DNA of 64,000 nt from Catenuloplanes indicus (GTDB taxonomy: Bacteria > Actinomycetota > Actinomycetes > Mycobacteriales > Micromonosporaceae), in NCBI RefSeq assembly GCF_030813715.1, contig NZ_JAUSUZ010000001.1, positions 7,254,001-7,318,000 of the forward strand, written 5' to 3'. The notes under the pieces are model-generated. The model saw only the letters and a program-made list of their open reading frames with translations, ran no database searches and was not told the origin of the DNA. Position numbers and translations under genes: made by a program. Position 1 is the stretch's first letter. Each line of letters begins with the position of its first letter. This document shows, piece by piece, positions 1 to 64,000 of this stretch.

Positions 1-602
1 GCGCGTCCGGCGCCCCGCACCGGCTGGCGAACTGGGTGGACGGCTCGGTGGTGAACGCCGGCGACGGCACGCACGAGCACCCGACCCAGGCGCTGCTGGA
101 CGCGTTCACCATGCGCGAGCGGCTCGGCCGGCTCGCCGGGCTGAACGTGACGATCGTCGGTGACGTGCTGCACAGCCGCGTCGCCCGGTCGAACGTGGTG
201 CTGCTGAACACGCTCGGTGCCAAGGTGACGCTGGTCGGCCCGCCCACGCTGATCCCGGTGGACATCGCGAGCGCCCTCGGGTCCGGCATGACGGTCAGCT
301 ACGACCTGGACGCGGTGCTGCCGGCCAGCGACGTGGTGATGATGCTGCGCGTGCAGACCGAGCGGATGAACGCGTCCTACTTCCCGTCCGCCCGGGAGTA
401 CAGCCGCCGCTACGGCATGGACGGCGCACGCATGCGCCGGTTGCCGGAGCACGCGATCGTCATGCACCCCGGCCCGATGAACCGGGGCATGGAGATCTCC
501 CCGGAGGTGGCGGACTCGCCCCGATCCACGATCGTCGAACAGGTCGCCAACGGCGTGAGCGTCCGGATGGCCGTCCTCTACCTGCTGCTCGGAGGAAAGT
601 AA
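1..602 (+). CDS. pyrB: Aspartate carbamoyltransferase catalytic chain (5'-truncated by window edge)
   Basis: Joins carbamoyl phosphate and L-aspartate to N-carbamoyl-aspartate, the first committed step of de novo pyrimidine synthesis in the cytoplasm. The frame is open from base 3, so only about the C-terminal 199 residues are present and the N-terminal carbamoyl-phosphate domain lies mostly outside. Visible family signatures are the [16 protein letters not shown] segment just after base 48 and the MLRVQTERM and MHPGPMNRG blocks. The stop (600-602) directly abuts the pyrC GTG, and the GGAGG at the end of pyrB is the ribosome site for pyrC, so the two are translationally coupled. Identification is secure; the real start cannot be seen. 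Confidence 0.96.
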
Positions 603-1889
603 GTGGCGTACCTGATCAAGAACGTCAGCGTCCTCGGTGGCGCTGCCCGTGATCTCCTGATCGAGGACGGGGTGATCAAGGAGCCGGCCGGCGAGAACCC
701 GCAGAACATCATCGACGGTACGGGTCTGGTCGCGCTTCCCGGCCTGGTCGACCTGCACACCCACCTGCGCGAGCCCGGCCGCGAGGACGCGGAGACCGTG
801 GAGACCGGCTCCCGGGCCGCGGCGCTCGGCGGCTACACCGCGGTCTGCGCGATGGCGAACACGTCGCCGGTCGCGGACACCGCGGGTGTGGTCGAGCAGG
901 TCTGGCGGCTCGGCCGCGAGGCGGGCCTGGTCGACGTGCAGCCGATCGGCGCGGTCACCGTCGGGCTGGCCGGTGAGCGGCTGGCCGAACTGGGCGCGAT
1001 GGCCGACTCGGCCGCGACCGTGCGGATCTTCTCCGACGACGGTCACTGCGTCGCCGACCCGCGGCTGATGCGCCGGGCGCTGGAGTACGTGAAGGCGTTC
1101 GGCGGCGTGATCGCGCAGCACGCGGAGGAGCCGCGGCTGACCGAGGGCGCCCAGATGCACGAGGGCGAGGTCGCCACCCGCCTCGGCCTGACCGGCTGGC
1201 CCGCGGTCGCCGAGGAGGCGATCATCGCGCGCGACGTGCTGCTGGCCGAGCACGTCGGCTCCCGCCTGCACGTCTGCCACCTCTCCACGGCCGGCAGCGT
1301 CGAGGTGGTCCGGCAGGCGAAGGCGCGCGGCGTCCGGGTGACGGCCGAGGTCACGCCGCACCACCTGGTGCTCACGCACGACCGCGCGGAGAGCTACGAC
1401 CCGGTCTACAAGGTCAACCCGCCGCTGCGTACCGCCGATGACGTGAAGGCTCTTCGGGCGGCGCTGGCGGAGGGCATCATCGACATCGTGGCCACCGATC
1501 ACGCGCCGCACGCGGTGGAGGACAAGGAATGCGAGTGGGCGTACGCGCGCCCCGGCATGGTCGGCCTGGAGACCGCGCTCTCCGTGGTGCTCTCCACTGG
1601 CGCGCTGACGACCGGCGACGGCACCATTGACTGGGACCTGATCGCGGAGCGCATGTCGCGCACGCCGGCCCGGATCGCGGGGCTGACCGAGCACGGGCAC
1701 GACCCGCTGCCCGGCGCACCGGCCACGTTCACGCTGGTGGACCCGGCGGCGACCCGGACCGTGGACCCCACGGAGACGGCCAGCCGCAGCACGAACAACC
1801 CCTACGCGGGCATGAGCCTGCCCGGACGGATCGTCGCCACGTTCCTGCGCGGCGAGCCGACGGTACTGGACGGAAAGGCACAGAAGTGA
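603..1889 (+). CDS. pyrC: Dihydroorotase
   Basis: Zinc amidohydrolase that cyclises N-carbamoyl-aspartate to dihydroorotate, third step of pyrimidine synthesis. It has 428 residues, usual for the class I (pyrC type) enzyme. The metal-binding [10 protein letters not shown] lies near residue 50. A further HAEEP, the HLST motif and the ATDHAPH block (near residue 298) complete the amidohydrolase metal/active-site set. The GTG start immediately follows the pyrB stop, preceded by GGAGGA. The stop overlaps the carA start by 4 bp (GTGA), so the gene sits in a tightly coupled operon. Confidence 0.96.
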
Positions 1890-2996
1890 GGAAGCCGGCG
1901 ATATTGGTCCTGGAGGACGGCCGCGCGTTCCGCGGTGAGTCCTACGGCGCGGAGGGGGAGACGTTCGGCGAGGCCGTCTTCACCACCGGCATGACCGGTT
2001 ACCAGGAGACGCTGACCGACCCGTCGTTCCACCGCCAGGTCGTGGTGCAGACCGCGCCGCACATCGGCAACACCGGCGTCAACGGCGAGGACGACGAGTC
2101 GTCCAGGATCTGGGTCGCCGGGTACGTGGTGCGCGACCCCGCCCGGATCGGCTCCAACTGGCGCGCGACCGGCGGGCTGGGCGAGCGCCTGGCCGCCGAG
2201 GGCGTGGTCGGCATCTCCGGCATCGACACCCGCGCGCTCACCCGCCACCTGCGCGAGCGCGGCGCGATGCGGGTCGGCGTCTCCACCGTCGACCTGGACC
2301 CGGCGTCGCTGCAGGCCCGCGTGCAGGCCCAGCCGGAGATGCTCGGCGCGGACCTCTCCGCCGAGGTGACCACCGCGAAGCCGTACACGGTCGAGGCCGA
2401 GGGCGAGCACCGCTACACGGTCGCGGCCGTCGACCTGGGCATCAAGGCGAACGTCGCCCGCCGGCTCGCGGCCCGCGGCGTGACCACGCACATCATGCCG
2501 GCCACCTCGACGCTGGAGGAACTGCTGGCGGTCTCGCCGGACGCGGTGTTCTTCTCGCCCGGCCCCGGCGACCCGGCCACGGCCGACCACCCGGTGGCGC
2601 TGGCCCGCGAGGTGATGAACCGGAAGGTGCCGCTGTTCGGCATCTGCTTCGGCAGCCAGATCCTGGGCCGTGCGCTCGGCTTCGACACCTACAAGCTCGG
2701 GTACGGCCATCGCGGCATCAACCAGCCGGTGCTGGACCGGACCACCGGCAAGGTGGAGGTCACGTCGCACAACCACGGGTTCGCCGTGCAGGCGCCGCTG
2801 AACACCGTGATCGACACCGACTTCGGCGGCGTCGAGGTCTCCCATGTCTGCCTTAACGACAACGTGGTCGAAGGGCTGCGGGCGCTCGAGGTGCCCGCCT
2901 TCACCGTGCAGTACCACCCCGAGGCGGCGGCCGGCACGCACGATGCCGACTACCTGTTCGACCGCTTCGTCGAGCTTGTCGAAGGGCGTAAGGCCA

Positions 2997-3004
<8 letters not shown>
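1886..3004 (+). CDS. carA: Carbamoyl-phosphate synthase small (glutaminase) subunit
   Basis: Hydrolyses glutamine and delivers ammonia to CarB for carbamoyl phosphate, feeding both pyrimidines and arginine. It has 372 residues. The N-terminal small-subunit domain is followed by a class I glutamine amidotransferase domain with the nucleophile loop [11 protein letters not shown] (Cys near residue 254) and the YHPEAAAG histidine/glutamate pair near residue 343. The usual catalytic loop reads GICxGxQ and is intact, so the protein should be active. The GTG start overlaps the pyrC stop, and the 3' end overlaps carB by 8 bp. Confidence 0.96.
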
Positions 3005-6328
<3,324 letters not shown>

Positions 6329-6332
<4 letters not shown>

Positions 6333-7348
6333 TCTGGGAGCAGTTCACCCGCCCCGCCCTCTTCCGGATCGGGGGCGGGGACGCGGAGACCGCGCACGAG
6401 TGGACGCTGCACCGGCTGGCGCAGCTGTCCGGCGTACCGTCGGCGCTGGTGGCGCTGTCGCGCCGGTATGCGACGGACAATCCGGTCGAGGTGTTCGGCG
6501 TGCGGTTCCCGAACCCGGTCGGGCTTGCGGCCGGCATGGACAAGAACGGGATCGCGCTGCCCGCGTGGCCCGCGCTCGGCTTCGGCTTCGTCGAGGCCGG
6601 CACGGTGACCGCGCTGGCCCAGCCGGGCAACGACAAACCGCGGGTGTTCCGGCTGCGCGAGTCCGCCGCGATCATCAACCGGATGGGGTTCAACAACGAG
6701 GGCGCGGCGGTGCTGGCCGAACGGCTCGCCGCGCTCCCGGCGAAGCTGCCCGTCCCGCTCGGCATCAGCCTGGGCAAGTCCAAGATCACGCCGCTTCCCG
6801 GCGCGGTCGAGGATTACCTGACCTCGCTGCGGCTGCTGCACCCGTACGCGGACTACATCGCGGTCAACGTCTCCTCGCCGAACACGCCCGGCCTGCGGCA
6901 GCTCCAGGGGCGCGAGCACCTGGACGAGTTGCTCGGCGCGCTGGTCAAGGAGGCGAACGGGCTGCCCGTCCTGGTGAAGATCGCTCCTGATCTGACCGAC
7001 GACGCGATCGGCGAGGCGCTGGCGGTCTGCGCGGACACCGGCGTGGCCGGCGTCATCGCGACCAACACCACGCTGGCCCGCAACGGCCTGGCGCCGATCG
7101 ACCAGGAGCTGTCGGCACAGGCCGGTGGTCTCTCCGGCCGGCCGGTAACCCGGCGGGCGCGTGAGGTGGTGGCGTTCGTGCACCGGGAGACCGGCGGCCG
7201 GCTGCCGATCATCGGCGTCGGCGGGATCATGACACCGGACGACGCGGCCCGGATGTTCGACGCGGGCGCCTCGCTGATCCAGCTCTACACCGGATTCATC
7301 TACGGCGGGCCCGCGCTGGTGCGGGCCGCCGCGTCGGTCCGGCGATGA
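6329..7348 (+). CDS. pyrD: Dihydroorotate dehydrogenase (quinone), class 2
   Basis: Membrane-associated flavoenzyme that oxidises dihydroorotate to orotate with quinone as acceptor. The start is GTG 6329, overlapping the carB stop; the much longer open frame from 6209 is read-through of carB sequence. It has 339 residues. Class 2 features are the N-terminal amphipathic helical extension ([14 protein letters not shown]), the [15 protein letters not shown]-binding loop, NRMGFNNEG, the [11 protein letters not shown] motif with the class 2 catalytic serine, and IIGVGGIM near the C-terminus. The stop overlaps the bioA ATG by 4 bp. Confidence 0.95.
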
Positions 7349-8631
7349 CCGCGCCGGACGAGCTGCTGCGGCTGGACCGGGCGCACGTCTGGCACCCCTA
7401 CGGCCCGATGCCCGGCCGCTCCGAGCCCTTCGTGGTCTCGGAAGCGGCCGGCGCGGTGCTCACGCTCGCGGACGGACGCGAGCTGATCGACGGCATGTCC
7501 AGCTGGTGGTCCGCGATCCACGGCTACCGGCACCCGGTGCTGGACGAGGCGGTGCGCGACCAGCTCGGCCGGATGAGCCACGTGATGTTCGGCGGGCTCA
7601 CCCACGAGCCCGCGGTCACGCTGGCCCGCACGCTGGTCGAGCTGACGCCGGACGGGCTGGAGCACGTGTTCCTCTGCGACTCCGGCTCGGTCAGCGTCGA
7701 GGTCGCGGTCAAGATGGCGCTGCAGTACCAGCGCGGCGCCGGCCGGCCGGAGCGGCAGCGGCTGGCCACCTGGCGAGGCGGGTACCACGGCGACACCTGG
7801 CACCCGATGAGCGTGACCGACCCGGACGGCGGCATGCATGCGCTGTGGACCGGTGTGCTGCCCCGGCAGGTCTTCGCGCCGCCCCCACCGGGTGGTTTCG
7901 GCTCCCCGATCGAGGGTTCCTATGCGGACTCACTCGTTCGCATGGTGGAGGAGCACGCGGACGAGCTGGCCGCGGTGATCGTCGAGCCGGTGGTGCAGGG
8001 CGCCGGCGGCATGCGGTTCCACAACCCGGGCTACCTGCGGATCCTGCGGGAGATCACGGCGCGGCACGGCATTCTGCTCATCTTCGACGAGATCGCGACC
8101 GGCTTCGGCCGTACCGGTGCGTTCTTCGCCGCCGACCACGCGGGCGTCGCGCCGGACGTGATGTGCGTGGGCAAGGCGCTGACCGGCGGCTACCTCACGC
8201 TGGCGGCCGCGCTGTGCACGACCGAGGTGGCGCGGGCGATCTCGGACGGCGAGGGCGGCGGGCTGGCGCACGGTCCGACGTTCATGGGCAACCCGCTGGC
8301 CTGCGCGGTGGCGAACGCCTCCATCGCGCTGCTGCGCAGTCAGGACTGGTCAGGGCGGGTGCACGGGCTGGAGAAAGGGCTCACGGCCGCTCTGGAGCCG
8401 CTCAGCGGGTTTGCCGGGGTTCGTGAGGTGCGCGTGCTCGGCGGCATCGGCGTGGTGCAGCTGGACCGGCCGGTGGACATGCGGAAGGCCACGGACGCGG
8501 CCGCTCGCGAGGGCGTCTGGCTGCGGCCGTTCCGGGATCTGATCTACACGATGCCGCCGTACGTCAGCACGGACGCGCAGATCGCCCGGATCGGACGCGG
8601 CATCGCGGCCGCGGTCGCCGCCCAAGCCTGA
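7345..8631 (+). CDS. bioA: Adenosylmethionine-8-amino-7-oxononanoate aminotransferase (DAPA synthase)
   Basis: PLP enzyme that uses S-adenosylmethionine as amino donor to make 7,8-diaminopelargonate in biotin synthesis. It has 428 residues. BioA-type marks are HVWHPYGPM near the N-terminus, [13 protein letters not shown], the [19 protein letters not shown] block, WRGGYHGDT, the PLP-contact [13 protein letters not shown], and the lysine segment [16 protein letters not shown]. The gene is translationally coupled to pyrD (ATGA overlap) although its pathway is unrelated to pyrimidines, and no other biotin gene is nearby. That placement suggests a lineage-specific insertion in the pyr operon. Confidence 0.93.
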
Positions 8632-8701
8632 CCGAGCGTCGTCTGATCTGCAAGTTGCACGTCGGTGAACGCCTCGCGGTGAGTGCGGCGGGAAAAGCAA
8701 G

Positions 8702-8779
8702 ACCCCCGATCGGGGGTAGGGCCGCAGGTTGCCCTGTCGGTTATCGGACTAAAACGCGATTTAGTGGCAGGAATGCCAC
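8702..8779. promoter_or_regulatory. Two perfect inverted repeats in the bioA-pyrF gap
   Basis: The 187-bp gap before pyrF holds a 16-bp perfect palindrome, ACCCCCGA-TCGGGGGT (8702-8717), and a second hairpin, GTGGCA-GGAA-TGCCAC (8764-8779). Between them lies an A/T-richer stretch (about 8738-8763) that could hold a promoter. The first may end transcription from bioA and the second may act near a pyrF promoter. Both roles are inference; neither has a T-tract. Confidence 0.4.
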
Positions 8780-8818
8780 GTGGCCGCCTCGTGGCGGCTC
8801 GACGAGAGGGGTGTGCCG

Positions 8819-9658
8819 GTGGAGAGCTTCGGAACCCGGCTGGAGCGGCTGACGGCCGCGCGCGGCCCGCTGTGCGTGGGGATCGACCCGCACGCGGGTC
8901 TGCTGGAGCGATGGGGTCTGGCCAACGACGTGGCCGGTCTGACGCGGTTCAGCGAGACCGTGGTGGAGGCGCTCGCGGACCGGGTCGCGGTGTTCAAGCC
9001 GCAATCGGCCTTTTACGAGCAATTCGGATCTAAGGGACTCGCCGTCCTTGAGTCAACTATCCGACAGTTACGCGAGGCCGGAGCGCTTGTCCTGCTGGAC
9101 GTGAAGCGCGGCGACATCGGCTCGACGGTCGCGGCGTACGCGGCGGCGTACCTCGATCCATCCAGCCCGCTCTATGTCGATGCGATCACCGCCAGCCCGT
9201 TCCTCGGCGTCGGATCGCTGGCTCCGATGTTCGACCTCGCGGCGAAGAATGGCGGCGGCGTTTTCGTTCTGGCGCTCACGTCAAATCCGGAAGGCGGTTC
9301 CGTTCAGCGCGCGGTCGCCGCGGACGGCCGGACCGTCGCGCAAACTGTGATTGACGAGATTTCCCAGCTCAACGCGGGTTCGACGCCGATCGGCAGCATG
9401 GGTCTCGTGGTGGGCGCCACGGTGGGTGACACCGGACATGATCTTTCTCGGGTGAACGGTCCGCTGCTCGCGCCGGGTCTCGGGGCCCAGGGTGGTACCG
9501 CTCAGGACCTACGCACCGTGTTCGGCTCCGCGATCGGCTCGGTGCTTCCGTCGTACTCCCGTGAAGTTCTCGGAAAGGGTCCGGAAATCGCGGGGCTGCG
9601 CGCTGCCGCGGACCGCGTGCTGGACGACGTCCGGGCGGCATTGTCCGCCGCGAGCTGA
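8819..9658 (+). CDS. pyrF: Orotidine 5'-phosphate decarboxylase
   Basis: Decarboxylates OMP to UMP, the last step of the pathway. The chosen start is GTG 8819 (VESFGTRLERL), with GAGAGG nine bases upstream; the open frame extends back to 8780 but without a better ribosome site. It has 279 residues, matching the longer actinobacterial/type 2 family. Visible signatures are LCVGIDPHAGLL near residue 20 and the active-site LLDVKRGDIGST near residue 95. From about 9000 to 9660 the coding sequence uses noticeably more A/T than the preceding genes. A 187-bp gap separates it from bioA, so it may have its own promoter. Confidence 0.95.
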   Translation: MESFGTRLERLTAARGPLCVGIDPHAGLLERWGLANDVAGLTRFSETVVEALADRVAVFKPQSAFYEQFGSKGLAVLESTIRQLREAGALVLLDVKRGDIGSTVAAYAAAYLDPSSPLYVDAITASPFLGVGSLAPMFDLAAKNGGGVFVLALTSNPEGGSVQRAVAADGRTVAQTVIDEISQLNAGSTPIGSMGLVVGATVGDTGHDLSRVNGPLLAPGLGAQGGTAQDLRTVFGSAIGSVLPSYSREVLGKGPEIAGLRAAADRVLDDVRAALSAAS

Positions 9659-9740
9659 GTAATTCCCTAGTCACGCTTAGTCGATCATGGTGTGCCCACG
9701 TTGCCGAATGCGGCGCTGACCGCTAGTTTTCCCCGCGCTG

Positions 9741-9809
9741 GGAACCACATGCCCCTTTGGTTCCTGGTCACACCACGTTTCACAGAGCGCCGGTAGTGGA
9801 TGCCGGCGC
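9741..9809. promoter_or_regulatory. Inverted repeats in the leader of mihF
   Basis: The 173-bp region before mihF contains two inverted repeats: GGAACCA (9741-9747) with TGGTTCC (9758-9764), and GCGCCGG (9787-9793) with CCGGCGC (9803-9809). The second ends 11 bases before the GAGGAGA ribosome site. They could form leader hairpins or operators; no function can be read from sequence alone. Confidence 0.35.
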
Positions 9810-9831
9810 GTAAGGGACCTGAGGAGAACTG

Positions 9832-10149
9832 GTGCCGCTCCCGTCACTGAGCCCCGAACAGCGTGCTGCCGCGCTGGAGAAGGCTGCTGAGATCCGTAAG
9901 GCTCGTGCTCAGCTCAAGGAGGAGCTCAAGCAGGGCAAGACGACCCTGGCTTCCGTGCTGAACCGTGCTGAGGGCGACGACGTCGTCGGCAAGCTGAAGG
10001 TTTCGGCCGTCCTCCAGGCGCTGCCGGGCATCGGCAAGATCCGGGCCACCCAGATCATGGAGAAGCTCAAGATCGCCGAGAGCCGTCGCCTTCGTGGCCT
10101 CGGCGAGCAGCAGCGTAAGGCTCTGCTCGCGGAGTTCGCGTCGAACTGA
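9832..10149 (+). CDS. mihF: Integration host factor, actinobacterial type (mIHF)
   Basis: Essential nucleoid-associated DNA-binding protein of Actinobacteria, named for mycobacterial IHF but unrelated in fold to proteobacterial IHF. It has 105 residues, start GTG 9832 with a strong GAGGAGA 5 bases upstream. The helical N-terminal part (RAAALEKAAEIRKARAQLKE) is followed by the conserved helix-two-turn-helix region containing ALPGIGKIRATQIMEKL and SRRLRGLGEQQR. Codons such as CGT and GCT are commoner than in neighbouring genes, consistent with high expression. It lies upstream of gmk, its usual neighbour in the phylum. Confidence 0.95.
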   Translation: MPLPSLSPEQRAAALEKAAEIRKARAQLKEELKQGKTTLASVLNRAEGDDVVGKLKVSAVLQALPGIGKIRATQIMEKLKIAESRRLRGLGEQQRKALLAEFASN

Positions 10150-10227
10150 CCGCGGAATTCGCTCCGTGCGGGACTGCTCCGGCGCCGGGAATCCGGGGTT
10201 CGCTGCAGGCCCGTACGGGGCACCGTG

Positions 10228-10241
10228 TAGGAATTAGCTTG
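10228..10241 (+). promoter_or_regulatory. Possible -10 element for a leaderless gmk transcript
   Basis: TAGGAA (10228-10233) ends seven bases before the GTG at 10241, and no convincing ribosome site lies in front of that GTG. The spacing fits a transcript starting at the first base of gmk, which is common in actinomycetes. No clear -35 box is visible. Confidence 0.35.
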
Positions 10242-10849
10242 TGAGCATGAGTGACGACGCCCGCCCGCCAGCCCGGCTCACCGTCCTCTCCGGCCCGTCA
10301 GGGGTCGGCAAGGACAGCGTGATCGAGCTGATCCGTCTGCGCGCGCCCTGGATCTGGCTGTCGGTCTCGGCGACCACCCGGCGCATGCGCGACTACGAGG
10401 TCGAGGGCGAGCACTACTTCTTCGTCGACCGCCCCGAGTTCGAACGGCTGCGGGTCGGCGACCAGCTGCTGGAGTGGGCCGAGTTCGCCGGCAACCTCTA
10501 CGGCACGCCCCGCGGCCCGGTCGAGGCCCGGCTGCGCGAGGGCGCACCCGTGCTCCTGAAGATCGACCTTCAGGGCGCGCGGCAGGTCAAGGCCGCGATG
10601 CCCGACGCCCAGCTGGTCTTCCTGGCCCCGCCCTCGGTCGAGGAACTGCGCCGCCGCCTGATCGGCCGCGGCACGGACGACGAGGAGACGATCCGCCGCC
10701 GGCTGGCGCACGCGGACGAGGAGCTGGCCGCGCAGTCGCTGTTCGACGTGACCATCGTCAACGACTACGTCGAGCGTGCCGCGGACGAGCTGGTAGGGTT
10801 GCTCAGTTCGCCGGTCTTGACACCGGCGCAACCACAGCCTCAAGCTTGA
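10241..10849 (+). CDS. gmk: Guanylate kinase
   Basis: Phosphorylates GMP to GDP with ATP in the cytoplasm. It has 202 residues from GTG 10241; ATG 10247 is an equally possible start and changes only two residues. The P-loop [11 protein letters not shown] is near residue 15. The GMP-binding [19 protein letters not shown] motif follows at about residue 43-62, then [15 protein letters not shown] and the [13 protein letters not shown] Walker B-like segment. The C-terminal tail beyond residue 190 is short and Pro/Gln-rich. It precedes rpoZ by 33 bp. Confidence 0.95.
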
Positions 10850-10882
10850 TCGTTTGTCACGACCCGAGGGGTTTGAAACACC

Positions 10883-11146
10883 GTGGGAATCATCGCTGAC
10901 CCGCAAGGCATCACCAGCCCGCCCATCGACGAGCTGCTGGAGAAGACCACCTCCAAGTACGCGCTCGTCATCTTCGCCGCGAAGCGCGCCCGCCAGGTGA
11001 ACGCGTACTACAGCCAGCTCGGCGAGGGCCTGCTGGAGTACGTCGGTCCGCTGGTCGAGACCACGCCGCAGGAGAAGCCGCTCTCCATCGCGATGCGCGA
11101 GATCAACACCGGCCTGCTCACGGCCGAGCCGACCGACCAGCCGTAA
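10883..11146 (+). CDS. rpoZ: DNA-directed RNA polymerase omega subunit
   Basis: Small subunit that helps assemble RNA polymerase by clamping beta-prime. It has 87 residues from GTG 10883. Family marks are [29 protein letters not shown] (residues about 15-44) and [10 protein letters not shown] near residue 69. It lies between gmk and coaBC as in most actinobacteria, with only 5 bp to the next gene. Confidence 0.95.
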
Positions 11147-11151
11147 GACCG

Positions 11152-12363
11152 ATGAGTGGTCCGCAGGTCGTCCTCGGGGTCGGGGGCGGAATCGCCGCGT
11201 ACAAGGCGTGCGAGCTCCTGCGGCTCTTCACCGAGTCCGGTCACCGGGTCCGGGTGGTGCCCACCGCTTCCGCGCTGCGGTTCGTGGGCGCCCCGACCTG
11301 GGCCGCGCTCTCCGGGCAGCCGGTCTCCGACGAGGTGTGGGACGGCGTGCACGAGGTCCCGCACGTGCGCATCGGCAAGTCCGCCGACCTGGTCGTGGTG
11401 GCACCGGCCACCGCGGACCTGCTGGCCAAGGCCGCGCACGGTCTCGCCGACGACCTGCTGACCAACACGCTGCTCACCGCGCGATGCCCGGTCGTCCTCG
11501 CGCCGGCCATGCACACCGAGATGTGGGAGCACCCGGCCACGGTGGCGAACGTGGCGCTGCTGCGGTCCCGCGGCAATCTGGTGATCGAGCCCGCGTCCGG
11601 GCGTCTCACCGGTACGGACACCGGCAAGGGCCGGCTGCCGGACCCGTCCGCGATCTTCGCGTTCGCCCGGCGGGTGCTGGCCCGTGGCGTGCCGGTGCAC
11701 GATCTTTCCGGGAAGCACGTGGTGGTCACCGCCGGCGGCACGCGGGAGCCGCTCGACCCGGTCCGGTTCCTCGGGAACCGGTCGTCCGGCAAGCAGGGCT
11801 ACGCGTTCGCCACCGCCGCGCTCGCCCGCGGAGCCCGGGTGACGCTCGTCTCAGCCAACGTCTCGCTGCCCGACCCGGCCGGTGCGGACATGGTCCGGGT
11901 GGGCACCACCGAGGAGCTGCGCAAGGCGGTCGTCGCGGCCGCGGACGGCGCGGACGTGGTGGTGATGGCCGCGGCGCCGGCCGACTTCCGGCCCGCCGGG
12001 GTGGCCGACCGAAAGATCAAAAAATCCGACGACGGTACGGCGCCGGTGATCGAGCTGGTGACGAACCCGGACATCGCGGCCGAACTCGGGGCGCGCAAGG
12101 CGCCCGGGCAGGTGCTGGTCGCGTTCGCGGCCGAGACGCACGACGCGATCGACAACGCGCGCGGCAAGCTGCTGCGCAAGCGGGCGGACATGATCGTCGT
12201 CAACGAGGTCGGCGTGCACAAGGCCTTCGGGTTTGACACCAACGCCGCTACCGTTTTAGCTGCTGACGGTTCCGTGACAGAGTTGGGCGAGCGGCCCAAG
12301 GAAGATCTGGCGGACGCCGTACTGGATCTGGTAGTCAGGCAGCTAAGCTCGACCACCGCATAG
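11152..12363 (+). CDS. coaBC: Bifunctional phosphopantothenoylcysteine decarboxylase / phosphopantothenate-cysteine ligase
   Basis: Catalyses two consecutive steps of coenzyme A synthesis: CTP-dependent joining of cysteine to 4'-phosphopantothenate, then FMN-dependent decarboxylation. It has 403 residues. The N-terminal flavoprotein (CoaC) half carries VLGVGGGIAAYKACELLR and the substrate-clamp-like PAMHTEMW (usually PxMNxxMW, so Asn is His here). The CoaB half begins near residue 185 with VVVTAGGTREPLDPVRFLGNRSSGKQG and contains AAPADFRP and KIKK. It starts 5 bp after rpoZ, implying co-transcription. Confidence 0.94.
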   Translation: MSGPQVVLGVGGGIAAYKACELLRLFTESGHRVRVVPTASALRFVGAPTWAALSGQPVSDEVWDGVHEVPHVRIGKSADLVVVAPATADLLAKAAHGLADDLLTNTLLTARCPVVLAPAMHTEMWEHPATVANVALLRSRGNLVIEPASGRLTGTDTGKGRLPDPSAIFAFARRVLARGVPVHDLSGKHVVVTAGGTREPLDPVRFLGNRSSGKQGYAFATAALARGARVTLVSANVSLPDPAGADMVRVGTTEELRKAVVAAADGADVVVMAAAPADFRPAGVADRKIKKSDDGTAPVIELVTNPDIAAELGARKAPGQVLVAFAAETHDAIDNARGKLLRKRADMIVVNEVGVHKAFGFDTNAATVLAADGSVTELGERPKEDLADAVLDLVVRQLSSTTA

Positions 12364-12373
12364 GGTTTGCCCC

Positions 12374-12391
12374 CCAAACCCAGGGGTTTGG
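12374..12391. promoter_or_regulatory. Perfect inverted repeat between coaBC and metK
   Basis: CCAAACCC-AG-GGGTTTGG occupies 12374-12391, eleven bases after the coaBC stop. It may be an operator for metK or part of a leader hairpin. No SAM-riboswitch-like architecture is recognisable in the remaining roughly 50 bases before metK. Confidence 0.4.
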
Positions 12392-12444
12392 TAGACAACT
12401 AGGCTGCATCCGCAGTTCCAATTCGACTTACCTTGAGGAGCACC

Positions 12445-13638
12445 GTGGCACGCCGTCTGTTCACCTCCGAATCGGTCACGGAGGGCCACCCAGACAAGAT
12501 CGCTGACCAGATCAGCGACGGCATTCTGGACGCGCTGCTCGCGCAGGACCCGGCCTCCCGGGTCGCCGTGGAGACGCTCATCACCACCGGTCAGGTGCAC
12601 GTCGCCGGCGAGGTGACCACGAAGGCGTACGCCGACATCCCGACGATCGTCCGCGACACGATCCTGAAGATCGGCTACGACTCCTCGAAGAAGGGCTTCG
12701 ACGGCGCGTCGTGCGGCGTCAGCATCTCGATCGGCGCGCAGTCCCCGGACATCGCGCAGGGCGTCGACACCGCGATCGAGGCCCGTGAGGGCGAGTCCGA
12801 CCACCTGCTCGACTCGCAGGGCGCCGGCGACCAGGGCATGATGTTCGGCTTCGCCTGCTCGGAGACGCCCGAGCTGATGCCGCTGCCGATCGCGCTGGCC
12901 CACCGTCTGGCCCGCCGCCTGTCCCAGGTCCGCAAGGACGGCACCGTGCCGTACCTGCGGCCGGACGGCAAGACCCAGGTCACCATCGAGTACGACGGGC
13001 TCCGCCCGGTCCGCCTCGACACGATCGTCGTGTCCACCCAGCACGCCTCGGACATCTCGCTCGAGTCGCTGCTCACGCCGGACATCCGCGAGCACGTGAT
13101 CGCGCCGGAGCTGGAGGGCCTCGGTATCGACACCGAGGGCTACCGCCTGCTGGTCAACCCGACCGGCCGCTTCGAGATCGGCGGCCCGATGGGCGACGCC
13201 GGCCTCACCGGTCGCAAGATCATCGTTGACACGTACGGCGGCTACTCCCGCCACGGCGGCGGCGCGTTCTCCGGCAAGGACCCGTCCAAGGTCGACCGCT
13301 CCGCCGCGTACGCGACGCGCTGGGTCGCCAAGAACGTCGTGGCCGCCGGCCTGGCCGAGCGCTGCGAGGTCCAGGTCGCCTACGCGATCGGCAAGGCGCA
13401 CCCGGTCAGCCTGTTCGTCGAGACGTTCGGCACCGAGAACGTGCCCGTCGAGCGGATCGAGAAGGCCATCACCGAGGTCTTCGACCTCCGCCCGGCCGCG
13501 ATCATCCGCGACCTCGACCTGAAGCGCCCGATCTACCAGCAGACCGCCGCCTACGGCCACTTCGGCCGCGAGCTGCCGGAGCTGCGCTGGGAGTCCACCG
13601 ACCGCGCCGCCGACCTGAAGTCGGCCGCGGGCGCCTGA
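12445..13638 (+). CDS. metK: S-adenosylmethionine synthetase
   Basis: Makes S-adenosylmethionine from methionine and ATP; soluble tetramer. It has 397 residues from GTG 12445, with TTGAGGAG upstream; the open frame reaches TTG 12433, which is itself part of the ribosome site. Signatures are [16 protein letters not shown] near residue 12, the [10 protein letters not shown] motif near residue 130, and the P-loop-like [16 protein letters not shown] near residue 272. A product of this enzyme is the amino donor for BioA encoded 4 kb upstream, though both genes have other reasons to exist. Confidence 0.96.
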
Positions 13639-13654
13639 CCCTCCCGCCTCACCT

Positions 13655-13685
13655 GGCCCGGAAGCACCGTGGGTGCTTCCGGGCC
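13655..13685 (+). terminator. Terminator hairpin after metK
   Basis: A perfect 14-bp stem (GGCCCGGAAGCACC, 13655-13668, paired with 13672-13685) around a GTG loop lies 16 bases after the metK stop and is followed by TTCGTGTTG. This marks the end of the housekeeping operon. Confidence 0.8.
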
Positions 13686-13789
13686 TTCGTGTTGCCCGGA
13701 GCCCGCGGCGCGCGCCGGGCGCTTCGGTGGGCGCGGCGCCGCGGAAAACCGGTCGGGGTGCCGGGGCGGGGGCGGTAGCGTGCCGGGAC

Positions 13790-14200
13790 GTGGAGCTTTC
13801 CGGCGTACCGCGGGTGTCGTGTGTTTTCGTGTGTCATGACGGGGGTGGGCGGGTGCTGCTGGCCCGGCGCGCGGCGGGTGCGCGCGACGAACCCGGGACG
13901 TGGGACACCGGGGCCGGCGCGCTCGAGTTCGGGGAGACGTTCGAGCGGGCGGTGACGCGCGAGGTCACCGAGGAGTACACGGCGCAGCCGCAGGAGATCG
14001 TGACGCTGGGCGTGCGGAACGTGCTGCGGTCCGATCCGCCGTCGCACTGGGTGGCCGTGGTGTTCGCGGTGCGCGTCGACCCGGCGGAGGTGCGGATCGG
14101 CGAGCCGCACAAATTCGACGCGATCGGCTGGTTCGCGCCGGACGCGCTGCCGGAGCCGGCCCACTCGCAACTCGCCGGGACGCTGGCGCTCTGGCGCTGA
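13790..14200 (+). CDS. Nudix hydrolase
   Basis: Predicted pyrophosphohydrolase acting on a nucleoside diphosphate derivative; substrate unknown. The chosen start is GTG 13790 (VELSGVPRVSCVFV), giving 136 residues; the open frame extends to 13673 through the metK terminator, which cannot be coding. A TAGCGT box ending 8 bases upstream and the lack of a ribosome site suggest a leaderless message. The Nudix box reads GALEFGETFERAVTREVTEEYTA (G-x5-E-x7-REVTEE), with the usual late Gly replaced by Thr. The preceding DTGAG matches the short-chain ADP-ribose/8-oxo-dGTP-type subgroup. Confidence 0.85.
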   Translation: MELSGVPRVSCVFVCHDGGGRVLLARRAAGARDEPGTWDTGAGALEFGETFERAVTREVTEEYTAQPQEIVTLGVRNVLRSDPPSHWVAVVFAVRVDPAEVRIGEPHKFDAIGWFAPDALPEPAHSQLAGTLALWR

Positions 14201-14217
14201 GCCGCACTCCTTGCGCG

Positions 14218-14236
14218 ATGCATACTCGGTATGCAT
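14218..14236. promoter_or_regulatory. Palindromic operator before padR
   Basis: ATGCATAC-TCG-GTATGCAT is a perfect 8+8 inverted repeat ending 11 bases before the padR ATG, and a further ATGCATACTC-type direct repeat overlaps it. PadR-family repressors commonly bind such dyads in front of their own ABC operon, so autoregulation is a good inference. Confidence 0.75.
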
Positions 14237-14247
14237 ACTCCGTAGGC

Positions 14248-14829
14248 ATGTCCATTCGTCATGGCCTGCTGGCGCTCCTGGAGCGCGGTCCCATGTACGG
14301 CTATCAGTTGCGCGCCGCGTTCGAGGAGAGCGTGGGCGGCACCTGGTCGCTGAACATCGGGCAGGTCTACACCACGTTGTCCCGGCTCGAACGGGACGGG
14401 TTCGTGCACCCCCTCCCGGAGAACGAGGGCGGGCAGCGGCCGTACGAGATCGCCGAGGCCGGGCGCACCGAGCTGGCTCGCTGGTTCGCCACGCCGATCG
14501 AGCGCACCGACCGGCCCCGCGACGAGCTCGCGATCAAGCTCGCGCTCGCGATGACCACGCCGGGTGTGGACGTCGCCGCGGTCGTGCAGAGCCAGCGGAC
14601 CGCGGGCGTCCGGGCACTGCAGGAGTACACCCGGCTCAAGCGCGGCCAGGACGCCGGAGATCTGCCCTGGCTGCTGGTGCTGGACGCGATGATCTTCCAG
14701 TGCGAGGCGGAGATCCGCTGGCTGGACCACTGCGAGGCCATGGTCCTGCGCCACCGCCCGCCCACCGCCGTCCGGAGCACCGCGCCGGCCGCCGAGCCGG
14801 CCCATGACCGGGAAGGAGCCGGTCGATGA
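14248..14829 (+). CDS. PadR-family transcriptional regulator
   Basis: Winged-helix repressor, probably of its own operon with the following ABC transporter. It has 193 residues from ATG 14248 (MSIRHGLLALLERGPMYGYQL); an earlier in-frame ATG at 14218 lies inside the palindrome and is unlikely. The PadR N-terminal domain covers residues 1-75 with the typical GPMYGYQLRAAFEE and YTTLSRLERDGFV recognition-wing region. A helical C-terminal dimerisation domain follows, with WLDHCEAMV near residue 155. The stop overlaps the ABC ATPase start by 4 bp. Confidence 0.9.
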   Translation: MSIRHGLLALLERGPMYGYQLRAAFEESVGGTWSLNIGQVYTTLSRLERDGFVHPLPENEGGQRPYEIAEAGRTELARWFATPIERTDRPRDELAIKLALAMTTPGVDVAAVVQSQRTAGVRALQEYTRLKRGQDAGDLPWLLVLDAMIFQCEAEIRWLDHCEAMVLRHRPPTAVRSTAPAAEPAHDREGAGR

Positions 14830-15548
14830 GCGACGCGGTACTGGAGATCGTCGACGTGCACCGTACGCACGGCACCGGCCCGGCCGCGGTGCACGCGCTG
14901 CGCGGCGTCGCGCTGCGGGTCCGGCCCGGTGAACTGGTCGCGATCATGGGACCGTCCGGGTCCGGCAAGTCCACGCTGCTCAACCTGGCCGGTGGCCTGG
15001 ACCGCCCGACCGGCGGCGAGGTGCTGGTCGAGGGCCGGTCGCTCGGCACGCTGAGCAACCGCGAGCTGTCCCGCGTGCGCCGCCGCACGATCGGCTACGT
15101 GTTCCAGGACTTCAACCTGCTGCCCAGCCTCACCGCGGCGGAGAACGTGGCGCTCCCGCTCGAACTCGACGGCACCGGCATCCGCGCGGCCCGCCGCGCC
15201 GCCATCGCGTCGCTGACCGAGGTCGGGCTCGCGGACCTGGCCACCCGCTTCCCGGACGAGATGTCCGGCGGTCAGCAGCAGCGCGTCGCGATCGCCCGCG
15301 CGCTGGTCGGCGAGCGCCGCCTGGTGCTGGCGGACGAGCCGACCGGCGCGCTGGACTCGCAGACCGGCGAGGCCGTGCTGCGGGTGCTGCGCGAGCGGGT
15401 GGACGCGGGCGCGGCCGGCCTGCTGGTCACGCACGAGGCCCGGCACGCGGGCTGGGGGGACCGGGTGATCTTCTTGCGGGACGGCCTGGTCGTCGACTCG
15501 TCGGGCCCGCTCGGCAGTGCGGACGACCTTCTGGAGCGCACCTCATGA
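14826..15548 (+). CDS. ABC transporter ATP-binding protein (MacB/LolD-like)
   Basis: ATPase subunit partnering the FtsX-type permease encoded next. It has 240 residues. The Walker A GPSGSGKST is near residue 42, Q-loop FQDFNLLPSL near residue 96, signature MSGGQQQRVAIARAL near residue 146, Walker B LVLADEPTGALD near residue 165 and H-loop VTHEARHA near residue 200. All motifs are intact. Genes of this type beside PadR regulators usually serve export or membrane-stress functions rather than nutrient uptake; the substrate is unknown. Confidence 0.93.
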   Translation: MSDAVLEIVDVHRTHGTGPAAVHALRGVALRVRPGELVAIMGPSGSGKSTLLNLAGGLDRPTGGEVLVEGRSLGTLSNRELSRVRRRTIGYVFQDFNLLPSLTAAENVALPLELDGTGIRAARRAAIASLTEVGLADLATRFPDEMSGGQQQRVAIARALVGERRLVLADEPTGALDSQTGEAVLRVLRERVDAGAAGLLVTHEARHAGWGDRVIFLRDGLVVDSSGPLGSADDLLERTS

Positions 15549-18244
15549 GGTCCTGGCTGACCGCGCTGCGCATCTCCCGCCGCGAGATGCGCCGCGCCAA
15601 GGGCCGGTCCGCGCTCGTGGTCGCCATGATCGCGGTGCCGGTCTGCGCGCTCGGCTACGCGGCCGCGTCGTACGACATGTACACGCTCACGCCGGCCGAG
15701 ACCGCCACCCGCACGCTCGGCGCGGCCGACGCGCTGCTGCTGCCCAGGCTCGACGAGCCGATCATGCAGGGTGCGGACGCCGAACTGTGGATGCCCGCCG
15801 CGCCCCAGGACGAGGAGGGAAGCGGGCGTGCCGGCATGACCGAGGCACAGGCGCTCGACGTGCTGCCGGCCGGCAGCCGGGTCGTACCGATGTCGTTCGG
15901 CGGGCTGGAGTTCCGCACCGCCGCCGGTGGCCTCGCACCGGCCGAGTTCGCGCAGCTGGACCTGGCTGATCCGATCTTCGACGGGATGGCCGAGCTGCTG
16001 GACGGCCGGGCACCGTCCGCGCCCGGCGAGGTCGCGATGTCCGAGGCCGCCCGCGACCGGTTCGGCGACACCATCGAGTCCCGCGAACGGGACCGCTCCT
16101 GGACCGTGGTCGGCACCATGGAGTTCCACGCCGACCTCGGCGAGTTCCTGATCTTCCCGACCGGCACGTTCCCGGAGCCCGGCGTCGAGGGCGCGAGCCA
16201 GTGGCTGGCGGACACGCCGCAGCCGGTCGACTGGTCCCAGGTCAACCAGATCAACCGGCGGGGCGTCGCGGTCACCTCCCGCGCCGTGCTGCTCGACCCG
16301 CCGGACCCGTCGATCACGGCGCTGCCCTGGGACGGCATCGCCCCGCCGGAGCGTGGCCTGAACCTGGTGACGATCGTCGCCGGCCTCGCCATGCTGGAGA
16401 TCATCCTGCTGGCCGGGCCGGCGTTCGCGGTCGGCGCGCGGCACCGGCAACGGTCGCTGGCGCTGGTCGCCGCGAACGGCGGCACCCGCGCCCATCTGCG
16501 GCGCATCGTGCTCGCGGACGGGCTGACGCTCGGCGGCACCGGCGCGGTCCTCGGCGCGGTCGCCGCGGTGCTGCTCGCCGTGCTGGCCCGCCCGGTCACG
16601 GAGCAGCTGGTGGTCGGCGCCCGGTTCGGCGGATACCGGTTCGACCTGCCCACGCTGGCCGGGATCGTGGGGCTGGCGGTGCTCACCGGGCTGCTCGCCG
16701 CGGCCGTGCCCGCGTTCACGGCCGCGCGCGCCGACGTGGTGGCCGCGCTGACCGGACGGCGTGGCGTGGTCCGGTCCAAGCGCCGCTGGCTGATCACCGG
16801 TGTGGTGACGACCGCCGCAGGCGTGGCCGTCGTCGCGCTCGGCCCGCAGGACGGTGCGGACTGGGGCGCCGAACGGATCGTGGCCGGGCTGGTTCTCGCC
16901 CAGCTCGGGCTGGTGCTGTGCACGCCGTCGCTGGTCGGGCTGATCGCCCGGCTCGGTGGCGTGCTGCCGCCCGCGCCGCGGATCGCGCTGCGCGACACCG
17001 CGCGCAACCGGTCGTCGTCCGCACCGGCCGTCTCCGCCGTGATGGCCGCGGTCGCGGGCACCGTCGCGATCGGCGTCTACCTGGTCAGTGCCACGGAGAA
17101 GGACGAGGCCGGCTACCTGGCCGGCCTGCCGCAGGGGTACGTCGGCGTCGACTACCAGAGCTACCGCGACGACTACGACCCGGCGTCCGAGGACCGGGCA
17201 CGCGCCGCGGTCGCACGGCTGCTCCCGGGCGCCGCCGTGACCGAGATGTCCCAGGTCGCGTGCGCGGATCCGGCCACCTACCAGGGCTGCAACCTGGTCG
17301 CGGTGCGGCCACCGGCCAAGCGGTGCCCCGGCGAGGCGAACGAGCCCACCAGCCGCGAACAGGTGCTGGCGCTGGCCGAGGATCCGCGGTGCGAGCGGAC
17401 CTGGCACTACAGCAGCCCCACGTTCCGGGAGGCGGTCGGCGGCCGGGAGACGCTGGTCGCGCTGACCGGTGCGTCCGGTGCCGACCTCGACCGGGCCGTG
17501 GCCGTGCTCGACCGCGGCGGCGTCGTGGTCGGCGATCCGTCGCTGATCGACAACGGCACGGCCGTGCTGCAGGTGCTCGCCACCCCGGCCGGGGCGGACG
17601 AGTCGGAGAGCCGCGAGATCACCGTCCCCGGTCACCTGCTGGAGTCCGGCCGGTTCGGCGCCACCGTCGTGCTCTCCCCGGCCGTGGTGCGGCAGGCCGG
17701 GTTCGCCGTCGCACCGGCCGGGCTCGTGGTCGCGGCCGGGACCACGCCGGCGGTCGGCGAGATCGACCGGCTCAACCTGGCGCTGGCCGAGGCGGGCAGC
17801 GGTGCCGCGTTCGTCGAGCGCGGGCCGGCCGGCAACGAGTCGCCGATGCTGTGGATGCTGGCCGCCGCGTCCACGCTGATCACGCTGGGCGCGGCCGGGA
17901 TAGCGACCGGCCTGGCCGCGGCGGACGGGCGCGCCGATCTGTCCACACTGGCCGCGATCGGAGCGGCGCCGCGGGTCCGGCGGCTGCTGTCGCTGAGCCA
18001 GTCCGGTGTCATCGCCGGGCTCGGGTCACTGCTCGGCCTCGCGGCCGGCATCGGGTCCGCGTTCGCCGTGCTGGCCGCGCGCAACGCGGCGATCGCCGGC
18101 GAGTGGCCGCTGGTGGCGCTCTACCCGCTGTCCGTACCGTGGGCGAACCTGGTGTTGATCCTGGTCGTGCCGCTGGTCGCGATGCTCGGCGCGGGCCTGC
18201 TCACCCGGTCCCGGTTGCCGATCGAGCGCCGCCGCCCGACCTGA
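15545..18244 (+). CDS. FtsX-like ABC transporter permease
   Basis: Membrane subunit of the padR-linked ABC system. It has 899 residues, the size of the two-module actinobacterial form. An N-terminal membrane helix (about residues 20-45) is followed by a large extracytoplasmic region, then groups of helices around residues 275-400 (including LVTIVAGLAMLEIILLAG) and 420-525. A second external domain with several cysteines (about 530-760) comes next, then a final group of helices around 770-885. The start ATG overlaps the ATPase stop by 4 bp. Confidence 0.9.
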   Translation: MRSWLTALRISRREMRRAKGRSALVVAMIAVPVCALGYAAASYDMYTLTPAETATRTLGAADALLLPRLDEPIMQGADAELWMPAAPQDEEGSGRAGMTEAQALDVLPAGSRVVPMSFGGLEFRTAAGGLAPAEFAQLDLADPIFDGMAELLDGRAPSAPGEVAMSEAARDRFGDTIESRERDRSWTVVGTMEFHADLGEFLIFPTGTFPEPGVEGASQWLADTPQPVDWSQVNQINRRGVAVTSRAVLLDPPDPSITALPWDGIAPPERGLNLVTIVAGLAMLEIILLAGPAFAVGARHRQRSLALVAANGGTRAHLRRIVLADGLTLGGTGAVLGAVAAVLLAVLARPVTEQLVVGARFGGYRFDLPTLAGIVGLAVLTGLLAAAVPAFTAARADVVAALTGRRGVVRSKRRWLITGVVTTAAGVAVVALGPQDGADWGAERIVAGLVLAQLGLVLCTPSLVGLIARLGGVLPPAPRIALRDTARNRSSSAPAVSAVMAAVAGTVAIGVYLVSATEKDEAGYLAGLPQGYVGVDYQSYRDDYDPASEDRARAAVARLLPGAAVTEMSQVACADPATYQGCNLVAVRPPAKRCPGEANEPTSREQVLALAEDPRCERTWHYSSPTFREAVGGRETLVALTGASGADLDRAVAVLDRGGVVVGDPSLIDNGTAVLQVLATPAGADESESREITVPGHLLESGRFGATVVLSPAVVRQAGFAVAPAGLVVAAGTTPAVGEIDRLNLALAEAGSGAAFVERGPAGNESPMLWMLAAASTLITLGAAGIATGLAAADGRADLSTLAAIGAAPRVRRLLSLSQSGVIAGLGSLLGLAAGIGSAFAVLAARNAAIAGEWPLVALYPLSVPWANLVLILVVPLVAMLGAGLLTRSRLPIERRRPT

Positions 18245-18252
18245 CCCGGCAC

Positions 18253-18289
18253 CCCGCCGCCGGGCCGTGTCATCCGGCCCGGCGGCGGG
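18253..18289 (+). terminator. Terminator hairpin after the ABC operon
   Basis: A perfect 15-bp stem (CCCGCCGCCGGGCCG, 18253-18267, paired with 18275-18289) with a 7-base loop sits 8 bases after the permease stop. No T-tract follows, as is usual in this phylum. Confidence 0.75.
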
Positions 18290-18301
18290 CAGAATGCCGT
18301 C

Positions 18302-18709
18302 ATGAGACTGCGGCAGACCGTCCTCGACACCACGGACCCGCGCGCGCTTGCCGAGTTCTACCGGGAGCTGCTCGGCCTGGCGTACCGTCCGGGCGACGAG
18401 CCACCGGCACCCGGCGCGGACGACCCGCTCGGCCGCGACTGGCTGGTGCTGCGCGAGCCCGGCGGCGTGCCGAGGCTCGCGTTCCAGTACGTGTCCGAGC
18501 TGCCCCGGCCCACCTGGCCGGTCTCCCACGAGATTCCCCAGCAGCTGCACCTGGACATCGCCGTCGACACCGCCGCCGAGCTGGACGCGCAGCACCCGCG
18601 CGTGCTCGCGCTCGGTGGCACGCTGCTGCTGGAACGCCTGGACGACGACGAGCCGCTGCGCGTCTACGCCGACCCGTCCGGCCACCCGTTCTGCGTCTTC
18701 GTAGGCTGA
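18302..18709 (+). CDS. VOC (glyoxalase/bleomycin-resistance fold) protein
   Basis: Small single-domain vicinal-oxygen-chelate protein of 135 residues; enzymatic role unknown. The typical opening RQTVLDTTDPRALAEFYRELLGL and the closing VYADPSGHPFCVFVG are clear, with QLHLDIAVDT in the middle providing a candidate metal-ligand His. The start ATG follows the upstream terminator directly, so it probably has its own promoter overlapping that hairpin region. Confidence 0.8.
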   Translation: MRLRQTVLDTTDPRALAEFYRELLGLAYRPGDEPPAPGADDPLGRDWLVLREPGGVPRLAFQYVSELPRPTWPVSHEIPQQLHLDIAVDTAAELDAQHPRVLALGGTLLLERLDDDEPLRVYADPSGHPFCVFVG

Positions 18710-18794
18710 GGGCGTGAGCTGAGCCATAACCGTCGAACCAGGAACGGTTACAGTGACGTTTCTTCGGTCACCTGACGTGGCATCGGAGGACACT

Positions 18795-19649
18795 GTGACA
18801 ACCGTGGGTTTCATCGGGCTGGGCACCATGGGTCAGCTGATGGCGCTGAACCTGGTCCGGGCCGGCACCGACCTCGTCGTCTGGAATCGCACGGCGTCCC
18901 GCGCCGAGCCGCTGCGCGCCGCCGGTGCCCGCGTCGCCGGGACCTCGGCCGAGGTCTTCACCGGTTCCCAGGTGATCATCCTGATGCTCGCCAACGCCGC
19001 CGCGGCGGACGCGGTCCTGGAGGACGCCGACGTCGCCGGGCGGATCGTGGTCCACATGGGAACGATCGCGCCGGAGGACTCCCAGCGTCTGGAGTCGGCC
19101 GTCCGGGCCGGCGGCGGCAGCTACGTCGAGGCGCCGGTCTCCGGCTCCCGCGTCCCGGCCGAGCAGGGCGCGCTGGTGGCCATGCTGGCCGGCGACCCCG
19201 AGGCGATCGGGACGGTACGCCCGCTGCTCGCCCCGATGTGCCGCGAGACCATCGTCTGCGGCCCGGTCCCGGACGCGCTCACCATGAAGCTGGCCACCAA
19301 CATCTTCATGCTGAGCAGCGTCATGGGCCTGGTCGAGGCGTTCCACTTCGCCGCCCGCAACCACCTCGACCTGGGCACGCTGCGCAGCATCGTCGACAAC
19401 AGCCAGATGACCAGCGACATCTCCCGGGTCAAGTCCGGCAACCTGGTCGCCCGCGACTTCACCGTCCAGGGCGGCGCCGCCGACGTCCTGAAGAACCTCG
19501 CGCTGGTCGCCGGCGCGGCCCGCGCCGCCGGTGTCTCCGCGCCGCTCACCGAGACCATGCACCGCCTGATGGAGGAGACCGTCGTTCTGGGCCACGGCTC
19601 CGACGACTTCACCGCGGCCATCAAGGCCCTCGAGGCCCGCGACGCCTGA
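18795..19649 (+). CDS. NAD(P)-dependent beta-hydroxyacid dehydrogenase / imine-reductase-like protein
   Basis: Oxidoreductase of the 3-hydroxyisobutyrate dehydrogenase superfamily. The start is GTG 18795 (VTTVGFIGLGTMG) with GGAGGA upstream; the open frame extends to 18753. It has 284 residues. The Rossmann GxGxxG is GLGTMG at about residue 7-12, and VEAPVSGSRVPAEQG is the substrate-binding motif. The catalytic lysine candidate is in DALTMKLATN near residue 170, with the all-helical C-terminal domain after it. The exact substrate is unclear. Confidence 0.85.
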   Translation: MTTVGFIGLGTMGQLMALNLVRAGTDLVVWNRTASRAEPLRAAGARVAGTSAEVFTGSQVIILMLANAAAADAVLEDADVAGRIVVHMGTIAPEDSQRLESAVRAGGGSYVEAPVSGSRVPAEQGALVAMLAGDPEAIGTVRPLLAPMCRETIVCGPVPDALTMKLATNIFMLSSVMGLVEAFHFAARNHLDLGTLRSIVDNSQMTSDISRVKSGNLVARDFTVQGGAADVLKNLALVAGAARAAGVSAPLTETMHRLMEETVVLGHGSDDFTAAIKALEARDA

Positions 19650-19664
19650 ACGGGCCGGCGCGGG

Positions 19665-20075
19665 TCAGCGGAGCCAGTCGTTGACGTCGTCGTGGAACAG
19701 GAGGCGGATGAGGGCGATGTTGATGACGATGCCGAGGATGGACTGGAGGGCGGCGCCGGTGAGGATGTTGATGACGCCGCCGAGGACGTTGAGGCCGCAG
19801 ATGGCGGCCGCGGCCGTGCGGGCCCACGCGACGCCGCGCCAGATCAGGATGCCGGTGACGATCTGGACGGCGGAGATGACCAGCTGGGCGATGAGCAGCG
19901 CGTAGGACCACGCGGGTACGTCGGAGCCGCGGCCGGCCTCCTCGCCGAGCAGCGCGATGAGCGCGACCGAGACGACCAGGCCGAGCGCACCGAGGACGGC
20001 CAGCATGACGGAGACGAGTTTGACCTGACGGGGGCGGGTGCGCGGCGGCACCGGCGAGTGCTGGATGTCACTCAT
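19665..20075 (-). CDS. Small multi-pass membrane protein of unknown function
   Basis: A 136-residue protein with a short basic, Pro-rich N-terminus (SPVPPRTRPRQVK) and about four hydrophobic segments at roughly residues 19-43, 57-77, 82-102 and 106-127. It ends in the charged HDDVNDWLR. I do not recognise a named family. It is transcribed away from the anti-sigma gene, sharing the roughly 180-bp divergent region with it, and its 3' end converges on the dehydrogenase. Confidence 0.75.
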   Translation of the reverse strand: MSDIQHSPVPPRTRPRQVKLVSVMLAVLGALGLVVSVALIALLGEEAGRGSDVPAWSYALLIAQLVISAVQIVTGILIWRGVAWARTAAAAICGLNVLGGVINILTGAALQSILGIVINIALIRLLFHDDVNDWLR

Positions 20076-20259
20076 CGACCCATGCTATTGTCCCGCGTCA
20101 ATGTTTTTGATCTTGCGGCCGTGGATCGTGCCGGGAGGCGGATCGTCCGGCCGGCGGTGTCGGGTATCGAGGCTCACCGGTTGTTGCTCCAGTGGCCACA
20201 GTGGTGGGAGCATCGTGACTCGCGGTTCCTGCCCCGAAGACCCGAGGTTCAACGTGCTG

Positions 20260-21102
20260 ATGGACGACACGGATCGGCATCCGGTCACCGAGCTGCTCGG
20301 TGCCTACTACATGGATGCGCTGCCGATCGAGCAGGGTGACGAGATCGAGCGTCACCTCGCCGAGTGCGCCCGCTGCCGGGAGACCGCGGACGAGGTGATC
20401 GAGCTGGTCGCGACGCTCGCGCTGGTCGAGGGGGAGGGCCGGCAGCAGGTCATCGACGAGTTCGGTGCCGGGGCGGCGACGTCCGTGGCCGGGGCCGCGC
20501 CGGAGGTCGTGCCGGTGGTCTCGGTGCGGCGCCCGGAGGAGCAGCCGGAGAGCCGCCCGGAGCAGCGTCCGGATCAGCCGGCGCGCGGGAGCCGGGACCG
20601 GACCGGGCCGCCCGGCAGCCGGCGGCCGTCGGGGGCGCCGGGGCCCGGCAGTCAGCGGCCGCGCAGCCGGCGGCGGGCGCTGGCCGTGACCGGCGCGCTC
20701 TTCGCGGTGGCGGTCATCGCGGCCGGTCTGGCCGGGGTGGCGCTGTTCCGTGGGCTGACCGGGTCGCCCGCGGACGGGTACGAGACGGTCGCGGCCACCG
20801 GCCGGGAGGGCGCGGCCTCGCTCTCCGTGGTGGTGAGCGAGCAGGAGGAGGGCGACGTGCTCGTCGAGGCGACGGTGTCCGGTCTGACCGCCGGCACCGG
20901 TTACCGCCTCTACGCCACGACGGCCGACGGGGAGATCGCCCTGGTCGCGAGCTGGACCGACACCGGGCAGGCGCAGAACCCGTCCGGCCGGCTGGACGTC
21001 GAGATCGCCGCACTCGTGTCGTTCACCGTGACCGGCCCGGGTGGCGGCCCGGTGGTGACCGCCGACTTCCGCACCGCGACCAGCAGCACGCCGCCGCGCT
21101 GA
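20260..21102 (+). CDS. Membrane anti-sigma factor with zinc-finger (ZAS) domain
   Basis: Predicted to hold the ECF sigma factor encoded directly downstream. The start is ATG 20260 (MDDTDRHPV), giving 280 residues; GTG 20254 or 20215 are alternatives. The ZAS motif H-x3-C-x2-C is complete (His32, Cys36, Cys39, in ERHLAECARCRE). A long Pro/Arg/Gly-rich linker (about residues 75-135) leads to one membrane helix (about 138-162). An extracytoplasmic domain of about 110 residues follows, with the LVASWTDTGQAQNPSGRL type sequence seen in RskA-like proteins. Anti-sigma genes usually follow their sigma gene; here the order is reversed. Confidence 0.88.
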   Translation: MDDTDRHPVTELLGAYYMDALPIEQGDEIERHLAECARCRETADEVIELVATLALVEGEGRQQVIDEFGAGAATSVAGAAPEVVPVVSVRRPEEQPESRPEQRPDQPARGSRDRTGPPGSRRPSGAPGPGSQRPRSRRRALAVTGALFAVAVIAAGLAGVALFRGLTGSPADGYETVAATGREGAASLSVVVSEQEEGDVLVEATVSGLTAGTGYRLYATTADGEIALVASWTDTGQAQNPSGRLDVEIAALVSFTVTGPGGGPVVTADFRTATSSTPPR

Positions 21103-21181
21103 CCCGCGAGCGGCGCACGGATCACGCAATCAGACGACGGACATGCCCACACGCGCGTCCACCTGATCTCCTTGGTGGTGA

Positions 21182-21763
21182 ATGGTGAACAGCACGTCCT
21201 CGATCCCTCGCAAGGACGCCGGGGACTCCGAAGCGACGGGTGAGACGCCGGAGGCGGCGCTCGAACACCTGCAGCGGGTGCACCGGCCGGTGCTGCTCGC
21301 CTACGTCCGGCAGCTCGTCAAGGGCGACGTCCACTGGGCCGAGGACGTGGTCCAGGAGACGATGGTGCGCGCCTGGAAGAACCCGGACGCGCGCATGCAG
21401 GACGGCCGGTGGAGCCGCGGCTGGCTGTGCACCGTGGCCCGGCGGATCGTGATCGACAACATCCGCGCGGCCGCAGCGCGCCCGGCGGAGGCGCCGGACG
21501 AGCTGATGCCGGAGATCGCCGCGGCCGAGGTCGATCTGGCCGCCCGGCTGGACGACCGGGAGATCCGGGCCGCGATCGCGATGCTGCCGGAGCGGCTCCG
21601 GACGGTCCTGGTGGAGATCTTCTACCAGGAGCGGACGGTCGCGGAGGCAGCCGAGGTGCTGGACGTGCCGGCCGGGACCGTGAAGTCGCGGACGTTCTAC
21701 GCGCTGCGGGCGCTGCGGGGCGCGCTGGACGAGCGGGGCTACAAGCGGCATGACCAGGATTGA
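21182..21763 (+). CDS. ECF RNA polymerase sigma factor
   Basis: Alternative sigma factor, probably controlled by the upstream anti-sigma protein. It has 193 residues from ATG 21182; the next codon is GTG, so the start could be 21185. Region 2 is seen as WAEDVVQETMVRAWKN (about residues 51-66) with RGWLCTVARRIVIDNIR. Region 4 has LPERLRTVLVEIFYQERTVAEAAEVLDVPAGTVKSRTFYALRALR. It resembles the second ECF factor at 24978 closely in region 2, so the two are probably paralogues. It overlaps the next gene by 14 bp. Confidence 0.93.
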   Translation: MVNSTSSIPRKDAGDSEATGETPEAALEHLQRVHRPVLLAYVRQLVKGDVHWAEDVVQETMVRAWKNPDARMQDGRWSRGWLCTVARRIVIDNIRAAAARPAEAPDELMPEIAAAEVDLAARLDDREIRAAIAMLPERLRTVLVEIFYQERTVAEAAEVLDVPAGTVKSRTFYALRALRGALDERGYKRHDQD

Positions 21764-23102
21764 CCGGCTGACCCACGCGGCCGCGGCGGTGCTGGTCGTG
21801 CTGGCGCTGGCCGGGGCGCCGGCCGGTGCCGCGCCGCCGGAGCAGAGCTTCGTGAAGTACTACGTGGTGCGGGACGGCGGCGAGACGCTGTACGACCTGG
21901 CGGCACGCCTGCTCGACGACCGCGACCGGTACTCGCAGATCATGCACCTGAACACCGGGCGTGCCCAGCCGGACGGCACCGTGCTGACCGACCCGGGGCG
22001 CCTGCGGGCCGGGTGGGTGCTGGTGCTGCCGTGGGACGCGTACGGCGAGGGCGTGACGTACGGGATCCCGCCGGCGAGCGAGCCACGGCGCCCGGACCCA
22101 CCCGAGGACGCGTGCGCGCGCGACGGGTCCGGCGCCGACCCGGACTGGGCGGTGCTGCGGGTGGCCGCGAACCAGGCCTGGGGACACAGCCGCGGCGAGG
22201 AGCAGGTGGTCGCCGTGGTCGGCTCCGGCGTCGACGGCACGCTCCCGGAGCTGACCGGCCGGGTCGAGCCGGGCGTGAACGCGGCCGGCACGCCGGACCG
22301 GGCCGACGCGGACTGCCTCGGCCCGGGCACCGCGATGGCGGCGATCATCGCGGGCCGCGCGCCCGGTGCCGGCGGGTTCAACGGCGTGGCACCGGACGCG
22401 ACCGTGCTGCCGGTGCGGATCCTGACCACCGCGCCGGACGCTTCACCCGAGGTGCAGGCCGCCGGCGTCGAGGCCGCGGCGGAGGCGGACGTGGCGGTGC
22501 TGGCGCTGAGCGCGGCCGTGGACGTCACCCGCGCCGACGTGGCCGAGGCGGTCGCGTCCGCGGTCGAGGGCGGCGCGGTCGTGGTGGTGGCCGCACCGGC
22601 CGGGCCACCGGCCGGGCCGACGCTGTCGGACGGCGTCATCCGGGTGGCCGGCGTCGGCGCGGACGGCCGGACCGCGGCGGAGTACCGGCACGGCGCGGTG
22701 GACATCGCCGCGCCGGGTGTGAACGTCGTCACTCCGGGCACGGACGGGCCGGTCAGCGGCGGTGACTACGCGGTCGCCTACGTGGCCGGCGCGGTGGCGC
22801 TGGTCCGTGCCGCGTACCCGGAGCTGACCGTGACCGAGGTGCGGCACCGGGTGCTGGACACCGCGGAGCCGATGACCGAGGCCGGGCGCCCGGACGCGCG
22901 GTACGGCTGGGGCATGGTGGACCCGGCCGAGGCGGTGAGCCGGGATCTGCCGGGTGAGACCGGCGGTGATCCGGGTACGCCGCTGACCGCCGGTGGGCGG
23001 CCCGGCGGGGACGGCTCGGTCGCGCTGGTGATCGTCGTCCTGGCCGGGCTGGTCGCTGCCGCGCTGCTCGGCCTGCGCTTCCGGCGTCTCTGGCAGGAGT
23101 GA
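21750..23102 (+). CDS. Mycosin-like S8 (subtilisin) protein lacking the catalytic triad
   Basis: Secreted, membrane-anchored protein of 450 residues. A signal peptide covers residues 1-27 (AAAAVLVVLALAGAPAGA). A LysM-like segment follows (about 34-92, YYVVRDGGETLYDLA to LRAGWVLVLPW), then a subtilisin-fold domain (about 125-385) and a C-terminal membrane helix (about 424-443) ending in basic residues. All three catalytic positions are altered: the Asp motif reads VAVVGSGVD (Gly158 in place of Asp), the His motif GPGTAMA (Pro192 in place of His), and the Ser motif GGDYAVAYVAG (Asp339 in place of Ser). The oxyanion Asn region reads VVAAPAG. It should therefore be a binding protein, not a protease. 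It is translationally coupled to the ECF sigma gene. Confidence 0.88.
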   Translation: MTRIDRLTHAAAAVLVVLALAGAPAGAAPPEQSFVKYYVVRDGGETLYDLAARLLDDRDRYSQIMHLNTGRAQPDGTVLTDPGRLRAGWVLVLPWDAYGEGVTYGIPPASEPRRPDPPEDACARDGSGADPDWAVLRVAANQAWGHSRGEEQVVAVVGSGVDGTLPELTGRVEPGVNAAGTPDRADADCLGPGTAMAAIIAGRAPGAGGFNGVAPDATVLPVRILTTAPDASPEVQAAGVEAAAEADVAVLALSAAVDVTRADVAEAVASAVEGGAVVVVAAPAGPPAGPTLSDGVIRVAGVGADGRTAAEYRHGAVDIAAPGVNVVTPGTDGPVSGGDYAVAYVAGAVALVRAAYPELTVTEVRHRVLDTAEPMTEAGRPDARYGWGMVDPAEAVSRDLPGETGGDPGTPLTAGGRPGGDGSVALVIVVLAGLVAAALLGLRFRRLWQE

Positions 23103-23114
23103 CGCCGAGCTACA

Positions 23115-23181
23115 GTTCGTCCGACAACGAACCGGACACCGCGCGTTCCCGGGCCGTCGGGGTACGAACGGTGCGTACAAT
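23115..23181 (+). promoter_or_regulatory. Inverted repeat and -10-like box before the GGDEF gene
   Basis: The 199-bp gap holds GTTCGT-CCGACA-ACGAAC (23115-23132) and a TACAAT hexamer (23176-23181) that could be a -10 box. No good -35 match lies at the expected distance, so the promoter call is weak. Confidence 0.25.
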
Positions 23182-23301
23182 CCGCGTCTGCGGATCGGCG
23201 ATGTCGTGAACCCGCGCGGGACACCTCACCTTCACGGTTTCGCCGCCGACCGTAGGGGTCGGCCGGAGTTCGAGCACGGGGCAGGACGGGAGGACACGCT
23301 G

Positions 23302-24852
23302 GTGCGTAGTGACCGCCTGCCGGTGCCCGTGTCCCCGTACGGCCCGTGGCCCGGCCTCGCGCTGCACGTGCACGACCTGACCATCCGTGGTCACCACACC
23401 GAGGGGCTCGCCGCGGCGGACGAGTCCGAGGGGATCCTGCTGATCCTCGGCGACCAGCGCACCTGGCGGGTGGCCCGGCTCGGCCGGATGTACGCGCTGG
23501 CCGCGCTGGGCCGGCACGAGGAGGCGCTGGGCATCGGCGAGGCGCTGATCGCGGACACCTACTACGGCGGGCCGCGGGCCACCGATGCCAAGATCATGGC
23601 GGACACCGCGCGGGCGTACATCAGCATCGCCCGGATCGACGAGGGCCTGAACTACATCGCGCGCGCCACGCTGGTGCTGGACACCGTGCCGACCGGTGGG
23701 CCGCGCTACTTCTCCGCGATGGCGTCGCTGTGCGAGGCCGCGAAGTACGCGGAGCTGTTCGAGCTGGCCGACGACATCATGCGGCGGACGCTGAGCGCGT
23801 CCGAGGCGCCGGAGCTGTGGCGCACCTCCGCGGAGCTGCAGTACGTGGAGCTGCTGCTGGAGTGGGCGGTCCGGCTGGAGCAGGTGGACCGGGCCGAGGA
23901 GGCGGCGGTCGAGGTCGCCAAGGCGGTGACGCTGGTCCGCCGGTGGACCGACCTGGACATCGACTCACCGCTCGCGTTCGCGCTCCTCGCGCTGGGCGCG
24001 GCCAAGCAGGGCGACCACGCGGAGGCGATGAAGCAGGTCGACCGGCTGCTGGTGGCCATGCGCGCGGCTGGGCAGAGCCACGAGGCGCGGCTGCTGCACC
24101 TCGCACACGGCATCGTGCTGCGCGACCAGGGCGACCTGCGCGGCGCGCGCCGGGAGTTCCAGGCCGGCCTGGAACTGGCCGTGCTCGCGTCGCAGCGGCT
24201 GCTCTACCGGTACGAGCTGGCCCGTCTCGCGCTGCGCGAGTCGCCCGGCGAGGCCACCGCGACCGTGTTCGCCGCGCTGCGCGTGCACGTGGAGTCGCTG
24301 TGGCGGCTGCGGCTGGACCGGCGCACCATGCTGCGCCAGGCGATGCGCCGGGTGGAGCTGGAGGCGGCGAGGTTCCGCGCCGACCTGGCGGCCAGCTCGG
24401 ACGCGCTGACCGGGCTCGGCAACCGGCGGATGTTCGACCGCCGGATGGAGCACCTGAACGACGTCGGCTCGCTGCTGCTGATCGACGTGGACGAGTTCAA
24501 GGGCATCAACGACCGGTACTCGCACGGCGTCGGCGACCGGGTGCTCGGCGAGATCGCGGCCGTGCTGCGCGCGCACTGCCGCGCGGACGAGGTCGCGATC
24601 CGGTTCGGCGGCGACGAGTTCGCCATGTTCCTCGCGGTCGGCGAACGCGAGGCCCGGGTGGTCGCGGAGCGCATCCGCCAGGTGATCCTGTCCCGCGACT
24701 GGCACCAGATCGCGCCCGGCCTGCGGGTCACGCTGTCCATGGGCCTGGCCCAGTGCGTGGCCGGTGAATCCGGGCGCGACCTCTACGACCGCGCGGACGC
24801 CCGGCTCTACCTCGCCAAGCGCGGTGGACGTAACCAGCTGGCTGCGGCCTGA
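23302..24852 (+). CDS. Diguanylate cyclase with N-terminal TPR-like helical domain
   Basis: Predicted to make the second messenger cyclic di-GMP. The start is GTG 23302 (VRSDRLPVPVSP) with GGGAGGA seven bases upstream; the open frame extends back to 23206. It has 516 residues. The first about 350 are helical repeats (for example ALAALGRHEEALGIGEALIAD and LAHGIVLRDQGDLRGARREFQAGLELA) resembling TPR units. A short coiled-coil linker precedes the GGDEF domain, which starts at DALTGLGNRRMFDRRM. The active-site motif GGDEF is intact at residues 436-440. The product-inhibition site position reads RADE rather than RxxD, so feedback inhibition may be absent. No membrane segment is seen. Confidence 0.9.
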   Translation: MRSDRLPVPVSPYGPWPGLALHVHDLTIRGHHTEGLAAADESEGILLILGDQRTWRVARLGRMYALAALGRHEEALGIGEALIADTYYGGPRATDAKIMADTARAYISIARIDEGLNYIARATLVLDTVPTGGPRYFSAMASLCEAAKYAELFELADDIMRRTLSASEAPELWRTSAELQYVELLLEWAVRLEQVDRAEEAAVEVAKAVTLVRRWTDLDIDSPLAFALLALGAAKQGDHAEAMKQVDRLLVAMRAAGQSHEARLLHLAHGIVLRDQGDLRGARREFQAGLELAVLASQRLLYRYELARLALRESPGEATATVFAALRVHVESLWRLRLDRRTMLRQAMRRVELEAARFRADLAASSDALTGLGNRRMFDRRMEHLNDVGSLLLIDVDEFKGINDRYSHGVGDRVLGEIAAVLRAHCRADEVAIRFGGDEFAMFLAVGEREARVVAERIRQVILSRDWHQIAPGLRVTLSMGLAQCVAGESGRDLYDRADARLYLAKRGGRNQLAAA

Positions 24853-24977
24853 CCACTTACCCGCCGGTGGGTGGGTTGCCAGGCTCATCGAATCCTCATC
24901 TTCCGTCGCACAAACTGTCGCGCAACCGGCGGAGCTGCCGGACCATCGGATCGGATCGGCGAACCCGAGGGGCGAGG

Positions 24978-25517
24978 ATGAACGCAGCCACCGACATGAT
25001 CAGCCGCATCTACCTGGAGTACCGCACGGTGCTGATGCACGACGTGCTGTCGATGACCAAGGGCGACTGGCAGTGGGCCGAGGACGTGGTCCAGGAGACG
25101 CTGATCCGCGCCTGGCAGCACGCGGACACACTGGACCCGGCCAAGGGCTCGGTGCGCGCCTGGCTCGGCCGGGTCGCCCGAAACGTGCTGATCGACAGCG
25201 TCCGGACCAACCGGGCCCGGCCGTCCGGCGACTCCTGGCCGGTGCCCTCGGGCGAGCAGCGCGACCGGGAGACATGGCGGCACGAGTCCCGGTTCCGGAC
25301 CAGCGGCGACCCGGCGGACCGGGTGGCGACCGCGATGCTGCTCTCGACGGCCGTCGGGCGGCTGCGCCCGGAGTACCGGGACGTGCTGATCCAGCTGTAC
25401 TACCTGGACCGGACGGCGGCACAGGCGGCGGACGCGCTCGGCATCCCGGTCGGCACCGTCAAGTCCCGGGCGTTTCACGGGCTGAACGCGCTGCGCCGGC
25501 TCGTACCCCGGCACTGA
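24978..25517 (+). CDS. ECF RNA polymerase sigma factor (no adjacent anti-sigma gene)
   Basis: It has 179 residues from ATG 24978 with GGCGAGG upstream. Region 2 contains WAEDVVQETLIRAWQHAD and WLGRVARNVLIDSVRTN; region 4 contains LRPEYRDVLIQLYYLDRTAAQAADALGIPVGTVKSRAFHGLNALRR. It is close to the factor at 21182. Unlike that one it has no recognisable anti-sigma partner next to it; instead its 3' end overlaps the convergent histidine kinase gene by 59 bp. The upstream region contains AATCCTCATC, resembling sequence beside the response regulator gene, which hints at shared control. Confidence 0.92.
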   Translation: MNAATDMISRIYLEYRTVLMHDVLSMTKGDWQWAEDVVQETLIRAWQHADTLDPAKGSVRAWLGRVARNVLIDSVRTNRARPSGDSWPVPSGEQRDRETWRHESRFRTSGDPADRVATAMLLSTAVGRLRPEYRDVLIQLYYLDRTAAQAADALGIPVGTVKSRAFHGLNALRRLVPRH

Positions 25518-26787
25518 GCCTCTCGGGTTCGGGGAGGCGTAGACGGGCGATGGTGCCGCCGCCGGGGCGCGGGATCAGGTCGAGCCGGCCCTGGTGCAGG
25601 CGGGCGACCCAGTCGACGATCGCCAGCCCGAGTCCGGTGCCGTCCGCGCTGCCGGAGCGGAACCGGCCGGTGAGCACGCGCGGGTCGGCGCCGGGGCCGG
25701 GGCCGCGGTCGGCCACCACCACCTCGCCCGGGTGGACCGAGACCGTGAGCTCCGCGCGCCGGCCGTCCGTGCGGCCGTGCCGGACCGCGTTCTCGATCAG
25801 GTTGCGCACCGCGATCCGGACCACGGCAGGGTCGCCGTGCGCGATGGTGGCCGGCAGCTTGGCACCGACCGTGTTGGGCGGGCGGACCGTCTCCGTGACC
25901 ACCTCCTCGACCAGCTGATCCAGCCGGAACGGCTCCTTCTGCAGCGTGCGCGTGCCGGCCACCATCCGGGCCCGGGTGAGCAGCGCCTCCACCGAGGCGG
26001 TGAGCCGGTCGGCGGAGCGGACGATGCGGGGGAGGAGTTCGCCTGCCCGGTCCGGGTCGCGGATCATGGTCTCCGCGCCGGCCCTGATCGCGGCGAGCGG
26101 GTTGCGCAGCTCGTGCGCGGCGTCCGCCAGGAACTGCTCCTGCTGGGCCAGCGACTCCAGGCCGGGCCGGGTGCTGCGGCGCGCGATCAGATGGCCGCCG
26201 AACGCGCAGAGCAGTGCGAACGCGGCGCCGCCGCCGAAGAGCGCGCCGAGCAGCAGCCGGTGCTCGCCCTCGGCCGGGCGCGGGTCCGCGGTGGTGATCA
26301 CCACGCCGGTCGGCCGGGACACGGACTGCACCTCGAACGGGATGGCCAGCATGCGCAGCATGGTGCCGTCCACGGCCTGCACCTCGCCGGTGACCTCGAG
26401 TCCGCCGTTCATGGCGGTGGTGGCGAGCGGACGCAGCCGTTCCATGTCGACGCCGGCGTCGTCGCCGTGCCGGGCGAACGCGGGACCGAGACCGGCGCCG
26501 CGCAGCTCGAAGACGTACAGGCCGGTGGTGGTGCCGCTGGCGGTCTCGCCGACGCCGGAGAGCCGTAGCGTGCCGGCCTCGCGATAGATGAGCGCGGTGA
26601 CCGTGTTCGCGGTGATCCGCAGGTCGGCGTCGAGTGCTTCGTGCCGCTGCCGGTTGTCCACATAGGCCGCGACCGTGCCCATGCCGATCAACCCGGCCAC
26701 GTTGAGCGCGGTGAACAGCACCGTGATCCGGCGCTGCAGCGCGACCAGACGTCCGGCGGTCTGCAGCCGGGCCGGATCCGGGCTCAC
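25459..26787 (-). CDS. Sensor histidine kinase
   Basis: Membrane sensor kinase of 442 residues. A first membrane helix lies at about residues 21-43 and a second at about 176-200, enclosing an external sensor region of about 130 residues with no recognised domain. A HisKA dimerisation domain follows with phospho-acceptor His225 in DAAHELRNPLAAI. The ATPase domain has N-box NLIENAVRHG, G1 VADRGPGPGA and G2 GTGLGLAIVDWVARLH. The start (GTG) overlaps the response regulator stop by 4 bp. The last about 20 residues are encoded opposite the end of the ECF sigma gene. Confidence 0.92.
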   Translation of the reverse strand: MSPDPARLQTAGRLVALQRRITVLFTALNVAGLIGMGTVAAYVDNRQRHEALDADLRITANTVTALIYREAGTLRLSGVGETASGTTTGLYVFELRGAGLGPAFARHGDDAGVDMERLRPLATTAMNGGLEVTGEVQAVDGTMLRMLAIPFEVQSVSRPTGVVITTADPRPAEGEHRLLLGALFGGGAAFALLCAFGGHLIARRSTRPGLESLAQQEQFLADAAHELRNPLAAIRAGAETMIRDPDRAGELLPRIVRSADRLTASVEALLTRARMVAGTRTLQKEPFRLDQLVEEVVTETVRPPNTVGAKLPATIAHGDPAVVRIAVRNLIENAVRHGRTDGRRAELTVSVHPGEVVVADRGPGPGADPRVLTGRFRSGSADGTGLGLAIVDWVARLHQGRLDLIPRPGGGTIARLRLPEPERLSAGVRAGAARSARETPGT

Positions 26788-27446
26788 CGGGCGGCCACGC
26801 GGTACCCGACGCCACGGACCGTCTCGATGACCGGCGGGTCACCGAGCTTGCGGCGCAGCTGGGCGATGACCACGTCGACCACGTTGGAGTTCGGGTCGGT
26901 GAACTCGTCCCAGCAGTGCTCGCGCAGCGCGGATCGGCTGACCGCCGCCGGATGCCTGGTGACCAGCGCCTCCAGCACGCCGAACTCCTTGGGGGTGAGC
27001 GTGAGCAGTACGCCGTCCCGGCGCGCCTCGCGGCGGGCGGTGTCCACCGAGAGGCCACCGACCCGCTGGACCGCGGGCATGGTGCGGGCGTTTCGCCGGC
27101 AGAGCGCGCGTACCCGGACCACCAGTTCTTCGATGGCGAACGGCTTGGGCAGATAGTCGTCCGCGCCGGCCTCGAAGCCGGCCACCCGGTCGGCCAGCTC
27201 GTCCAGCGCGGTCAGGAACAGCGCCGGCACGGCGCAGCCCTGCTCCCGCCGCTGTCGCAGGTGGGTGACGGTGTCGCCGTCTGGCAGCATCCGGTCGAGG
27301 ACCATGCAGTCGTACTCGTTGACGCTGAGCTCCAGGTCGGCCTGGACCCAGTGGCCCGCCTCGTCGACCGCCATCCCGGCGGAGCGCAGTGCGGAGACGA
27401 CCGCGAACCGTAGATCGGGGTCGTCCTCCACGACCAGAATTCGCAT
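26784..27446 (-). CDS. OmpR/PhoB-family response regulator
   Basis: DNA-binding partner of the adjacent kinase. It has 220 residues. The receiver domain (1-115) has the acidic pair Asp8/Asp9, phospho-acceptor Asp51 in MVLDRMLP, Thr in LFLTALDE and the conserved Lys in YLPKPF. The winged-helix output domain (about 128-218) has LTLTPKEFGVLEALV and the recognition part SNVVDVVIAQLRRKLG ending in VIETVRGVGYRV. It is transcribed divergently from livJ across a 189-bp region that could hold its binding sites. Confidence 0.94.
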   Translation of the reverse strand: MRILVVEDDPDLRFAVVSALRSAGMAVDEAGHWVQADLELSVNEYDCMVLDRMLPDGDTVTHLRQRREQGCAVPALFLTALDELADRVAGFEAGADDYLPKPFAIEELVVRVRALCRRNARTMPAVQRVGGLSVDTARREARRDGVLLTLTPKEFGVLEALVTRHPAAVSRSALREHCWDEFTDPNSNVVDVVIAQLRRKLGDPPVIETVRGVGYRVAAR

Positions 27447-27484
27447 AGCGGGAGGTTAGATCCTCATCCGCGCACGGCACCATT

Positions 27485-27511
27485 CGTAACGTGCTGTTAA
27501 CGCAACGTTGA
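27485..27511 (+). promoter_or_regulatory. ECF-type promoter-like sequence between the response regulator and livJ
   Basis: CGTAAC (27485-27490) and CGTTGA (27506-27511) are 15 bases apart, one short of the N16 spacing known for BldN-type promoters (CGTAAC-N16-CGTTGA). The same region holds ATCCTCAT (beside the regulator start) and ATGAGGAT (about 70 bases on), an 8-bp inverted pair. The functional reading is tentative. Confidence 0.3.
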
Positions 27512-27635
27512 CGGACTGGCCAGTGTGGACGCCTGTTCATGAGGATTCCGTGAGATCGGGGTGTGATATTTACCGAGAACTCTTCGGCGGCTCCGCTGCG
27601 TATATGCGGCAACACACCATCTCGAGGAGTTCACG

Positions 27636-28778
27636 GTGAACAGACTTTCGAAGATCGCCGCCGCCGCGCTGGCCGTGACGGTCGGTCTCTCCGGCTGCGT
27701 GTCCACGAACGCGGCCGCGGGTGGCGACGCCACCTGTGGTTTCAAGATCGGCTACTTCGGCGCGCTGACCGGTGACAACGCGAACATCGGCCTGGCGCCC
27801 CGGGACGGCGCGAAGCTCGCGGTCGACCAGTACAACGCGAAGCACGCGGACTGCACGGCGGAGCTGGTCAACTTCGACTCGCAGGGTGACCCGAAGCAGG
27901 CACCCGGCCTGGCGCAGCAGATCGTCCAGGACCCCAAGGTGCTGGGCGTGGTCGGTCCCGGTTTCTCCGGCGAGTCGGAGGCGGCGAACCCCATCCTGAA
28001 CCAGGGCGGCGTCACGATCATCACGCCGTCCGCGACCCGGCCGAGCCTGGCCAGCCAGGGCTGGCAGGTGTTCCACCGGGCGGTCGGCAACGACGCGACC
28101 CAGGGCCCGGCCGCCGGCAAGTACCTCCAGGGCGTGCTGAAGACACAGAAGACCTTCGTCATCGACGACACCGGTGCGTACGGCAAGGGCCTGGCCGACG
28201 AGGTGCGCACCGTGCTCGGCGCGGCCGTGGTCAAGAGCGCGACCATCCAGCCGAAGCAGACCGACTTCTCCGCCGTGGTCACCGAGATCAAGTCGACCGG
28301 CGCGGACGCGGTCTTCTTCGGCGGCTACTACGCGGAGGCCGGCCCGCTACTGCGCCAGATGCGCACGGCCGGCATCAAGGCCACGTTCGTGGCCGGTGAC
28401 GGCGTCAAGGACCAGGGCCTGATCGAGGGCGCGGGCGTCGAGGCGGCGCAGGGCGCGGTCCTGACCTGCCCGTGCACGCCGGCGGAGAAGGCCAAGGGCA
28501 CGTTCCCGGCGGACTTCAAGGCCGCGTTCGGCCGTGACGCCGGCACGTACAGCGCGGAGGGCTACGACGCCGCGAACATCCTGCTGGCCGGCCTCGAGTC
28601 CGGCGCCACCACCCGCAAGGCGCTGCTCGACTTCGTGAAGGGCTACTCCGGCGAGGGCGTCGCGGGCCGCTACAAGTTCGACGCCACCGGCGAGAACGAC
28701 ATCTCCGCGGTCTCGGTCTGGGCATACAAGGTCGAGGGCGAGGCGATCGTCGCCGACCAGCAGATCCCGCTCGGCTGA
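27636..28778 (+). CDS. livJ: Branched-chain amino-acid-type ABC transporter substrate-binding lipoprotein
   Basis: Extracellular binding protein of 380 residues, start GTG 27636 with CGAGGAG upstream. The signal peptide ends in a lipobox LSGC, giving a lipidated Cys near residue 24. The Leu/Ile/Val-binding fold is shown by FKIGYFGALTGDNANIGLAPRDGAKLAVDQYN and VGPGFSGESEAANPIL near the start, and by TPSATRPSL and AEGYDAANILLAGLE later. The ligand could be a branched-chain amino acid, another amino acid or a urea/amide-like compound; sequence alone does not decide. It heads a complete transporter operon. Confidence 0.88.
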   Translation: MNRLSKIAAAALAVTVGLSGCVSTNAAAGGDATCGFKIGYFGALTGDNANIGLAPRDGAKLAVDQYNAKHADCTAELVNFDSQGDPKQAPGLAQQIVQDPKVLGVVGPGFSGESEAANPILNQGGVTIITPSATRPSLASQGWQVFHRAVGNDATQGPAAGKYLQGVLKTQKTFVIDDTGAYGKGLADEVRTVLGAAVVKSATIQPKQTDFSAVVTEIKSTGADAVFFGGYYAEAGPLLRQMRTAGIKATFVAGDGVKDQGLIEGAGVEAAQGAVLTCPCTPAEKAKGTFPADFKAAFGRDAGTYSAEGYDAANILLAGLESGATTRKALLDFVKGYSGEGVAGRYKFDATGENDISAVSVWAYKVEGEAIVADQQIPLG

Positions 28779-28790
28779 CGTCATCCGCCA

Positions 28791-28823
28791 GGGGACCCGC
28801 CGGACTGCGGTCCGGCGGGCCCC
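28791..28823 (+). promoter_or_regulatory. Stem-loop between livJ and livH
   Basis: CCCGCCGGAC (28796-28805) pairs with GTCCGGCGGG (28810-28819) around a TGCG loop, extended by GGGG/CCCC across a one-base bulge. Such hairpins between a binding-protein gene and its permease genes typically lower downstream expression, leaving more binding protein than membrane complex. No T-tract follows. Confidence 0.6.
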
Positions 28824-28844
28824 GGACAAATCCTGGAGTTCCGC

Positions 28845-29795
28845 GTGAACATCGACTTCCTGCTCTCCGATTTCGGGGAGCTGACCATCACCGGCCTGAC
28901 CCAGGGCGCCATCTACGCCCTGATCGCCCTCGGATACACGCTGGTCTACGGCGTGCTCCGCCTGATCAACTTCGCCCACTCCGAAGTCTTCATGATCGGT
29001 ACGTTCGCGTCGCTCGGCGTCTGGACCGCGGCCGGCTTCGGCCTCAACTCCGGCGACCCGGGCACGCTCGCGGTGCTCGGCCTGCTGGGCCTGGCGATCG
29101 TGGCCGCGATGCTGGCGTCCGGTGCCACCGCCGCCGTGCTGGAGATGGTCGCCTACCGGCCGCTGCGCCGGCGCAACGCCCCCAACCTGGTCTTCCTGAT
29201 CACCGCGATCGGTGCGTCCGTGGTGATCGCGGAGGCGGCCGGTGTGCTCACCGGCCGTCGCCCGAGCGGCCTGCCCACGCTGGTCCGCCCGGTCGAGGTG
29301 CTCAACATCGGCGGCGCGTCCATCACCAACCTGCAACTCGGCATCCTGGCCTGCGCGCTGGCGATGATGGTGGCGCTGGACCTGTTCATCAACCGCACCC
29401 GGATGGGCCGCGGCGTGCGCGCCGTCGCCCAGGACCCGCAGACCTCCGCGCTGATGGGCGTGGACAAGGACCGGGTCATTCTGCTGATCTTCGTGCTCGG
29501 CGGCATGATGGCCGGCGTCGCGGCGGTGCTCTACAACATCAAGATCGGCAGCACCACGTACAACGTGGGCTTCCTGCTGGGCATCAAGGCGTTCGCGGCC
29601 GCGGTGCTCGGCGGCATCGGCAACCTGCGGGGCGCGCTGCTCGGCGGCCTGCTCATCGGCCTGGTGGAGAACTATGGCGCCGGCCTGTTCGGCAACGAGT
29701 GGATGAACGCGGTCGCCTTCGTGGCGCTCGTCGGGGTGCTGCTGTTCCGCCCGACCGGCCTGCTCGGCGAGTCGCTGAGGGGAGCCCGGGCATGA
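28845..29795 (+). CDS. livH: Branched-chain amino-acid ABC transporter permease LivH
   Basis: Inner-membrane permease of 316 residues with about eight hydrophobic helices. Family marks are LTQGAIYALIALGYTLVYGVLRLINFAHSEVFMIG near the N-terminus and the cytoplasmic EAA-like loop RGVRAVAQDPQTSALMGVDKDRVI near residue 188. GAVLGGIGNLRGALLGGLLIGLVENYGAG appears near the end. The start is GTG 28845 with CTGGAG upstream. The stop overlaps livM by 4 bp. Confidence 0.92.
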   Translation: MNIDFLLSDFGELTITGLTQGAIYALIALGYTLVYGVLRLINFAHSEVFMIGTFASLGVWTAAGFGLNSGDPGTLAVLGLLGLAIVAAMLASGATAAVLEMVAYRPLRRRNAPNLVFLITAIGASVVIAEAAGVLTGRRPSGLPTLVRPVEVLNIGGASITNLQLGILACALAMMVALDLFINRTRMGRGVRAVAQDPQTSALMGVDKDRVILLIFVLGGMMAGVAAVLYNIKIGSTTYNVGFLLGIKAFAAAVLGGIGNLRGALLGGLLIGLVENYGAGLFGNEWMNAVAFVALVGVLLFRPTGLLGESLRGARA

Positions 29796-30877
29796 TGGAC
29801 GCACTCCGCGCGGCGGACGGCCGACGGCTGGCCGCGCTGGCCGCCATGCGCGAGCGCTGGCGGGCCTTGCCCAAGCCGATGCGCTTCGCCGTGGTGGTGG
29901 CGCTGGTGGCGCTGCTCTACGGCCTGCCCAACCTGAACATCCCGCTGATCCGTACGCCGGACACGGACTTCACCTCCGTGCTCTTCCTGGTCGCCATCTA
30001 CGTGCTGGTCGCGGTCGGGCTGAACGTGGTGATCGGCCTGGCGGGCCTGCTCGACCTCGGCTACATCGGGTTCTACGCGGTCGGCGCGTACACCGTGGCG
30101 ATCTTCGCGTCGCCGTCGTCCGTGGTGGCCACGAAGCTGCCGTGGCTGGCCTGCATCCCGCTGGCGATCGGCATCGCGATGCTCTCCGGCGTCATCCTGG
30201 GCTGGCCCACGCTGCGGTTGCGCGGTGACTACCTGGCGATCGTCACGCTCGGCTTCGGCGAGATCGTCCGGCTGATCGCGGTGAACTGGGACGTGCCGAA
30301 CGGTCAGCGTGGCATCTCCGGCATCCCCGGCCCGCCCGGGACCTGGGCGGACGGCTCGCCGCTGTTCGGGCTGATCGACGTGCGGCCGTTCTACTGGCTG
30401 GCGCTCACGGTCGTGATCGTCTGCATGCTCGCGGTCGGCCGGCTGGAGCACAGCCGGGTCGGCCGGTCCTGGCTGGCGATCCGCGAGGACGAGGACGCGG
30501 CCGAGGTTATGGGCGTGAACACGTTCAAGTTCAAGCTCTGGGCGTTCGCGATCGGCGCGGCGCTGGGCGGGCTCTCCGGCGCGCTCTTCGCCAGCAAGCA
30601 GGCGTTCATCAACTCGGACAGCTTCGACCTGCTCACCTCGATCCTGTTCGTGGCCGCGGTCGTGCTCGGCGGCTCCGGGAACATGGCCGGCGTGACGGTC
30701 GGCGCGATCCTCATCTCGTACCTGCCGGAGCGGTTCCGGGGATTCGCCGACTACCGCCTGCTGGTGTTCGGCATCGCATTGGTCGCCATCATGGTCTTCC
30801 GTCCGCAGGGGCTGATCCCGAGCCGGCGTCGCGCGGTCGAACTCAAGGACAAGCGAGAGGAGGCCGTCGTTGTCTGA
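29792..30877 (+). CDS. livM: Branched-chain amino-acid ABC transporter permease LivM
   Basis: Second permease, 361 residues from ATG 29792; the open frame extends further back but only through livH. About eight to ten membrane helices. Characteristic segments are NVVIGLAGLLDLGYIGFYAVGAYTVAI, LRLRGDYLAIVTLGFGEIVRL, the cytoplasmic SWLAIREDEDAAEVMGVN and VVLGGSGNMAGVTVGAILISYLPERFR. It overlaps livG by 8 bp. Confidence 0.92.
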   Translation: MMDALRAADGRRLAALAAMRERWRALPKPMRFAVVVALVALLYGLPNLNIPLIRTPDTDFTSVLFLVAIYVLVAVGLNVVIGLAGLLDLGYIGFYAVGAYTVAIFASPSSVVATKLPWLACIPLAIGIAMLSGVILGWPTLRLRGDYLAIVTLGFGEIVRLIAVNWDVPNGQRGISGIPGPPGTWADGSPLFGLIDVRPFYWLALTVVIVCMLAVGRLEHSRVGRSWLAIREDEDAAEVMGVNTFKFKLWAFAIGAALGGLSGALFASKQAFINSDSFDLLTSILFVAAVVLGGSGNMAGVTVGAILISYLPERFRGFADYRLLVFGIALVAIMVFRPQGLIPSRRRAVELKDKREEAVVV

Positions 30878-31760
30878 GCAGATGCTGCTGGCGGATCCGG
30901 CGCGGACCGAGGTCGGCGACACGCTGTTGCACATGGAGAACGTCACGATGCGCTTCGGCGGCGTGGTCGCGCTGGACGGCGTCGACTTCGCGCTCCGGCG
31001 TGGTGAGATCCTCGGACTGATCGGCCCGAACGGCGCCGGCAAGACCACCTGTTTCAACGCGATGACCGGTGTGTACACGCCCACCTCGGGCCGGATCACG
31101 TTCGACGGCCAGAAGGTGAGCGGGCGCAAGCGGCACCGGATCACGCAGCTGGGCATCGCCCGCACATTCCAGAACATCCGGCTCTTCCCGGAGCTGACGG
31201 CGCTGGAGAACGTGATGGTCGGCGTGGACAGCCGGCACCACACCAGCGTGCCCGGCACGCTCTTTCCGGTCTGGCGCACGCCGCGCCGCCAGGACGAGTT
31301 CACCGGCGACCCGCGCTGGCACGGGCTGCAGCGCCTGGTAGGCATCTCCCGGTTCGCCCGGGAGGAGCGGCGGGCCCGGGAGACCGCGTACGACCTGCTG
31401 CGCTTCGTCGGCATCGAGAAGCGGGCCGGCGAGGCCGCGCGCAACCTGCCCTACGGCGACCAGCGGCGCCTGGAGATCGCGCGTGCGCTGGCCACCGATC
31501 CGAAGCTGCTCTGCCTGGACGAGCCGGCCGCCGGGTTCAACCCGGCGGAGAAGGAACGGCTGCTGGAGTTGATCCGCGCGATCCGGGACCGAGGCCCGAG
31601 CGTGCTGGTCATCGAGCACGACATGCGCCTGGTGATGGGCGTGACCGACCGGATCGTGGTGCTCGAGTTCGGCCGCAAGATCGCTGAGGGGACGCCGGCC
31701 GAGATCCGTGAGGACCCGGCCGTCATCGCCGCCTACCTGGGAGTTCCGGACGATGAGTGA
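30870..31760 (+). CDS. livG: Branched-chain amino-acid ABC transporter ATPase LivG
   Basis: ATPase of 296 residues. The start is TTG 30870, supported by GAGGAGG six bases upstream; ATG 30882 is a weaker alternative. The Walker A GPNGAGKTT lies near residue 53, Q-loop TFQNIRLFPELT near residue 98, signature-region LPYGDQRRLEIARALA (the LivG-type variant of LSGGQ), Walker B LLCLDEPAAGFNP and VIEHDM follow. The C-terminal extension typical of LivG, which includes PAEIREDPAVIAAYLG, is present. Confidence 0.93.
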   Translation: MSEQMLLADPARTEVGDTLLHMENVTMRFGGVVALDGVDFALRRGEILGLIGPNGAGKTTCFNAMTGVYTPTSGRITFDGQKVSGRKRHRITQLGIARTFQNIRLFPELTALENVMVGVDSRHHTSVPGTLFPVWRTPRRQDEFTGDPRWHGLQRLVGISRFAREERRARETAYDLLRFVGIEKRAGEAARNLPYGDQRRLEIARALATDPKLLCLDEPAAGFNPAEKERLLELIRAIRDRGPSVLVIEHDMRLVMGVTDRIVVLEFGRKIAEGTPAEIREDPAVIAAYLGVPDDE

Positions 31761-32472
31761 CCTGCTGCTGGAGATCGATGACATCTCCGTGAAGTACGGC
31801 CGGATCGAGGCGCTGCACGGCGTCACCATCACGGTCGGGCGTGGCGAGATCGTGGCGCTGATCGGCGCGAACGGCGCCGGCAAGAGCACCACCATGCGGG
31901 CCATCTCCGGCCTGCGCCCGCTGGCCACGGGCGCGATCCGGTTCGACGGCACGGACATCTCCCGCATGCCCGCGCACAAGCGGGTCGGTCTCGGCCTGTG
32001 CCAGGCGCCGGAGGGGCGGGGCGTGTTCCCCGGCATGACGGTAATGGAGAACCTGGACATGGGCGCGTACGGCCGCCGTGACCGGGCCGGGATCAGGGAG
32101 GACCTGGACCGGGTGTTCGGCCTGTTCCCGCGCCTGGCCCAGCGCAAGGGCCAGCTCGGCGGCACCATGTCCGGCGGCGAGCAGCAGATGCTGACGATCG
32201 GCCGCGCGCTGATGGCTCGGCCGCAGTTGCTGTTGCTGGACGAGCCGTCGATGGGCCTGGCGCCGATGCTGATCAAACAGATCTTCACCATCATCAAGGA
32301 GATCAATGCGCAGGGCACCACCGTCCTGGTGGTGGAGCAGAACGCACAGCAGGCACTGGCGCTGGCCGATCGCGCCTACGTCCTGGAGACCGGCCGGATC
32401 GTCGGCACCGGACCAGGGGCGGAGCTGCTGCACGACCCGGCGGTACGAGAGGCCTACCTCGGCGCCGTGTGA
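31753..32472 (+). CDS. livF: Branched-chain amino-acid ABC transporter ATPase LivF
   Basis: Second ATPase, 239 residues from ATG 31753, overlapping the livG stop by 8 bp. The Walker A GANGAGKSTTMRAISG is near residue 36, APEGRGVFPGMTVMENL is the LivF-type Q-loop region, and MSGGEQQMLTIGRALMARPQLLLLDEPSMGLAP gives the signature and Walker B. The last gene of the operon; a terminator hairpin begins 9 bases after its stop. Confidence 0.93.
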   Translation: MSDLLLEIDDISVKYGRIEALHGVTITVGRGEIVALIGANGAGKSTTMRAISGLRPLATGAIRFDGTDISRMPAHKRVGLGLCQAPEGRGVFPGMTVMENLDMGAYGRRDRAGIREDLDRVFGLFPRLAQRKGQLGGTMSGGEQQMLTIGRALMARPQLLLLDEPSMGLAPMLIKQIFTIIKEINAQGTTVLVVEQNAQQALALADRAYVLETGRIVGTGPGAELLHDPAVREAYLGAV

Positions 32473-32480
32473 ACGCTTCT

Positions 32481-32522
32481 GTGGCACGCGGCGGGTGCCT
32501 CTCAGTCACCGCCGCGTGCCAC
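32481..32522 (+). terminator. Terminator hairpin after livF
   Basis: A perfect 14-bp stem (GTGGCACGCGGCGG, 32481-32494, paired with 32509-32522) around a 14-base loop, with no T-tract. Its last base is also the first base of the palindrome in front of the giant gene. Confidence 0.75.
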
Positions 32523-32544
32523 TAAACATGTGAGACATGTTTAG
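32522..32544. promoter_or_regulatory. Perfect 23-bp palindrome upstream of giant gene 1
   Basis: CTAAACATGT-GAG-ACATGTTTAG has 10-bp perfect arms and is A/T-rich against a very G/C-rich background. It lies 26 bases before the predicted -35 box of giant gene 1, so it is placed like an activator or repressor site. The second cassette has no full copy; only an ACATGTT half occurs at 45155-45161. Confidence 0.65.
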
Positions 32545-32570
32545 GTGCTGAACATTTAACAAACCGGTCG

Positions 32571-32599
32571 TGAACCAGTCCTGACGCAGCGTCGTAATC
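32571..32599 (+). promoter_or_regulatory. Putative ECF-type promoter of giant gene 1
   Basis: TGAACC (32571-32576), a 16-base spacer and CGTAAT (32593-32598) match the general ECF sigma pattern of an AAC-containing -35 and a CGT-containing -10. The same elements at the same spacing precede giant gene 2. A further hairpin, TGGGGC-TAT-GCCCCA (32611-32625), lies between this promoter and the start codon. Confidence 0.6.
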
Positions 32600-32653
32600 G
32601 GCGGTTGACGTGGGGCTATGCCCCAGACACGGCATTGGTGAAGGGGCGAATGC

Positions 32654-35600
32654 ATGGCTGGCCCAGCGATTCTCAATCCCTCAGCCCAGCTCTGCCCGGA
32701 CGGCCACCTCATTCCGACCGGCGGCGGAAGCATGTTCTACCACCCGTTCCCGCTGGGTACGCCGGTCGACCTGGTCGCGGTGATCCACGCGATGAACGCG
32801 CCGAAGGAGGCCGGGCCGACGTTCTCGATGGGCCACTCCGGGCTGGTCGACGTGGGTGCGCTGGAGACCGCCTCACGGGTCGTGCACGACCTGATGGAGA
32901 ACATGGGCACCGCCCGCCGGATTTCCACCCAGCTGCCCGCCGGCGCCGAGCAGACCGCGATCACGACCTGGCAGAAGGCTTCTGACATGGTCGGGGTGCC
33001 GATCAGCACCGGCTACCAGCCGTGGATGGAGACCTCGCCGCGCGTTGTCCGGGTGGGCGCGGAGGGCCACCCGGACGCGGCCGGCGGGTTCGTCCGGGTA
33101 CTGCCGAAGGGGCTGGCCGTGATGCGCGGCGCGCTCGACGCGGCGTCCCGGCTCGCCGGCGGGACCGCCGCGTCGCCGTGGGACCGGCTGCAGGAGCTGA
33201 TCGCCGCGGTCGCCGAGATCCGTGAGGAGCTGAGGGTGCCGCGCTCCGGCACCCCGGCCGGCGCGCAGTACTGGCAGGCCGGTTACCAGCTGGCAGCCGG
33301 CATCGCGCTCGGCCTGACGGTTCCCGCCGAGCTCGCCACCGCGGTCACCCCGATCGCGCCGGAGCAGCTGGCCGCGCTGCTCGGCGACGCGGTGCCCGTG
33401 ACCGACGCGCGGCAGCTGGCCGCACGCCTGGCCGCCGAGCCGGGCGCGCGGGCGCTGGTGCACCGGGCCGGCAGCGGCGGCGGCGGATCGTCGCGCTGGC
33501 TGGTCTCGCACGACGGCGCACTGTGGTGGGTGGACCTGGCCGCGTCCGCGGACGAGGCGACCACCCGGTTCGACCCCGAGGACTCCCGGCATCTCGCCGC
33601 GCTGACCGAGGCCGGCGTCTCGGTCCGGATGCTCACCCCGGCCCCCTCGCCGGAACCGTCCTTCGCACCGAAGTCCGGTCTGGTCGACGCGCTGATCGAT
33701 CCGGTTCTCGGCCGCCGTGCCGCCGGCATGCTGAACACCCGGCCCCGCCCGCAGGCCGGTGAGGTCCCCGGCATCGGTACCGGGGCGACCGGGCCGGAGG
33801 CACTGATCCAGGCCGAGTTCGACGCGGTCGCGGCGGACCTGCGCGGCAGCGACCCCCGCCGCCAGTTCGACGCGGTCGACGACCTGATCAGTACCCGACT
33901 GCCCGCGGTCCGGGCCCGGTTCGCCGCCCAGGAGACCGCCCAGGAGCAGGCACGGATCGTCGCGATGCGGGCGGTCACCGCGCACACCCGTGCGATCAGC
34001 CGCCTGGACGACGCCATCCGTGATCGCGAGCGGGAGATCGCGGACAACGAGGACACGCTCCGCGAATTCGGGCGGCGGATCGAGGAGGCGGAGTCCAACC
34101 TCGCCATCCGGAGGACCAGGCACGAGGAGGAGGTCCTCGCGTTCAACGAGGCCGAGCGGGCCGCCCGCACCGCACCCGCCGGCACGACCCCGGCACAGCG
34201 GCAGACCCTCGCGGGGGCGGTACAGGACGCGATGAAGGCGGTCGGCGAGGCCAAGGCGGAGATCACCGCGGTGACGCGCCAGATCAAGAAGCTGACGATC
34301 GCCAGGGACTCGCTGATCTCGGACATCCGGGATGCGCGGGCGGCGAACGCGGCGGACCGGGCGTCCAGGGCCGCCGAGGGTGGCCAGCGGAACCTGCAGC
34401 AGCGGGCCGGGCGCGCGGCGATCGAGGCCCGGGACACCGCCCTGGCCGACCAGCAGCTGGTCGACGCGAACCTGGCCTACCTGCGGTCGCTCGCCGCGGA
34501 CTGGGCCGGGCTCGAGTACGGCGATGTGGTCCGCACCGCCGACCGGGTGGCAGCCAGCGAGACGGCCGGCTCGGCCACGCGCACGCTCCACGACACGGCC
34601 GCGGCGGAGGTGACCGCCATCTTCGGCCGGGCGGCCGCGGTCACGCCGGAGGACGTCGGCCGGCTCGCCTACCTCGGGCACCTGGACAAGGCGCGGACCA
34701 GGGTCGAGACCGCGCACCGGGCCGGGCTGCCCGCGCTGCGGGCCACCACCCAGGCACATATCGACCGGCTGGTCCGGCTGACCGGTCGCGCGGCCCCGAG
34801 TGCGGCCGAGATGACCCGGATGGTCGACGCGGCCGTGTCGCTCAAGCTCTGGACCGATCTCTCGGACGCGTTCGACTCGGCCCGCCCGGCCGCCGAGCAG
34901 GCCCGGGCGGACGCGGCCGACCAGACCCGGGTCCTGATCGAGCAGGGCGGCAACCTGGGCGAGCTGCTGAACCGGTTCACGGACCGGGCCACCCGGCGGG
35001 TCAGCCTGCCGCAGACCGGCGGGTACGTGGCCAGTCTCGGAACCCGCACCGAACTGGTCAACGCCCCGTCCGCGCCCTGGTTCCTGCGGGAGAGGGGCGT
35101 GCTCGGCGACGGCTACGTCCGACGCGTCAACGACCACCCGCAGGCGAACGGCATCGCGACGTTCGCCCGGACGCTGACCACCGCGGTGAAGAGCCGGCTC
35201 GGCTCGTCCACGCGGCCCTGGAAGTCGGTGCCGAACGAGGTCGAGACGTGGCTGACCAAACAGCTCGTCAGCAAGGACGAGCGGCACTGGGAGAAGATGA
35301 TCGAGTCCGGCGTCGGCCGCGACTTCAACGGCCGCTTCGTCCGCGTGCACGTGCGGCCGGCCAACCCGGCGTACCAGATCCAGGATCCGCAGGGTCTCAA
35401 GCCCGGCGAGGCGAACATGCACGTCCGGGGCGCCGACATCGCCTACTCCCGGAGCCGGGGCGGGGGCGGTGGCTGGGGACTGCCGCTCGGCGCGGCCGTC
35501 TTCTTCGAGACCGCCAGCGAGATCGTCCGGTTCGCCATCGGCCCGATCGCCCGCTTCTTCGTCGGCGGCTCGCGGCGCTGGTCCGAGACGGCGAGCGGCA

Positions 35601-38600
35601 GCGTGCAGGCCGAGAACATGATCTTCACCGGAGACTTCGCCACCCACCAGTTCGGTGCGGACGCCCAGGTGATCGTCGAAGTCGACGGGCAGCAGATCGT
35701 CAGCCAGGACCTGGCCGGTCACCTGGTGCTGGCCATGCCGCAGCTGCTGTCCAGCAAGCGCGACGAGGTGGACCCGGCCACGGTGGGCGCGGCCACCCGG
35801 GTGAACAACCCGGCTGCGCTGCTCGGTCAGGACTTCGCGGTCAGCGCGGCCACATTCGAGGATCCGCTGACCGAACTGCAGAACCAGCTGCAGCGGCATC
35901 CCGACTTCAAGCTGTCCGCCCGCAACGCGGCCCGGGTGGTGGACAAGCTGCGCCGGGAGATGATGAACCAGAAGTCGGCCAAGGACTCGAACCAGTGGTG
36001 GACCTCGAACAGCTGGGTCTCGCCGTTCGTGTCGATGAAGGTGGGCAAGCTTCGCCGGCTGGAGGGGCACCTGCGGACCGGTGGGAAGCTGGTCGACCTG
36101 CGCCGGATCACCGACACCGCCGGCCTGATCCGCAACGACATGGCGGTCACCGCCGGCCGGGGCCGGGGCTCCGGCGGCAGTTCCGCGGCGGCCGGCCGGA
36201 TCGGCGGCGAGCCGCCACTGTCGCTCGGCGAGCACCTGGTGCTGCCGCGCTGGGACGTCGCGTTCATGGCCAGCAACCGGTCCACCGGACGGTCACTGTC
36301 CGCGGAGTCGACCGCCCGGACCATGCTCACCCGCAAGGCTACGATGATCCGCTACCTGGCCACGGTCGCCACCGACATGACGCTGGACTCCAGCCGCGGG
36401 CAGCTGGGGGTGCGGCGGAACGCGACCGTGGAGCTGGTCGTGCCGGCCCCGTACGCGGACGCGTTCGAGGAGCAGATCCTGGCCACGCCGGCGCTGCGCG
36501 AGGTCTTCGCGAAGCCGCCCCACACGGTCGTCACCATGCCGGAGACCGGCCGGAGCTGGCGGAACCCGATGAGCAGCCCGGCGCCCAAGGCGTGGCCGGG
36601 CAAGGGCGCGCGCACCCCGGCGGACCTGCGGAAGATCGCCGAGAAGCACCGGATCGAGGTGTCGGTTCCGGACCCGGACAATCCCGGGCCGGCCTGGGCC
36701 TGGGCGCATCGGGGCACACCGGCCCGGACCTGGGCGCAGACCGGCAAGTTCAAGGTGCGGTTCCGCCACCCGGAGAACGGCGACTTCGAGTATGCCGGCG
36801 TGGACGAGGTCCCGGTGTTCCGTTACCGCACCGACCCGGCGAACACCGGCCGGATCATCGGCGCCACCGTGTTCACGAAGGGCACGGTGCACCCGCCCGG
36901 CGGGACGCCGCAGACGGACGTGGTCGCGGTGGAGTTCGTGCGGAACCCGGCGTTCCCCGCACCGGCCGCGGCCGCGGTGGCCGGTGACGGTGCCGCCGTA
37001 ACGCCGCCGCCGTGGCACTCCTCCGGCGTGCGGGACGCGATCGACCTGTACGTGCTCGCCAAGCAGCATCCGATCGAGATCGCGGTCGCCGGGCGGTCCG
37101 GCGCGCGGACGCCGCAGCTGATCGAGAATCTGCCGGACAGCCTGCACACGCTGTGGCTGTCCCGGCAGTCGGTGCTGCTGCGCGGCGACGGCGACTACAC
37201 CTATGCCGCGGGCGACTCCACCGCGGCGCGTTTCCGGTACGTGGTGGACGAGCGCGGCATGGTGGTCTCCGCGATCCCGCTCGGCAACCCGGTCACCAAC
37301 GCGGGCGTGACCACCCGGGCGGCCGGGACCGCGGTGCCGAACCCGGCGCTGTCGCTGCCCGCCCGGCAGCCCTCGGCCACCCCGGCCGAGGCGGTCCGCC
37401 AGGTGCAGCGCTACCTCGACGGTGTGACCGCCTACACCCAGATCCAGCTCTCCACCGGGGTGCCGGCGCAGGTGACCGCGCTGCTGAGCGCGCATCCGCA
37501 GGTCGAGCTGCTCGACCAGACCGGCGCCCGGGTGCCCGGCCAGGTGCTGCCGACCGGGCCGCGGCCCGCCGAGGCGACCCGCGGCGTGGTGCACTCCGAC
37601 GGCTGGGTTAACCAAGGGCTCAAGCCGCTCTCCGGCCCGACCCGGGAGCCGTGGGCACTGGCCGCACGCAGCGGACTCGGGCCGGGCGCGCTGAAGGAGA
37701 TGCCCGGCACCGAACTCATCTTCGCGGACGTGCTCATGCTGGTGGAGCAACAGATGCGGGCGGTCGGCAAGAAGCTGACGGCGCAGGCACGGCAGGAGCG
37801 GTTCTGGGAGCTGGCCGCGAAGTTCGGCGCGCCGGGCCTGCGCGGCGGGCAGCGGTCACTTTTCGACGGCGGCATCACGGACACGTACACGGTCGGTGAT
37901 CTCACCTTCCACGTCAACCTGACCGGCACGCTCGGCGACCTGCGGGACATCGAGACCATTCCGGATTACTGGGTGGACAACCGGAACGTCGGCGCGGGCG
38001 GGCACTCGGTCTCGGAGAGCCTGTCCCGGCGGTGGGGCACCCGGCTGGACCTGTCCACCCGCCTCGGCATCAAGGACTTCTTCGGCATGCGGGTCCGGGT
38101 GGCGGACGTGCAGCTCGCCTGGGACCGGACGCACGCCCGCAGTGCCGCCCAGTCGTCGGAGAGCGGCCGGCGTCGCAAGATCGGCGGACTGGTCACCGCG
38201 TTCAACCACGGCACGCACTACCAGCTGACCGTGACCGTGACCGACAAGAACGGCAAGGAGATCAAGCCGGCCAGCTCGCGAGCGTACGACGGCGAGGCGC
38301 TGGTGCACGTGGCCGACACCGACCTGGCGCCGCTGCCCGCCCCGGCCCCGGCCCCGGCGAGCGACGGCATCACGCCGGTCGTCCCGCCACCGCCGACCGG
38401 ACCGCCGCCGCTGCTCACCGACGAGCAGGCGGTGAGCCGGCTGACCCCGGCTGAGGCAGCCGACATGGAACGGTGGCTGGCCGGTGCGGACGTCACCGGC
38501 GGAGCCGGCGAGCTGGTCTCCGGCGTCCGGGACAACAGCGAGGGAATGTACATCTGGCTGAACCGGGTCGGGAAGCTCGCCGAAGGGCTCCAGCGGTTCG

Positions 38601-41600
38601 TCGACGTGGTCGACGGCCACCTCAAGGCGCCGAAGGCGGGCAGCCTGGACGAGTTGCTCGCCGCGCTGGCGCCGGGCGGTGAGCGGCACCACCTCGAGGA
38701 GGGCATCGCCTCCGGGATCACGCCGGACTTCCTGGAACCGAGAGCCGGCGACATGATGAGCCGCACCGGTGCGGTCGTGCCGCTGGCAAAGGACGGCGAC
38801 ATCGTCCGCCAGCTGCGCGTCTTCATGGTGCCGGCACACGCGCGGTACGTCCGGCCGACCGACGACCCGACGCTCAAGGAGTACTCGCGGACCGGTGTCC
38901 GCGCGGCCGCGTCCGAGACGTCGGGCCGGGGCTTCTCGCTCCAGACCGGTCCCGCGCTGATCTTCCAGACCGGCAAGGGCGCGGCCGGGCTCCACGACCA
39001 GGACGCGCACGTCGCCGCGTCCAGCCGGATGGCCGACCACATCAACGTCACCGCCGACGTGAACGTCGTCCAGCGCAGCAGCGAGACCGAGACCGTGGTG
39101 ACCGGCGGCAAGGAGGGCACCCGGGCGTCGTTCGAGGGTCGCAGCTACACGCACTCGTCGGATGCGCTCTTCATGGTCTTCTACGAGCGGTACTCGGACG
39201 GGGCGCTCTGGTCGGCGCCGTACGACCTGAAGCTGGCCGGGGGCCTGGAGACCTCCACGCCGTACGTGCTCGCCGGTGACCTGACATTGCCGGTGCCGGC
39301 CACGGACCGCAAGACGGTCCCGACGGAGACGCGCGACCTGCGGCCGATCCACCCGGAGCTGGCGTACGCCACCTCGCACGTCTCCACGCTGACCGCGAAC
39401 CAGACCACCCGTGAGCAGCGGACCAGGACGGTGCTCCAGGGCGACCGGCGGGTTCAGCAGACCCGCGAGGTCACGGTGATCAGGAACGTCTTGCAGGTCG
39501 TGGAGGACAAACTCGCCGGGATGGGCGTCGACGTCAAGGATCCGGCCATCTCCGGCGCGCTCGCCACGCTGTTCCGGGACAGCGCGCTCAAGCGGCACTA
39601 CCGGACCATCCGCAAGGAGGGCATCTATCAGCTGATCACTCTGGAGCGGAAACGCGGTACCCGGCAGATAGGCATCAGGCTCACCGCGCGCGACGACCGG
39701 CTGGTGCACGAACGGCCACGGCCGGACGCGAAGACCACGATCAGCGGTGCCTCCACCGCGGCCACCGCGCACACCGAGGGCACGTCGACCACGGTCGTCG
39801 CCGGTACCTCGGTGGACGGCCGGTTCATGCAGGACACCGCGCGCATCGTCATCGGCGCCGAGGCCGGCCACGAGTGGGAGCGGGCCGATTCGACCACGGA
39901 GAGCACGGCCGTCCAGATGCGCCGCCGGGGCGGCCCGCTCGATCTGGGTAGCCAGGAGTTCGGCGCGGACACCCGCTTCTCGCTGGAGTTCTTCGAGACG
40001 ACCACGCTGCCGCAGGCGGTCGAGACGCTGAAGGACGTCGCCAAGATCACCGCGAAGGTGGCGGACACGATCACCGACGGCCGCGTCCGCAAGCGGTTCC
40101 AGAGCCTCTTCCCGGCCGGGGCCCAACCGTCCGGCCGCGCCCACGTCGGCGGGCATGTCTCGGTGCTCACGCCGAACCACCTGACCCGGATCGGCCCGCC
40201 GCGCACGCCGGCCGGCACCATGCCGCTGCCGGCCACGCTCGCCGACCTGCCGCCGTCCCGGGTGACGATCTTGAACGGCGCCGGGCCCGACCCGTCGAGC
40301 CTACCGGCCGACCTGCGAGCGGACGCGACGGTGACCCGGTCGCTCGCCCCGGACCTGTTCGGCCTCGAGACCTACGGCTTCGAGAAGTTCGCCGATTTCC
40401 TGCCGGCCATCCGGCAGCCCGGTGCGGAGCGGCTGGACACGGACCTCCCGGCGCCCCGGGTCGCTGACTACGGCCCGCTCTCCACAGTGGCCGCGAGCAT
40501 GAAGGCGGCGCTGGCCGGCGAGAACGTGTCCACCCACATCGGCGAGATGTTCGACGGCAGCTACACCGTGTTCGGCGACGGCGGTGACGCGTTCACCGTT
40601 CAGGCGGTGCTGCGCCAGGGCCGCTGGCTGGGCCGGGGCGGGTACGACCAGTCGAACGCGCCGCTGCACGCGGAGGAACTGGAGCAGGAGCACGAGCGCG
40701 AGTCCGGCTTCGAGGTCGCGCCGCTCGAGGTCGCCAGCGGTCACTCACAGGGCGGCGAGCGCGCGTTCGTCGGCACCGGTCTCGGCGTGGCGAAGGGCGA
40801 GGGAACCGGGTCCGCCAGCGGTGTCAGCGACTACGCGATCCAGATCGCGCGCCGCAAGGGTGACCACGACTACATCTGGTTCGACGTCACGTTGATCGGC
40901 CGTTCCAGCAACGGCCGGTCCTGGATCCGCGGCGAGGTGCCGTTCGGGCTGCTGGCCCGGATCCCGTCGGAGAAGGCCGCGGCCGTGTTCGGCCCGCAGA
41001 TGTCCACGCTGGGCCTGGTGGACCAGGCGTTGCTGCGCGGGCTCAGCGGGGACGTCGTGGTGCCCTATCCGGACCGGCGGTTCCTGGTCGACGCGCTGGC
41101 GAAGCAGCGCACCCGGCCGGCCCCGAACCTGAACGACTTCGACGAGCGGGCCGACGCGCTGCGCCGGGCGCTGGACTGGACCCGCGCGACGGAGATGGCC
41201 CCGTCGGCCGCCGGTGCCGCGGCGCCGCCGGTCACCCCGGCCGACTGCGTGGACCGGGCGTTCGCGCTGTTCGTCGCCGTGCATCGGCGCACCACGAACG
41301 TGACCACGGACGTCGGCAGGGTCGGTCACCGCACGGCGGAGGACGTGGCCCGCGCACTCGGTGGTGAGTTCCTGCGGATCCGGGACCCGCAGGCGATCAA
41401 GAACTACCTGGAGAAGCGGCCGGGTGCGATGCTGATGCTGCGGGTGCCGCCGGACCCCGGTGGGGAATCGCACGTGTTCTGGGTGATGTCGATCGGCCAG
41501 AGCCGCGACGGCGCCGGGAATCTGACCGGTCCGCGCCGGCTGCGCGTCTTCGACGGCCAGGCGCACGGCGTCTCCTACACCGATGCCGATCTGGGCGACC

Positions 41601-43099
41601 GGCGGCAGGCGCTGACCGGGACGCTGCCCGGCCGGCAGGCGCTGACCGGAACGCTGCTCGGCCGGCACGCGCAGCTCTTCTGGAAGACCGGCACCGAGGC
41701 GCTGCTGCTGGACCCGCGCGGCCAGGCCGTGGACATGCTCAAGGAAGTGTCCGGCGGAACCCAGCTCCGGCAGCCCGGTGACCGGCTCGGACGACGTGAG
41801 TCCGGCCGGCTCCAGGCGTCCACGCCGTTCCGCACGGCCGACGCGGAGCTGCGCTCCGTTCTCAGCACCGCGGGCCCCGGCGCGGTCAAGCAGCCGCCGG
41901 TCGCCGCGCCCTCACCGGCTGCGGAACTGCCCGGCCGGAACCGTGAACTGCACCCGATCGGTGACTTCTCCAGCCCGGCCGGGCAGCGCACGCTGGACCA
42001 GATCCGGGAGGGGATGCGGCACTCGGCCGGCGGCCCGGTGATCGCGGTCAGCCTGACCGGTACACCGGAGACCGCTGCCGCCACGGTCCGGCAGCTGGAC
42101 GAGATGCTGCGTAACGAGGGCTGGCGCGGCCGGTCGCCGGTGGTGGTCGCCACCATGGGTACGAAGAAGGCGCTCGACGCGTTCGCCGAGGTCCGGGCGG
42201 CCCGCCGCCCGGTCACGCTGCAGGAGGGCATGGCCGGCTTCGACCGGGTCTGGCAGCTGCTGGAGCCGGGGGTGGCGCACGCGTCCACGATGGAGCCGGC
42301 ACCGAACGCGAACCTGTTCCGGCGCGCCGACGCGCTTCCGGCGCACGCGGCCGGGGGTGCGCTGACCCCGGCGCTGGCCGAGTGGATCGGGCAGCCGGGC
42401 TGGACGGAGGCGGAGGCGTACCAGCGTGCGCACGACGCGGAGCTGCGGACCGGTACGGTCCGTGCGGAGCTGGCCGAGGTGGTCGCTGCCCACCCGTCCG
42501 ACCTGCGGTTGCGTTCGTTCCAGACGCTGCTGGCCGCGGCCGACCGGGCGGGCGGTGTGCCGGCCGTGGACTCGCCCCGGCTCAGCCCGCACGTCCGGTC
42601 CTTCCTGGACGTGGAGCCGGTCTACGACGCCGCGGCACGCGGCCGCATGCCGGTCTCGTTCCTCTACGACTACCTGCGTTCGTCCGGTGCGACGCGCCGC
42701 GAACGGTATCCCTTGGACGGGCTGCTCTTCGGGCTGATGGTGGCCGGTGAGCTGGACTACCGGACCGGCGCGGAGCTGGCCCGTGCCACCTCGCCGCACA
42801 AGGTGGACCGCGCGAACGCGACGGTCTTCGAGATCGTCTCGGAGCTGATGCGTACCTCGCACGCGGAGCTGTTGGCCGACCCGGCCGGCGTCACGTACCG
42901 GTTCGTGGAGCTGGCCCGCATGATCGCCAGTACGTCGGCCGGCGCGCTGCCCTGGGAGTGCCTGGACCCGGTCGACCGGACTGCCTGGGTCGGCCGGCTG
43001 GACATGCTGCGGGACCTGCTGCGCGGCCGGGGCGACGAGGTCTCCACGCTGCTCGCATCCGTGATCGACGCCGTCACCTACACACTGTCGAACTGCTGA
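32654..43099 (+). CDS. Giant multidomain protein with papain-like / glutamine-deamidase-like core (copy 1)
   Basis: I do not recognise the whole protein (3,481 residues). Start ATG 32654, with AAGGGG eight bases upstream. Order seen: N-terminal module (1-340) opening with LCPDGHLIP (Cys14); helical, coiled-coil region (about 418-620, DREREIADNEDTL); a block with one long hydrophobic stretch (about 941-970) before GGSRRW; several beta-rich, Gly/Arg-rich blocks that look like diverged repeats; a Pro/Ala linker (about 1896-1922); and a papain-like core with Cys2865 (ADCVDRAF), His2940 (SHVFWVM) and Asp2967-Gly-Gln2969. That core fits the toxin glutamine-deamidase/papain-fold pattern. A C-terminal module (about 3100-3481) ends in TYTLSNC. 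I find only four cysteines. No signal peptide, WXG100, adenylation or ketosynthase motif is visible. The companion gene starts 13 bases after the stop. Toxin, effector or structural roles are all possible. Confidence 0.85.
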   Translation: MAGPAILNPSAQLCPDGHLIPTGGGSMFYHPFPLGTPVDLVAVIHAMNAPKEAGPTFSMGHSGLVDVGALETASRVVHDLMENMGTARRISTQLPAGAEQTAITTWQKASDMVGVPISTGYQPWMETSPRVVRVGAEGHPDAAGGFVRVLPKGLAVMRGALDAASRLAGGTAASPWDRLQELIAAVAEIREELRVPRSGTPAGAQYWQAGYQLAAGIALGLTVPAELATAVTPIAPEQLAALLGDAVPVTDARQLAARLAAEPGARALVHRAGSGGGGSSRWLVSHDGALWWVDLAASADEATTRFDPEDSRHLAALTEAGVSVRMLTPAPSPEPSFAPKSGLVDALIDPVLGRRAAGMLNTRPRPQAGEVPGIGTGATGPEALIQAEFDAVAADLRGSDPRRQFDAVDDLISTRLPAVRARFAAQETAQEQARIVAMRAVTAHTRAISRLDDAIRDREREIADNEDTLREFGRRIEEAESNLAIRRTRHEEEVLAFNEAERAARTAPAGTTPAQRQTLAGAVQDAMKAVGEAKAEITAVTRQIKKLTIARDSLISDIRDARAANAADRASRAAEGGQRNLQQRAGRAAIEARDTALADQQLVDANLAYLRSLAADWAGLEYGDVVRTADRVAASETAGSATRTLHDTAAAEVTAIFGRAAAVTPEDVGRLAYLGHLDKARTRVETAHRAGLPALRATTQAHIDRLVRLTGRAAPSAAEMTRMVDAAVSLKLWTDLSDAFDSARPAAEQARADAADQTRVLIEQGGNLGELLNRFTDRATRRVSLPQTGGYVASLGTRTELVNAPSAPWFLRERGVLGDGYVRRVNDHPQANGIATFARTLTTAVKSRLGSSTRPWKSVPNEVETWLTKQLVSKDERHWEKMIESGVGRDFNGRFVRVHVRPANPAYQIQDPQGLKPGEANMHVRGADIAYSRSRGGGGGWGLPLGAAVFFETASEIVRFAIGPIARFFVGGSRRWSETASGSVQAENMIFTGDFATHQFGADAQVIVEVDGQQIVSQDLAGHLVLAMPQLLSSKRDEVDPATVGAATRVNNPAALLGQDFAVSAATFEDPLTELQNQLQRHPDFKLSARNAARVVDKLRREMMNQKSAKDSNQWWTSNSWVSPFVSMKVGKLRRLEGHLRTGGKLVDLRRITDTAGLIRNDMAVTAGRGRGSGGSSAAAGRIGGEPPLSLGEHLVLPRWDVAFMASNRSTGRSLSAESTARTMLTRKATMIRYLATVATDMTLDSSRGQLGVRRNATVELVVPAPYADAFEEQILATPALREVFAKPPHTVVTMPETGRSWRNPMSSPAPKAWPGKGARTPADLRKIAEKHRIEVSVPDPDNPGPAWAWAHRGTPARTWAQTGKFKVRFRHPENGDFEYAGVDEVPVFRYRTDPANTGRIIGATVFTKGTVHPPGGTPQTDVVAVEFVRNPAFPAPAAAAVAGDGAAVTPPPWHSSGVRDAIDLYVLAKQHPIEIAVAGRSGARTPQLIENLPDSLHTLWLSRQSVLLRGDGDYTYAAGDSTAARFRYVVDERGMVVSAIPLGNPVTNAGVTTRAAGTAVPNPALSLPARQPSATPAEAVRQVQRYLDGVTAYTQIQLSTGVPAQVTALLSAHPQVELLDQTGARVPGQVLPTGPRPAEATRGVVHSDGWVNQGLKPLSGPTREPWALAARSGLGPGALKEMPGTELIFADVLMLVEQQMRAVGKKLTAQARQERFWELAAKFGAPGLRGGQRSLFDGGITDTYTVGDLTFHVNLTGTLGDLRDIETIPDYWVDNRNVGAGGHSVSESLSRRWGTRLDLSTRLGIKDFFGMRVRVADVQLAWDRTHARSAAQSSESGRRRKIGGLVTAFNHGTHYQLTVTVTDKNGKEIKPASSRAYDGEALVHVADTDLAPLPAPAPAPASDGITPVVPPPPTGPPPLLTDEQAVSRLTPAEAADMERWLAGADVTGGAGELVSGVRDNSEGMYIWLNRVGKLAEGLQRFVDVVDGHLKAPKAGSLDELLAALAPGGERHHLEEGIASGITPDFLEPRAGDMMSRTGAVVPLAKDGDIVRQLRVFMVPAHARYVRPTDDPTLKEYSRTGVRAAASETSGRGFSLQTGPALIFQTGKGAAGLHDQDAHVAASSRMADHINVTADVNVVQRSSETETVVTGGKEGTRASFEGRSYTHSSDALFMVFYERYSDGALWSAPYDLKLAGGLETSTPYVLAGDLTLPVPATDRKTVPTETRDLRPIHPELAYATSHVSTLTANQTTREQRTRTVLQGDRRVQQTREVTVIRNVLQVVEDKLAGMGVDVKDPAISGALATLFRDSALKRHYRTIRKEGIYQLITLERKRGTRQIGIRLTARDDRLVHERPRPDAKTTISGASTAATAHTEGTSTTVVAGTSVDGRFMQDTARIVIGAEAGHEWERADSTTESTAVQMRRRGGPLDLGSQEFGADTRFSLEFFETTTLPQAVETLKDVAKITAKVADTITDGRVRKRFQSLFPAGAQPSGRAHVGGHVSVLTPNHLTRIGPPRTPAGTMPLPATLADLPPSRVTILNGAGPDPSSLPADLRADATVTRSLAPDLFGLETYGFEKFADFLPAIRQPGAERLDTDLPAPRVADYGPLSTVAASMKAALAGENVSTHIGEMFDGSYTVFGDGGDAFTVQAVLRQGRWLGRGGYDQSNAPLHAEELEQEHERESGFEVAPLEVASGHSQGGERAFVGTGLGVAKGEGTGSASGVSDYAIQIARRKGDHDYIWFDVTLIGRSSNGRSWIRGEVPFGLLARIPSEKAAAVFGPQMSTLGLVDQALLRGLSGDVVVPYPDRRFLVDALAKQRTRPAPNLNDFDERADALRRALDWTRATEMAPSAAGAAAPPVTPADCVDRAFALFVAVHRRTTNVTTDVGRVGHRTAEDVARALGGEFLRIRDPQAIKNYLEKRPGAMLMLRVPPDPGGESHVFWVMSIGQSRDGAGNLTGPRRLRVFDGQAHGVSYTDADLGDRRQALTGTLPGRQALTGTLLGRHAQLFWKTGTEALLLDPRGQAVDMLKEVSGGTQLRQPGDRLGRRESGRLQASTPFRTADAELRSVLSTAGPGAVKQPPVAAPSPAAELPGRNRELHPIGDFSSPAGQRTLDQIREGMRHSAGGPVIAVSLTGTPETAAATVRQLDEMLRNEGWRGRSPVVVATMGTKKALDAFAEVRAARRPVTLQEGMAGFDRVWQLLEPGVAHASTMEPAPNANLFRRADALPAHAAGGALTPALAEWIGQPGWTEAEAYQRAHDAELRTGTVRAELAEVVAAHPSDLRLRSFQTLLAAADRAGGVPAVDSPRLSPHVRSFLDVEPVYDAAARGRMPVSFLYDYLRSSGATRRERYPLDGLLFGLMVAGELDYRTGAELARATSPHKVDRANATVFEIVSELMRTSHAELLADPAGVTYRFVELARMIASTSAGALPWECLDPVDRTAWVGRLDMLRDLLRGRGDEVSTLLASVIDAVTYTLSNC
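41603..41662 (+). repeat. In-frame 30-bp tandem duplication in giant gene 1
   Basis: Two adjacent 30-bp units encode RQALTGTLPG and RQALTGTLLG (residues 2984-3003), just after the Asp-Gly-Gln of the papain-like core. The units differ at only a few bases, so the duplication is recent. Confidence 0.85.
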
Positions 43100-43112
43100 C
43101 CAGGGGATACGT

Positions 43113-45155
43113 ATGAACCTGCCGCTGATCCAGAACCATGCGGATGCCATCTGTATCGACCATGTGTTCCCGACGATGTCCGGCGCGCTGATCCACACCG
43201 AGTCGATCTCGGTACGCAACCGGGACCCGCGCGTGCGGGACCTGACGGCCCGGCCCGGCCGGGACGGCCATATCTACCTGGCGTTCGGCCAGGAGATCGA
43301 TGCGGCGATGGGGCACGGGCGCGGTGAGCCGGGGGCCGCGCGCGGCCAGGCGGTGATGGACCAGTTCCTGCGCAGCCTGCCGGCCGAGGTCGCGGACCGG
43401 ACCGTGGTGCGGCTGCTGGAACCGGGTGGGCTGTCGCTGGATAAGGCCGCGGCGCGGGCGAACCTGGCCGGCCTACCGGTCGAGGTGCGGGTTTCCGACC
43501 TGGCCGAGGCCGGGCCGGGGGAGAAGCCGGTCGACCCGGGCCGGCTGATCGGATTCGACGAGGCGATGGGGCTGACGCCGGTCGCGGACGCGGAGACGCT
43601 GTGGATCGTGCCGGAGCGGCACTGGGCGCCGGACGCCTACGCCGGCGCGGACCCGGAGGCGGTGCGGGCCGCGCTGCTGTCGCCGTACCCGACGGCCGCG
43701 ATCGTGTTCGACGGTTCCGGCACGGTGCGGCTGGGCATGCCGGCGCCGCTGGTCAGCGCGGCCTACGGCGCGGTGCTGTCCGGGCTCGGCCGGCAGCTGG
43801 ACACCCATGACCTGCCCGGCACCGGAGGCCGTGCGATCCCCGGGTACGGCGATCTGATCACCGCGATGTCCGCGCCGGGCAGCCGCGGTTTCGTCGAGGT
43901 GCACACGCCGGACGGGGCCAGCGTGGTCGTACTCGCCCACCACGACCACCACGGACTGTCGTTCCTGGACCCGGGTACGGCGGGCGCGGCCGTGTTGCCG
44001 GCGAGCACGTCCTCGATCGTGCTGCACCCGGTCGAGGGCGCGCCGGAGCTGGCCGGCTGGCTGGCTGAGATCGCGGCGAACCGGCCGCTGCCGCCGATGC
44101 GTCAGATCCGGCACACGTCCGGGGTGCACTCGCTGCCGATCGGCGACGGGAACCGGTCGGTCGACGTGATCGGCGATCAGGCCGCGGTGACCGGCAGGTT
44201 CCGGACCGAGCTGATCGCCGCGGCCGAGGGGGCGGACGGGCCGGTCATCGTGATCGCCACGCCGCGGCCGTCCGACCGGCCCTCGGCGCGACAGCTGTTC
44301 GACCTGGAGCACCTGCTGTTCCAGCATCGGCAGAACCAGCTGGCCGGGGGGCCGCCGCCGACCGTGATCATCCGCGGCGACGCGCCGGCCGCGGTGCTGG
44401 ACCTGGTCGGCACGTACCCGTTCGCGGTGGTGCAGCAGCCGTCCAACACCGGGCGGACCGGCACCGGGTTCGGGCTGAACCTGGACAACCTGTGGATCGG
44501 CCGGGATGCGACCGGCAAACAGGTCTCCGCACCGGTCCGCAGTCTGACCGCGGACTTCCTGCGCACGGTGGGCGCGGCCCGGCCGGAGGTCACGGCCGTG
44601 GTCGCGCCGGAGCTGGCCGAGCTGCTCTCCACCCCGCTGGACGACGTCGTCGGGCTGAAGTCGGTGCTGGCCGAGCACGGATCCACGCTGAAGACGCTGG
44701 CGCCGCAGATCGACGGGCTGAGCGTGCAGCCGGACCTGTTCGCCGGCTGGCAGGCGATCCTGCGCATCGAGGGGCGCGCTGACGAGACACTGTCGCGGGC
44801 CGCGTTCGACTACCTGGGTGCGGGCGACGCACGTGGCCGGACCGCGTTGTCGCAGGTGCCGTTGCTGGTGGACCGGGATCCGGCGTCGCGCGCGGAGGGC
44901 TTCTCCGACCTGATCGACCTGACCAGGGGGCCGTTGGACGACGGCGCCAGCCGGGCCATCCTCGGCGCGATCAAGCTGGGTATGGAGGGCGCGCCGCTGG
45001 AGTCGATCAAGCACCAGATCTACCAGCACTCGGCGTACCTGCCGGAGAGCGGCCGGACCGACATCATCCGCGAGGTGCGCGCCATGATGCAGCAGAGACC
45101 GGAGCACAGTGAGCTCTTCGAACACGTCGCGGTATATGTCGAGACCTGTCCCTGA
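43113..45155 (+). CDS. Companion protein of giant gene 1, unknown function
   Basis: 680 residues; no named family recognised. ATG 43113 follows the giant's stop by 13 bases with AGGGGA as ribosome site, so the pair is one operon. Only two cysteines are present: Cys14 in AICIDHVFPTMSGALIH and the penultimate Cys in VYVETCP. Residues about 230-330 contain GFVEVHTPDG, VVVLAHHDHHGLSFLDPGT, a beta pattern like the end of a papain-type deamidase domain but without a matching nucleophile. From about 340, LPIGDGNRSVDVIG, GPVIVIATPRP, HLLFQHRQNQLAGG and AFDYLGAGDARGR recall the giant's C-terminal module. It is therefore plausibly a shortened relative of the giant. No signal peptide or membrane helix. 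Confidence 0.82.
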   Translation: MNLPLIQNHADAICIDHVFPTMSGALIHTESISVRNRDPRVRDLTARPGRDGHIYLAFGQEIDAAMGHGRGEPGAARGQAVMDQFLRSLPAEVADRTVVRLLEPGGLSLDKAAARANLAGLPVEVRVSDLAEAGPGEKPVDPGRLIGFDEAMGLTPVADAETLWIVPERHWAPDAYAGADPEAVRAALLSPYPTAAIVFDGSGTVRLGMPAPLVSAAYGAVLSGLGRQLDTHDLPGTGGRAIPGYGDLITAMSAPGSRGFVEVHTPDGASVVVLAHHDHHGLSFLDPGTAGAAVLPASTSSIVLHPVEGAPELAGWLAEIAANRPLPPMRQIRHTSGVHSLPIGDGNRSVDVIGDQAAVTGRFRTELIAAAEGADGPVIVIATPRPSDRPSARQLFDLEHLLFQHRQNQLAGGPPPTVIIRGDAPAAVLDLVGTYPFAVVQQPSNTGRTGTGFGLNLDNLWIGRDATGKQVSAPVRSLTADFLRTVGAARPEVTAVVAPELAELLSTPLDDVVGLKSVLAEHGSTLKTLAPQIDGLSVQPDLFAGWQAILRIEGRADETLSRAAFDYLGAGDARGRTALSQVPLLVDRDPASRAEGFSDLIDLTRGPLDDGASRAILGAIKLGMEGAPLESIKHQIYQHSAYLPESGRTDIIREVRAMMQQRPEHSELFEHVAVYVETCP

Positions 45156-45290
45156 CATGTTGCCGATGTGCGGAGTCGGTTACCTTCCGGAAACCGGATC
45201 CACCGGGTCCACGGGTGGGTTGATCTGCCTTTGCACAGGTCGGACAGTTGGTACGAACGAGACGGGAGTGAAGACTTTGTAAAACCTGTG

Positions 45291-45318
45291 TGAACCAGCT
45301 GCGCTGACGAGACGTTAA
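45291..45318 (+). promoter_or_regulatory. Putative ECF-type promoter of giant gene 2
   Basis: TGAACC (45291-45296), 16 bases, CGTTAA (45313-45318). Around it, similarity to the giant 1 promoter extends over AAAACC-x-GT-xTGAACCAG and CTGACG. The rest of the 200-bp gap between companion 1 and giant 2 shows no gene. Confidence 0.6.
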
Positions 45319-45357
45319 GCAGGATCCGTACGCCTCGCAGCACAGTTGGGAGACGGC

Positions 45358-48300
45358 ATGTCCGGAACCGGCACCCTTGATGCTTTTGCGGCGCTGTGTC
45401 CGGACGGGCGGCTGATCCCGATCGACAACGGCGTCTACTTCCACCCGTACCCGATGGGGACGCCGGTCGACCTGATCGAGCTGCAGCGCGCCATGAACGT
45501 GGGCACGCGCGCGGGCGGGCCGGCGTTCTTCATGGACCCGCGCGGGCTGAGCGACGTGGCCGCGCTGGAGACCGTCCAGCGGGTGACCCGGGATCTGCTC
45601 GGCGAACTGGGCGCCGGTGCGCGGATCACCACGGTCGCCACCGGCGGCGCGGAACGGACCTGGCTGACCGCGGCCGACCTGGTCGGCGTGCCGATCACGG
45701 TGCTGGACGCGCCGGACGCGCAGCCGTCGGCGCGCCTGGTCCGCGACGGCGACCAGCTGCACGTCCTGCCGAAGGGGCTGGCCGCGATGCGCGCGGTGCT
45801 GGCCACCGCCGCGGAGCTGGCCGTGGACCGGCGCACGCCGCTCTGGACCCGGCTGGAGCGGCTGGTCGCGCGGGTGGCCGAGGCCCGTGAGGAGTACCGG
45901 GTGCCGCGCTCCGGCTCGGTCTCCGGCGCCGCGGTGTGGCAGGCCGGATATCAGCTCGCGGCCGGGCTGGTGCTCGGTGCGCCACCCGGCACGAACCTGA
46001 CGGCGCTGCCCGCGGCCGTGCAGCCGGTGTCCGAGGCGGAGCTGCTCCGGCTGTTCGGCGGCGAGCCGCGCACGCCCGAGTCGCTGACCGGGACGACACT
46101 GGACGCACCCGCGCTGGTGCACGTGCCGGGCACGAACGGCGGGCCGGGCACGGTCCGCTGGCTGGTGCCGCGCGACGGCGCACTGTGGTGGGTGGACCTC
46201 TCGGCCGACCCTGCCGACGCGGTCCGCCGGTTCGACCCGGCCGACGCGGCGAACCCGCCGGCCGGCACCACGGTCCGGGTGCTGCGGCCGGAACCCGCGA
46301 GGTCCGTGCTGGACACCCCGACCAGCCTGGTGGACGCGCTGATCGACGCGCCGCTCGGCCGGGCCGCCGCCGGTGCGCTGCAGCCGACCCGGCCGGCCCC
46401 GCGCACCGCCCCGGCCGCCGGTGTCACGCCCGGCGCGGAGGGCCCGGAGGAGCTGGTCCGGGCGCAGGTCGAGGCGGTCGGCGAGGCGCTCCGGGAGGGC
46501 ACCCCGGAGCAGCAGTTCACCGCGCTCGACGACCTGCTGACCCGTCGGCTGCCGCCGATCCGGGACCGGTACGAGACGACCCGCGCCGAGCACGACGCCA
46601 CGGTCCGGGCGGCCGGCACCGCGATCGCCGCGCACGACGCCCGGAGCGCCGAGCTGGACACCCGCATCCCGGCCGAGGAGGCACGCGTCACGGCCGCGGA
46701 CACCGCGTTCACCGCGGCCCAGGACGCGCGCGCCGCGGCGGAGCGGGCGCGGGCCGCGCTGACCGCGCAGATCGAGGCGGCCCAGGTGGCGCGCGGCCGG
46801 GCCTTCGAGGCGCTGTCCCAGAGCACACGGGACGATCACGTCCGTCTGCAGGCGGCCTCCGTCGCGGCGAGCCAGCGCGTGAACCAGCTCGTCCGGCAGG
46901 CCGAAGCGGACGACGCGGAGATCGTCCGGCTGCGCGAGGCCGAGGAGGCGGCCTGGGTGCACGTCACGGACCTCCGGGGCGGCGTCGCCGCGCTGCGCGC
47001 CGAGCACGGCCGGATCCCCGGCCTGCGCGCCGAGGAGGTGCGGCGCCGGACGGAGGCGACCGCGCTCCGGGACACCGCGGTTGCGAACCGCGACCTGCTC
47101 GACACGCACCTCACCCACCTGCGGGACACCGCCGCGGACTGGGCCCGGCTGGAACTCGGCGACGCACGCCGGCTGGACACCCGGATGCAGGCGGCCGAGG
47201 CGGACGGATCCGCGCTGCGCCGGGCCCACCGCGACGCGGCGGCCGGGGTCGGCACGATCGCGGCGCGCGGTGGGACGATCACGGTGGCGGACGTCGGCCG
47301 GCTCGCCTACCTGCGTCACATGTCCCTCGCCGGCGGGGCGGTGCGCCGTGAGCAGGCCGAGGCAGCTCCCGAGCTGGAGCGGGCGTACGTGGAGTACGTG
47401 GGCATGCTGACCGCGTACGCCGGCACGCCCGCGGTGGACGGCGAGGCCGCGCGGCTGGCCGGCCGGCAGTCGACGCTGGCGCTGTGGAACGCGCTCGCGG
47501 ACCGGTTCGACGTGGAGCAGGCCGCGGCGGAGGCGGCCCGCACCGAGGCGATGGACCTGGCCCGGAACGAGGAAGCGGCCGCGCGGCGCAGCGGCCGGCC
47601 GGCCGACCTGGCCGGCGTCGCCACCCGGCTGCTGGACCCGGACGGCCGGCTGCGCGGCGAGCCGTGGCACGGCGCGTCCGACCTGGCCGGCCGGCTCCGC
47701 TGGATGCTGGCCGAGACCGCCGCGGACATGGCGACGCTGCGCGCCCGGATCGAGGCGGCGACCGCGCCGTCCGCGCCGTGGTTCCTGCGCGAGCGGCACG
47801 TGCTCGGCGACAGCTACGTCCGGGACGTCCAGCCGCTCGACGCGGCCGACGTGCAGGCGCTGACTTCCGCGATCGCACCGGCCGTCGGCGACTCGATGCG
47901 GCCGTGGCGGGCCGACAGCGGGGACCTGGCACCGTGGCTGACCAGCACGCTCGGCTCGCGGGAGGCGGCGGACTGGGAACGGCTGATCGACACCGGCGTG
48001 GCCGAGGAGTTCAACGGCAAGTACGTCCGGGTCTTCGTCCGCCCGTCGAACCCGCGGTTCCGCCGGGCCCGCCCGGTGCGTCCCGGCCGGACCGGCCAGG
48101 ACGTGCAGCTCCAGCTGCGGTTCGGGGAGAAGACGTTCAGCCAGTCGCGCGGTGGCTCGCGCGCCTGGAACCTGCCGGTCGGCCTGATCACGGTGCTGGC
48201 CGTCACGAACGACCTGCTCCAGGCCGTGGTCGGCCCGACGCTGCGGCTGTTCACCGGCGGTTCCCGGCGCTGGGCCGAGGTGGCCGGCGGCCGGATCAAC

Positions 48301-51300
48301 TCGGAGAACTTCGCGTTCACCGGTGACTGGGCGATGAACGAGTACGACACGGACGCCCAGGTGGTCGTGGAGGTGGACGGCCGCGAGGTGGCCGCCCACG
48401 ACCTCGACGACCACCTGCTGATCCTGTCGCCGCAGCTGGTCTCCACGGACCGGGACGCGGTGGACCCGATGACGATCGGCGAGCCGACCCGGGTGACGAA
48501 CCCGGGCGCACTGCACCATCAGGACTACGTCTTCACCGCGGCCGACTTCACCGACCCGCTGGCCGAGCTCGGCCGGCGGCTGCGCACCGACCCGGCGTTC
48601 ACGCTCAGCGACACCCAGGCCGCGCGCGTTGTCGACAAGCTCCGGCAGCAGTTCCTGAACCCCCGGGTGGTCAAGGAACAGAACCAGTGGTGGACCACGG
48701 ACGCCGGGGTGTCGCCGCACGTCTCGCTGGGGCTCGGCAAGGGCCGGCACCTCGACGGGCACGTGCGGACCGGCGGCAAGCTGATCGACCTACGCCGGAT
48801 CGAGCGGACGCCGGACGCGATGATCCGTAACGACGCGGGCGCCGCCACCAGCCGGTCGGCCGGACGCGGTGGCAGCTCGGCGGTGGGCGGCCGGCTCGGC
48901 GTGGAGTTCCCGCTCAGCGTCGGCGACCACCTGATCCTGCCCCGGCTGGACGTCCTCACGCTCAAGCTGAACCGGGACGTGGACCGGTCCGCCAACATCG
49001 AGTCCTCCGCGCAGTACCTGCTGGTCCGCGGGGACAAACTGATCCGGTACGCGGCCACGTTCGCCACCGAGCTGACGCTGGACTCGAACCGCGGCCAGCT
49101 CACCGTGCGCCACCCCACGGTCGTCGAGCTGGCCGTGCCGGAGCGGCACGCGGCCGCGTTCGAGGAGCAGTTGCTGTCCACGCCGGAGCTGCGCGACGCG
49201 GTGGTGCTGCCGGAGGGCACGCTGACGCTCGCGGCGAAGGGCGCCAAGCCGGTCAAGCCGTTCCCGCGGGCCGGTGTGACCGCACCGGCCGATCTGCAGA
49301 AGATCGCCGCGACGCACCGGATCGAGATCATGCTGCCCGAGGGCCGGAGCGCGGACGGGCCGTGGGCCTGGGCGGCGAACCACGCCAACGTGGACATCTC
49401 GCATCCGGGCGACAGCTACGCGAGCGTGGCCGACGTGCCCGTCATCCGCTACCAGACCGACCCGGCGGACGGGGACCGGATCCTGGGCGCGACCGTGTTC
49501 ACCCGGTCCGCCGACCCCACGCACCCGGATCCGGTCACCGCGGAGTACGTGCCCAACCCGGCCCATCCGGCCGCCGGCCCGGCCGCGCGGGCGGCGGCCG
49601 CGCCGGATCCGTGGGGCGCGCACGGCGTGCGGGACGCGGTCGACCTGTTCGCGCTCGCCAGGAAGGCGCCGATCGAGCTGGCCGTGCAGGGCCGGGGCAC
49701 CGCACCGGCCGCGTTCACCGAGCTGCCGCCCGCGCTGCACAGCCTGTCCGTGCTGACCGGCCGGGTGCGGCTGCGCGGCGACGGCGCCTACCCGGCGGCG
49801 GCCGAGGGACAGCCCGCGGCGGCGTTCCGCTACCTGGTCGACGACCGGGGGCTGGTACTCGGTGCGATCCCGCTGCGCGCCTCGGGCGGGCCGGGCGCGC
49901 TGGTGCCGAACCCGGCGCTCTACCTGCCGGCGCAGCAGCACACGTCCGTACCGGTGGACGACGCCCTGGAATCGGTGCAGCGCTTCCTGGACGGGCTGGA
50001 CGTGCCCGGGTACGCGCAGGTGCAGCTGGCCGACGGGGTGCCGGCCGCGATCGTCGCGGCGCTGTCCGCGGATCCGCGGGTGGAGGTGGTCGACCACACC
50101 GGCACCCGGCTGGCCGGGCAGACGCTGCCGGACGCGGTGCGAGAGGGCGTGGAACCGGCCGGCGTGCGGCGGCACGTCGTCTCCGCGGACGGCTGGGTGA
50201 ACGGTGGCCTCCGGCCGCTGACCGGGCCGACCCGGGAGCCGTGGGCGATGGCCGCCCGCACCGGCCTGGGTCCTGGCGTGATGAAGGAGATGCCGGGCGC
50301 CGAGATGATCTTCGGGGACGCGTTGCGGCTGCTCCAGTTCCAGATGGCGAAGGTCGGCAAGACGCTGAAGCGCGGGCAGCGGACCAAGCGGTTCGCCGAG
50401 CTGGCCGCGAAGCTCGGCGTGCCCGGCCTGCGCGGGTTCCAGCGGTCCCTCTTCGACGGCGGGATCACCGACACGTACACGATCGGCGACCTCACGTTCC
50501 GGGTGAACCTGACCGGTGAGCTGGGCGACCTGCGCGAGGTGCGCACCGTCCCGGACTACCTGCTGGACACCAAGCGCACCGGCCGGTCCGGGCTCAGCGT
50601 GCGCGAGCTGCTGGCCTACCAGGTCGGCGCGCGGGTGGACGGCTCCGGCCGGGTCAGCATCAAGGACTTCTTCGGCTTGCGGGTCCGGCTGGTCGACCTC
50701 CAGGCCGCGTTCGACCGGGAGTACGCGAACCTGATCGGCCTGGCCCAGGCCGGTGCGCGGCGGCGCAAGGTCCGCGGCACGCTCACCGAGTTCGACTACG
50801 ACGTGCGGTACCAGCTCACCGTGTCGGTGACGGACAAGAAGGGCAAGGTGCTCACCGACGTCAGCACCCGCACGTACGGCGGCGAGGCGTTCCACGCCCC
50901 GGTCCGGGTGGCCGAGGAGGACCTCGCGCCCGCCCCCGGCACCGCGCACAGTCAGGAGCCGCTGCCGGGTGACCGGCCCACGGTCACCCGGCTCACCCGG
51001 GACGAGTCGCGTGCCGCCCGGTCCTGGCTGGACGGCGCGGAGCCGGACGGCTTCGTTTCCACGGTGGACGGCAACACCGAGGGCATGTACGTCTGGCTGA
51101 ATCAGGTCGGCACGCTGGCCGAGTCGGTGCAGGCGTTCGTCAACGGCGTCGACGACGCGCGGCAGGACACCTCCGCCACCACCGCCATGCTGCGCGACCT
51201 CGCGCCGGGCGGCGGTCGGCTGGCGCTGGAGGCCGGCGTCGCGGACGGCATCCGGCCCGACTTCCTGGAGCCGCGGGCCAGCGACCTGATGACCCGCCTC

Positions 51301-54300
51301 GGCATCGTGGTACCGCTGCGCCGGAGCCGGGGCGGCACGGTCCGCCAGCTCCGGATCCGCCTGCTGCCGGCGAACCCGCGCTTCACCCGGCCCACCGACG
51401 GCGCCACCAACCGCGACTACCAGGACTCGAACGTGCAGAGCGGCGGCAGCGAGGGCGACGCGATCAGCGGCGCGGCCACCGTCGGCGCCGGCGGCATCTT
51501 CCAGTGGGGACCCGGTGCCGCGGCCGTGCCGGACGACGGCGACGGTGCCAAGGGCACCGGCTACGTACCCGGTCAGGACCCGGAGCCGGGCCAGCGGATC
51601 CCGGCGTCCAGCCGGGGCGCCGACCACGTCAACCTCGGGGTGGACGCGTCCGTCTCCGGGCGCTGGGGCGTGACCACGTCCGCGCTGGCCGGGGGCACGA
51701 CCACCACCCGCGCCGGGTACGAGGGCCGCTCCTACAACCACTCGGCGGACGCGGTCTACCTGATCACATACGAGCGGTACTCGCGCGGCGGGAAGCTCAC
51801 CAGGTACGAGCACGACCTGCGGATCGCGCACGGGATGGACATGTCCACGCCGCACGTGACCGCGCAGGAGCTCGGGCTGCCGATCCCGGACGCGGACGCG
51901 CGGCAGATGCCGGCGAAGACGGCCCCGCTGACGCCGATCCACAAGGAGCTGGCGTTCGCCGCCTCCCCGGTGGAGAAGCTGACCGCGACCCGCACCAAGA
52001 ACGGTGTGACCCAGGACGTCCTGGCCGTGGTCAAGGAGCGGCTGCGCGGGATGGACGTGGCGATCGACGACCCGTCGCTCTCGCTGGCCGTGGAGAACCT
52101 GTTCCGGACCAGCGCGATCAAGGCGCACTACCGGACCATCCGCCGGGACGGGCTGGAGGCGCTGATCACGCTGAACCGGCCGCTCGGCGGCGTGAAGCGG
52201 ATCGGCATCCGGCTCACCGCGGACGACGGGCCGCTCACCTACCGCCGGCCGCGCCCGGACGTGAAGGGCACGATCAGCAAGGGCGGTCTGGACCAGCGCG
52301 GCTGGTCCGAGGCGAAGGACCGGTCCGCCAAGATCGGGCCGGCCGGTGACGCGCGGTTCGGTCCCGGCGATGCCCGGATGGCGATCGGCGCCGGCGCGGA
52401 GGCGGAGTGGGGCCGGACCACGGTGGACGGCCGCACCGACTCCGACCAGCCGTACCTGCGGGTGTCCCCGACGAACCCGGACAGCCAGGAGTTCGGCACG
52501 CACACCGTACTCAAGCTGGAGTTCTTCGAGGCGTCCGACCTGCCGCAGGCGCTCGAGGCGTTCGTCTCGGCCGGATCGGCCACGGCCAAGATGGTCGACA
52601 CGATCTCCGACGGCTGGCTGCGCACGCTGCTCCAGGAGGCGGTCACCGGGAAGCGGAAGCCGAAGCACACCGAGACCGTCCCCGGCCGGCTGCGGCTGAT
52701 CACGCCGAGTCACCTGACCCAGGAACGGCCACCGTTCGAGGCCGTGCCGCACCTGCGCAGCGAGCTGCCGAAGACGGCCGCGGACATCAAGCCCGCCTCG
52801 GTGCGGGTCCTCAACCGCAACCCACCGCCCGGCGGCCCGGCCGACCTGCAAGCCGACCTGGCGGTGACCGCGCGGCTGGCCGGGCACGTACAGGCGCTGG
52901 AGATCTTCGGGTTCGACGCGTTCACCACCTGGCTGCCGACTACTCGGATGCCCGGCGCGGAGCGGTACGACACGACCAAGCCGGTGCCGCGGCTTCCCGG
53001 ATACGCGCCCTGGTCGACCGCGCTCACCTCGGTGAAAGCGGCGCTGAGCAGCACCAACGTCACGCCGAACATCAGCCGGCTGCTGACCGGCGGCTACACG
53101 GTCAAGGGCGACGGCGCGGACGAGTTCACGGTCCGGGCCGTGCTGCGCGGCGGCACCTGGCTGTCCCGCGGCGACTACCGCGCGACGAACATGCCGATCA
53201 AGGTGACCGCCCTCTCCCAGCGGCGGGACCAGCGGTCCGGGCTGAGCATCCGGCCGGTCGAGGTCGAGGCCGGCCCGCGCGAGGGGGACGAGAAGCTGAT
53301 CGTCGCGACCGGTATCGCCGGCGGCGGCTCCCACTCCGCCGGGGACGCCAGCGGCGTGGGCAATGTGGAGATCACCTACGAGAAGAAGGCCGGCGACTAC
53401 GACTACTTCTGGTTCGACCTGACGCTGATCGGCACCTCCTCGAACGGCCGGGCCTGGGTGCGCAGCGACGTGCCGCACGGGCTGATCGCGCGCATCCCGT
53501 CGGAGAAGGCCGCCGAGGTCTTCGGCCCGCGGGCCACGCTCGGGATCATCGACCAGGCGCTGGTCCAGGCGCTCGCGGACGACGCGCCACCGGCCTTCGT
53601 TGCGGACCGGCGGTTCATGATCGAACGGCTCGCCGGACGCGGGCCGGCCGCGCCGAACCTGCTCCGGCAGGAGGAGCTGGACGCGGCGGTGCAGCGGCTG
53701 CGCGACTGGCTCGCGGCGACCGAGGTACCGGCGCCGGTCCCGGGCGCGCCCCGGCCCGCGGTGACGCCGGAGGACTGCGTGATCCGCGCGTTCGGCGCGT
53801 TCATCGCGGTCCACCGCCGCACCGCCAACGGCACCACCGACACCGACCGGGCCGGGGACGGCGGGGCCGAGGACCTGGCCACGTCGCTGCGCGGCGACTT
53901 CGCCCGGCTGCGCGACCCGGACTCGCTCTGGCGCTACGCGGCGAGCCGTCCCGGCACCATGATCGCGTTCCGGGTGCCGCCGCCGCCCGCGGGCAACTCG
54001 CACCTGTTCTGGGTGATGTCGATCGGCGGCGGCCGGATGATGTGGGTGGACGGCCAGCGGCACGGCGCGGGCAACCTGGCCGCGTCGATCGGCACGCCGC
54101 TGGACAACCTGCGCGGGCTGATCACCGACCAGCACGCGCGGATGTTCCGCAAGTCCGGCACCGAGGTGCTGATGCTGGACGAGCGCGGCCGGTCGATCGA
54201 CCTGCGGGCCGCGCTGCCCGACGTGCTGACCAACCGGGCCTCCGGCGACCGGCTGGGCCGGCGCGCGTCCGGCGAGCTGCCGCAGCAACACGTCGCACCG

Positions 54301-55668
54301 TCGCTGGATCTCGCGGCCTCCACGCTCCCCGGCATCAAGGCGCCCCTGTCAGATGTCAAGGCGCAGCTGTCGGGTGTCAAGGCGCCGCTGTCGGGCGTCA
54401 AGGCGCAGCTGTCGGGTGTCAAGGCGCCGCTGTCGGGCGTCAAGGCGCAGCTGTCGGGTGTCAAGGCGCCGGTCCCGGCCGGCACGCCGCCGCTGCCGCA
54501 GATCCAGAACACGCCTCCGGCGATCGTCGCCCCGGATCGCGAGATCATGACGCTCGGTGACTTCACGACGCAGCGCGCCGGCCAGGCGCTCGAGAGGATC
54601 ACCGCATCCGCGCGCGGCGTGGCCGGCCCGCCGGTGCGGGTGATCAACCTGGGCGGTCCGGCGGAGAGCGCGCTGGCGGCGGTCCGGCGACTCGACGAGA
54701 CGCTGCGCAACGACGCGTGGCGCGGTGTCGCGCCGATCGTGGTCGCGACCATGGGCACGAAGCGCACCGAGGACGCGTTCGCGCTGGTCCGCCACGCCCG
54801 TGGCGCGGTCACCGTGCAGGAGACGATGGACGCCGACTTCAAGCAGGTGTGGCAGTTGCTCGGGCCGCACGCCGCGCAGGCCGACACCATGGTGGCCGCG
54901 CCGACCGTGGAGCTGTTCCGGCGGGCCGGCACGCTGGTCCGTCCGGCCGGCGGCACGCTCACGCCGGAGCTGGCCGCGTGGATCAGCGCGCCGGACTGGG
55001 CCGCCACGGAGGCGTACCACCGGGCGTACGCACCGGCGCTGCACACGCCGGGCGTCGCGGACGAGCTGCGCCGCGTTATCGCGGAGAACCCGGCCGACCA
55101 GCGCCTGCCCGGCCTGCTGCTCGCGCTGGAGACCGGGCGGCGGGCCGGTGGCGTGCCGGACACCCGGCTGACGCCGCGCGCGGTCTCGTTCCTGGAGGCG
55201 GAGCCCGCCTACCGGGGTGGACCGGTCCCGCCCACGTTCGTCTACGACTACCTGGCCGGCGCCGGACGCGGCCGCCGTGATCGCTTCACCATGGACGGCC
55301 TGCTCTTCCAGCTCATGCTGGCCGGGCAGTTGAGCCCGGACGAGACGCTGGCGCTGGCGCGCACCGGCACCGCGAACCGGCTCGACCGGGCCAACGTGAC
55401 CGTCATCGAGATGGTGGCGGACCTGCTCGCGGTGTCGCCGGACCGGCTGCGCACCGACTCGGCCGCGGTCACCGCGGAGTTCGTGGCCCGGGCCAGGCGG
55501 GTGGCCAGCACGCAGACCGGTGTCAAGCCGGAGGAGTGCCTCGACCCGGTGGACCGGACCGCCTGGGTCGGCCGGCTGGACGGGCTCCGCGACGACCTGC
55601 GGGCCCGCGGCGAGACCGCGCGCGCGGCGATCCTCGACGCCCTCACCTACACACTGTCGAACTGCTGA
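45358..55668 (+). CDS. Giant multidomain protein with papain-like / glutamine-deamidase-like core (copy 2)
   Basis: 3,436 residues from ATG 45358 (MSGTGTLDAFAALCPDGR); the frame opens at TTG 45346 but that lies in the ribosome site, and the ATG puts the conserved Cys at 14 as in copy 1. Collinear with copy 1 from end to end: coiled coil (about residues 400-600, RIPAEEARVTAADTAFTAA), SAPWFLRERHVLGDSYV, a hydrophobic stretch before TGGSRRW, NQWWTTDAGVSP, SLFDGGITDTYTIGDLTF, FLEPRASDLMTRLG, FEVSDLPQALEAF-type blocks. The papain-like core has Cys2807 (EDCVIRAF), His2882 (SHLFWVM) and Asp2898-Gly-Gln2900. It ends in TYTLSNC like copy 1. Differences: a longer linker after the core that carries a 21-bp minisatellite, and no Pro/Ala linker of the copy 1 type. 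Only four cysteines found. Function unknown. Confidence 0.85.
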   Translation: MSGTGTLDAFAALCPDGRLIPIDNGVYFHPYPMGTPVDLIELQRAMNVGTRAGGPAFFMDPRGLSDVAALETVQRVTRDLLGELGAGARITTVATGGAERTWLTAADLVGVPITVLDAPDAQPSARLVRDGDQLHVLPKGLAAMRAVLATAAELAVDRRTPLWTRLERLVARVAEAREEYRVPRSGSVSGAAVWQAGYQLAAGLVLGAPPGTNLTALPAAVQPVSEAELLRLFGGEPRTPESLTGTTLDAPALVHVPGTNGGPGTVRWLVPRDGALWWVDLSADPADAVRRFDPADAANPPAGTTVRVLRPEPARSVLDTPTSLVDALIDAPLGRAAAGALQPTRPAPRTAPAAGVTPGAEGPEELVRAQVEAVGEALREGTPEQQFTALDDLLTRRLPPIRDRYETTRAEHDATVRAAGTAIAAHDARSAELDTRIPAEEARVTAADTAFTAAQDARAAAERARAALTAQIEAAQVARGRAFEALSQSTRDDHVRLQAASVAASQRVNQLVRQAEADDAEIVRLREAEEAAWVHVTDLRGGVAALRAEHGRIPGLRAEEVRRRTEATALRDTAVANRDLLDTHLTHLRDTAADWARLELGDARRLDTRMQAAEADGSALRRAHRDAAAGVGTIAARGGTITVADVGRLAYLRHMSLAGGAVRREQAEAAPELERAYVEYVGMLTAYAGTPAVDGEAARLAGRQSTLALWNALADRFDVEQAAAEAARTEAMDLARNEEAAARRSGRPADLAGVATRLLDPDGRLRGEPWHGASDLAGRLRWMLAETAADMATLRARIEAATAPSAPWFLRERHVLGDSYVRDVQPLDAADVQALTSAIAPAVGDSMRPWRADSGDLAPWLTSTLGSREAADWERLIDTGVAEEFNGKYVRVFVRPSNPRFRRARPVRPGRTGQDVQLQLRFGEKTFSQSRGGSRAWNLPVGLITVLAVTNDLLQAVVGPTLRLFTGGSRRWAEVAGGRINSENFAFTGDWAMNEYDTDAQVVVEVDGREVAAHDLDDHLLILSPQLVSTDRDAVDPMTIGEPTRVTNPGALHHQDYVFTAADFTDPLAELGRRLRTDPAFTLSDTQAARVVDKLRQQFLNPRVVKEQNQWWTTDAGVSPHVSLGLGKGRHLDGHVRTGGKLIDLRRIERTPDAMIRNDAGAATSRSAGRGGSSAVGGRLGVEFPLSVGDHLILPRLDVLTLKLNRDVDRSANIESSAQYLLVRGDKLIRYAATFATELTLDSNRGQLTVRHPTVVELAVPERHAAAFEEQLLSTPELRDAVVLPEGTLTLAAKGAKPVKPFPRAGVTAPADLQKIAATHRIEIMLPEGRSADGPWAWAANHANVDISHPGDSYASVADVPVIRYQTDPADGDRILGATVFTRSADPTHPDPVTAEYVPNPAHPAAGPAARAAAAPDPWGAHGVRDAVDLFALARKAPIELAVQGRGTAPAAFTELPPALHSLSVLTGRVRLRGDGAYPAAAEGQPAAAFRYLVDDRGLVLGAIPLRASGGPGALVPNPALYLPAQQHTSVPVDDALESVQRFLDGLDVPGYAQVQLADGVPAAIVAALSADPRVEVVDHTGTRLAGQTLPDAVREGVEPAGVRRHVVSADGWVNGGLRPLTGPTREPWAMAARTGLGPGVMKEMPGAEMIFGDALRLLQFQMAKVGKTLKRGQRTKRFAELAAKLGVPGLRGFQRSLFDGGITDTYTIGDLTFRVNLTGELGDLREVRTVPDYLLDTKRTGRSGLSVRELLAYQVGARVDGSGRVSIKDFFGLRVRLVDLQAAFDREYANLIGLAQAGARRRKVRGTLTEFDYDVRYQLTVSVTDKKGKVLTDVSTRTYGGEAFHAPVRVAEEDLAPAPGTAHSQEPLPGDRPTVTRLTRDESRAARSWLDGAEPDGFVSTVDGNTEGMYVWLNQVGTLAESVQAFVNGVDDARQDTSATTAMLRDLAPGGGRLALEAGVADGIRPDFLEPRASDLMTRLGIVVPLRRSRGGTVRQLRIRLLPANPRFTRPTDGATNRDYQDSNVQSGGSEGDAISGAATVGAGGIFQWGPGAAAVPDDGDGAKGTGYVPGQDPEPGQRIPASSRGADHVNLGVDASVSGRWGVTTSALAGGTTTTRAGYEGRSYNHSADAVYLITYERYSRGGKLTRYEHDLRIAHGMDMSTPHVTAQELGLPIPDADARQMPAKTAPLTPIHKELAFAASPVEKLTATRTKNGVTQDVLAVVKERLRGMDVAIDDPSLSLAVENLFRTSAIKAHYRTIRRDGLEALITLNRPLGGVKRIGIRLTADDGPLTYRRPRPDVKGTISKGGLDQRGWSEAKDRSAKIGPAGDARFGPGDARMAIGAGAEAEWGRTTVDGRTDSDQPYLRVSPTNPDSQEFGTHTVLKLEFFEASDLPQALEAFVSAGSATAKMVDTISDGWLRTLLQEAVTGKRKPKHTETVPGRLRLITPSHLTQERPPFEAVPHLRSELPKTAADIKPASVRVLNRNPPPGGPADLQADLAVTARLAGHVQALEIFGFDAFTTWLPTTRMPGAERYDTTKPVPRLPGYAPWSTALTSVKAALSSTNVTPNISRLLTGGYTVKGDGADEFTVRAVLRGGTWLSRGDYRATNMPIKVTALSQRRDQRSGLSIRPVEVEAGPREGDEKLIVATGIAGGGSHSAGDASGVGNVEITYEKKAGDYDYFWFDLTLIGTSSNGRAWVRSDVPHGLIARIPSEKAAEVFGPRATLGIIDQALVQALADDAPPAFVADRRFMIERLAGRGPAAPNLLRQEELDAAVQRLRDWLAATEVPAPVPGAPRPAVTPEDCVIRAFGAFIAVHRRTANGTTDTDRAGDGGAEDLATSLRGDFARLRDPDSLWRYAASRPGTMIAFRVPPPPAGNSHLFWVMSIGGGRMMWVDGQRHGAGNLAASIGTPLDNLRGLITDQHARMFRKSGTEVLMLDERGRSIDLRAALPDVLTNRASGDRLGRRASGELPQQHVAPSLDLAASTLPGIKAPLSDVKAQLSGVKAPLSGVKAQLSGVKAPLSGVKAQLSGVKAPVPAGTPPLPQIQNTPPAIVAPDREIMTLGDFTTQRAGQALERITASARGVAGPPVRVINLGGPAESALAAVRRLDETLRNDAWRGVAPIVVATMGTKRTEDAFALVRHARGAVTVQETMDADFKQVWQLLGPHAAQADTMVAAPTVELFRRAGTLVRPAGGTLTPELAAWISAPDWAATEAYHRAYAPALHTPGVADELRRVIAENPADQRLPGLLLALETGRRAGGVPDTRLTPRAVSFLEAEPAYRGGPVPPTFVYDYLAGAGRGRRDRFTMDGLLFQLMLAGQLSPDETLALARTGTANRLDRANVTVIEMVADLLAVSPDRLRTDSAAVTAEFVARARRVASTQTGVKPEECLDPVDRTAWVGRLDGLRDDLRARGETARAAILDALTYTLSNC
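54340..54465 (+). repeat. 21-bp minisatellite in giant gene 2
   Basis: Six in-frame 21-bp units encode alternating heptads APLSGVK and AQLSGVK (first unit APLSDVK). Units 2-3 and 4-5 form identical 42-bp pairs, so the array grew by duplication of a two-unit block. It lies between the papain-like core and the C-terminal module, the place where copy 1 has its own tandem duplication nearby. Confidence 0.92.
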
Positions 55669-55681
55669 ACCGGGGAGAACC

Positions 55682-57703
55682 GTGGATCTGCCGCTCACCG
55701 TCAAGAACTCGGAAGCGATCTGCATCGACCACATGCTGCCGACCGCGACCGGTGCCCACCTGCACACCGAGTCGATCTCCACCCGGAACCGGGACACCCG
55801 GCTGCGTACGATGACGAACCTGCCGGCGATGGACCGGTTCGCCTACCTGACGCTCGGCCGGGAGATCTCGGACGCGCTGGGCGACAGCACCGCACTGGGC
55901 GCCGACCGGGCGCGGGCCGTGCTGCGCCAGTTCCTGGCGGGCATCCCGATCGAGACGGCGGATCGCTACGTGGTGCGCCTCGACCCGGAAGGCCTGTCCC
56001 TGGCCGATGTGGTGACCCGCGCGGACCGGCTCGGCCTGCCGATCGAGGTGCCCCGGGCCGGGCTGCGCGCCGGACCGCCGGTCGACCCGCACCGGCTGCT
56101 CGGCGTGGACGGCGGCATGCGGCCGGCCCCGGTCGACGGCGCGGAGTTCGTGCGCGTGATGCCGTCCCGGCACCGTGCGGCGGACGCCTACGCGGACGTC
56201 CCGCCGGAGATGCGCGAGCTGGCGCTGGCCAAGCCGTACCCGTGGGCGCGAATGATTTTCGGCGACGACGGCGTGCGGCTCGGCCTCCCCGCGCCGCTGG
56301 CCCGGCACGCCTACGCGGAGACGCTGCGGCGCCTGCCCCGGCCGCTGCGGCCCGCGGACGCCACCGGCGCACCGGCCCGGGACCTAGCCGGGTACGGCGA
56401 CCTGCTCGCCGCGCTGGCCACGCCCGGCACGCGCGCGTTCGTCACGGTCACCGCGCCGTCCGGCGACACGCTGACCGTGCTCGCGCTGCACGACGCGCAC
56501 GGGGTGTCCGTGCTGGACCCGGGCACCGGCGACGCCGCGCTGCTGCCGGCCGCGCCGGAGCGGATCACGCTCACCCCGGTCGAGGGCTCCCCGGATTTGG
56601 CGACCTGGCTGGACGAGATCCGGGCGGCCGGGCCCGCCATGGCCGCCCGGCCGATCAGCCGCACGCCGACCGTCCACGCGCTGCCGATCGGCGACACCGG
56701 CCGCAGCGTCGACGTGATCGGGGCACCCGGCACGCTGAGCGAGCGGTTCCGGTCCGAGATCGCGGCCGCGGCCGAGGGCGTGGCCGCGCCGGTGGTGGTC
56801 GTCGCCAGGGACCGCAAGCTGCGCGGGCCGTCCGCCGGGCAGCTCGCCAACCTCGAGTGGCTGCTGTTCCAGCACCGGCAGAACCAGCTGGCCGGCGGCG
56901 ACGCGCCGATCGTGGTGATCCACGGCGAGGCGCCGCCGGGCGTCACCGGGCTGCTCGGCGGGTACGACTTCGCGATGGTGCACCAGCCGCGCACCTCCGG
57001 CGGGCAGAGCCTGAATCTGGACAACCTGTGGTCGGCACGGGACGCGGCGGGCAACCCGGTCGCCGCGCCGGTCCGGACGATCACCTCCGATCTGCTGCGC
57101 AAAGCCGGTGCGGTCCGGCCCCCGCTCACCCCGGCCGGTCCACCGGCCGACGAGCGGCTGCTCACGTTCCTCACCACGCCGGTCAGTGACGTGAGCGCGA
57201 TCCGGGCGGTGCTGGACGAGCACGGCTCCGCGCTGAAGACGCTGCTGCCGCAGATCGGCACGCTCGGCACGGTGCAGCAGGACCTGTTCGCGGCGTGGGA
57301 GGCGATCCTGCGCATCGAGCAGCGCGGCGACACCGCGCTGGCCGGCCGCGCGTTCGACTACCTCGGCGCGGGGGAGACGCGGCACCTGCGCGCGCTCGCG
57401 GTGGTGCCGTCGCTGCTGGAGAAGGACCCGCAGACGCGCGGCGGCGCGCTGACCGACCTGATCGACCTGACCCGGGGGACGCTCGACGACGGCGCCAGCC
57501 GGGCGATCCTGGACGCGATCCGGCGCGGCATGGACGGAGCGCCGGACGAGGAGCTGAAGCACCTCATCTATCAGCACTCCGTCTATCTGCCCGAGCACGG
57601 CCGTACCGACTGGATCCGGCAGCTGCGGGAACTGGCCGGGCAGAAGCCGGAGCAGACCGCGCTGTTCGAGAAGATCGCGCTCTACGTGGAAACGTGTCCC
57701 TGA
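55682..57703 (+). CDS. Companion protein of giant gene 2, unknown function
   Basis: 673 residues from GTG 55682 (VDLPLTVKNSEAICIDHMLP), preceded by GGGGAG and exactly 13 bases after the giant's stop, as in the first cassette; the frame extends upstream only through the giant. Paralogue of the product at 43113 along its whole length: AICIDHxxPTxxGAxxHTESIS at the start, AFVTVTAPSGDTLTVLALHDAHGVSVLDPGTGDAALLP in the middle, WLLFQHRQNQLAGGDAPIVVIHGEAP, AFDYLGAGETRH, DLIDLTRGTLDDGASRAIL, LIYQHSVYLPEHGRTDWI and VYVETCP at the end. Only Cys14 and the penultimate Cys are present. Unknown family; possibly an accessory, immunity-like or partner subunit for the giant. Confidence 0.82.
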   Translation: MDLPLTVKNSEAICIDHMLPTATGAHLHTESISTRNRDTRLRTMTNLPAMDRFAYLTLGREISDALGDSTALGADRARAVLRQFLAGIPIETADRYVVRLDPEGLSLADVVTRADRLGLPIEVPRAGLRAGPPVDPHRLLGVDGGMRPAPVDGAEFVRVMPSRHRAADAYADVPPEMRELALAKPYPWARMIFGDDGVRLGLPAPLARHAYAETLRRLPRPLRPADATGAPARDLAGYGDLLAALATPGTRAFVTVTAPSGDTLTVLALHDAHGVSVLDPGTGDAALLPAAPERITLTPVEGSPDLATWLDEIRAAGPAMAARPISRTPTVHALPIGDTGRSVDVIGAPGTLSERFRSEIAAAAEGVAAPVVVVARDRKLRGPSAGQLANLEWLLFQHRQNQLAGGDAPIVVIHGEAPPGVTGLLGGYDFAMVHQPRTSGGQSLNLDNLWSARDAAGNPVAAPVRTITSDLLRKAGAVRPPLTPAGPPADERLLTFLTTPVSDVSAIRAVLDEHGSALKTLLPQIGTLGTVQQDLFAAWEAILRIEQRGDTALAGRAFDYLGAGETRHLRALAVVPSLLEKDPQTRGGALTDLIDLTRGTLDDGASRAILDAIRRGMDGAPDEELKHLIYQHSVYLPEHGRTDWIRQLRELAGQKPEQTALFEKIALYVETCP

Positions 57704-57770
57704 GACGGTCACCCGGCCTATGTGCGCGGTGCAGATCGCCTATGTGAAATATGCATGTCAATCGGCTCGG

Positions 57771-57798
57771 CGAAACGGAGACAACTGGATAGCGTGGC
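57771..57798 (+). promoter_or_regulatory. ECF-like promoter candidate before the kelch gene
   Basis: CGAAAC (57771-57776), 16 bases, CGTGGC (57793-57798): the same -35/-10 geometry as before the two giant genes, although with differing bases. A GTCCTTTC-G-GAAAGGAC dyad (57819-57835) overlaps the ribosome site of the gene. Confidence 0.4.
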
Positions 57799-57839
57799 CA
57801 TCGGACCGACAATTCCGCGTCCTTTCGGAAAGGACTGTC

Positions 57840-58856
57840 ATGAAGACTGTCATAGCGGCCGTATCCGCGTTGACCCTTGTTGCCGGTGCGGGTGCCAGCG
57901 CCGCCACCGCTCCCCGGCCGACCTGGGAGCAGCGCGCTCCAATGGCCGTTGAGCGGCAGGAACTCTACCCCGAGGCGGCCGGTGGAAAGGTCTACGTCGC
58001 GGGCGGACTGCTCAATCCGAACACCGGCGCCTCCGCGCATTTCGACGCCTACGATCCGGTCGCCGACGAATGGACGCAGCTGGCCACGCTGCCCGACGCA
58101 CGCCACCACATCGGACTGGCCGCGACCGGTGGCCGGATATACGGCGTCGGCGGATTCACCGGCGGATTCCCGAGCTGGCGGGCGCAGGCGGACACGTACG
58201 TCTACTCGATCGCGGACGACACCTGGTCGGCCGGTCCGGCCCTGCCCGCGCCGCGCGCCGAGTTCGTCATCGAGAGTGTCGGCGACCGGGTCTACGTGAT
58301 CGGCGGCCGGGTGCGCGCCACCCCGGACGCGGGCAGCTTCACCGCCCATGTCGACAGCCGCGCGAACGAGGTGCTCGACCCGGCCACCGGTGCCTGGCGG
58401 GCGCTCGCCCCCGCGCCCACCGCCCGCAACAGCGCCGCGTCGGCGGTGGTGGACGGGAAGATCTACGTCCTCGGTGGCCGGCGGTTCTCGCTGCACCCGG
58501 ACGGCACGCCGCGGCAGGACAACGTGGCCACCGTCGAGGTGTTCGACCCGCGGACCGGCCGGTGGCAGACCCGGGCACCGATGCCGGCGCCGCGCGGCGG
58601 GCTGGCGGCCGCGGTGCACGACGGCCAGATCTACGCCTTCGGCGGTGAACTGCAGGGCCCGTCGCCGGCCGTGTACGGGGACGTGTGGCGCTACGACCCG
58701 AGGCAGGACCGCTGGACCGGCGTCGGTGCGCTGCCCACCCCGCGGCACGGGCTCGGCGCCGCGACCGTCGGCGACACCGTCTACACGTTCGGCGGCGGCA
58801 CTCGGGCGGGCGGCAACTACGCCACCGACCTGACCGAGGCGCTGGTGCTCGGCTGA
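57840..58856 (+). CDS. Secreted kelch-repeat beta-propeller protein
   Basis: 338 residues from ATG 57840 (MKTVIAAVSALTLVAGAG) with GAAAGGA six bases upstream; the open frame from 57720 has no ribosome site. A signal peptide ends near ASAA (about residue 22). Six kelch units are visible by their Gly-Gly blade ends: GKVYVAGG, GRIYGVGG, DRVYVIGG, GKIYVLGG, GQIYAFGG and DTVYTFGGG, consistent with one six-bladed propeller. Such domains bind protein or sugar; no catalytic residues of galactose-oxidase type are recognisable. It follows the second cassette by 136 bp and its 3' end overlaps the convergent lysR gene by 40 bp. Confidence 0.9.
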   Translation: MKTVIAAVSALTLVAGAGASAATAPRPTWEQRAPMAVERQELYPEAAGGKVYVAGGLLNPNTGASAHFDAYDPVADEWTQLATLPDARHHIGLAATGGRIYGVGGFTGGFPSWRAQADTYVYSIADDTWSAGPALPAPRAEFVIESVGDRVYVIGGRVRATPDAGSFTAHVDSRANEVLDPATGAWRALAPAPTARNSAASAVVDGKIYVLGGRRFSLHPDGTPRQDNVATVEVFDPRTGRWQTRAPMPAPRGGLAAAVHDGQIYAFGGELQGPSPAVYGDVWRYDPRQDRWTGVGALPTPRHGLGAATVGDTVYTFGGGTRAGGNYATDLTEALVLG

Positions 58857-59785
58857 GCGTCCGCGGCACCGTCCCCGTCGAGCTCACCGGCCGCGGCGAG
58901 GACGGTGTCGCGCAGCCAGCGGTGCGCCGGATCGTGGTCGAGCCGGGGGTGCCAGGCCATCCGGTACGTCATCGTGTCGATCTCCGGCGGCGCCGGCACC
59001 GTGCACAGTCCGGGCAGGCCGGCGAACGTGGCCACCATCCGGGCCGGGAACGTGAGCACCAGCGACGTACCGGACAGCATGCGCGGCGCCACCGCGTGGA
59101 ACGGCGTGACCGAGCCGGCGTCCCGCGGCGTGCCCCGGGTCTCCAGCACCCGGTCGACCGCGGGCTGCCGGCCCTCCGCGATGTCGATCACCAGATGCCG
59201 GTACGACAGGTAGTCCGCCAGCTCGACCGTCCGCGCCCGGGCCAGCGGATGGGTGTCCGCGACCACGCAGACGAACCGCTCCTCGAACAGCGCGGCACTG
59301 CGCAGCGGCGCCGGCGGCTCCGCGCCGAACAGCGCGAGGTCCAGGTCGCCCCGGACCAGCAGGTCGAAGGTGTCCCGCCCGGCCGGGTGGAAGCGCACCG
59401 TCGACCGCGGCGACGCGGCCAGCAGGCGCCGCGACAGTGCGGTGCCGAGCAGGTCGGCCGCGTAGTCGGTGCCGGCCAGGTGAATGGTCTGGCTCACCGC
59501 GCCGGGATCGAACGCCTGCCCGTCGAAGATGTCGCCGAGCACCGGCAGCAGCGCGGCCAGCTGCGCGTGGATGCGCTCGGCCCGGGGGGTCAGCCGGTAG
59601 CCGACGCCCTCCCGGATCAGCAGGTCGTCGCCGAGCGTGCGGCGCAGCCGGTGGAAGGCGCGGCTCATCGCCGACTGGCTCAGCCCGGCCCGCTCGGCGG
59701 CACGGGAGATCTGCCGCTCGTCCAGCAGCGCGGACAGGGCGGGCAGCAGATTGAGGTCGACCCGCTCCAGACGCGTCCCGTGCAT
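58817..59785 (-). CDS. LysR-family transcriptional regulator
   Basis: 322 residues from ATG 59785. The winged helix-turn-helix occupies about residues 10-68 (LLPALSALLDERQISRAAERAGLSQSAMSRAFHRLRRTLGDDLLIRE), followed by a periplasmic-binding-like effector domain (about 95-300). The NodD/nahR-like opening RLERVDLNLLPAL resembles the subgroup that senses aromatic or fatty ligands. The closest minus-strand neighbour upstream is the permease, separated by 18 bp, so the two may share a transcript. The last about 13 residues are encoded opposite the kelch gene end. Confidence 0.92.
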   Translation of the reverse strand: MHGTRLERVDLNLLPALSALLDERQISRAAERAGLSQSAMSRAFHRLRRTLGDDLLIREGVGYRLTPRAERIHAQLAALLPVLGDIFDGQAFDPGAVSQTIHLAGTDYAADLLGTALSRRLLAASPRSTVRFHPAGRDTFDLLVRGDLDLALFGAEPPAPLRSAALFEERFVCVVADTHPLARARTVELADYLSYRHLVIDIAEGRQPAVDRVLETRGTPRDAGSVTPFHAVAPRMLSGTSLVLTFPARMVATFAGLPGLCTVPAPPEIDTMTYRMAWHPRLDHDPAHRWLRDTVLAAAGELDGDGAADAQPSTSASVRSVA

Positions 59786-59803
59786 GATCCGAGTGTAGGC
59801 AGA

Positions 59804-61783
59804 TCAGCCGACGTGGATGCCGGGCCGGCGGGCCGCGTCCCGCTCGTTCTGCCGGATGATCTCGCGGACCACCGGCGCGGTGTCGCCGCGGCCGAGCAGC
59901 AGGTAGCGCAGCAGGTGCACGACCGGGCTGCCCTCGGCCCACTCGAAGTAGCAGTGCGGGCGCACGCCGGTCGCGTCGCGCAGCGCGAGGAGCACGGCCG
60001 CGATCGCGTTCGGCGCGGCCGGACTGCTGGTGCGCAGGATCCGGTACGGCCCGACCTGCACGCCGCGGACCCGCAGCGCGTCGCTGAACGTGGACGGGTC
60101 GGCCACGTCGACCTCCAGGAACAGCACGTCGGCGCGGCCCGGCACCGGGTTCATTCCGCGCTGCTCGCCCTCCTTCTCCGCGTACTCGGCCTCGTCGTCG
60201 GCCTGCCGCCGGTGCGCGATCAGGTTCAGCGCGCCGTCGTGCGCGATCGAGTCGGCGATGAACCGCCGGGCCGCGTCGTCGAACTCGATCCGGTCCGCGC
60301 GCAGCTCGGTCGTGCGCGTCACCCGGGAGACCAGCGACACCACGATGATGCCGGCGATGAACAGCGCGGAGATGGCGATGCCGTCCGGCTTCGCGATGAT
60401 GTTCTCCGCCATCGCGTACACCAGCACCAGCGTCAGCACGGTGAACCCGGCACTGGCCCAGCGCTTGCGGTGCCGGATCGCGAACACGGTGACCGCGACC
60501 GCGCCGGACACCATCATCGCCAGGATGCCGGTCGCGTACGCACCGGCCTGCGCGTTCACGTCCGCGCCGAACGCGATCGTCAGCACCACGCTGATCAGCG
60601 TGTAGACCAGCACCACCGGCCGGACCGCGCGCGACCACTCCGGCGCCATGCCGTAACTCGGCAGGTAGCGCGGCACGATATTGATCAGCCCGGCCATCGC
60701 GGACGCACCGGCGAACCAGAGGATCAAAATCGTGCTGATGTCGTACGCCGTGCCGAACGCCTCACCGAGCCGCTCGTGCGCCAGGTAGGCCAGCGCCCGG
60801 CCGTTCGCCGGCCCGCCCTCCTGGAACGCCGCCGGCGGGATCAGCACGCTGGTCACGAAGCTGGTCGCGATCAGGTAGAAACTCATGATCACGGCGGCCG
60901 CGGTGAGCAGCCGCCGGGTGTTGCGCACCCGGTTCTCCAGCCGCTGCCGCGCGTCCGCGCCCCTCGCCGCGACCAGCGGCATCATGCTCACGCCGGTCTC
61001 GAACCCGGACAGTCCGAGCACCAGCAGCGGGAACGCGATCACCGCGGTGGTCAGCACGCCGAAGAGGCCGTCCTGCCCGGTGGTCAGCGCGGTCGTCCAG
61101 CCGGCCAGCGCGCCGGGCGTGGTGAACACGTCGGTCAGGCCCACGCCGACCACGATCAGGTTCAGCCCGAGGAACACCGCGACCAGCGGGATCGCGACGC
61201 CGACCGCCTCGCTGAAGCCGAGCAGGAACACGCCGCCGAGGATCAGCAGCATGACGACGGTGATCAGCACGGCCTGCCCGTGGAGCGCGCTCGGCAGGTA
61301 CGGGTTCTCCAGCAGGTGCACGGACGCGTCCGCGGCGGAGAGCGTGATCGTGACGATCCAGGACGTGGCCACGAAGCCCAGCAGGATCAGCACGAACAGC
61401 TTGCCCCACCAGAACGGCAGCAGGTTCTCCAGCATCGCCACCGACCCCTGGCCGTGCGGGCTCTCCCGGGCGACCCTGCGGTACATCGGCAGCATGCCGA
61501 GCAGCGTCAGCGCCACGATCAGCAGCGTGGCCAGCGGCGACAGCACGCCCGCGGCCAGCGCCGCGATGCCGGGCAGGTAGGCGAGCGTGGAGAAGTAGTC
61601 CACGCCGGTCAGGCACATCACCTTCCACCAGGCCTGCGGCCGCGCGTGCGACTCGTCGGCCTCCGGCCCGGCCGGCTGCACCCGGTCCTTCAGCAGCCAC
61701 CGCCCCAGCGGCGTGCCCGGCGGCCGTTTCCGTGCCGGGCTCTCCACGTACGCCGGTATCGCCGGCTCGGGGCTGCCGCCCAT
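59804..61783 (-). CDS. APC-superfamily permease with C-terminal soluble domain
   Basis: 659 residues, GGGGAG ribosome site upstream. About twelve membrane helices span roughly residues 55-495. The segment [37 protein letters not shown] and [20 protein letters not shown] resemble the KimA/APC group of amino-acid or potassium importers. A hydrophilic C-terminal domain of about 160 residues (from [18 protein letters not shown]) contains two Hx[13 protein letters not shown] blocks. The substrate cannot be read from sequence; cation or amino acid are both possible. No riboswitch fits in the 95-bp gap before it. Confidence 0.8.
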
Positions 61784-61878
61784 GTTCTCCCCCTCGATCG
61801 AGAAACACCGCAGGGCACGGTACCCGGCCGTCGCCTCCCGTCAACGTGGTGTCGATGTACGCGTGATCCACTGGGAGC

Positions 61879-62832
61879 ATGCGACCTCCCTACGACGCGG
61901 CCGTCGAGGCGGTGCTCACCGCCGCCGGCCTGGCCGACGACGCACCGGTGCCGACCGCCGACTCGCTGATCGCCGGGCTGCGCACCGCGAACCACGAGGA
62001 TCTGAGCGTGTTCGAGGTGGCGCGGCGGGACATCACCGTCGACGGCCACCGGGGCGCCGCGCTGACCGGCACCGTGTTCAGCCGTCCCGACCACACCGGC
62101 AGCGGGCCCGGCCTGTTCGTGCTGCACGGCGGCGGGATGGTCGGCGGCACCCGGTTCACCGGCCTGTCGCTGATCCTGCCGCTGCTGGCCGCACACGACG
62201 TGGTGGTGGTCTCGGTCGACCACCGGCTGGCGCCGGAGCACCCGGACCCGTTCCCGGTGGAGGACGCGTACGCGGCGCTGAACTGGACCGCGCGGAACGC
62301 GGGCGACCTCGGCATCGACCCGGGCCGGCTGATCGTCGCGGGGATCAGCTCCGGCGGTGGCCTGGCCGCCGGCGCCGCGCTGCTGGCCCGCGACCGCGGC
62401 GGCCCGGCGCTGCTGGGTCAGCTGCTGATCTGCCCGATGCTCGACGACCGGGATCGGACCGTGTCGGCCCGGCAGTTCGAGCGCAGCGGCACCTGGACCC
62501 GGGCGCACAACCGGCTCGCCTGGACCGCGCTGCTCGGTGCGCGGGCCGGCACGTTCGACGTCTCCGCCTACGCGGCACCGGCCCGGGCCGCGGACCTGTC
62601 CGGGTTGCCGCCCGCGTTCATCGACGTGGGCTCGGCGGACGTGCTGCGGGACGAGGCGGTGGCGTACGCCGGCCGGATCTGGGCCGACGGCGGCGCCGCG
62701 GAACTGCACGTCTGGCCCGGCGGCACGCACGCGTGGGACGCGCTGGTCCCGGAGTCGCCGATGGCCCGCGCCGCGGCCCGTGCCCGGTCGGACTGGCTGG
62801 GACGGCTGATCGCCGCCCCGGCCCTCGTCTGA
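61879..62832 (+). CDS. Alpha/beta hydrolase (hormone-sensitive-lipase-like esterase)
   Basis: 317 residues, cytoplasmic. HSL-family marks are the oxyanion HGGG (in LFVLHGGGMVGG, about residue 76) and VSVDHRLAPEHPDPFPVEDAYAAL. The nucleophile elbow is GISSGGG (Ser near residue 157), the acid in DVGSADVLRDEA (about 255) and His in GGTHAWDAL. All catalytic residues are present, so it should hydrolyse small esters. It is divergent from the permease across 95 bp. Confidence 0.9.
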   Translation: MRPPYDAAVEAVLTAAGLADDAPVPTADSLIAGLRTANHEDLSVFEVARRDITVDGHRGAALTGTVFSRPDHTGSGPGLFVLHGGGMVGGTRFTGLSLILPLLAAHDVVVVSVDHRLAPEHPDPFPVEDAYAALNWTARNAGDLGIDPGRLIVAGISSGGGLAAGAALLARDRGGPALLGQLLICPMLDDRDRTVSARQFERSGTWTRAHNRLAWTALLGARAGTFDVSAYAAPARAADLSGLPPAFIDVGSADVLRDEAVAYAGRIWADGGAAELHVWPGGTHAWDALVPESPMARAAARARSDWLGRLIAAPALV

Positions 62833-62837
62833 TTCAT

Positions 62838-62903
62838 CGGTCAATCACTGCTGATCCACCGGTCGATCCGTGCTGACCCTTCGGTCGGTTCACGCCGATC
62901 GGT
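62838..62903. repeat. Three tandem 22-bp direct repeats
   Basis: Units at 62838-62859, 62860-62881 and 62882-62903 all begin CGGTC and carry TGCTGA or CCGAT near the middle (consensus start CGGTCRRTC). A partial fourth, CGATCAGTCACC, runs into the next gene's end. The array fills the gap between two convergent genes; it may be a transcription-end or protein-binding element. Confidence 0.6.
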
Positions 62904-62906
62904 CGA

Positions 62907-63413
62907 TCAGTCACCACCGCCACCACCGCCACCGCCACCACCGCCACCGCCGTCTCCGCCGCCGCCGTCTCCACCGCCGTCGCCGACCTCCCAGCCGCCG
63001 CCGGACGACCGCCGGCCGCGCCGGGAGAAGACCATGACCAGACCGGCGAGCACGAACAGCAGCGGTGTGCAGTAGAGGAGCAGCGTGAGCGGCTCGGCGA
63101 GCACGATCGCGGAGGTGCCGTCGACGCGCGCGGCCACCCGCTCGCCCGCGGCCAGCCCGTGGCCGCGGAGCTCACCGCGCGCCGCGGTGTCGCCGACCGT
63201 CCAGGAGGCCGCGCAGACCTGCTCCGACTCGTTCATGCCCTGCTTGCACGGCCCGTCCACGGTCACCGTGCGCTCCGCCCGGAGATACGCGGTCAGGTAC
63301 GGCCAGCCGATCTGGGTGAACACGAGGGCGCCGACGGCACCGAGGGTCAGTCCCAGCAGGACCCGGACGACGGCCGACAGGAAGTTGCCCATGGGCCGCA
63401 GGCTATCGGCCAC
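62907..63413 (-). CDS. Two-helix membrane protein with polyglycine tail
   Basis: 168 residues (or 161 if it starts at MGNFLSAV, 63392). Membrane helices lie at about residues 13-37 and 108-129, enclosing an external region of about 70 residues with two cysteines (DGPCKQG, EQVCAAS). The cytoplasmic tail changes from RRGRRSSGGG to an almost pure Gly/Asp run, encoded by a (CCACCG)-type microsatellite at about 62911-62985. No named family is recognised. The tail length probably varies between strains by slippage. Confidence 0.75.
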   Translation of the reverse strand: MADSLRPMGNFLSAVVRVLLGLTLGAVGALVFTQIGWPYLTAYLRAERTVTVDGPCKQGMNESEQVCAASWTVGDTAARGELRGHGLAAGERVAARVDGTSAIVLAEPLTLLLYCTPLLFVLAGLVMVFSRRGRRSSGGGWEVGDGGGDGGGGDGGGGGGGGGGGGGD

Positions 63414-63430
63414 CGTCCACTTTTATCGAG

Positions 63431-64000
63431 CTATGTCGGTTTCGCGGTCTCGGCCGCACGCGCGTGGAACCGGTTGCCCTCCGGGTCCGCCAGCAGCCAG
63501 CCGTCCTCGTCACCGTCCGGCCCGGAGATCAGCCGCGCACCGTGCTTGAGCAGCTCGGCCGGCGTCTCGTCCCGCAGCGTGACGTGCCAGTGCAGGTGCG
63601 GGCGGACCGGGCGCGGGTCCGGCACCGGGTCGAACACCATGAAGTCCCAGGGGAACTCGGGTGCGCCGACCACCAGCACCGCCTCGCCCTCCTGCTCGAT
63701 CCGGCCGCCGAGCACCGTGCCCCACCACTTCGCGAGATCGTGCGCCACCTCGCACTTCACCACCAGCTCGAAGATCCCCGGCGGCCGCTCGTCGACCGCC
63801 GGGTAGGCACAGAACTGGTTGCCCTCCGGGTCGGCCATCACGAACCACGGATCGTCGCCCGGCTTCCGCACCACGGTCGCACCGGCCTCGATCAGCTCGT
63901 CCGGCTGATCGCCGGCCAGCCGCAGATCCAGGTGCACGCGGGCGCCGTCCGGCGACAGGTCCGGCACCTGCCGCAGGCGGAGGATCTCCGCGTCCGGGCG
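63431..64000 (-). CDS. VOC-family protein (N-terminus cut by window end)
   Basis: The frame is open to the window end (LRLRQVPDLSPDG continues upstream), so the 178 residues from GTG 63967 are a minimum and the real start lies beyond 64000. Two glyoxalase-fold units are visible: VHLDLRLAGDQP to DPEGNQFCAYPAVDE, then FELVVKCEVAHDLAKWWGTVLGG to DPEGNRFHARAAE. Each ends in the DPEGNxF strand typical of the fold. Function unknown. Confidence 0.82.
   Translation of the reverse strand, partial: RPDAEILRLRQVPDLSPDGARVHLDLRLAGDQPDELIEAGATVVRKPGDDPWFVMADPEGNQFCAYPAVDERPPGIFELVVKCEVAHDLAKWWGTVLGGRIEQEGEAVLVVGAPEFPWDFMVFDPVPDPRPVRPHLHWHVTLRDETPAELLKHGARLISGPDGDEDGWLLADPEGNRFHARAAETAKPT

Follow-up and report, generated by a model that had tools for sequence, protein, structure and literature searches.

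What are two head-to-tail pairs of genes in Catenuloplanes indicus, each a giant followed by a much shorter companion, and what might their products do together? The pairs lie in the window that we analyzed, a 64,000-nt stretch of assembly GCF_030813715.1 (NZ_JAUSUZ010000001.1, positions 7,254,001-7,318,000). The initial annotation had described them as repeated giant-plus-companion pairs, and we confirmed the four long ORFs behind this description (Table 1). The giants proved collinear in end-to-end alignment (44% identity, broken in two by the low-complexity filter in one comparison), as did the companions (54% identity), both far beyond chance. For giant 2, the ATG at 45358 is a likelier start than the TTG at 45346 because GGGAGA lies 4 nt before it. 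A 727-aa ORF from 55520 was rejected as companion 2, as it overlaps giant 2. The automatic gene call g080 begins 26 codons downstream of the giant 1 start.

Table 1 Features of the two cassettes (positions in the window) and of the T7SS locus (contig positions, last row).
Feature	Position	Strand	Evidence
Giant 1 (own_080/g080), 3481 aa	32654..43099	+	ORF, translation, AAGGGG 7 nt before ATG
Giant 1 conserved N-domain	32654..33650	+	alignment A3
Giant 1 degenerate papain-like stretch in N-domain	~33170-33538	+	papain-domain HMM, E 2.5e-27 (HMM iterated on a set containing this stretch)
Giant 1 papain-fold (Tox-PL1-like) domain	41117..41578	+	DC-H-DGQ motif, BLAST homology to own_136 domain
Giant 1 papain-fold triad codons	Cys 41246, His 41471, Asp 41552	+	DC-H-DGQ motif
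Giant 1 conserved C-domain, last residue Cys (codon 43094-43096)	41840..43096	+	alignment A2
13-nt gap, Shine-Dalgarno-like GGGGA for companion 1	43100..43112	+	sequence
Companion 1, 680 aa	43113..45155	+	ORF, translation, alignment A1
Companion 1 Cys codons	N-terminal 43152, C-terminal 45147	+	alignment A1
Giant 2, 3436 aa	45358..55668	+	ORF, translation, GGGAGA upstream of ATG
Giant 2 conserved N-domain	45358..46400	+	alignment A3
Giant 2 papain-fold domain	53644..54072	+	motif; PF15644 E 0.075, below cut-off
Giant 2 papain-fold triad codons	Cys 53776, His 54001, Asp 54049	+	motif
Giant 2 21-nt tandem repeats	54335..54471	+	encode ..LSGVKAP/Q.. linker
Giant 2 conserved C-domain, last residue Cys (codon 55663-55665)	54445..55665	+	alignment A2, HMM match
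13-nt gap, Shine-Dalgarno-like GGGGA for companion 2	55669..55681	+	sequence
Companion 2, 673 aa, GTG start	55682..57703	+	translation, alignment A1
Companion 2 C-terminal Cys codon	57695	+	alignment A1
eccC	7390512-7394582		

Cassette duplication and giant-companion linkage

The two cassettes are head-to-tail paralogous units that have diverged together. The tandem duplication proposed initially is correct as far as it goes: two congeners carry three cassettes in tandem, and the window pair is probably two of an ancestral set of three. The duplication of the cassette is old, and giant 2 shares 81% and 79% identity with its orthologues in two congeners. The identical 13-nt spacing, which had been read as a mark of duplication as a unit, is exact in both cassettes but weak evidence for that reading, because the gap holds the companion's ribosome-binding site and gene order varies; an exact 13 nt reflects a constraint on ribosome-binding-site placement and therefore does not alone prove duplication. 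Across 7 genomes, 18 of 19 giant-first pairs have a gap of 10-14 nt and the remaining one a gap of 45 nt.

The linkage of giant and companion as a unit was borne out across genomes, with a giant within 1 kb of 31 of the 35 companions and a companion within 1 kb of 32 of the 43 giants, in counts that favor the finding of linkage since genome stretches were fetched around matches (the 32 include xG067_060, whose assigned companion trails the preceding giant). This list took in ten of the 43 giants for their length (>1200 aa) and Cys end, and the list, being partly Cys-selected, is therefore not independent evidence for the terminal Cys described below. The partners have also co-diverged (Mantel r = 0.958, permutation P = 0.0001, 19 pairs, with the E-type pair of G084, whose companion is in two ORFs, excluded), and the correlation persisted within nine tandem-array cassettes (r = 0.907, permutation P = 0.0002). 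Gene order varies outside the giant-first pairs: the companion precedes the giant in own_104/105, own_140/141, G047a_051/050, G164, G251, G280 and G221, and the two lie on opposite strands in G036. Unlinked homologues, named by the initial annotation as evidence against a two-gene system, do occur for part of the family, as 11 of the 43 giants lack a full companion within 1 kb, among them a 9,613-aa solo giant at 2.0 Mb. Two giants, own_142 and own_149, are flanked by companion remnants only. The C. indicus genome encodes ten or more giants, one of them split into two ORFs (own_136, the 5' half, and own_137, the 3' half), alongside six full companions; outside G000, copy numbers are minimum values, with the best 3-5 profile-search candidates scored per genome.

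Domains common to giants and companions

Giant 1 and companion 1 show no similarity to each other in a direct BLASTP comparison, but by profile comparison giants and companions are not unrelated proteins. Giants consist of an N-domain, a variable middle and a C-domain, with the C-terminal ~400 aa conserved in all nine aligned giants, and the companion matches the N- and C-terminal domains minus the middle; judged by sequence, it is a giant chassis without its middle. A profile of divergent companions matched window-type companions (E = 1.8e-32), the giant C-domain (E = 1.1e-30) and the giant N-domain (E = 2.5e-19), and the C-terminus of WXG giants matched the companion (E = 5e-8); 54 of 55 control comparisons gave E ≥ 0.03, and the 55th pitted overlapping stretches of the same proteins. 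Companions had no family match in Pfam and PADLOC, and companion 1 had none in NCBIfam.

Both window giants carry a DC-H-DxQ triad (DC-H-DGQ in each) that follows the C-H-DxQ pattern of PF15644 (Gln_amidase/Tox-PL1), and both are homologous by BLAST to own_136 and own_149. In the C. indicus genome, on which PF15644 itself was scanned (cut-off 24.1 bits), the giant 2 segment scored 14.5 bits and the giant 1 segment gave no match, while own_136 (28.9 bits), own_138, own_149 and the solo 2.0-Mb giant scored above the cut-off. Giants have 0 to 3 intact-looking papain domains each. The papain-like stretch in the giant 1 N-domain is without the catalytic Cys, and the papain-like region of the companion is without a Cys. 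In giant 2, the ..LSGVKAP/Q.. linker separates the papain domain from the conserved C-domain core.

The chain ends are further marked by cysteine. Among the last 6 residues there is a Cys in 29 of 31 companions, all 35 giants and all 10 WXG giants, compared with 35 of 509 other proteins; the lists were hand-picked from output that displayed chain ends, with own_136 dropped and own_137 kept. Giants are otherwise Cys-poor, and all nine giants in alignment A2 have N-C in its final two columns. WXG-type giants of G266, G277, G280 and G221, read later, have a Cys at most 4 residues from the end (4/4), and the HMM-found giants xG067_001, xG067s_004 and xG006c15_006 have it as their last residue (3/3).

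The surrounding T7SS island

The initial annotation had seen no ESX marker, which is correct within the window, but a T7SS locus follows ~75-85 kb past the second cassette, inside a ~220-kb island of giants that surrounds it and begins with the window cassettes. This locus has the EccC, WXG100-pair and EccD components by which an ESX/T7SS is recognized, the second WXG100 and the EccD domain falling under their cut-offs. Its core comprises an FtsK/SpoIIIE ATPase (E = 1.3e-82), two WXG100 proteins (E = 9.3e-12 and 0.0075), a YukD protein over the cut-off (E = 5.5e-18) that bears the EccD-like membrane domain (E = 2.2e-5, 24 bits versus 30), and an AAA EccA-like protein whose N-terminal part is a beta-helix. 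EccB (PF05108) is absent from the island, with whole-genome matches only at 5.894 and 4.498 Mb. Possible counterparts of the MycP protease are two Peptidase_S8 genes (7422585 and 7429104) that lie 26-33 kb past EccD, outside the operon, and g117 encodes an RHS/WXG protein with YD repeats and a C-terminal WXG domain. The WXG match among the scanned island giants is g117, a separate gene.

Across a sample of 300 Micromonosporaceae genomes, the companion was present in 15 of 19 genomes with a close EccD (a match to this T7SS's EccD at E < 1e-70) versus 1 of 281 others, 18 of which have a weaker EccD match (Fisher P = 8e-21). G221 was included owing to its EccD, and without it the counts are 14/19 versus 1/281; A2 matches in G090 (568 aa) and G206 (869 aa) were uncounted, and adding both gives 15/19 versus 3/281. 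Weak companion-profile matches inside giant ORFs were likewise uncounted (G102, G113, G132, G151, G185, G206, G219, G243 and G279). EccA/C/D lie at most 24 kb from a companion in 13 of the 16 companion-bearing genomes; in C. indicus, the cassette within this distance is own_114/115, and the window cassettes are 75 kb off. By this count, the cassette family is encoded beside T7SS machinery, as T7SS polymorphic toxins are.

Candidate functions

We give about an even chance to the reading that the giants are toxin-like proteins exported by the T7SS together with a chassis partner. The sequences show the anatomy of the proteins, their common chassis, the linkage and co-divergence of the genes, the co-occurrence with the T7SS and the conserved terminal Cys; the export route, pairing, disulfides, enzyme activity and target that we infer would fit together as follows. 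The cassette family travels with an EccB-less T7SS locus in Micromonosporaceae, and the companion is translated from the ribosome-binding site directly past the giant's stop codon; it would most likely pair with the giant via their common ends and be exported with it by the nearby T7SS. The chassis would comprise an N-terminal Cys and a dead papain domain, followed by a C-terminal alpha/beta and helical domain with its Cys end. Outside the cell, the chain-end Cys could form disulfides within the chassis, between chassis units or with the WXG-type giant; the giant's variable middle would act on the cell of a host or rival, where its papain-fold domain would deamidate a target, cleave it or free other domains. 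More tentatively, the family may represent an unnamed class of T7SS cargo, in which a common chassis frames variable giant middles, a chassis-only companion co-assembles through the end Cys, and terminal disulfides hold together the exported chains of 2,000-12,000 aa. If right, this would link bacterial cargo of up to 11,794 aa to an EccB-less T7SS and reveal a cargo whose partner consists of its own two ends joined. The terminal Cys in Cys-poor giants would then be a sharp prediction on extracellular assembly, two families lacking a Pfam or PADLOC model over the cut-off would be placed in a genomic context and supplied with a working hypothesis, and the system would bear on possible T7SS substrate recognition without a WXG domain.

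Other readings of the cassette place the companion or the giant differently. The giants could be a T7SS-exported matrix, stalk or adhesin of mycelium or spores that the papain domains merely process, which would suit chains that are very long and Cys-poor, the many middles in which no enzyme domain was detected, the neighboring RHS/WXG protein with its YD repeats, and the statement, in the part of Zhang et al. (PMC3482391) on which we draw, that certain copies of Tox-PL1 probably serve as releasing peptidases. We find this structural role doubtful, however, as the papain domains vary in number and are patchily distributed, and therefore resemble effector evolution; moreover, the window giants matched no adhesin or matrix family, and repeat matches among other island proteins were found only in g117. 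Were the companion instead an antitoxin, that is, an immunity protein or inhibitor of the giant acting as a pseudo-enzyme by mimicking or occupying the papain-fold domain, it would not be expected beside giants such as own_105, xG067_001, xG084_084 and xG266_024, where the papain-domain HMM found no such domain in or outside the N-domain. The companion also has both giant ends, terminal Cys included, and this therefore suggests a fellow cargo protein; together with the mere remnants alongside own_142 and own_149, these points make an antitoxin distinctly unlikely. Finally, the lack of a recognizable export signal and the position of the solo giant, >5 Mb from the T7SS, would agree with large cytosolic proteins of unknown role gathered in an expansion hot spot that incidentally holds a T7SS, but the co-occurrence with EccD and the repeated proximity to EccA/C/D render such a coincidence very improbable.

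EsxA/EsxB and PE/PPE are partner-dependent substrates of the T7SS. Like them, the cassette has neighboring genes, two products and a proposed joint export; unlike them, it has no WXG match, and the substrate has its own trimmed paralogue as partner. T7SS polymorphic toxins combine a constant N-terminus with a variable C-terminal toxin, whereas window-type giants vary mid-chain and keep a conserved C-terminus with its Cys end, and the gene adjacent to the giant, in the downstream position of a cognate immunity gene, is a chassis paralogue of ~700 aa. Such toxins also have a WXG/LXG/LDXD export domain at the N-terminus, and Pfam gave no WXG or LXG match in the window giants and companions (P0001-P0004).

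The relevant part of Zhang et al. 2012 (PMC3482391) describes Tox-PL1 domains, some internal, in actinobacterial T7SS toxins and mentions giant multi-toxin actinobacterial proteins (Streptomyces gi 345002682). The window giants resemble these Tox-PL1/PF15644 toxins in their T7SS linkage in actinobacteria, their large modular build, the papain-fold C-H-DxQ and the internal placement of the domain. Compared by its description there, gi 345002682 shares giant size and multiple toxin-like domains per chain with our giants but differs in its ART, lethal-factor-like, caspase and MCF1-SHE domains, which our Pfam scans did not find. Like actinobacterial ESX loci, as outlined in the parts of two sources used here (PMC4791881, PMC4182475), the island has EccC, EccD with YukD, a WXG100 pair and an EccA-like AAA protein; unlike them, it is without EccB, gives its EccA-like protein a beta-helix N-terminal part, and adds the RHS/WXG protein, a WXG giant and the giant-companion cassettes.

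Window cassettes and an island of giants

The initial annotation had four open reading frames filling 32654-57703, an arrangement borne out by ORF calls and translations (see table). The two giants, very large genes with an N-domain, a variable middle and a C-domain, are 44% identical at the protein level, and their shorter companions 54%. In both 13-nt gaps the motif GGGGA provides the companion with a Shine-Dalgarno-like site. Ahead of the giants we found neither promoters of sigma-70-like type nor terminator-like sites, but this test is weak in GC-rich actinomycetes. Upstream within the window lie pyrC-, carA-, carB- and metK-like genes and branched-chain amino acid ABC transporter genes (binding protein and one permease tested), and past the second cassette comes a gene with kelch repeats. 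Some 10 kb before giant 1, at window positions 21750-23102, is a subtilase (Peptidase_S8) gene. ARAGORN called a tRNA-Gly (acc) at 46179-46250, inside giant 2, which is probably spurious because Rfam gave no match.

Window cassettes (window coordinates) and the T7SS locus of the island (contig coordinates)
Feature	Position	Length	Details
Giant 1	32654-43099	3481 aa	ORF
Companion 1	43113-45155	680 aa	ORF
Giant 2	best start ATG 45358	3436 aa	
Companion 2	best start GTG 55682	673 aa	
T7SS locus	7386-7397 kb		LuxR-type regulator, g119, EccA-like, EccC, two WXG100-type, YukD-EccD

Within the 9.25-Mb genome (window, G000:C1:7254001-7318000), companion 1 as a query picked out six complete companions plus a short remnant, all at 7.297-7.510 Mb. 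We read 424 kb comprising the window and its surroundings; gene starts are approximate, since genes were called by a simple codon-usage caller. Here, the giants of an island at 7286654-7509389 range in length from 2,345 to 7,102 aa. An N-domain and a C-domain were each aligned from nine proteins; the middles are unlike one another between subfamilies. Two overlapping ORFs, own_136 and own_137 (G000:C1:7433965-7449997), appear to be one giant gene split in this genome; their subfamily is represented in genome G067 by a single 8,040-aa ORF. Behind giants own_142 and own_149, ORFs of 50 and 77 aa (G000:C1:7494931-7495083 and 7509156-7509389) match the companion C-terminus only and are, judged from these matches, companion remnants. 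More than 5 Mb from the island, a giant of 9,613 aa (G000:C1:2000640-2029481, loci L091/L090) stands alone, without a companion; it has the same C-domain with the Cys at its terminus, and PF15644 scores over the cut-off in it.

Domains and cysteines of giants and companions

Giant 1 and companion 1 gave no BLASTP match to each other. Compared directly, the companion profile matched the giant C-domain (96%, E 1e-9; reversed run 95%, E 2e-8) and, weakly, the N-domain (76%, E 2e-5; other run 38%, E 3e-4). A profile of 12 divergent companions matched window-type companions (E 1.8e-32), the giant C-domain (E 1.1e-30, residues 346-720) and the giant N-domain (E 2.5e-19, residues 5-282), and on this profile evidence is a bridge between window-type companions and both giant domains. 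Controls gave E of at least 0.03 in 54 of 55 comparisons, the remaining one involving overlapping stretches of the same proteins. WXG-type giants, a third kind, match companions over their last ~120 residues (E 5e-8) and the giant C-domain weakly (E 1e-3).

PF15644 (Gln_amidase, Tox-PL1) scored over the Pfam cut-off in own_136 (three places), own_138 and own_149, and under it in own_141. Scores of the window giants themselves were also under the cut-off; a domain in both is homologous to part of own_149 and, with BLAST E values of 2e-20 and 2e-19, to one own_136 domain, and bears the residues DC-H-DGQ. The N-domain holds a second, degenerate papain-like copy without the Cys. The companion model (pLDDT 73.6, 3 rows) shows a weak resemblance of residues ~180-325 to papain-like cysteine proteases and to deamidases. 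By HMM, no intact papain domain was found in the cassette-1 giants of G067 and G084 or in the tandem giant of Catenuloplanes japonicus.

Of 31 companions, 29 have their last Cys no more than 6 residues from the end (the other two at 7 and 10), as do 35/35 giants and 10/10 WXG giants, compared with 35 of 509 other proteins (≥200 aa) from the same stretches; the list of giants rests partly on our own choice. This end Cys is invariant in the companion (6/6) and giant C-domain (9/9) alignments. Cys makes up 0.11% of giants, 0.03% of WXG giants and 0.32% of companions, compared with 0.56% of the others. Exactly two Cys, one by each end, occur in 22 of the 31 companions, three in 8 and one in a single companion, whose gene was probably called too short.

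Linkage to a type VII secretion locus

The EccA-like protein of the island is of AAA type with a beta-helix part, EccC (FtsK/SpoIIIE) was matched over three stretches, and the second WXG100-type protein and the EccD part of YukD-EccD fall under their cut-offs. Adjoining the locus are g117, with YD/RHS repeats and a C-terminal WXG domain, and g126 (7,102 aa), whose C-terminus is related to the companion. Subtilase genes (MycP candidates) lie 26-33 kb farther on, and EccB was found only at 5.894 and 4.498 Mb in this genome. The EsxA-like g122 and its WXG100-type relatives have one Cys, conserved between positions 17 and 20 in 18 of 19 genomes. In g119 a hydrophobic segment is visible by eye and four Cys recur, the final one no more than 6 residues from the C-terminus in 15/15; the RHS/WXG protein has no Cys in 10 of 12. 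Elsewhere in the genome (L093, G000:C1:6610961-6619661), a PF15644 papain-fold toxin domain over the cut-off, in a 972-aa ORF, has an EccC-like gene ~4-5 kb away, and this may be a second toxin locus with a T7SS link.

Among 300 genomes of Micromonosporaceae, profile matches numbered 22 for the companion and 17 for the giant C-domain, and reading of the loci placed the companion in 16 genomes. A C-domain search of 394 class genomes returned our own genome and one weak short match; when 84,980 species genomes, a set that may leave out close relatives of the window, were scanned by pattern, companions were found in C. japonicus only (2 loci). Of the 300 genomes, 19 encode an EccD of this T7SS type (E<1e-70), and 15 of these have the companion, versus 1 of the other 281 (Fisher p 8e-21, with genomes not independent and some rows borderline). 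In 13 of 16 genomes the distance from a companion to EccA, EccC or EccD is 24 kb or less. Among the remaining three, G251 and G217 have a WXG pair and an RHS/WXG gene on the companion's contig, with EccD on another, and G120 showed a LuxR gene alone. No companion was found in the stretch read of four T7SS genomes (G001, G015, G024, G129). A giant lies within 1 kb of 31 of 35 companions, and 32 of 43 giants have a companion; their order is not constant, and the gap is 10-14 nt in 18 of the 19 giant-first pairs used for trees. At G277:C1:62438-97822 (L051-L053), a companion begins 13 nt beyond an open reading frame of 11,794 aa. Near the T7SS of G280, two adjacent 214-aa genes with identical printed ends (L060, G280:C1:4013467-4014853) perhaps reflect a recent duplication.

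Putative mechanism and history of the cassettes

From sequence we infer that the giants would be toxin-like proteins exported by the T7SS, possibly with enzyme activity, that the companion would be a partner consisting only of the chassis, the N- and C-terminal domains common to both, and that the end cysteines may form disulfides. Proteins of this kind are already known, as Zhang et al. 2012 (PMC3482391) describe Tox-PL1 toxins linked to T7SSs as well as giant actinobacterial proteins that carry multiple toxins. In the literature searched we found no description of a conserved C-terminus ending in Cys, of a middle that varies and of a companion made of the chassis alone.

Tandem cassettes number three in G067 and G084, two in our own genome and one in the C. 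japonicus stretch read. Giant 2 is 81% (G067) and 79% (G084) identical to the giant of cassette 3, and giant 1 is 58-59% identical to that of cassette 2 in both. Trees of giant C-domains and companions are concordant in their main groups, with the positions of our first cassette and the C. japonicus cassette differing between trees or lacking resolution, and giant and companion distances correlate (r 0.958 for 19 pairs, 0.907 for 9 tandem cassettes). Together, the agreement of the trees, the identities and the distance correlation argue that duplication of the cassette as a whole most likely preceded the split of these species, with later losses.
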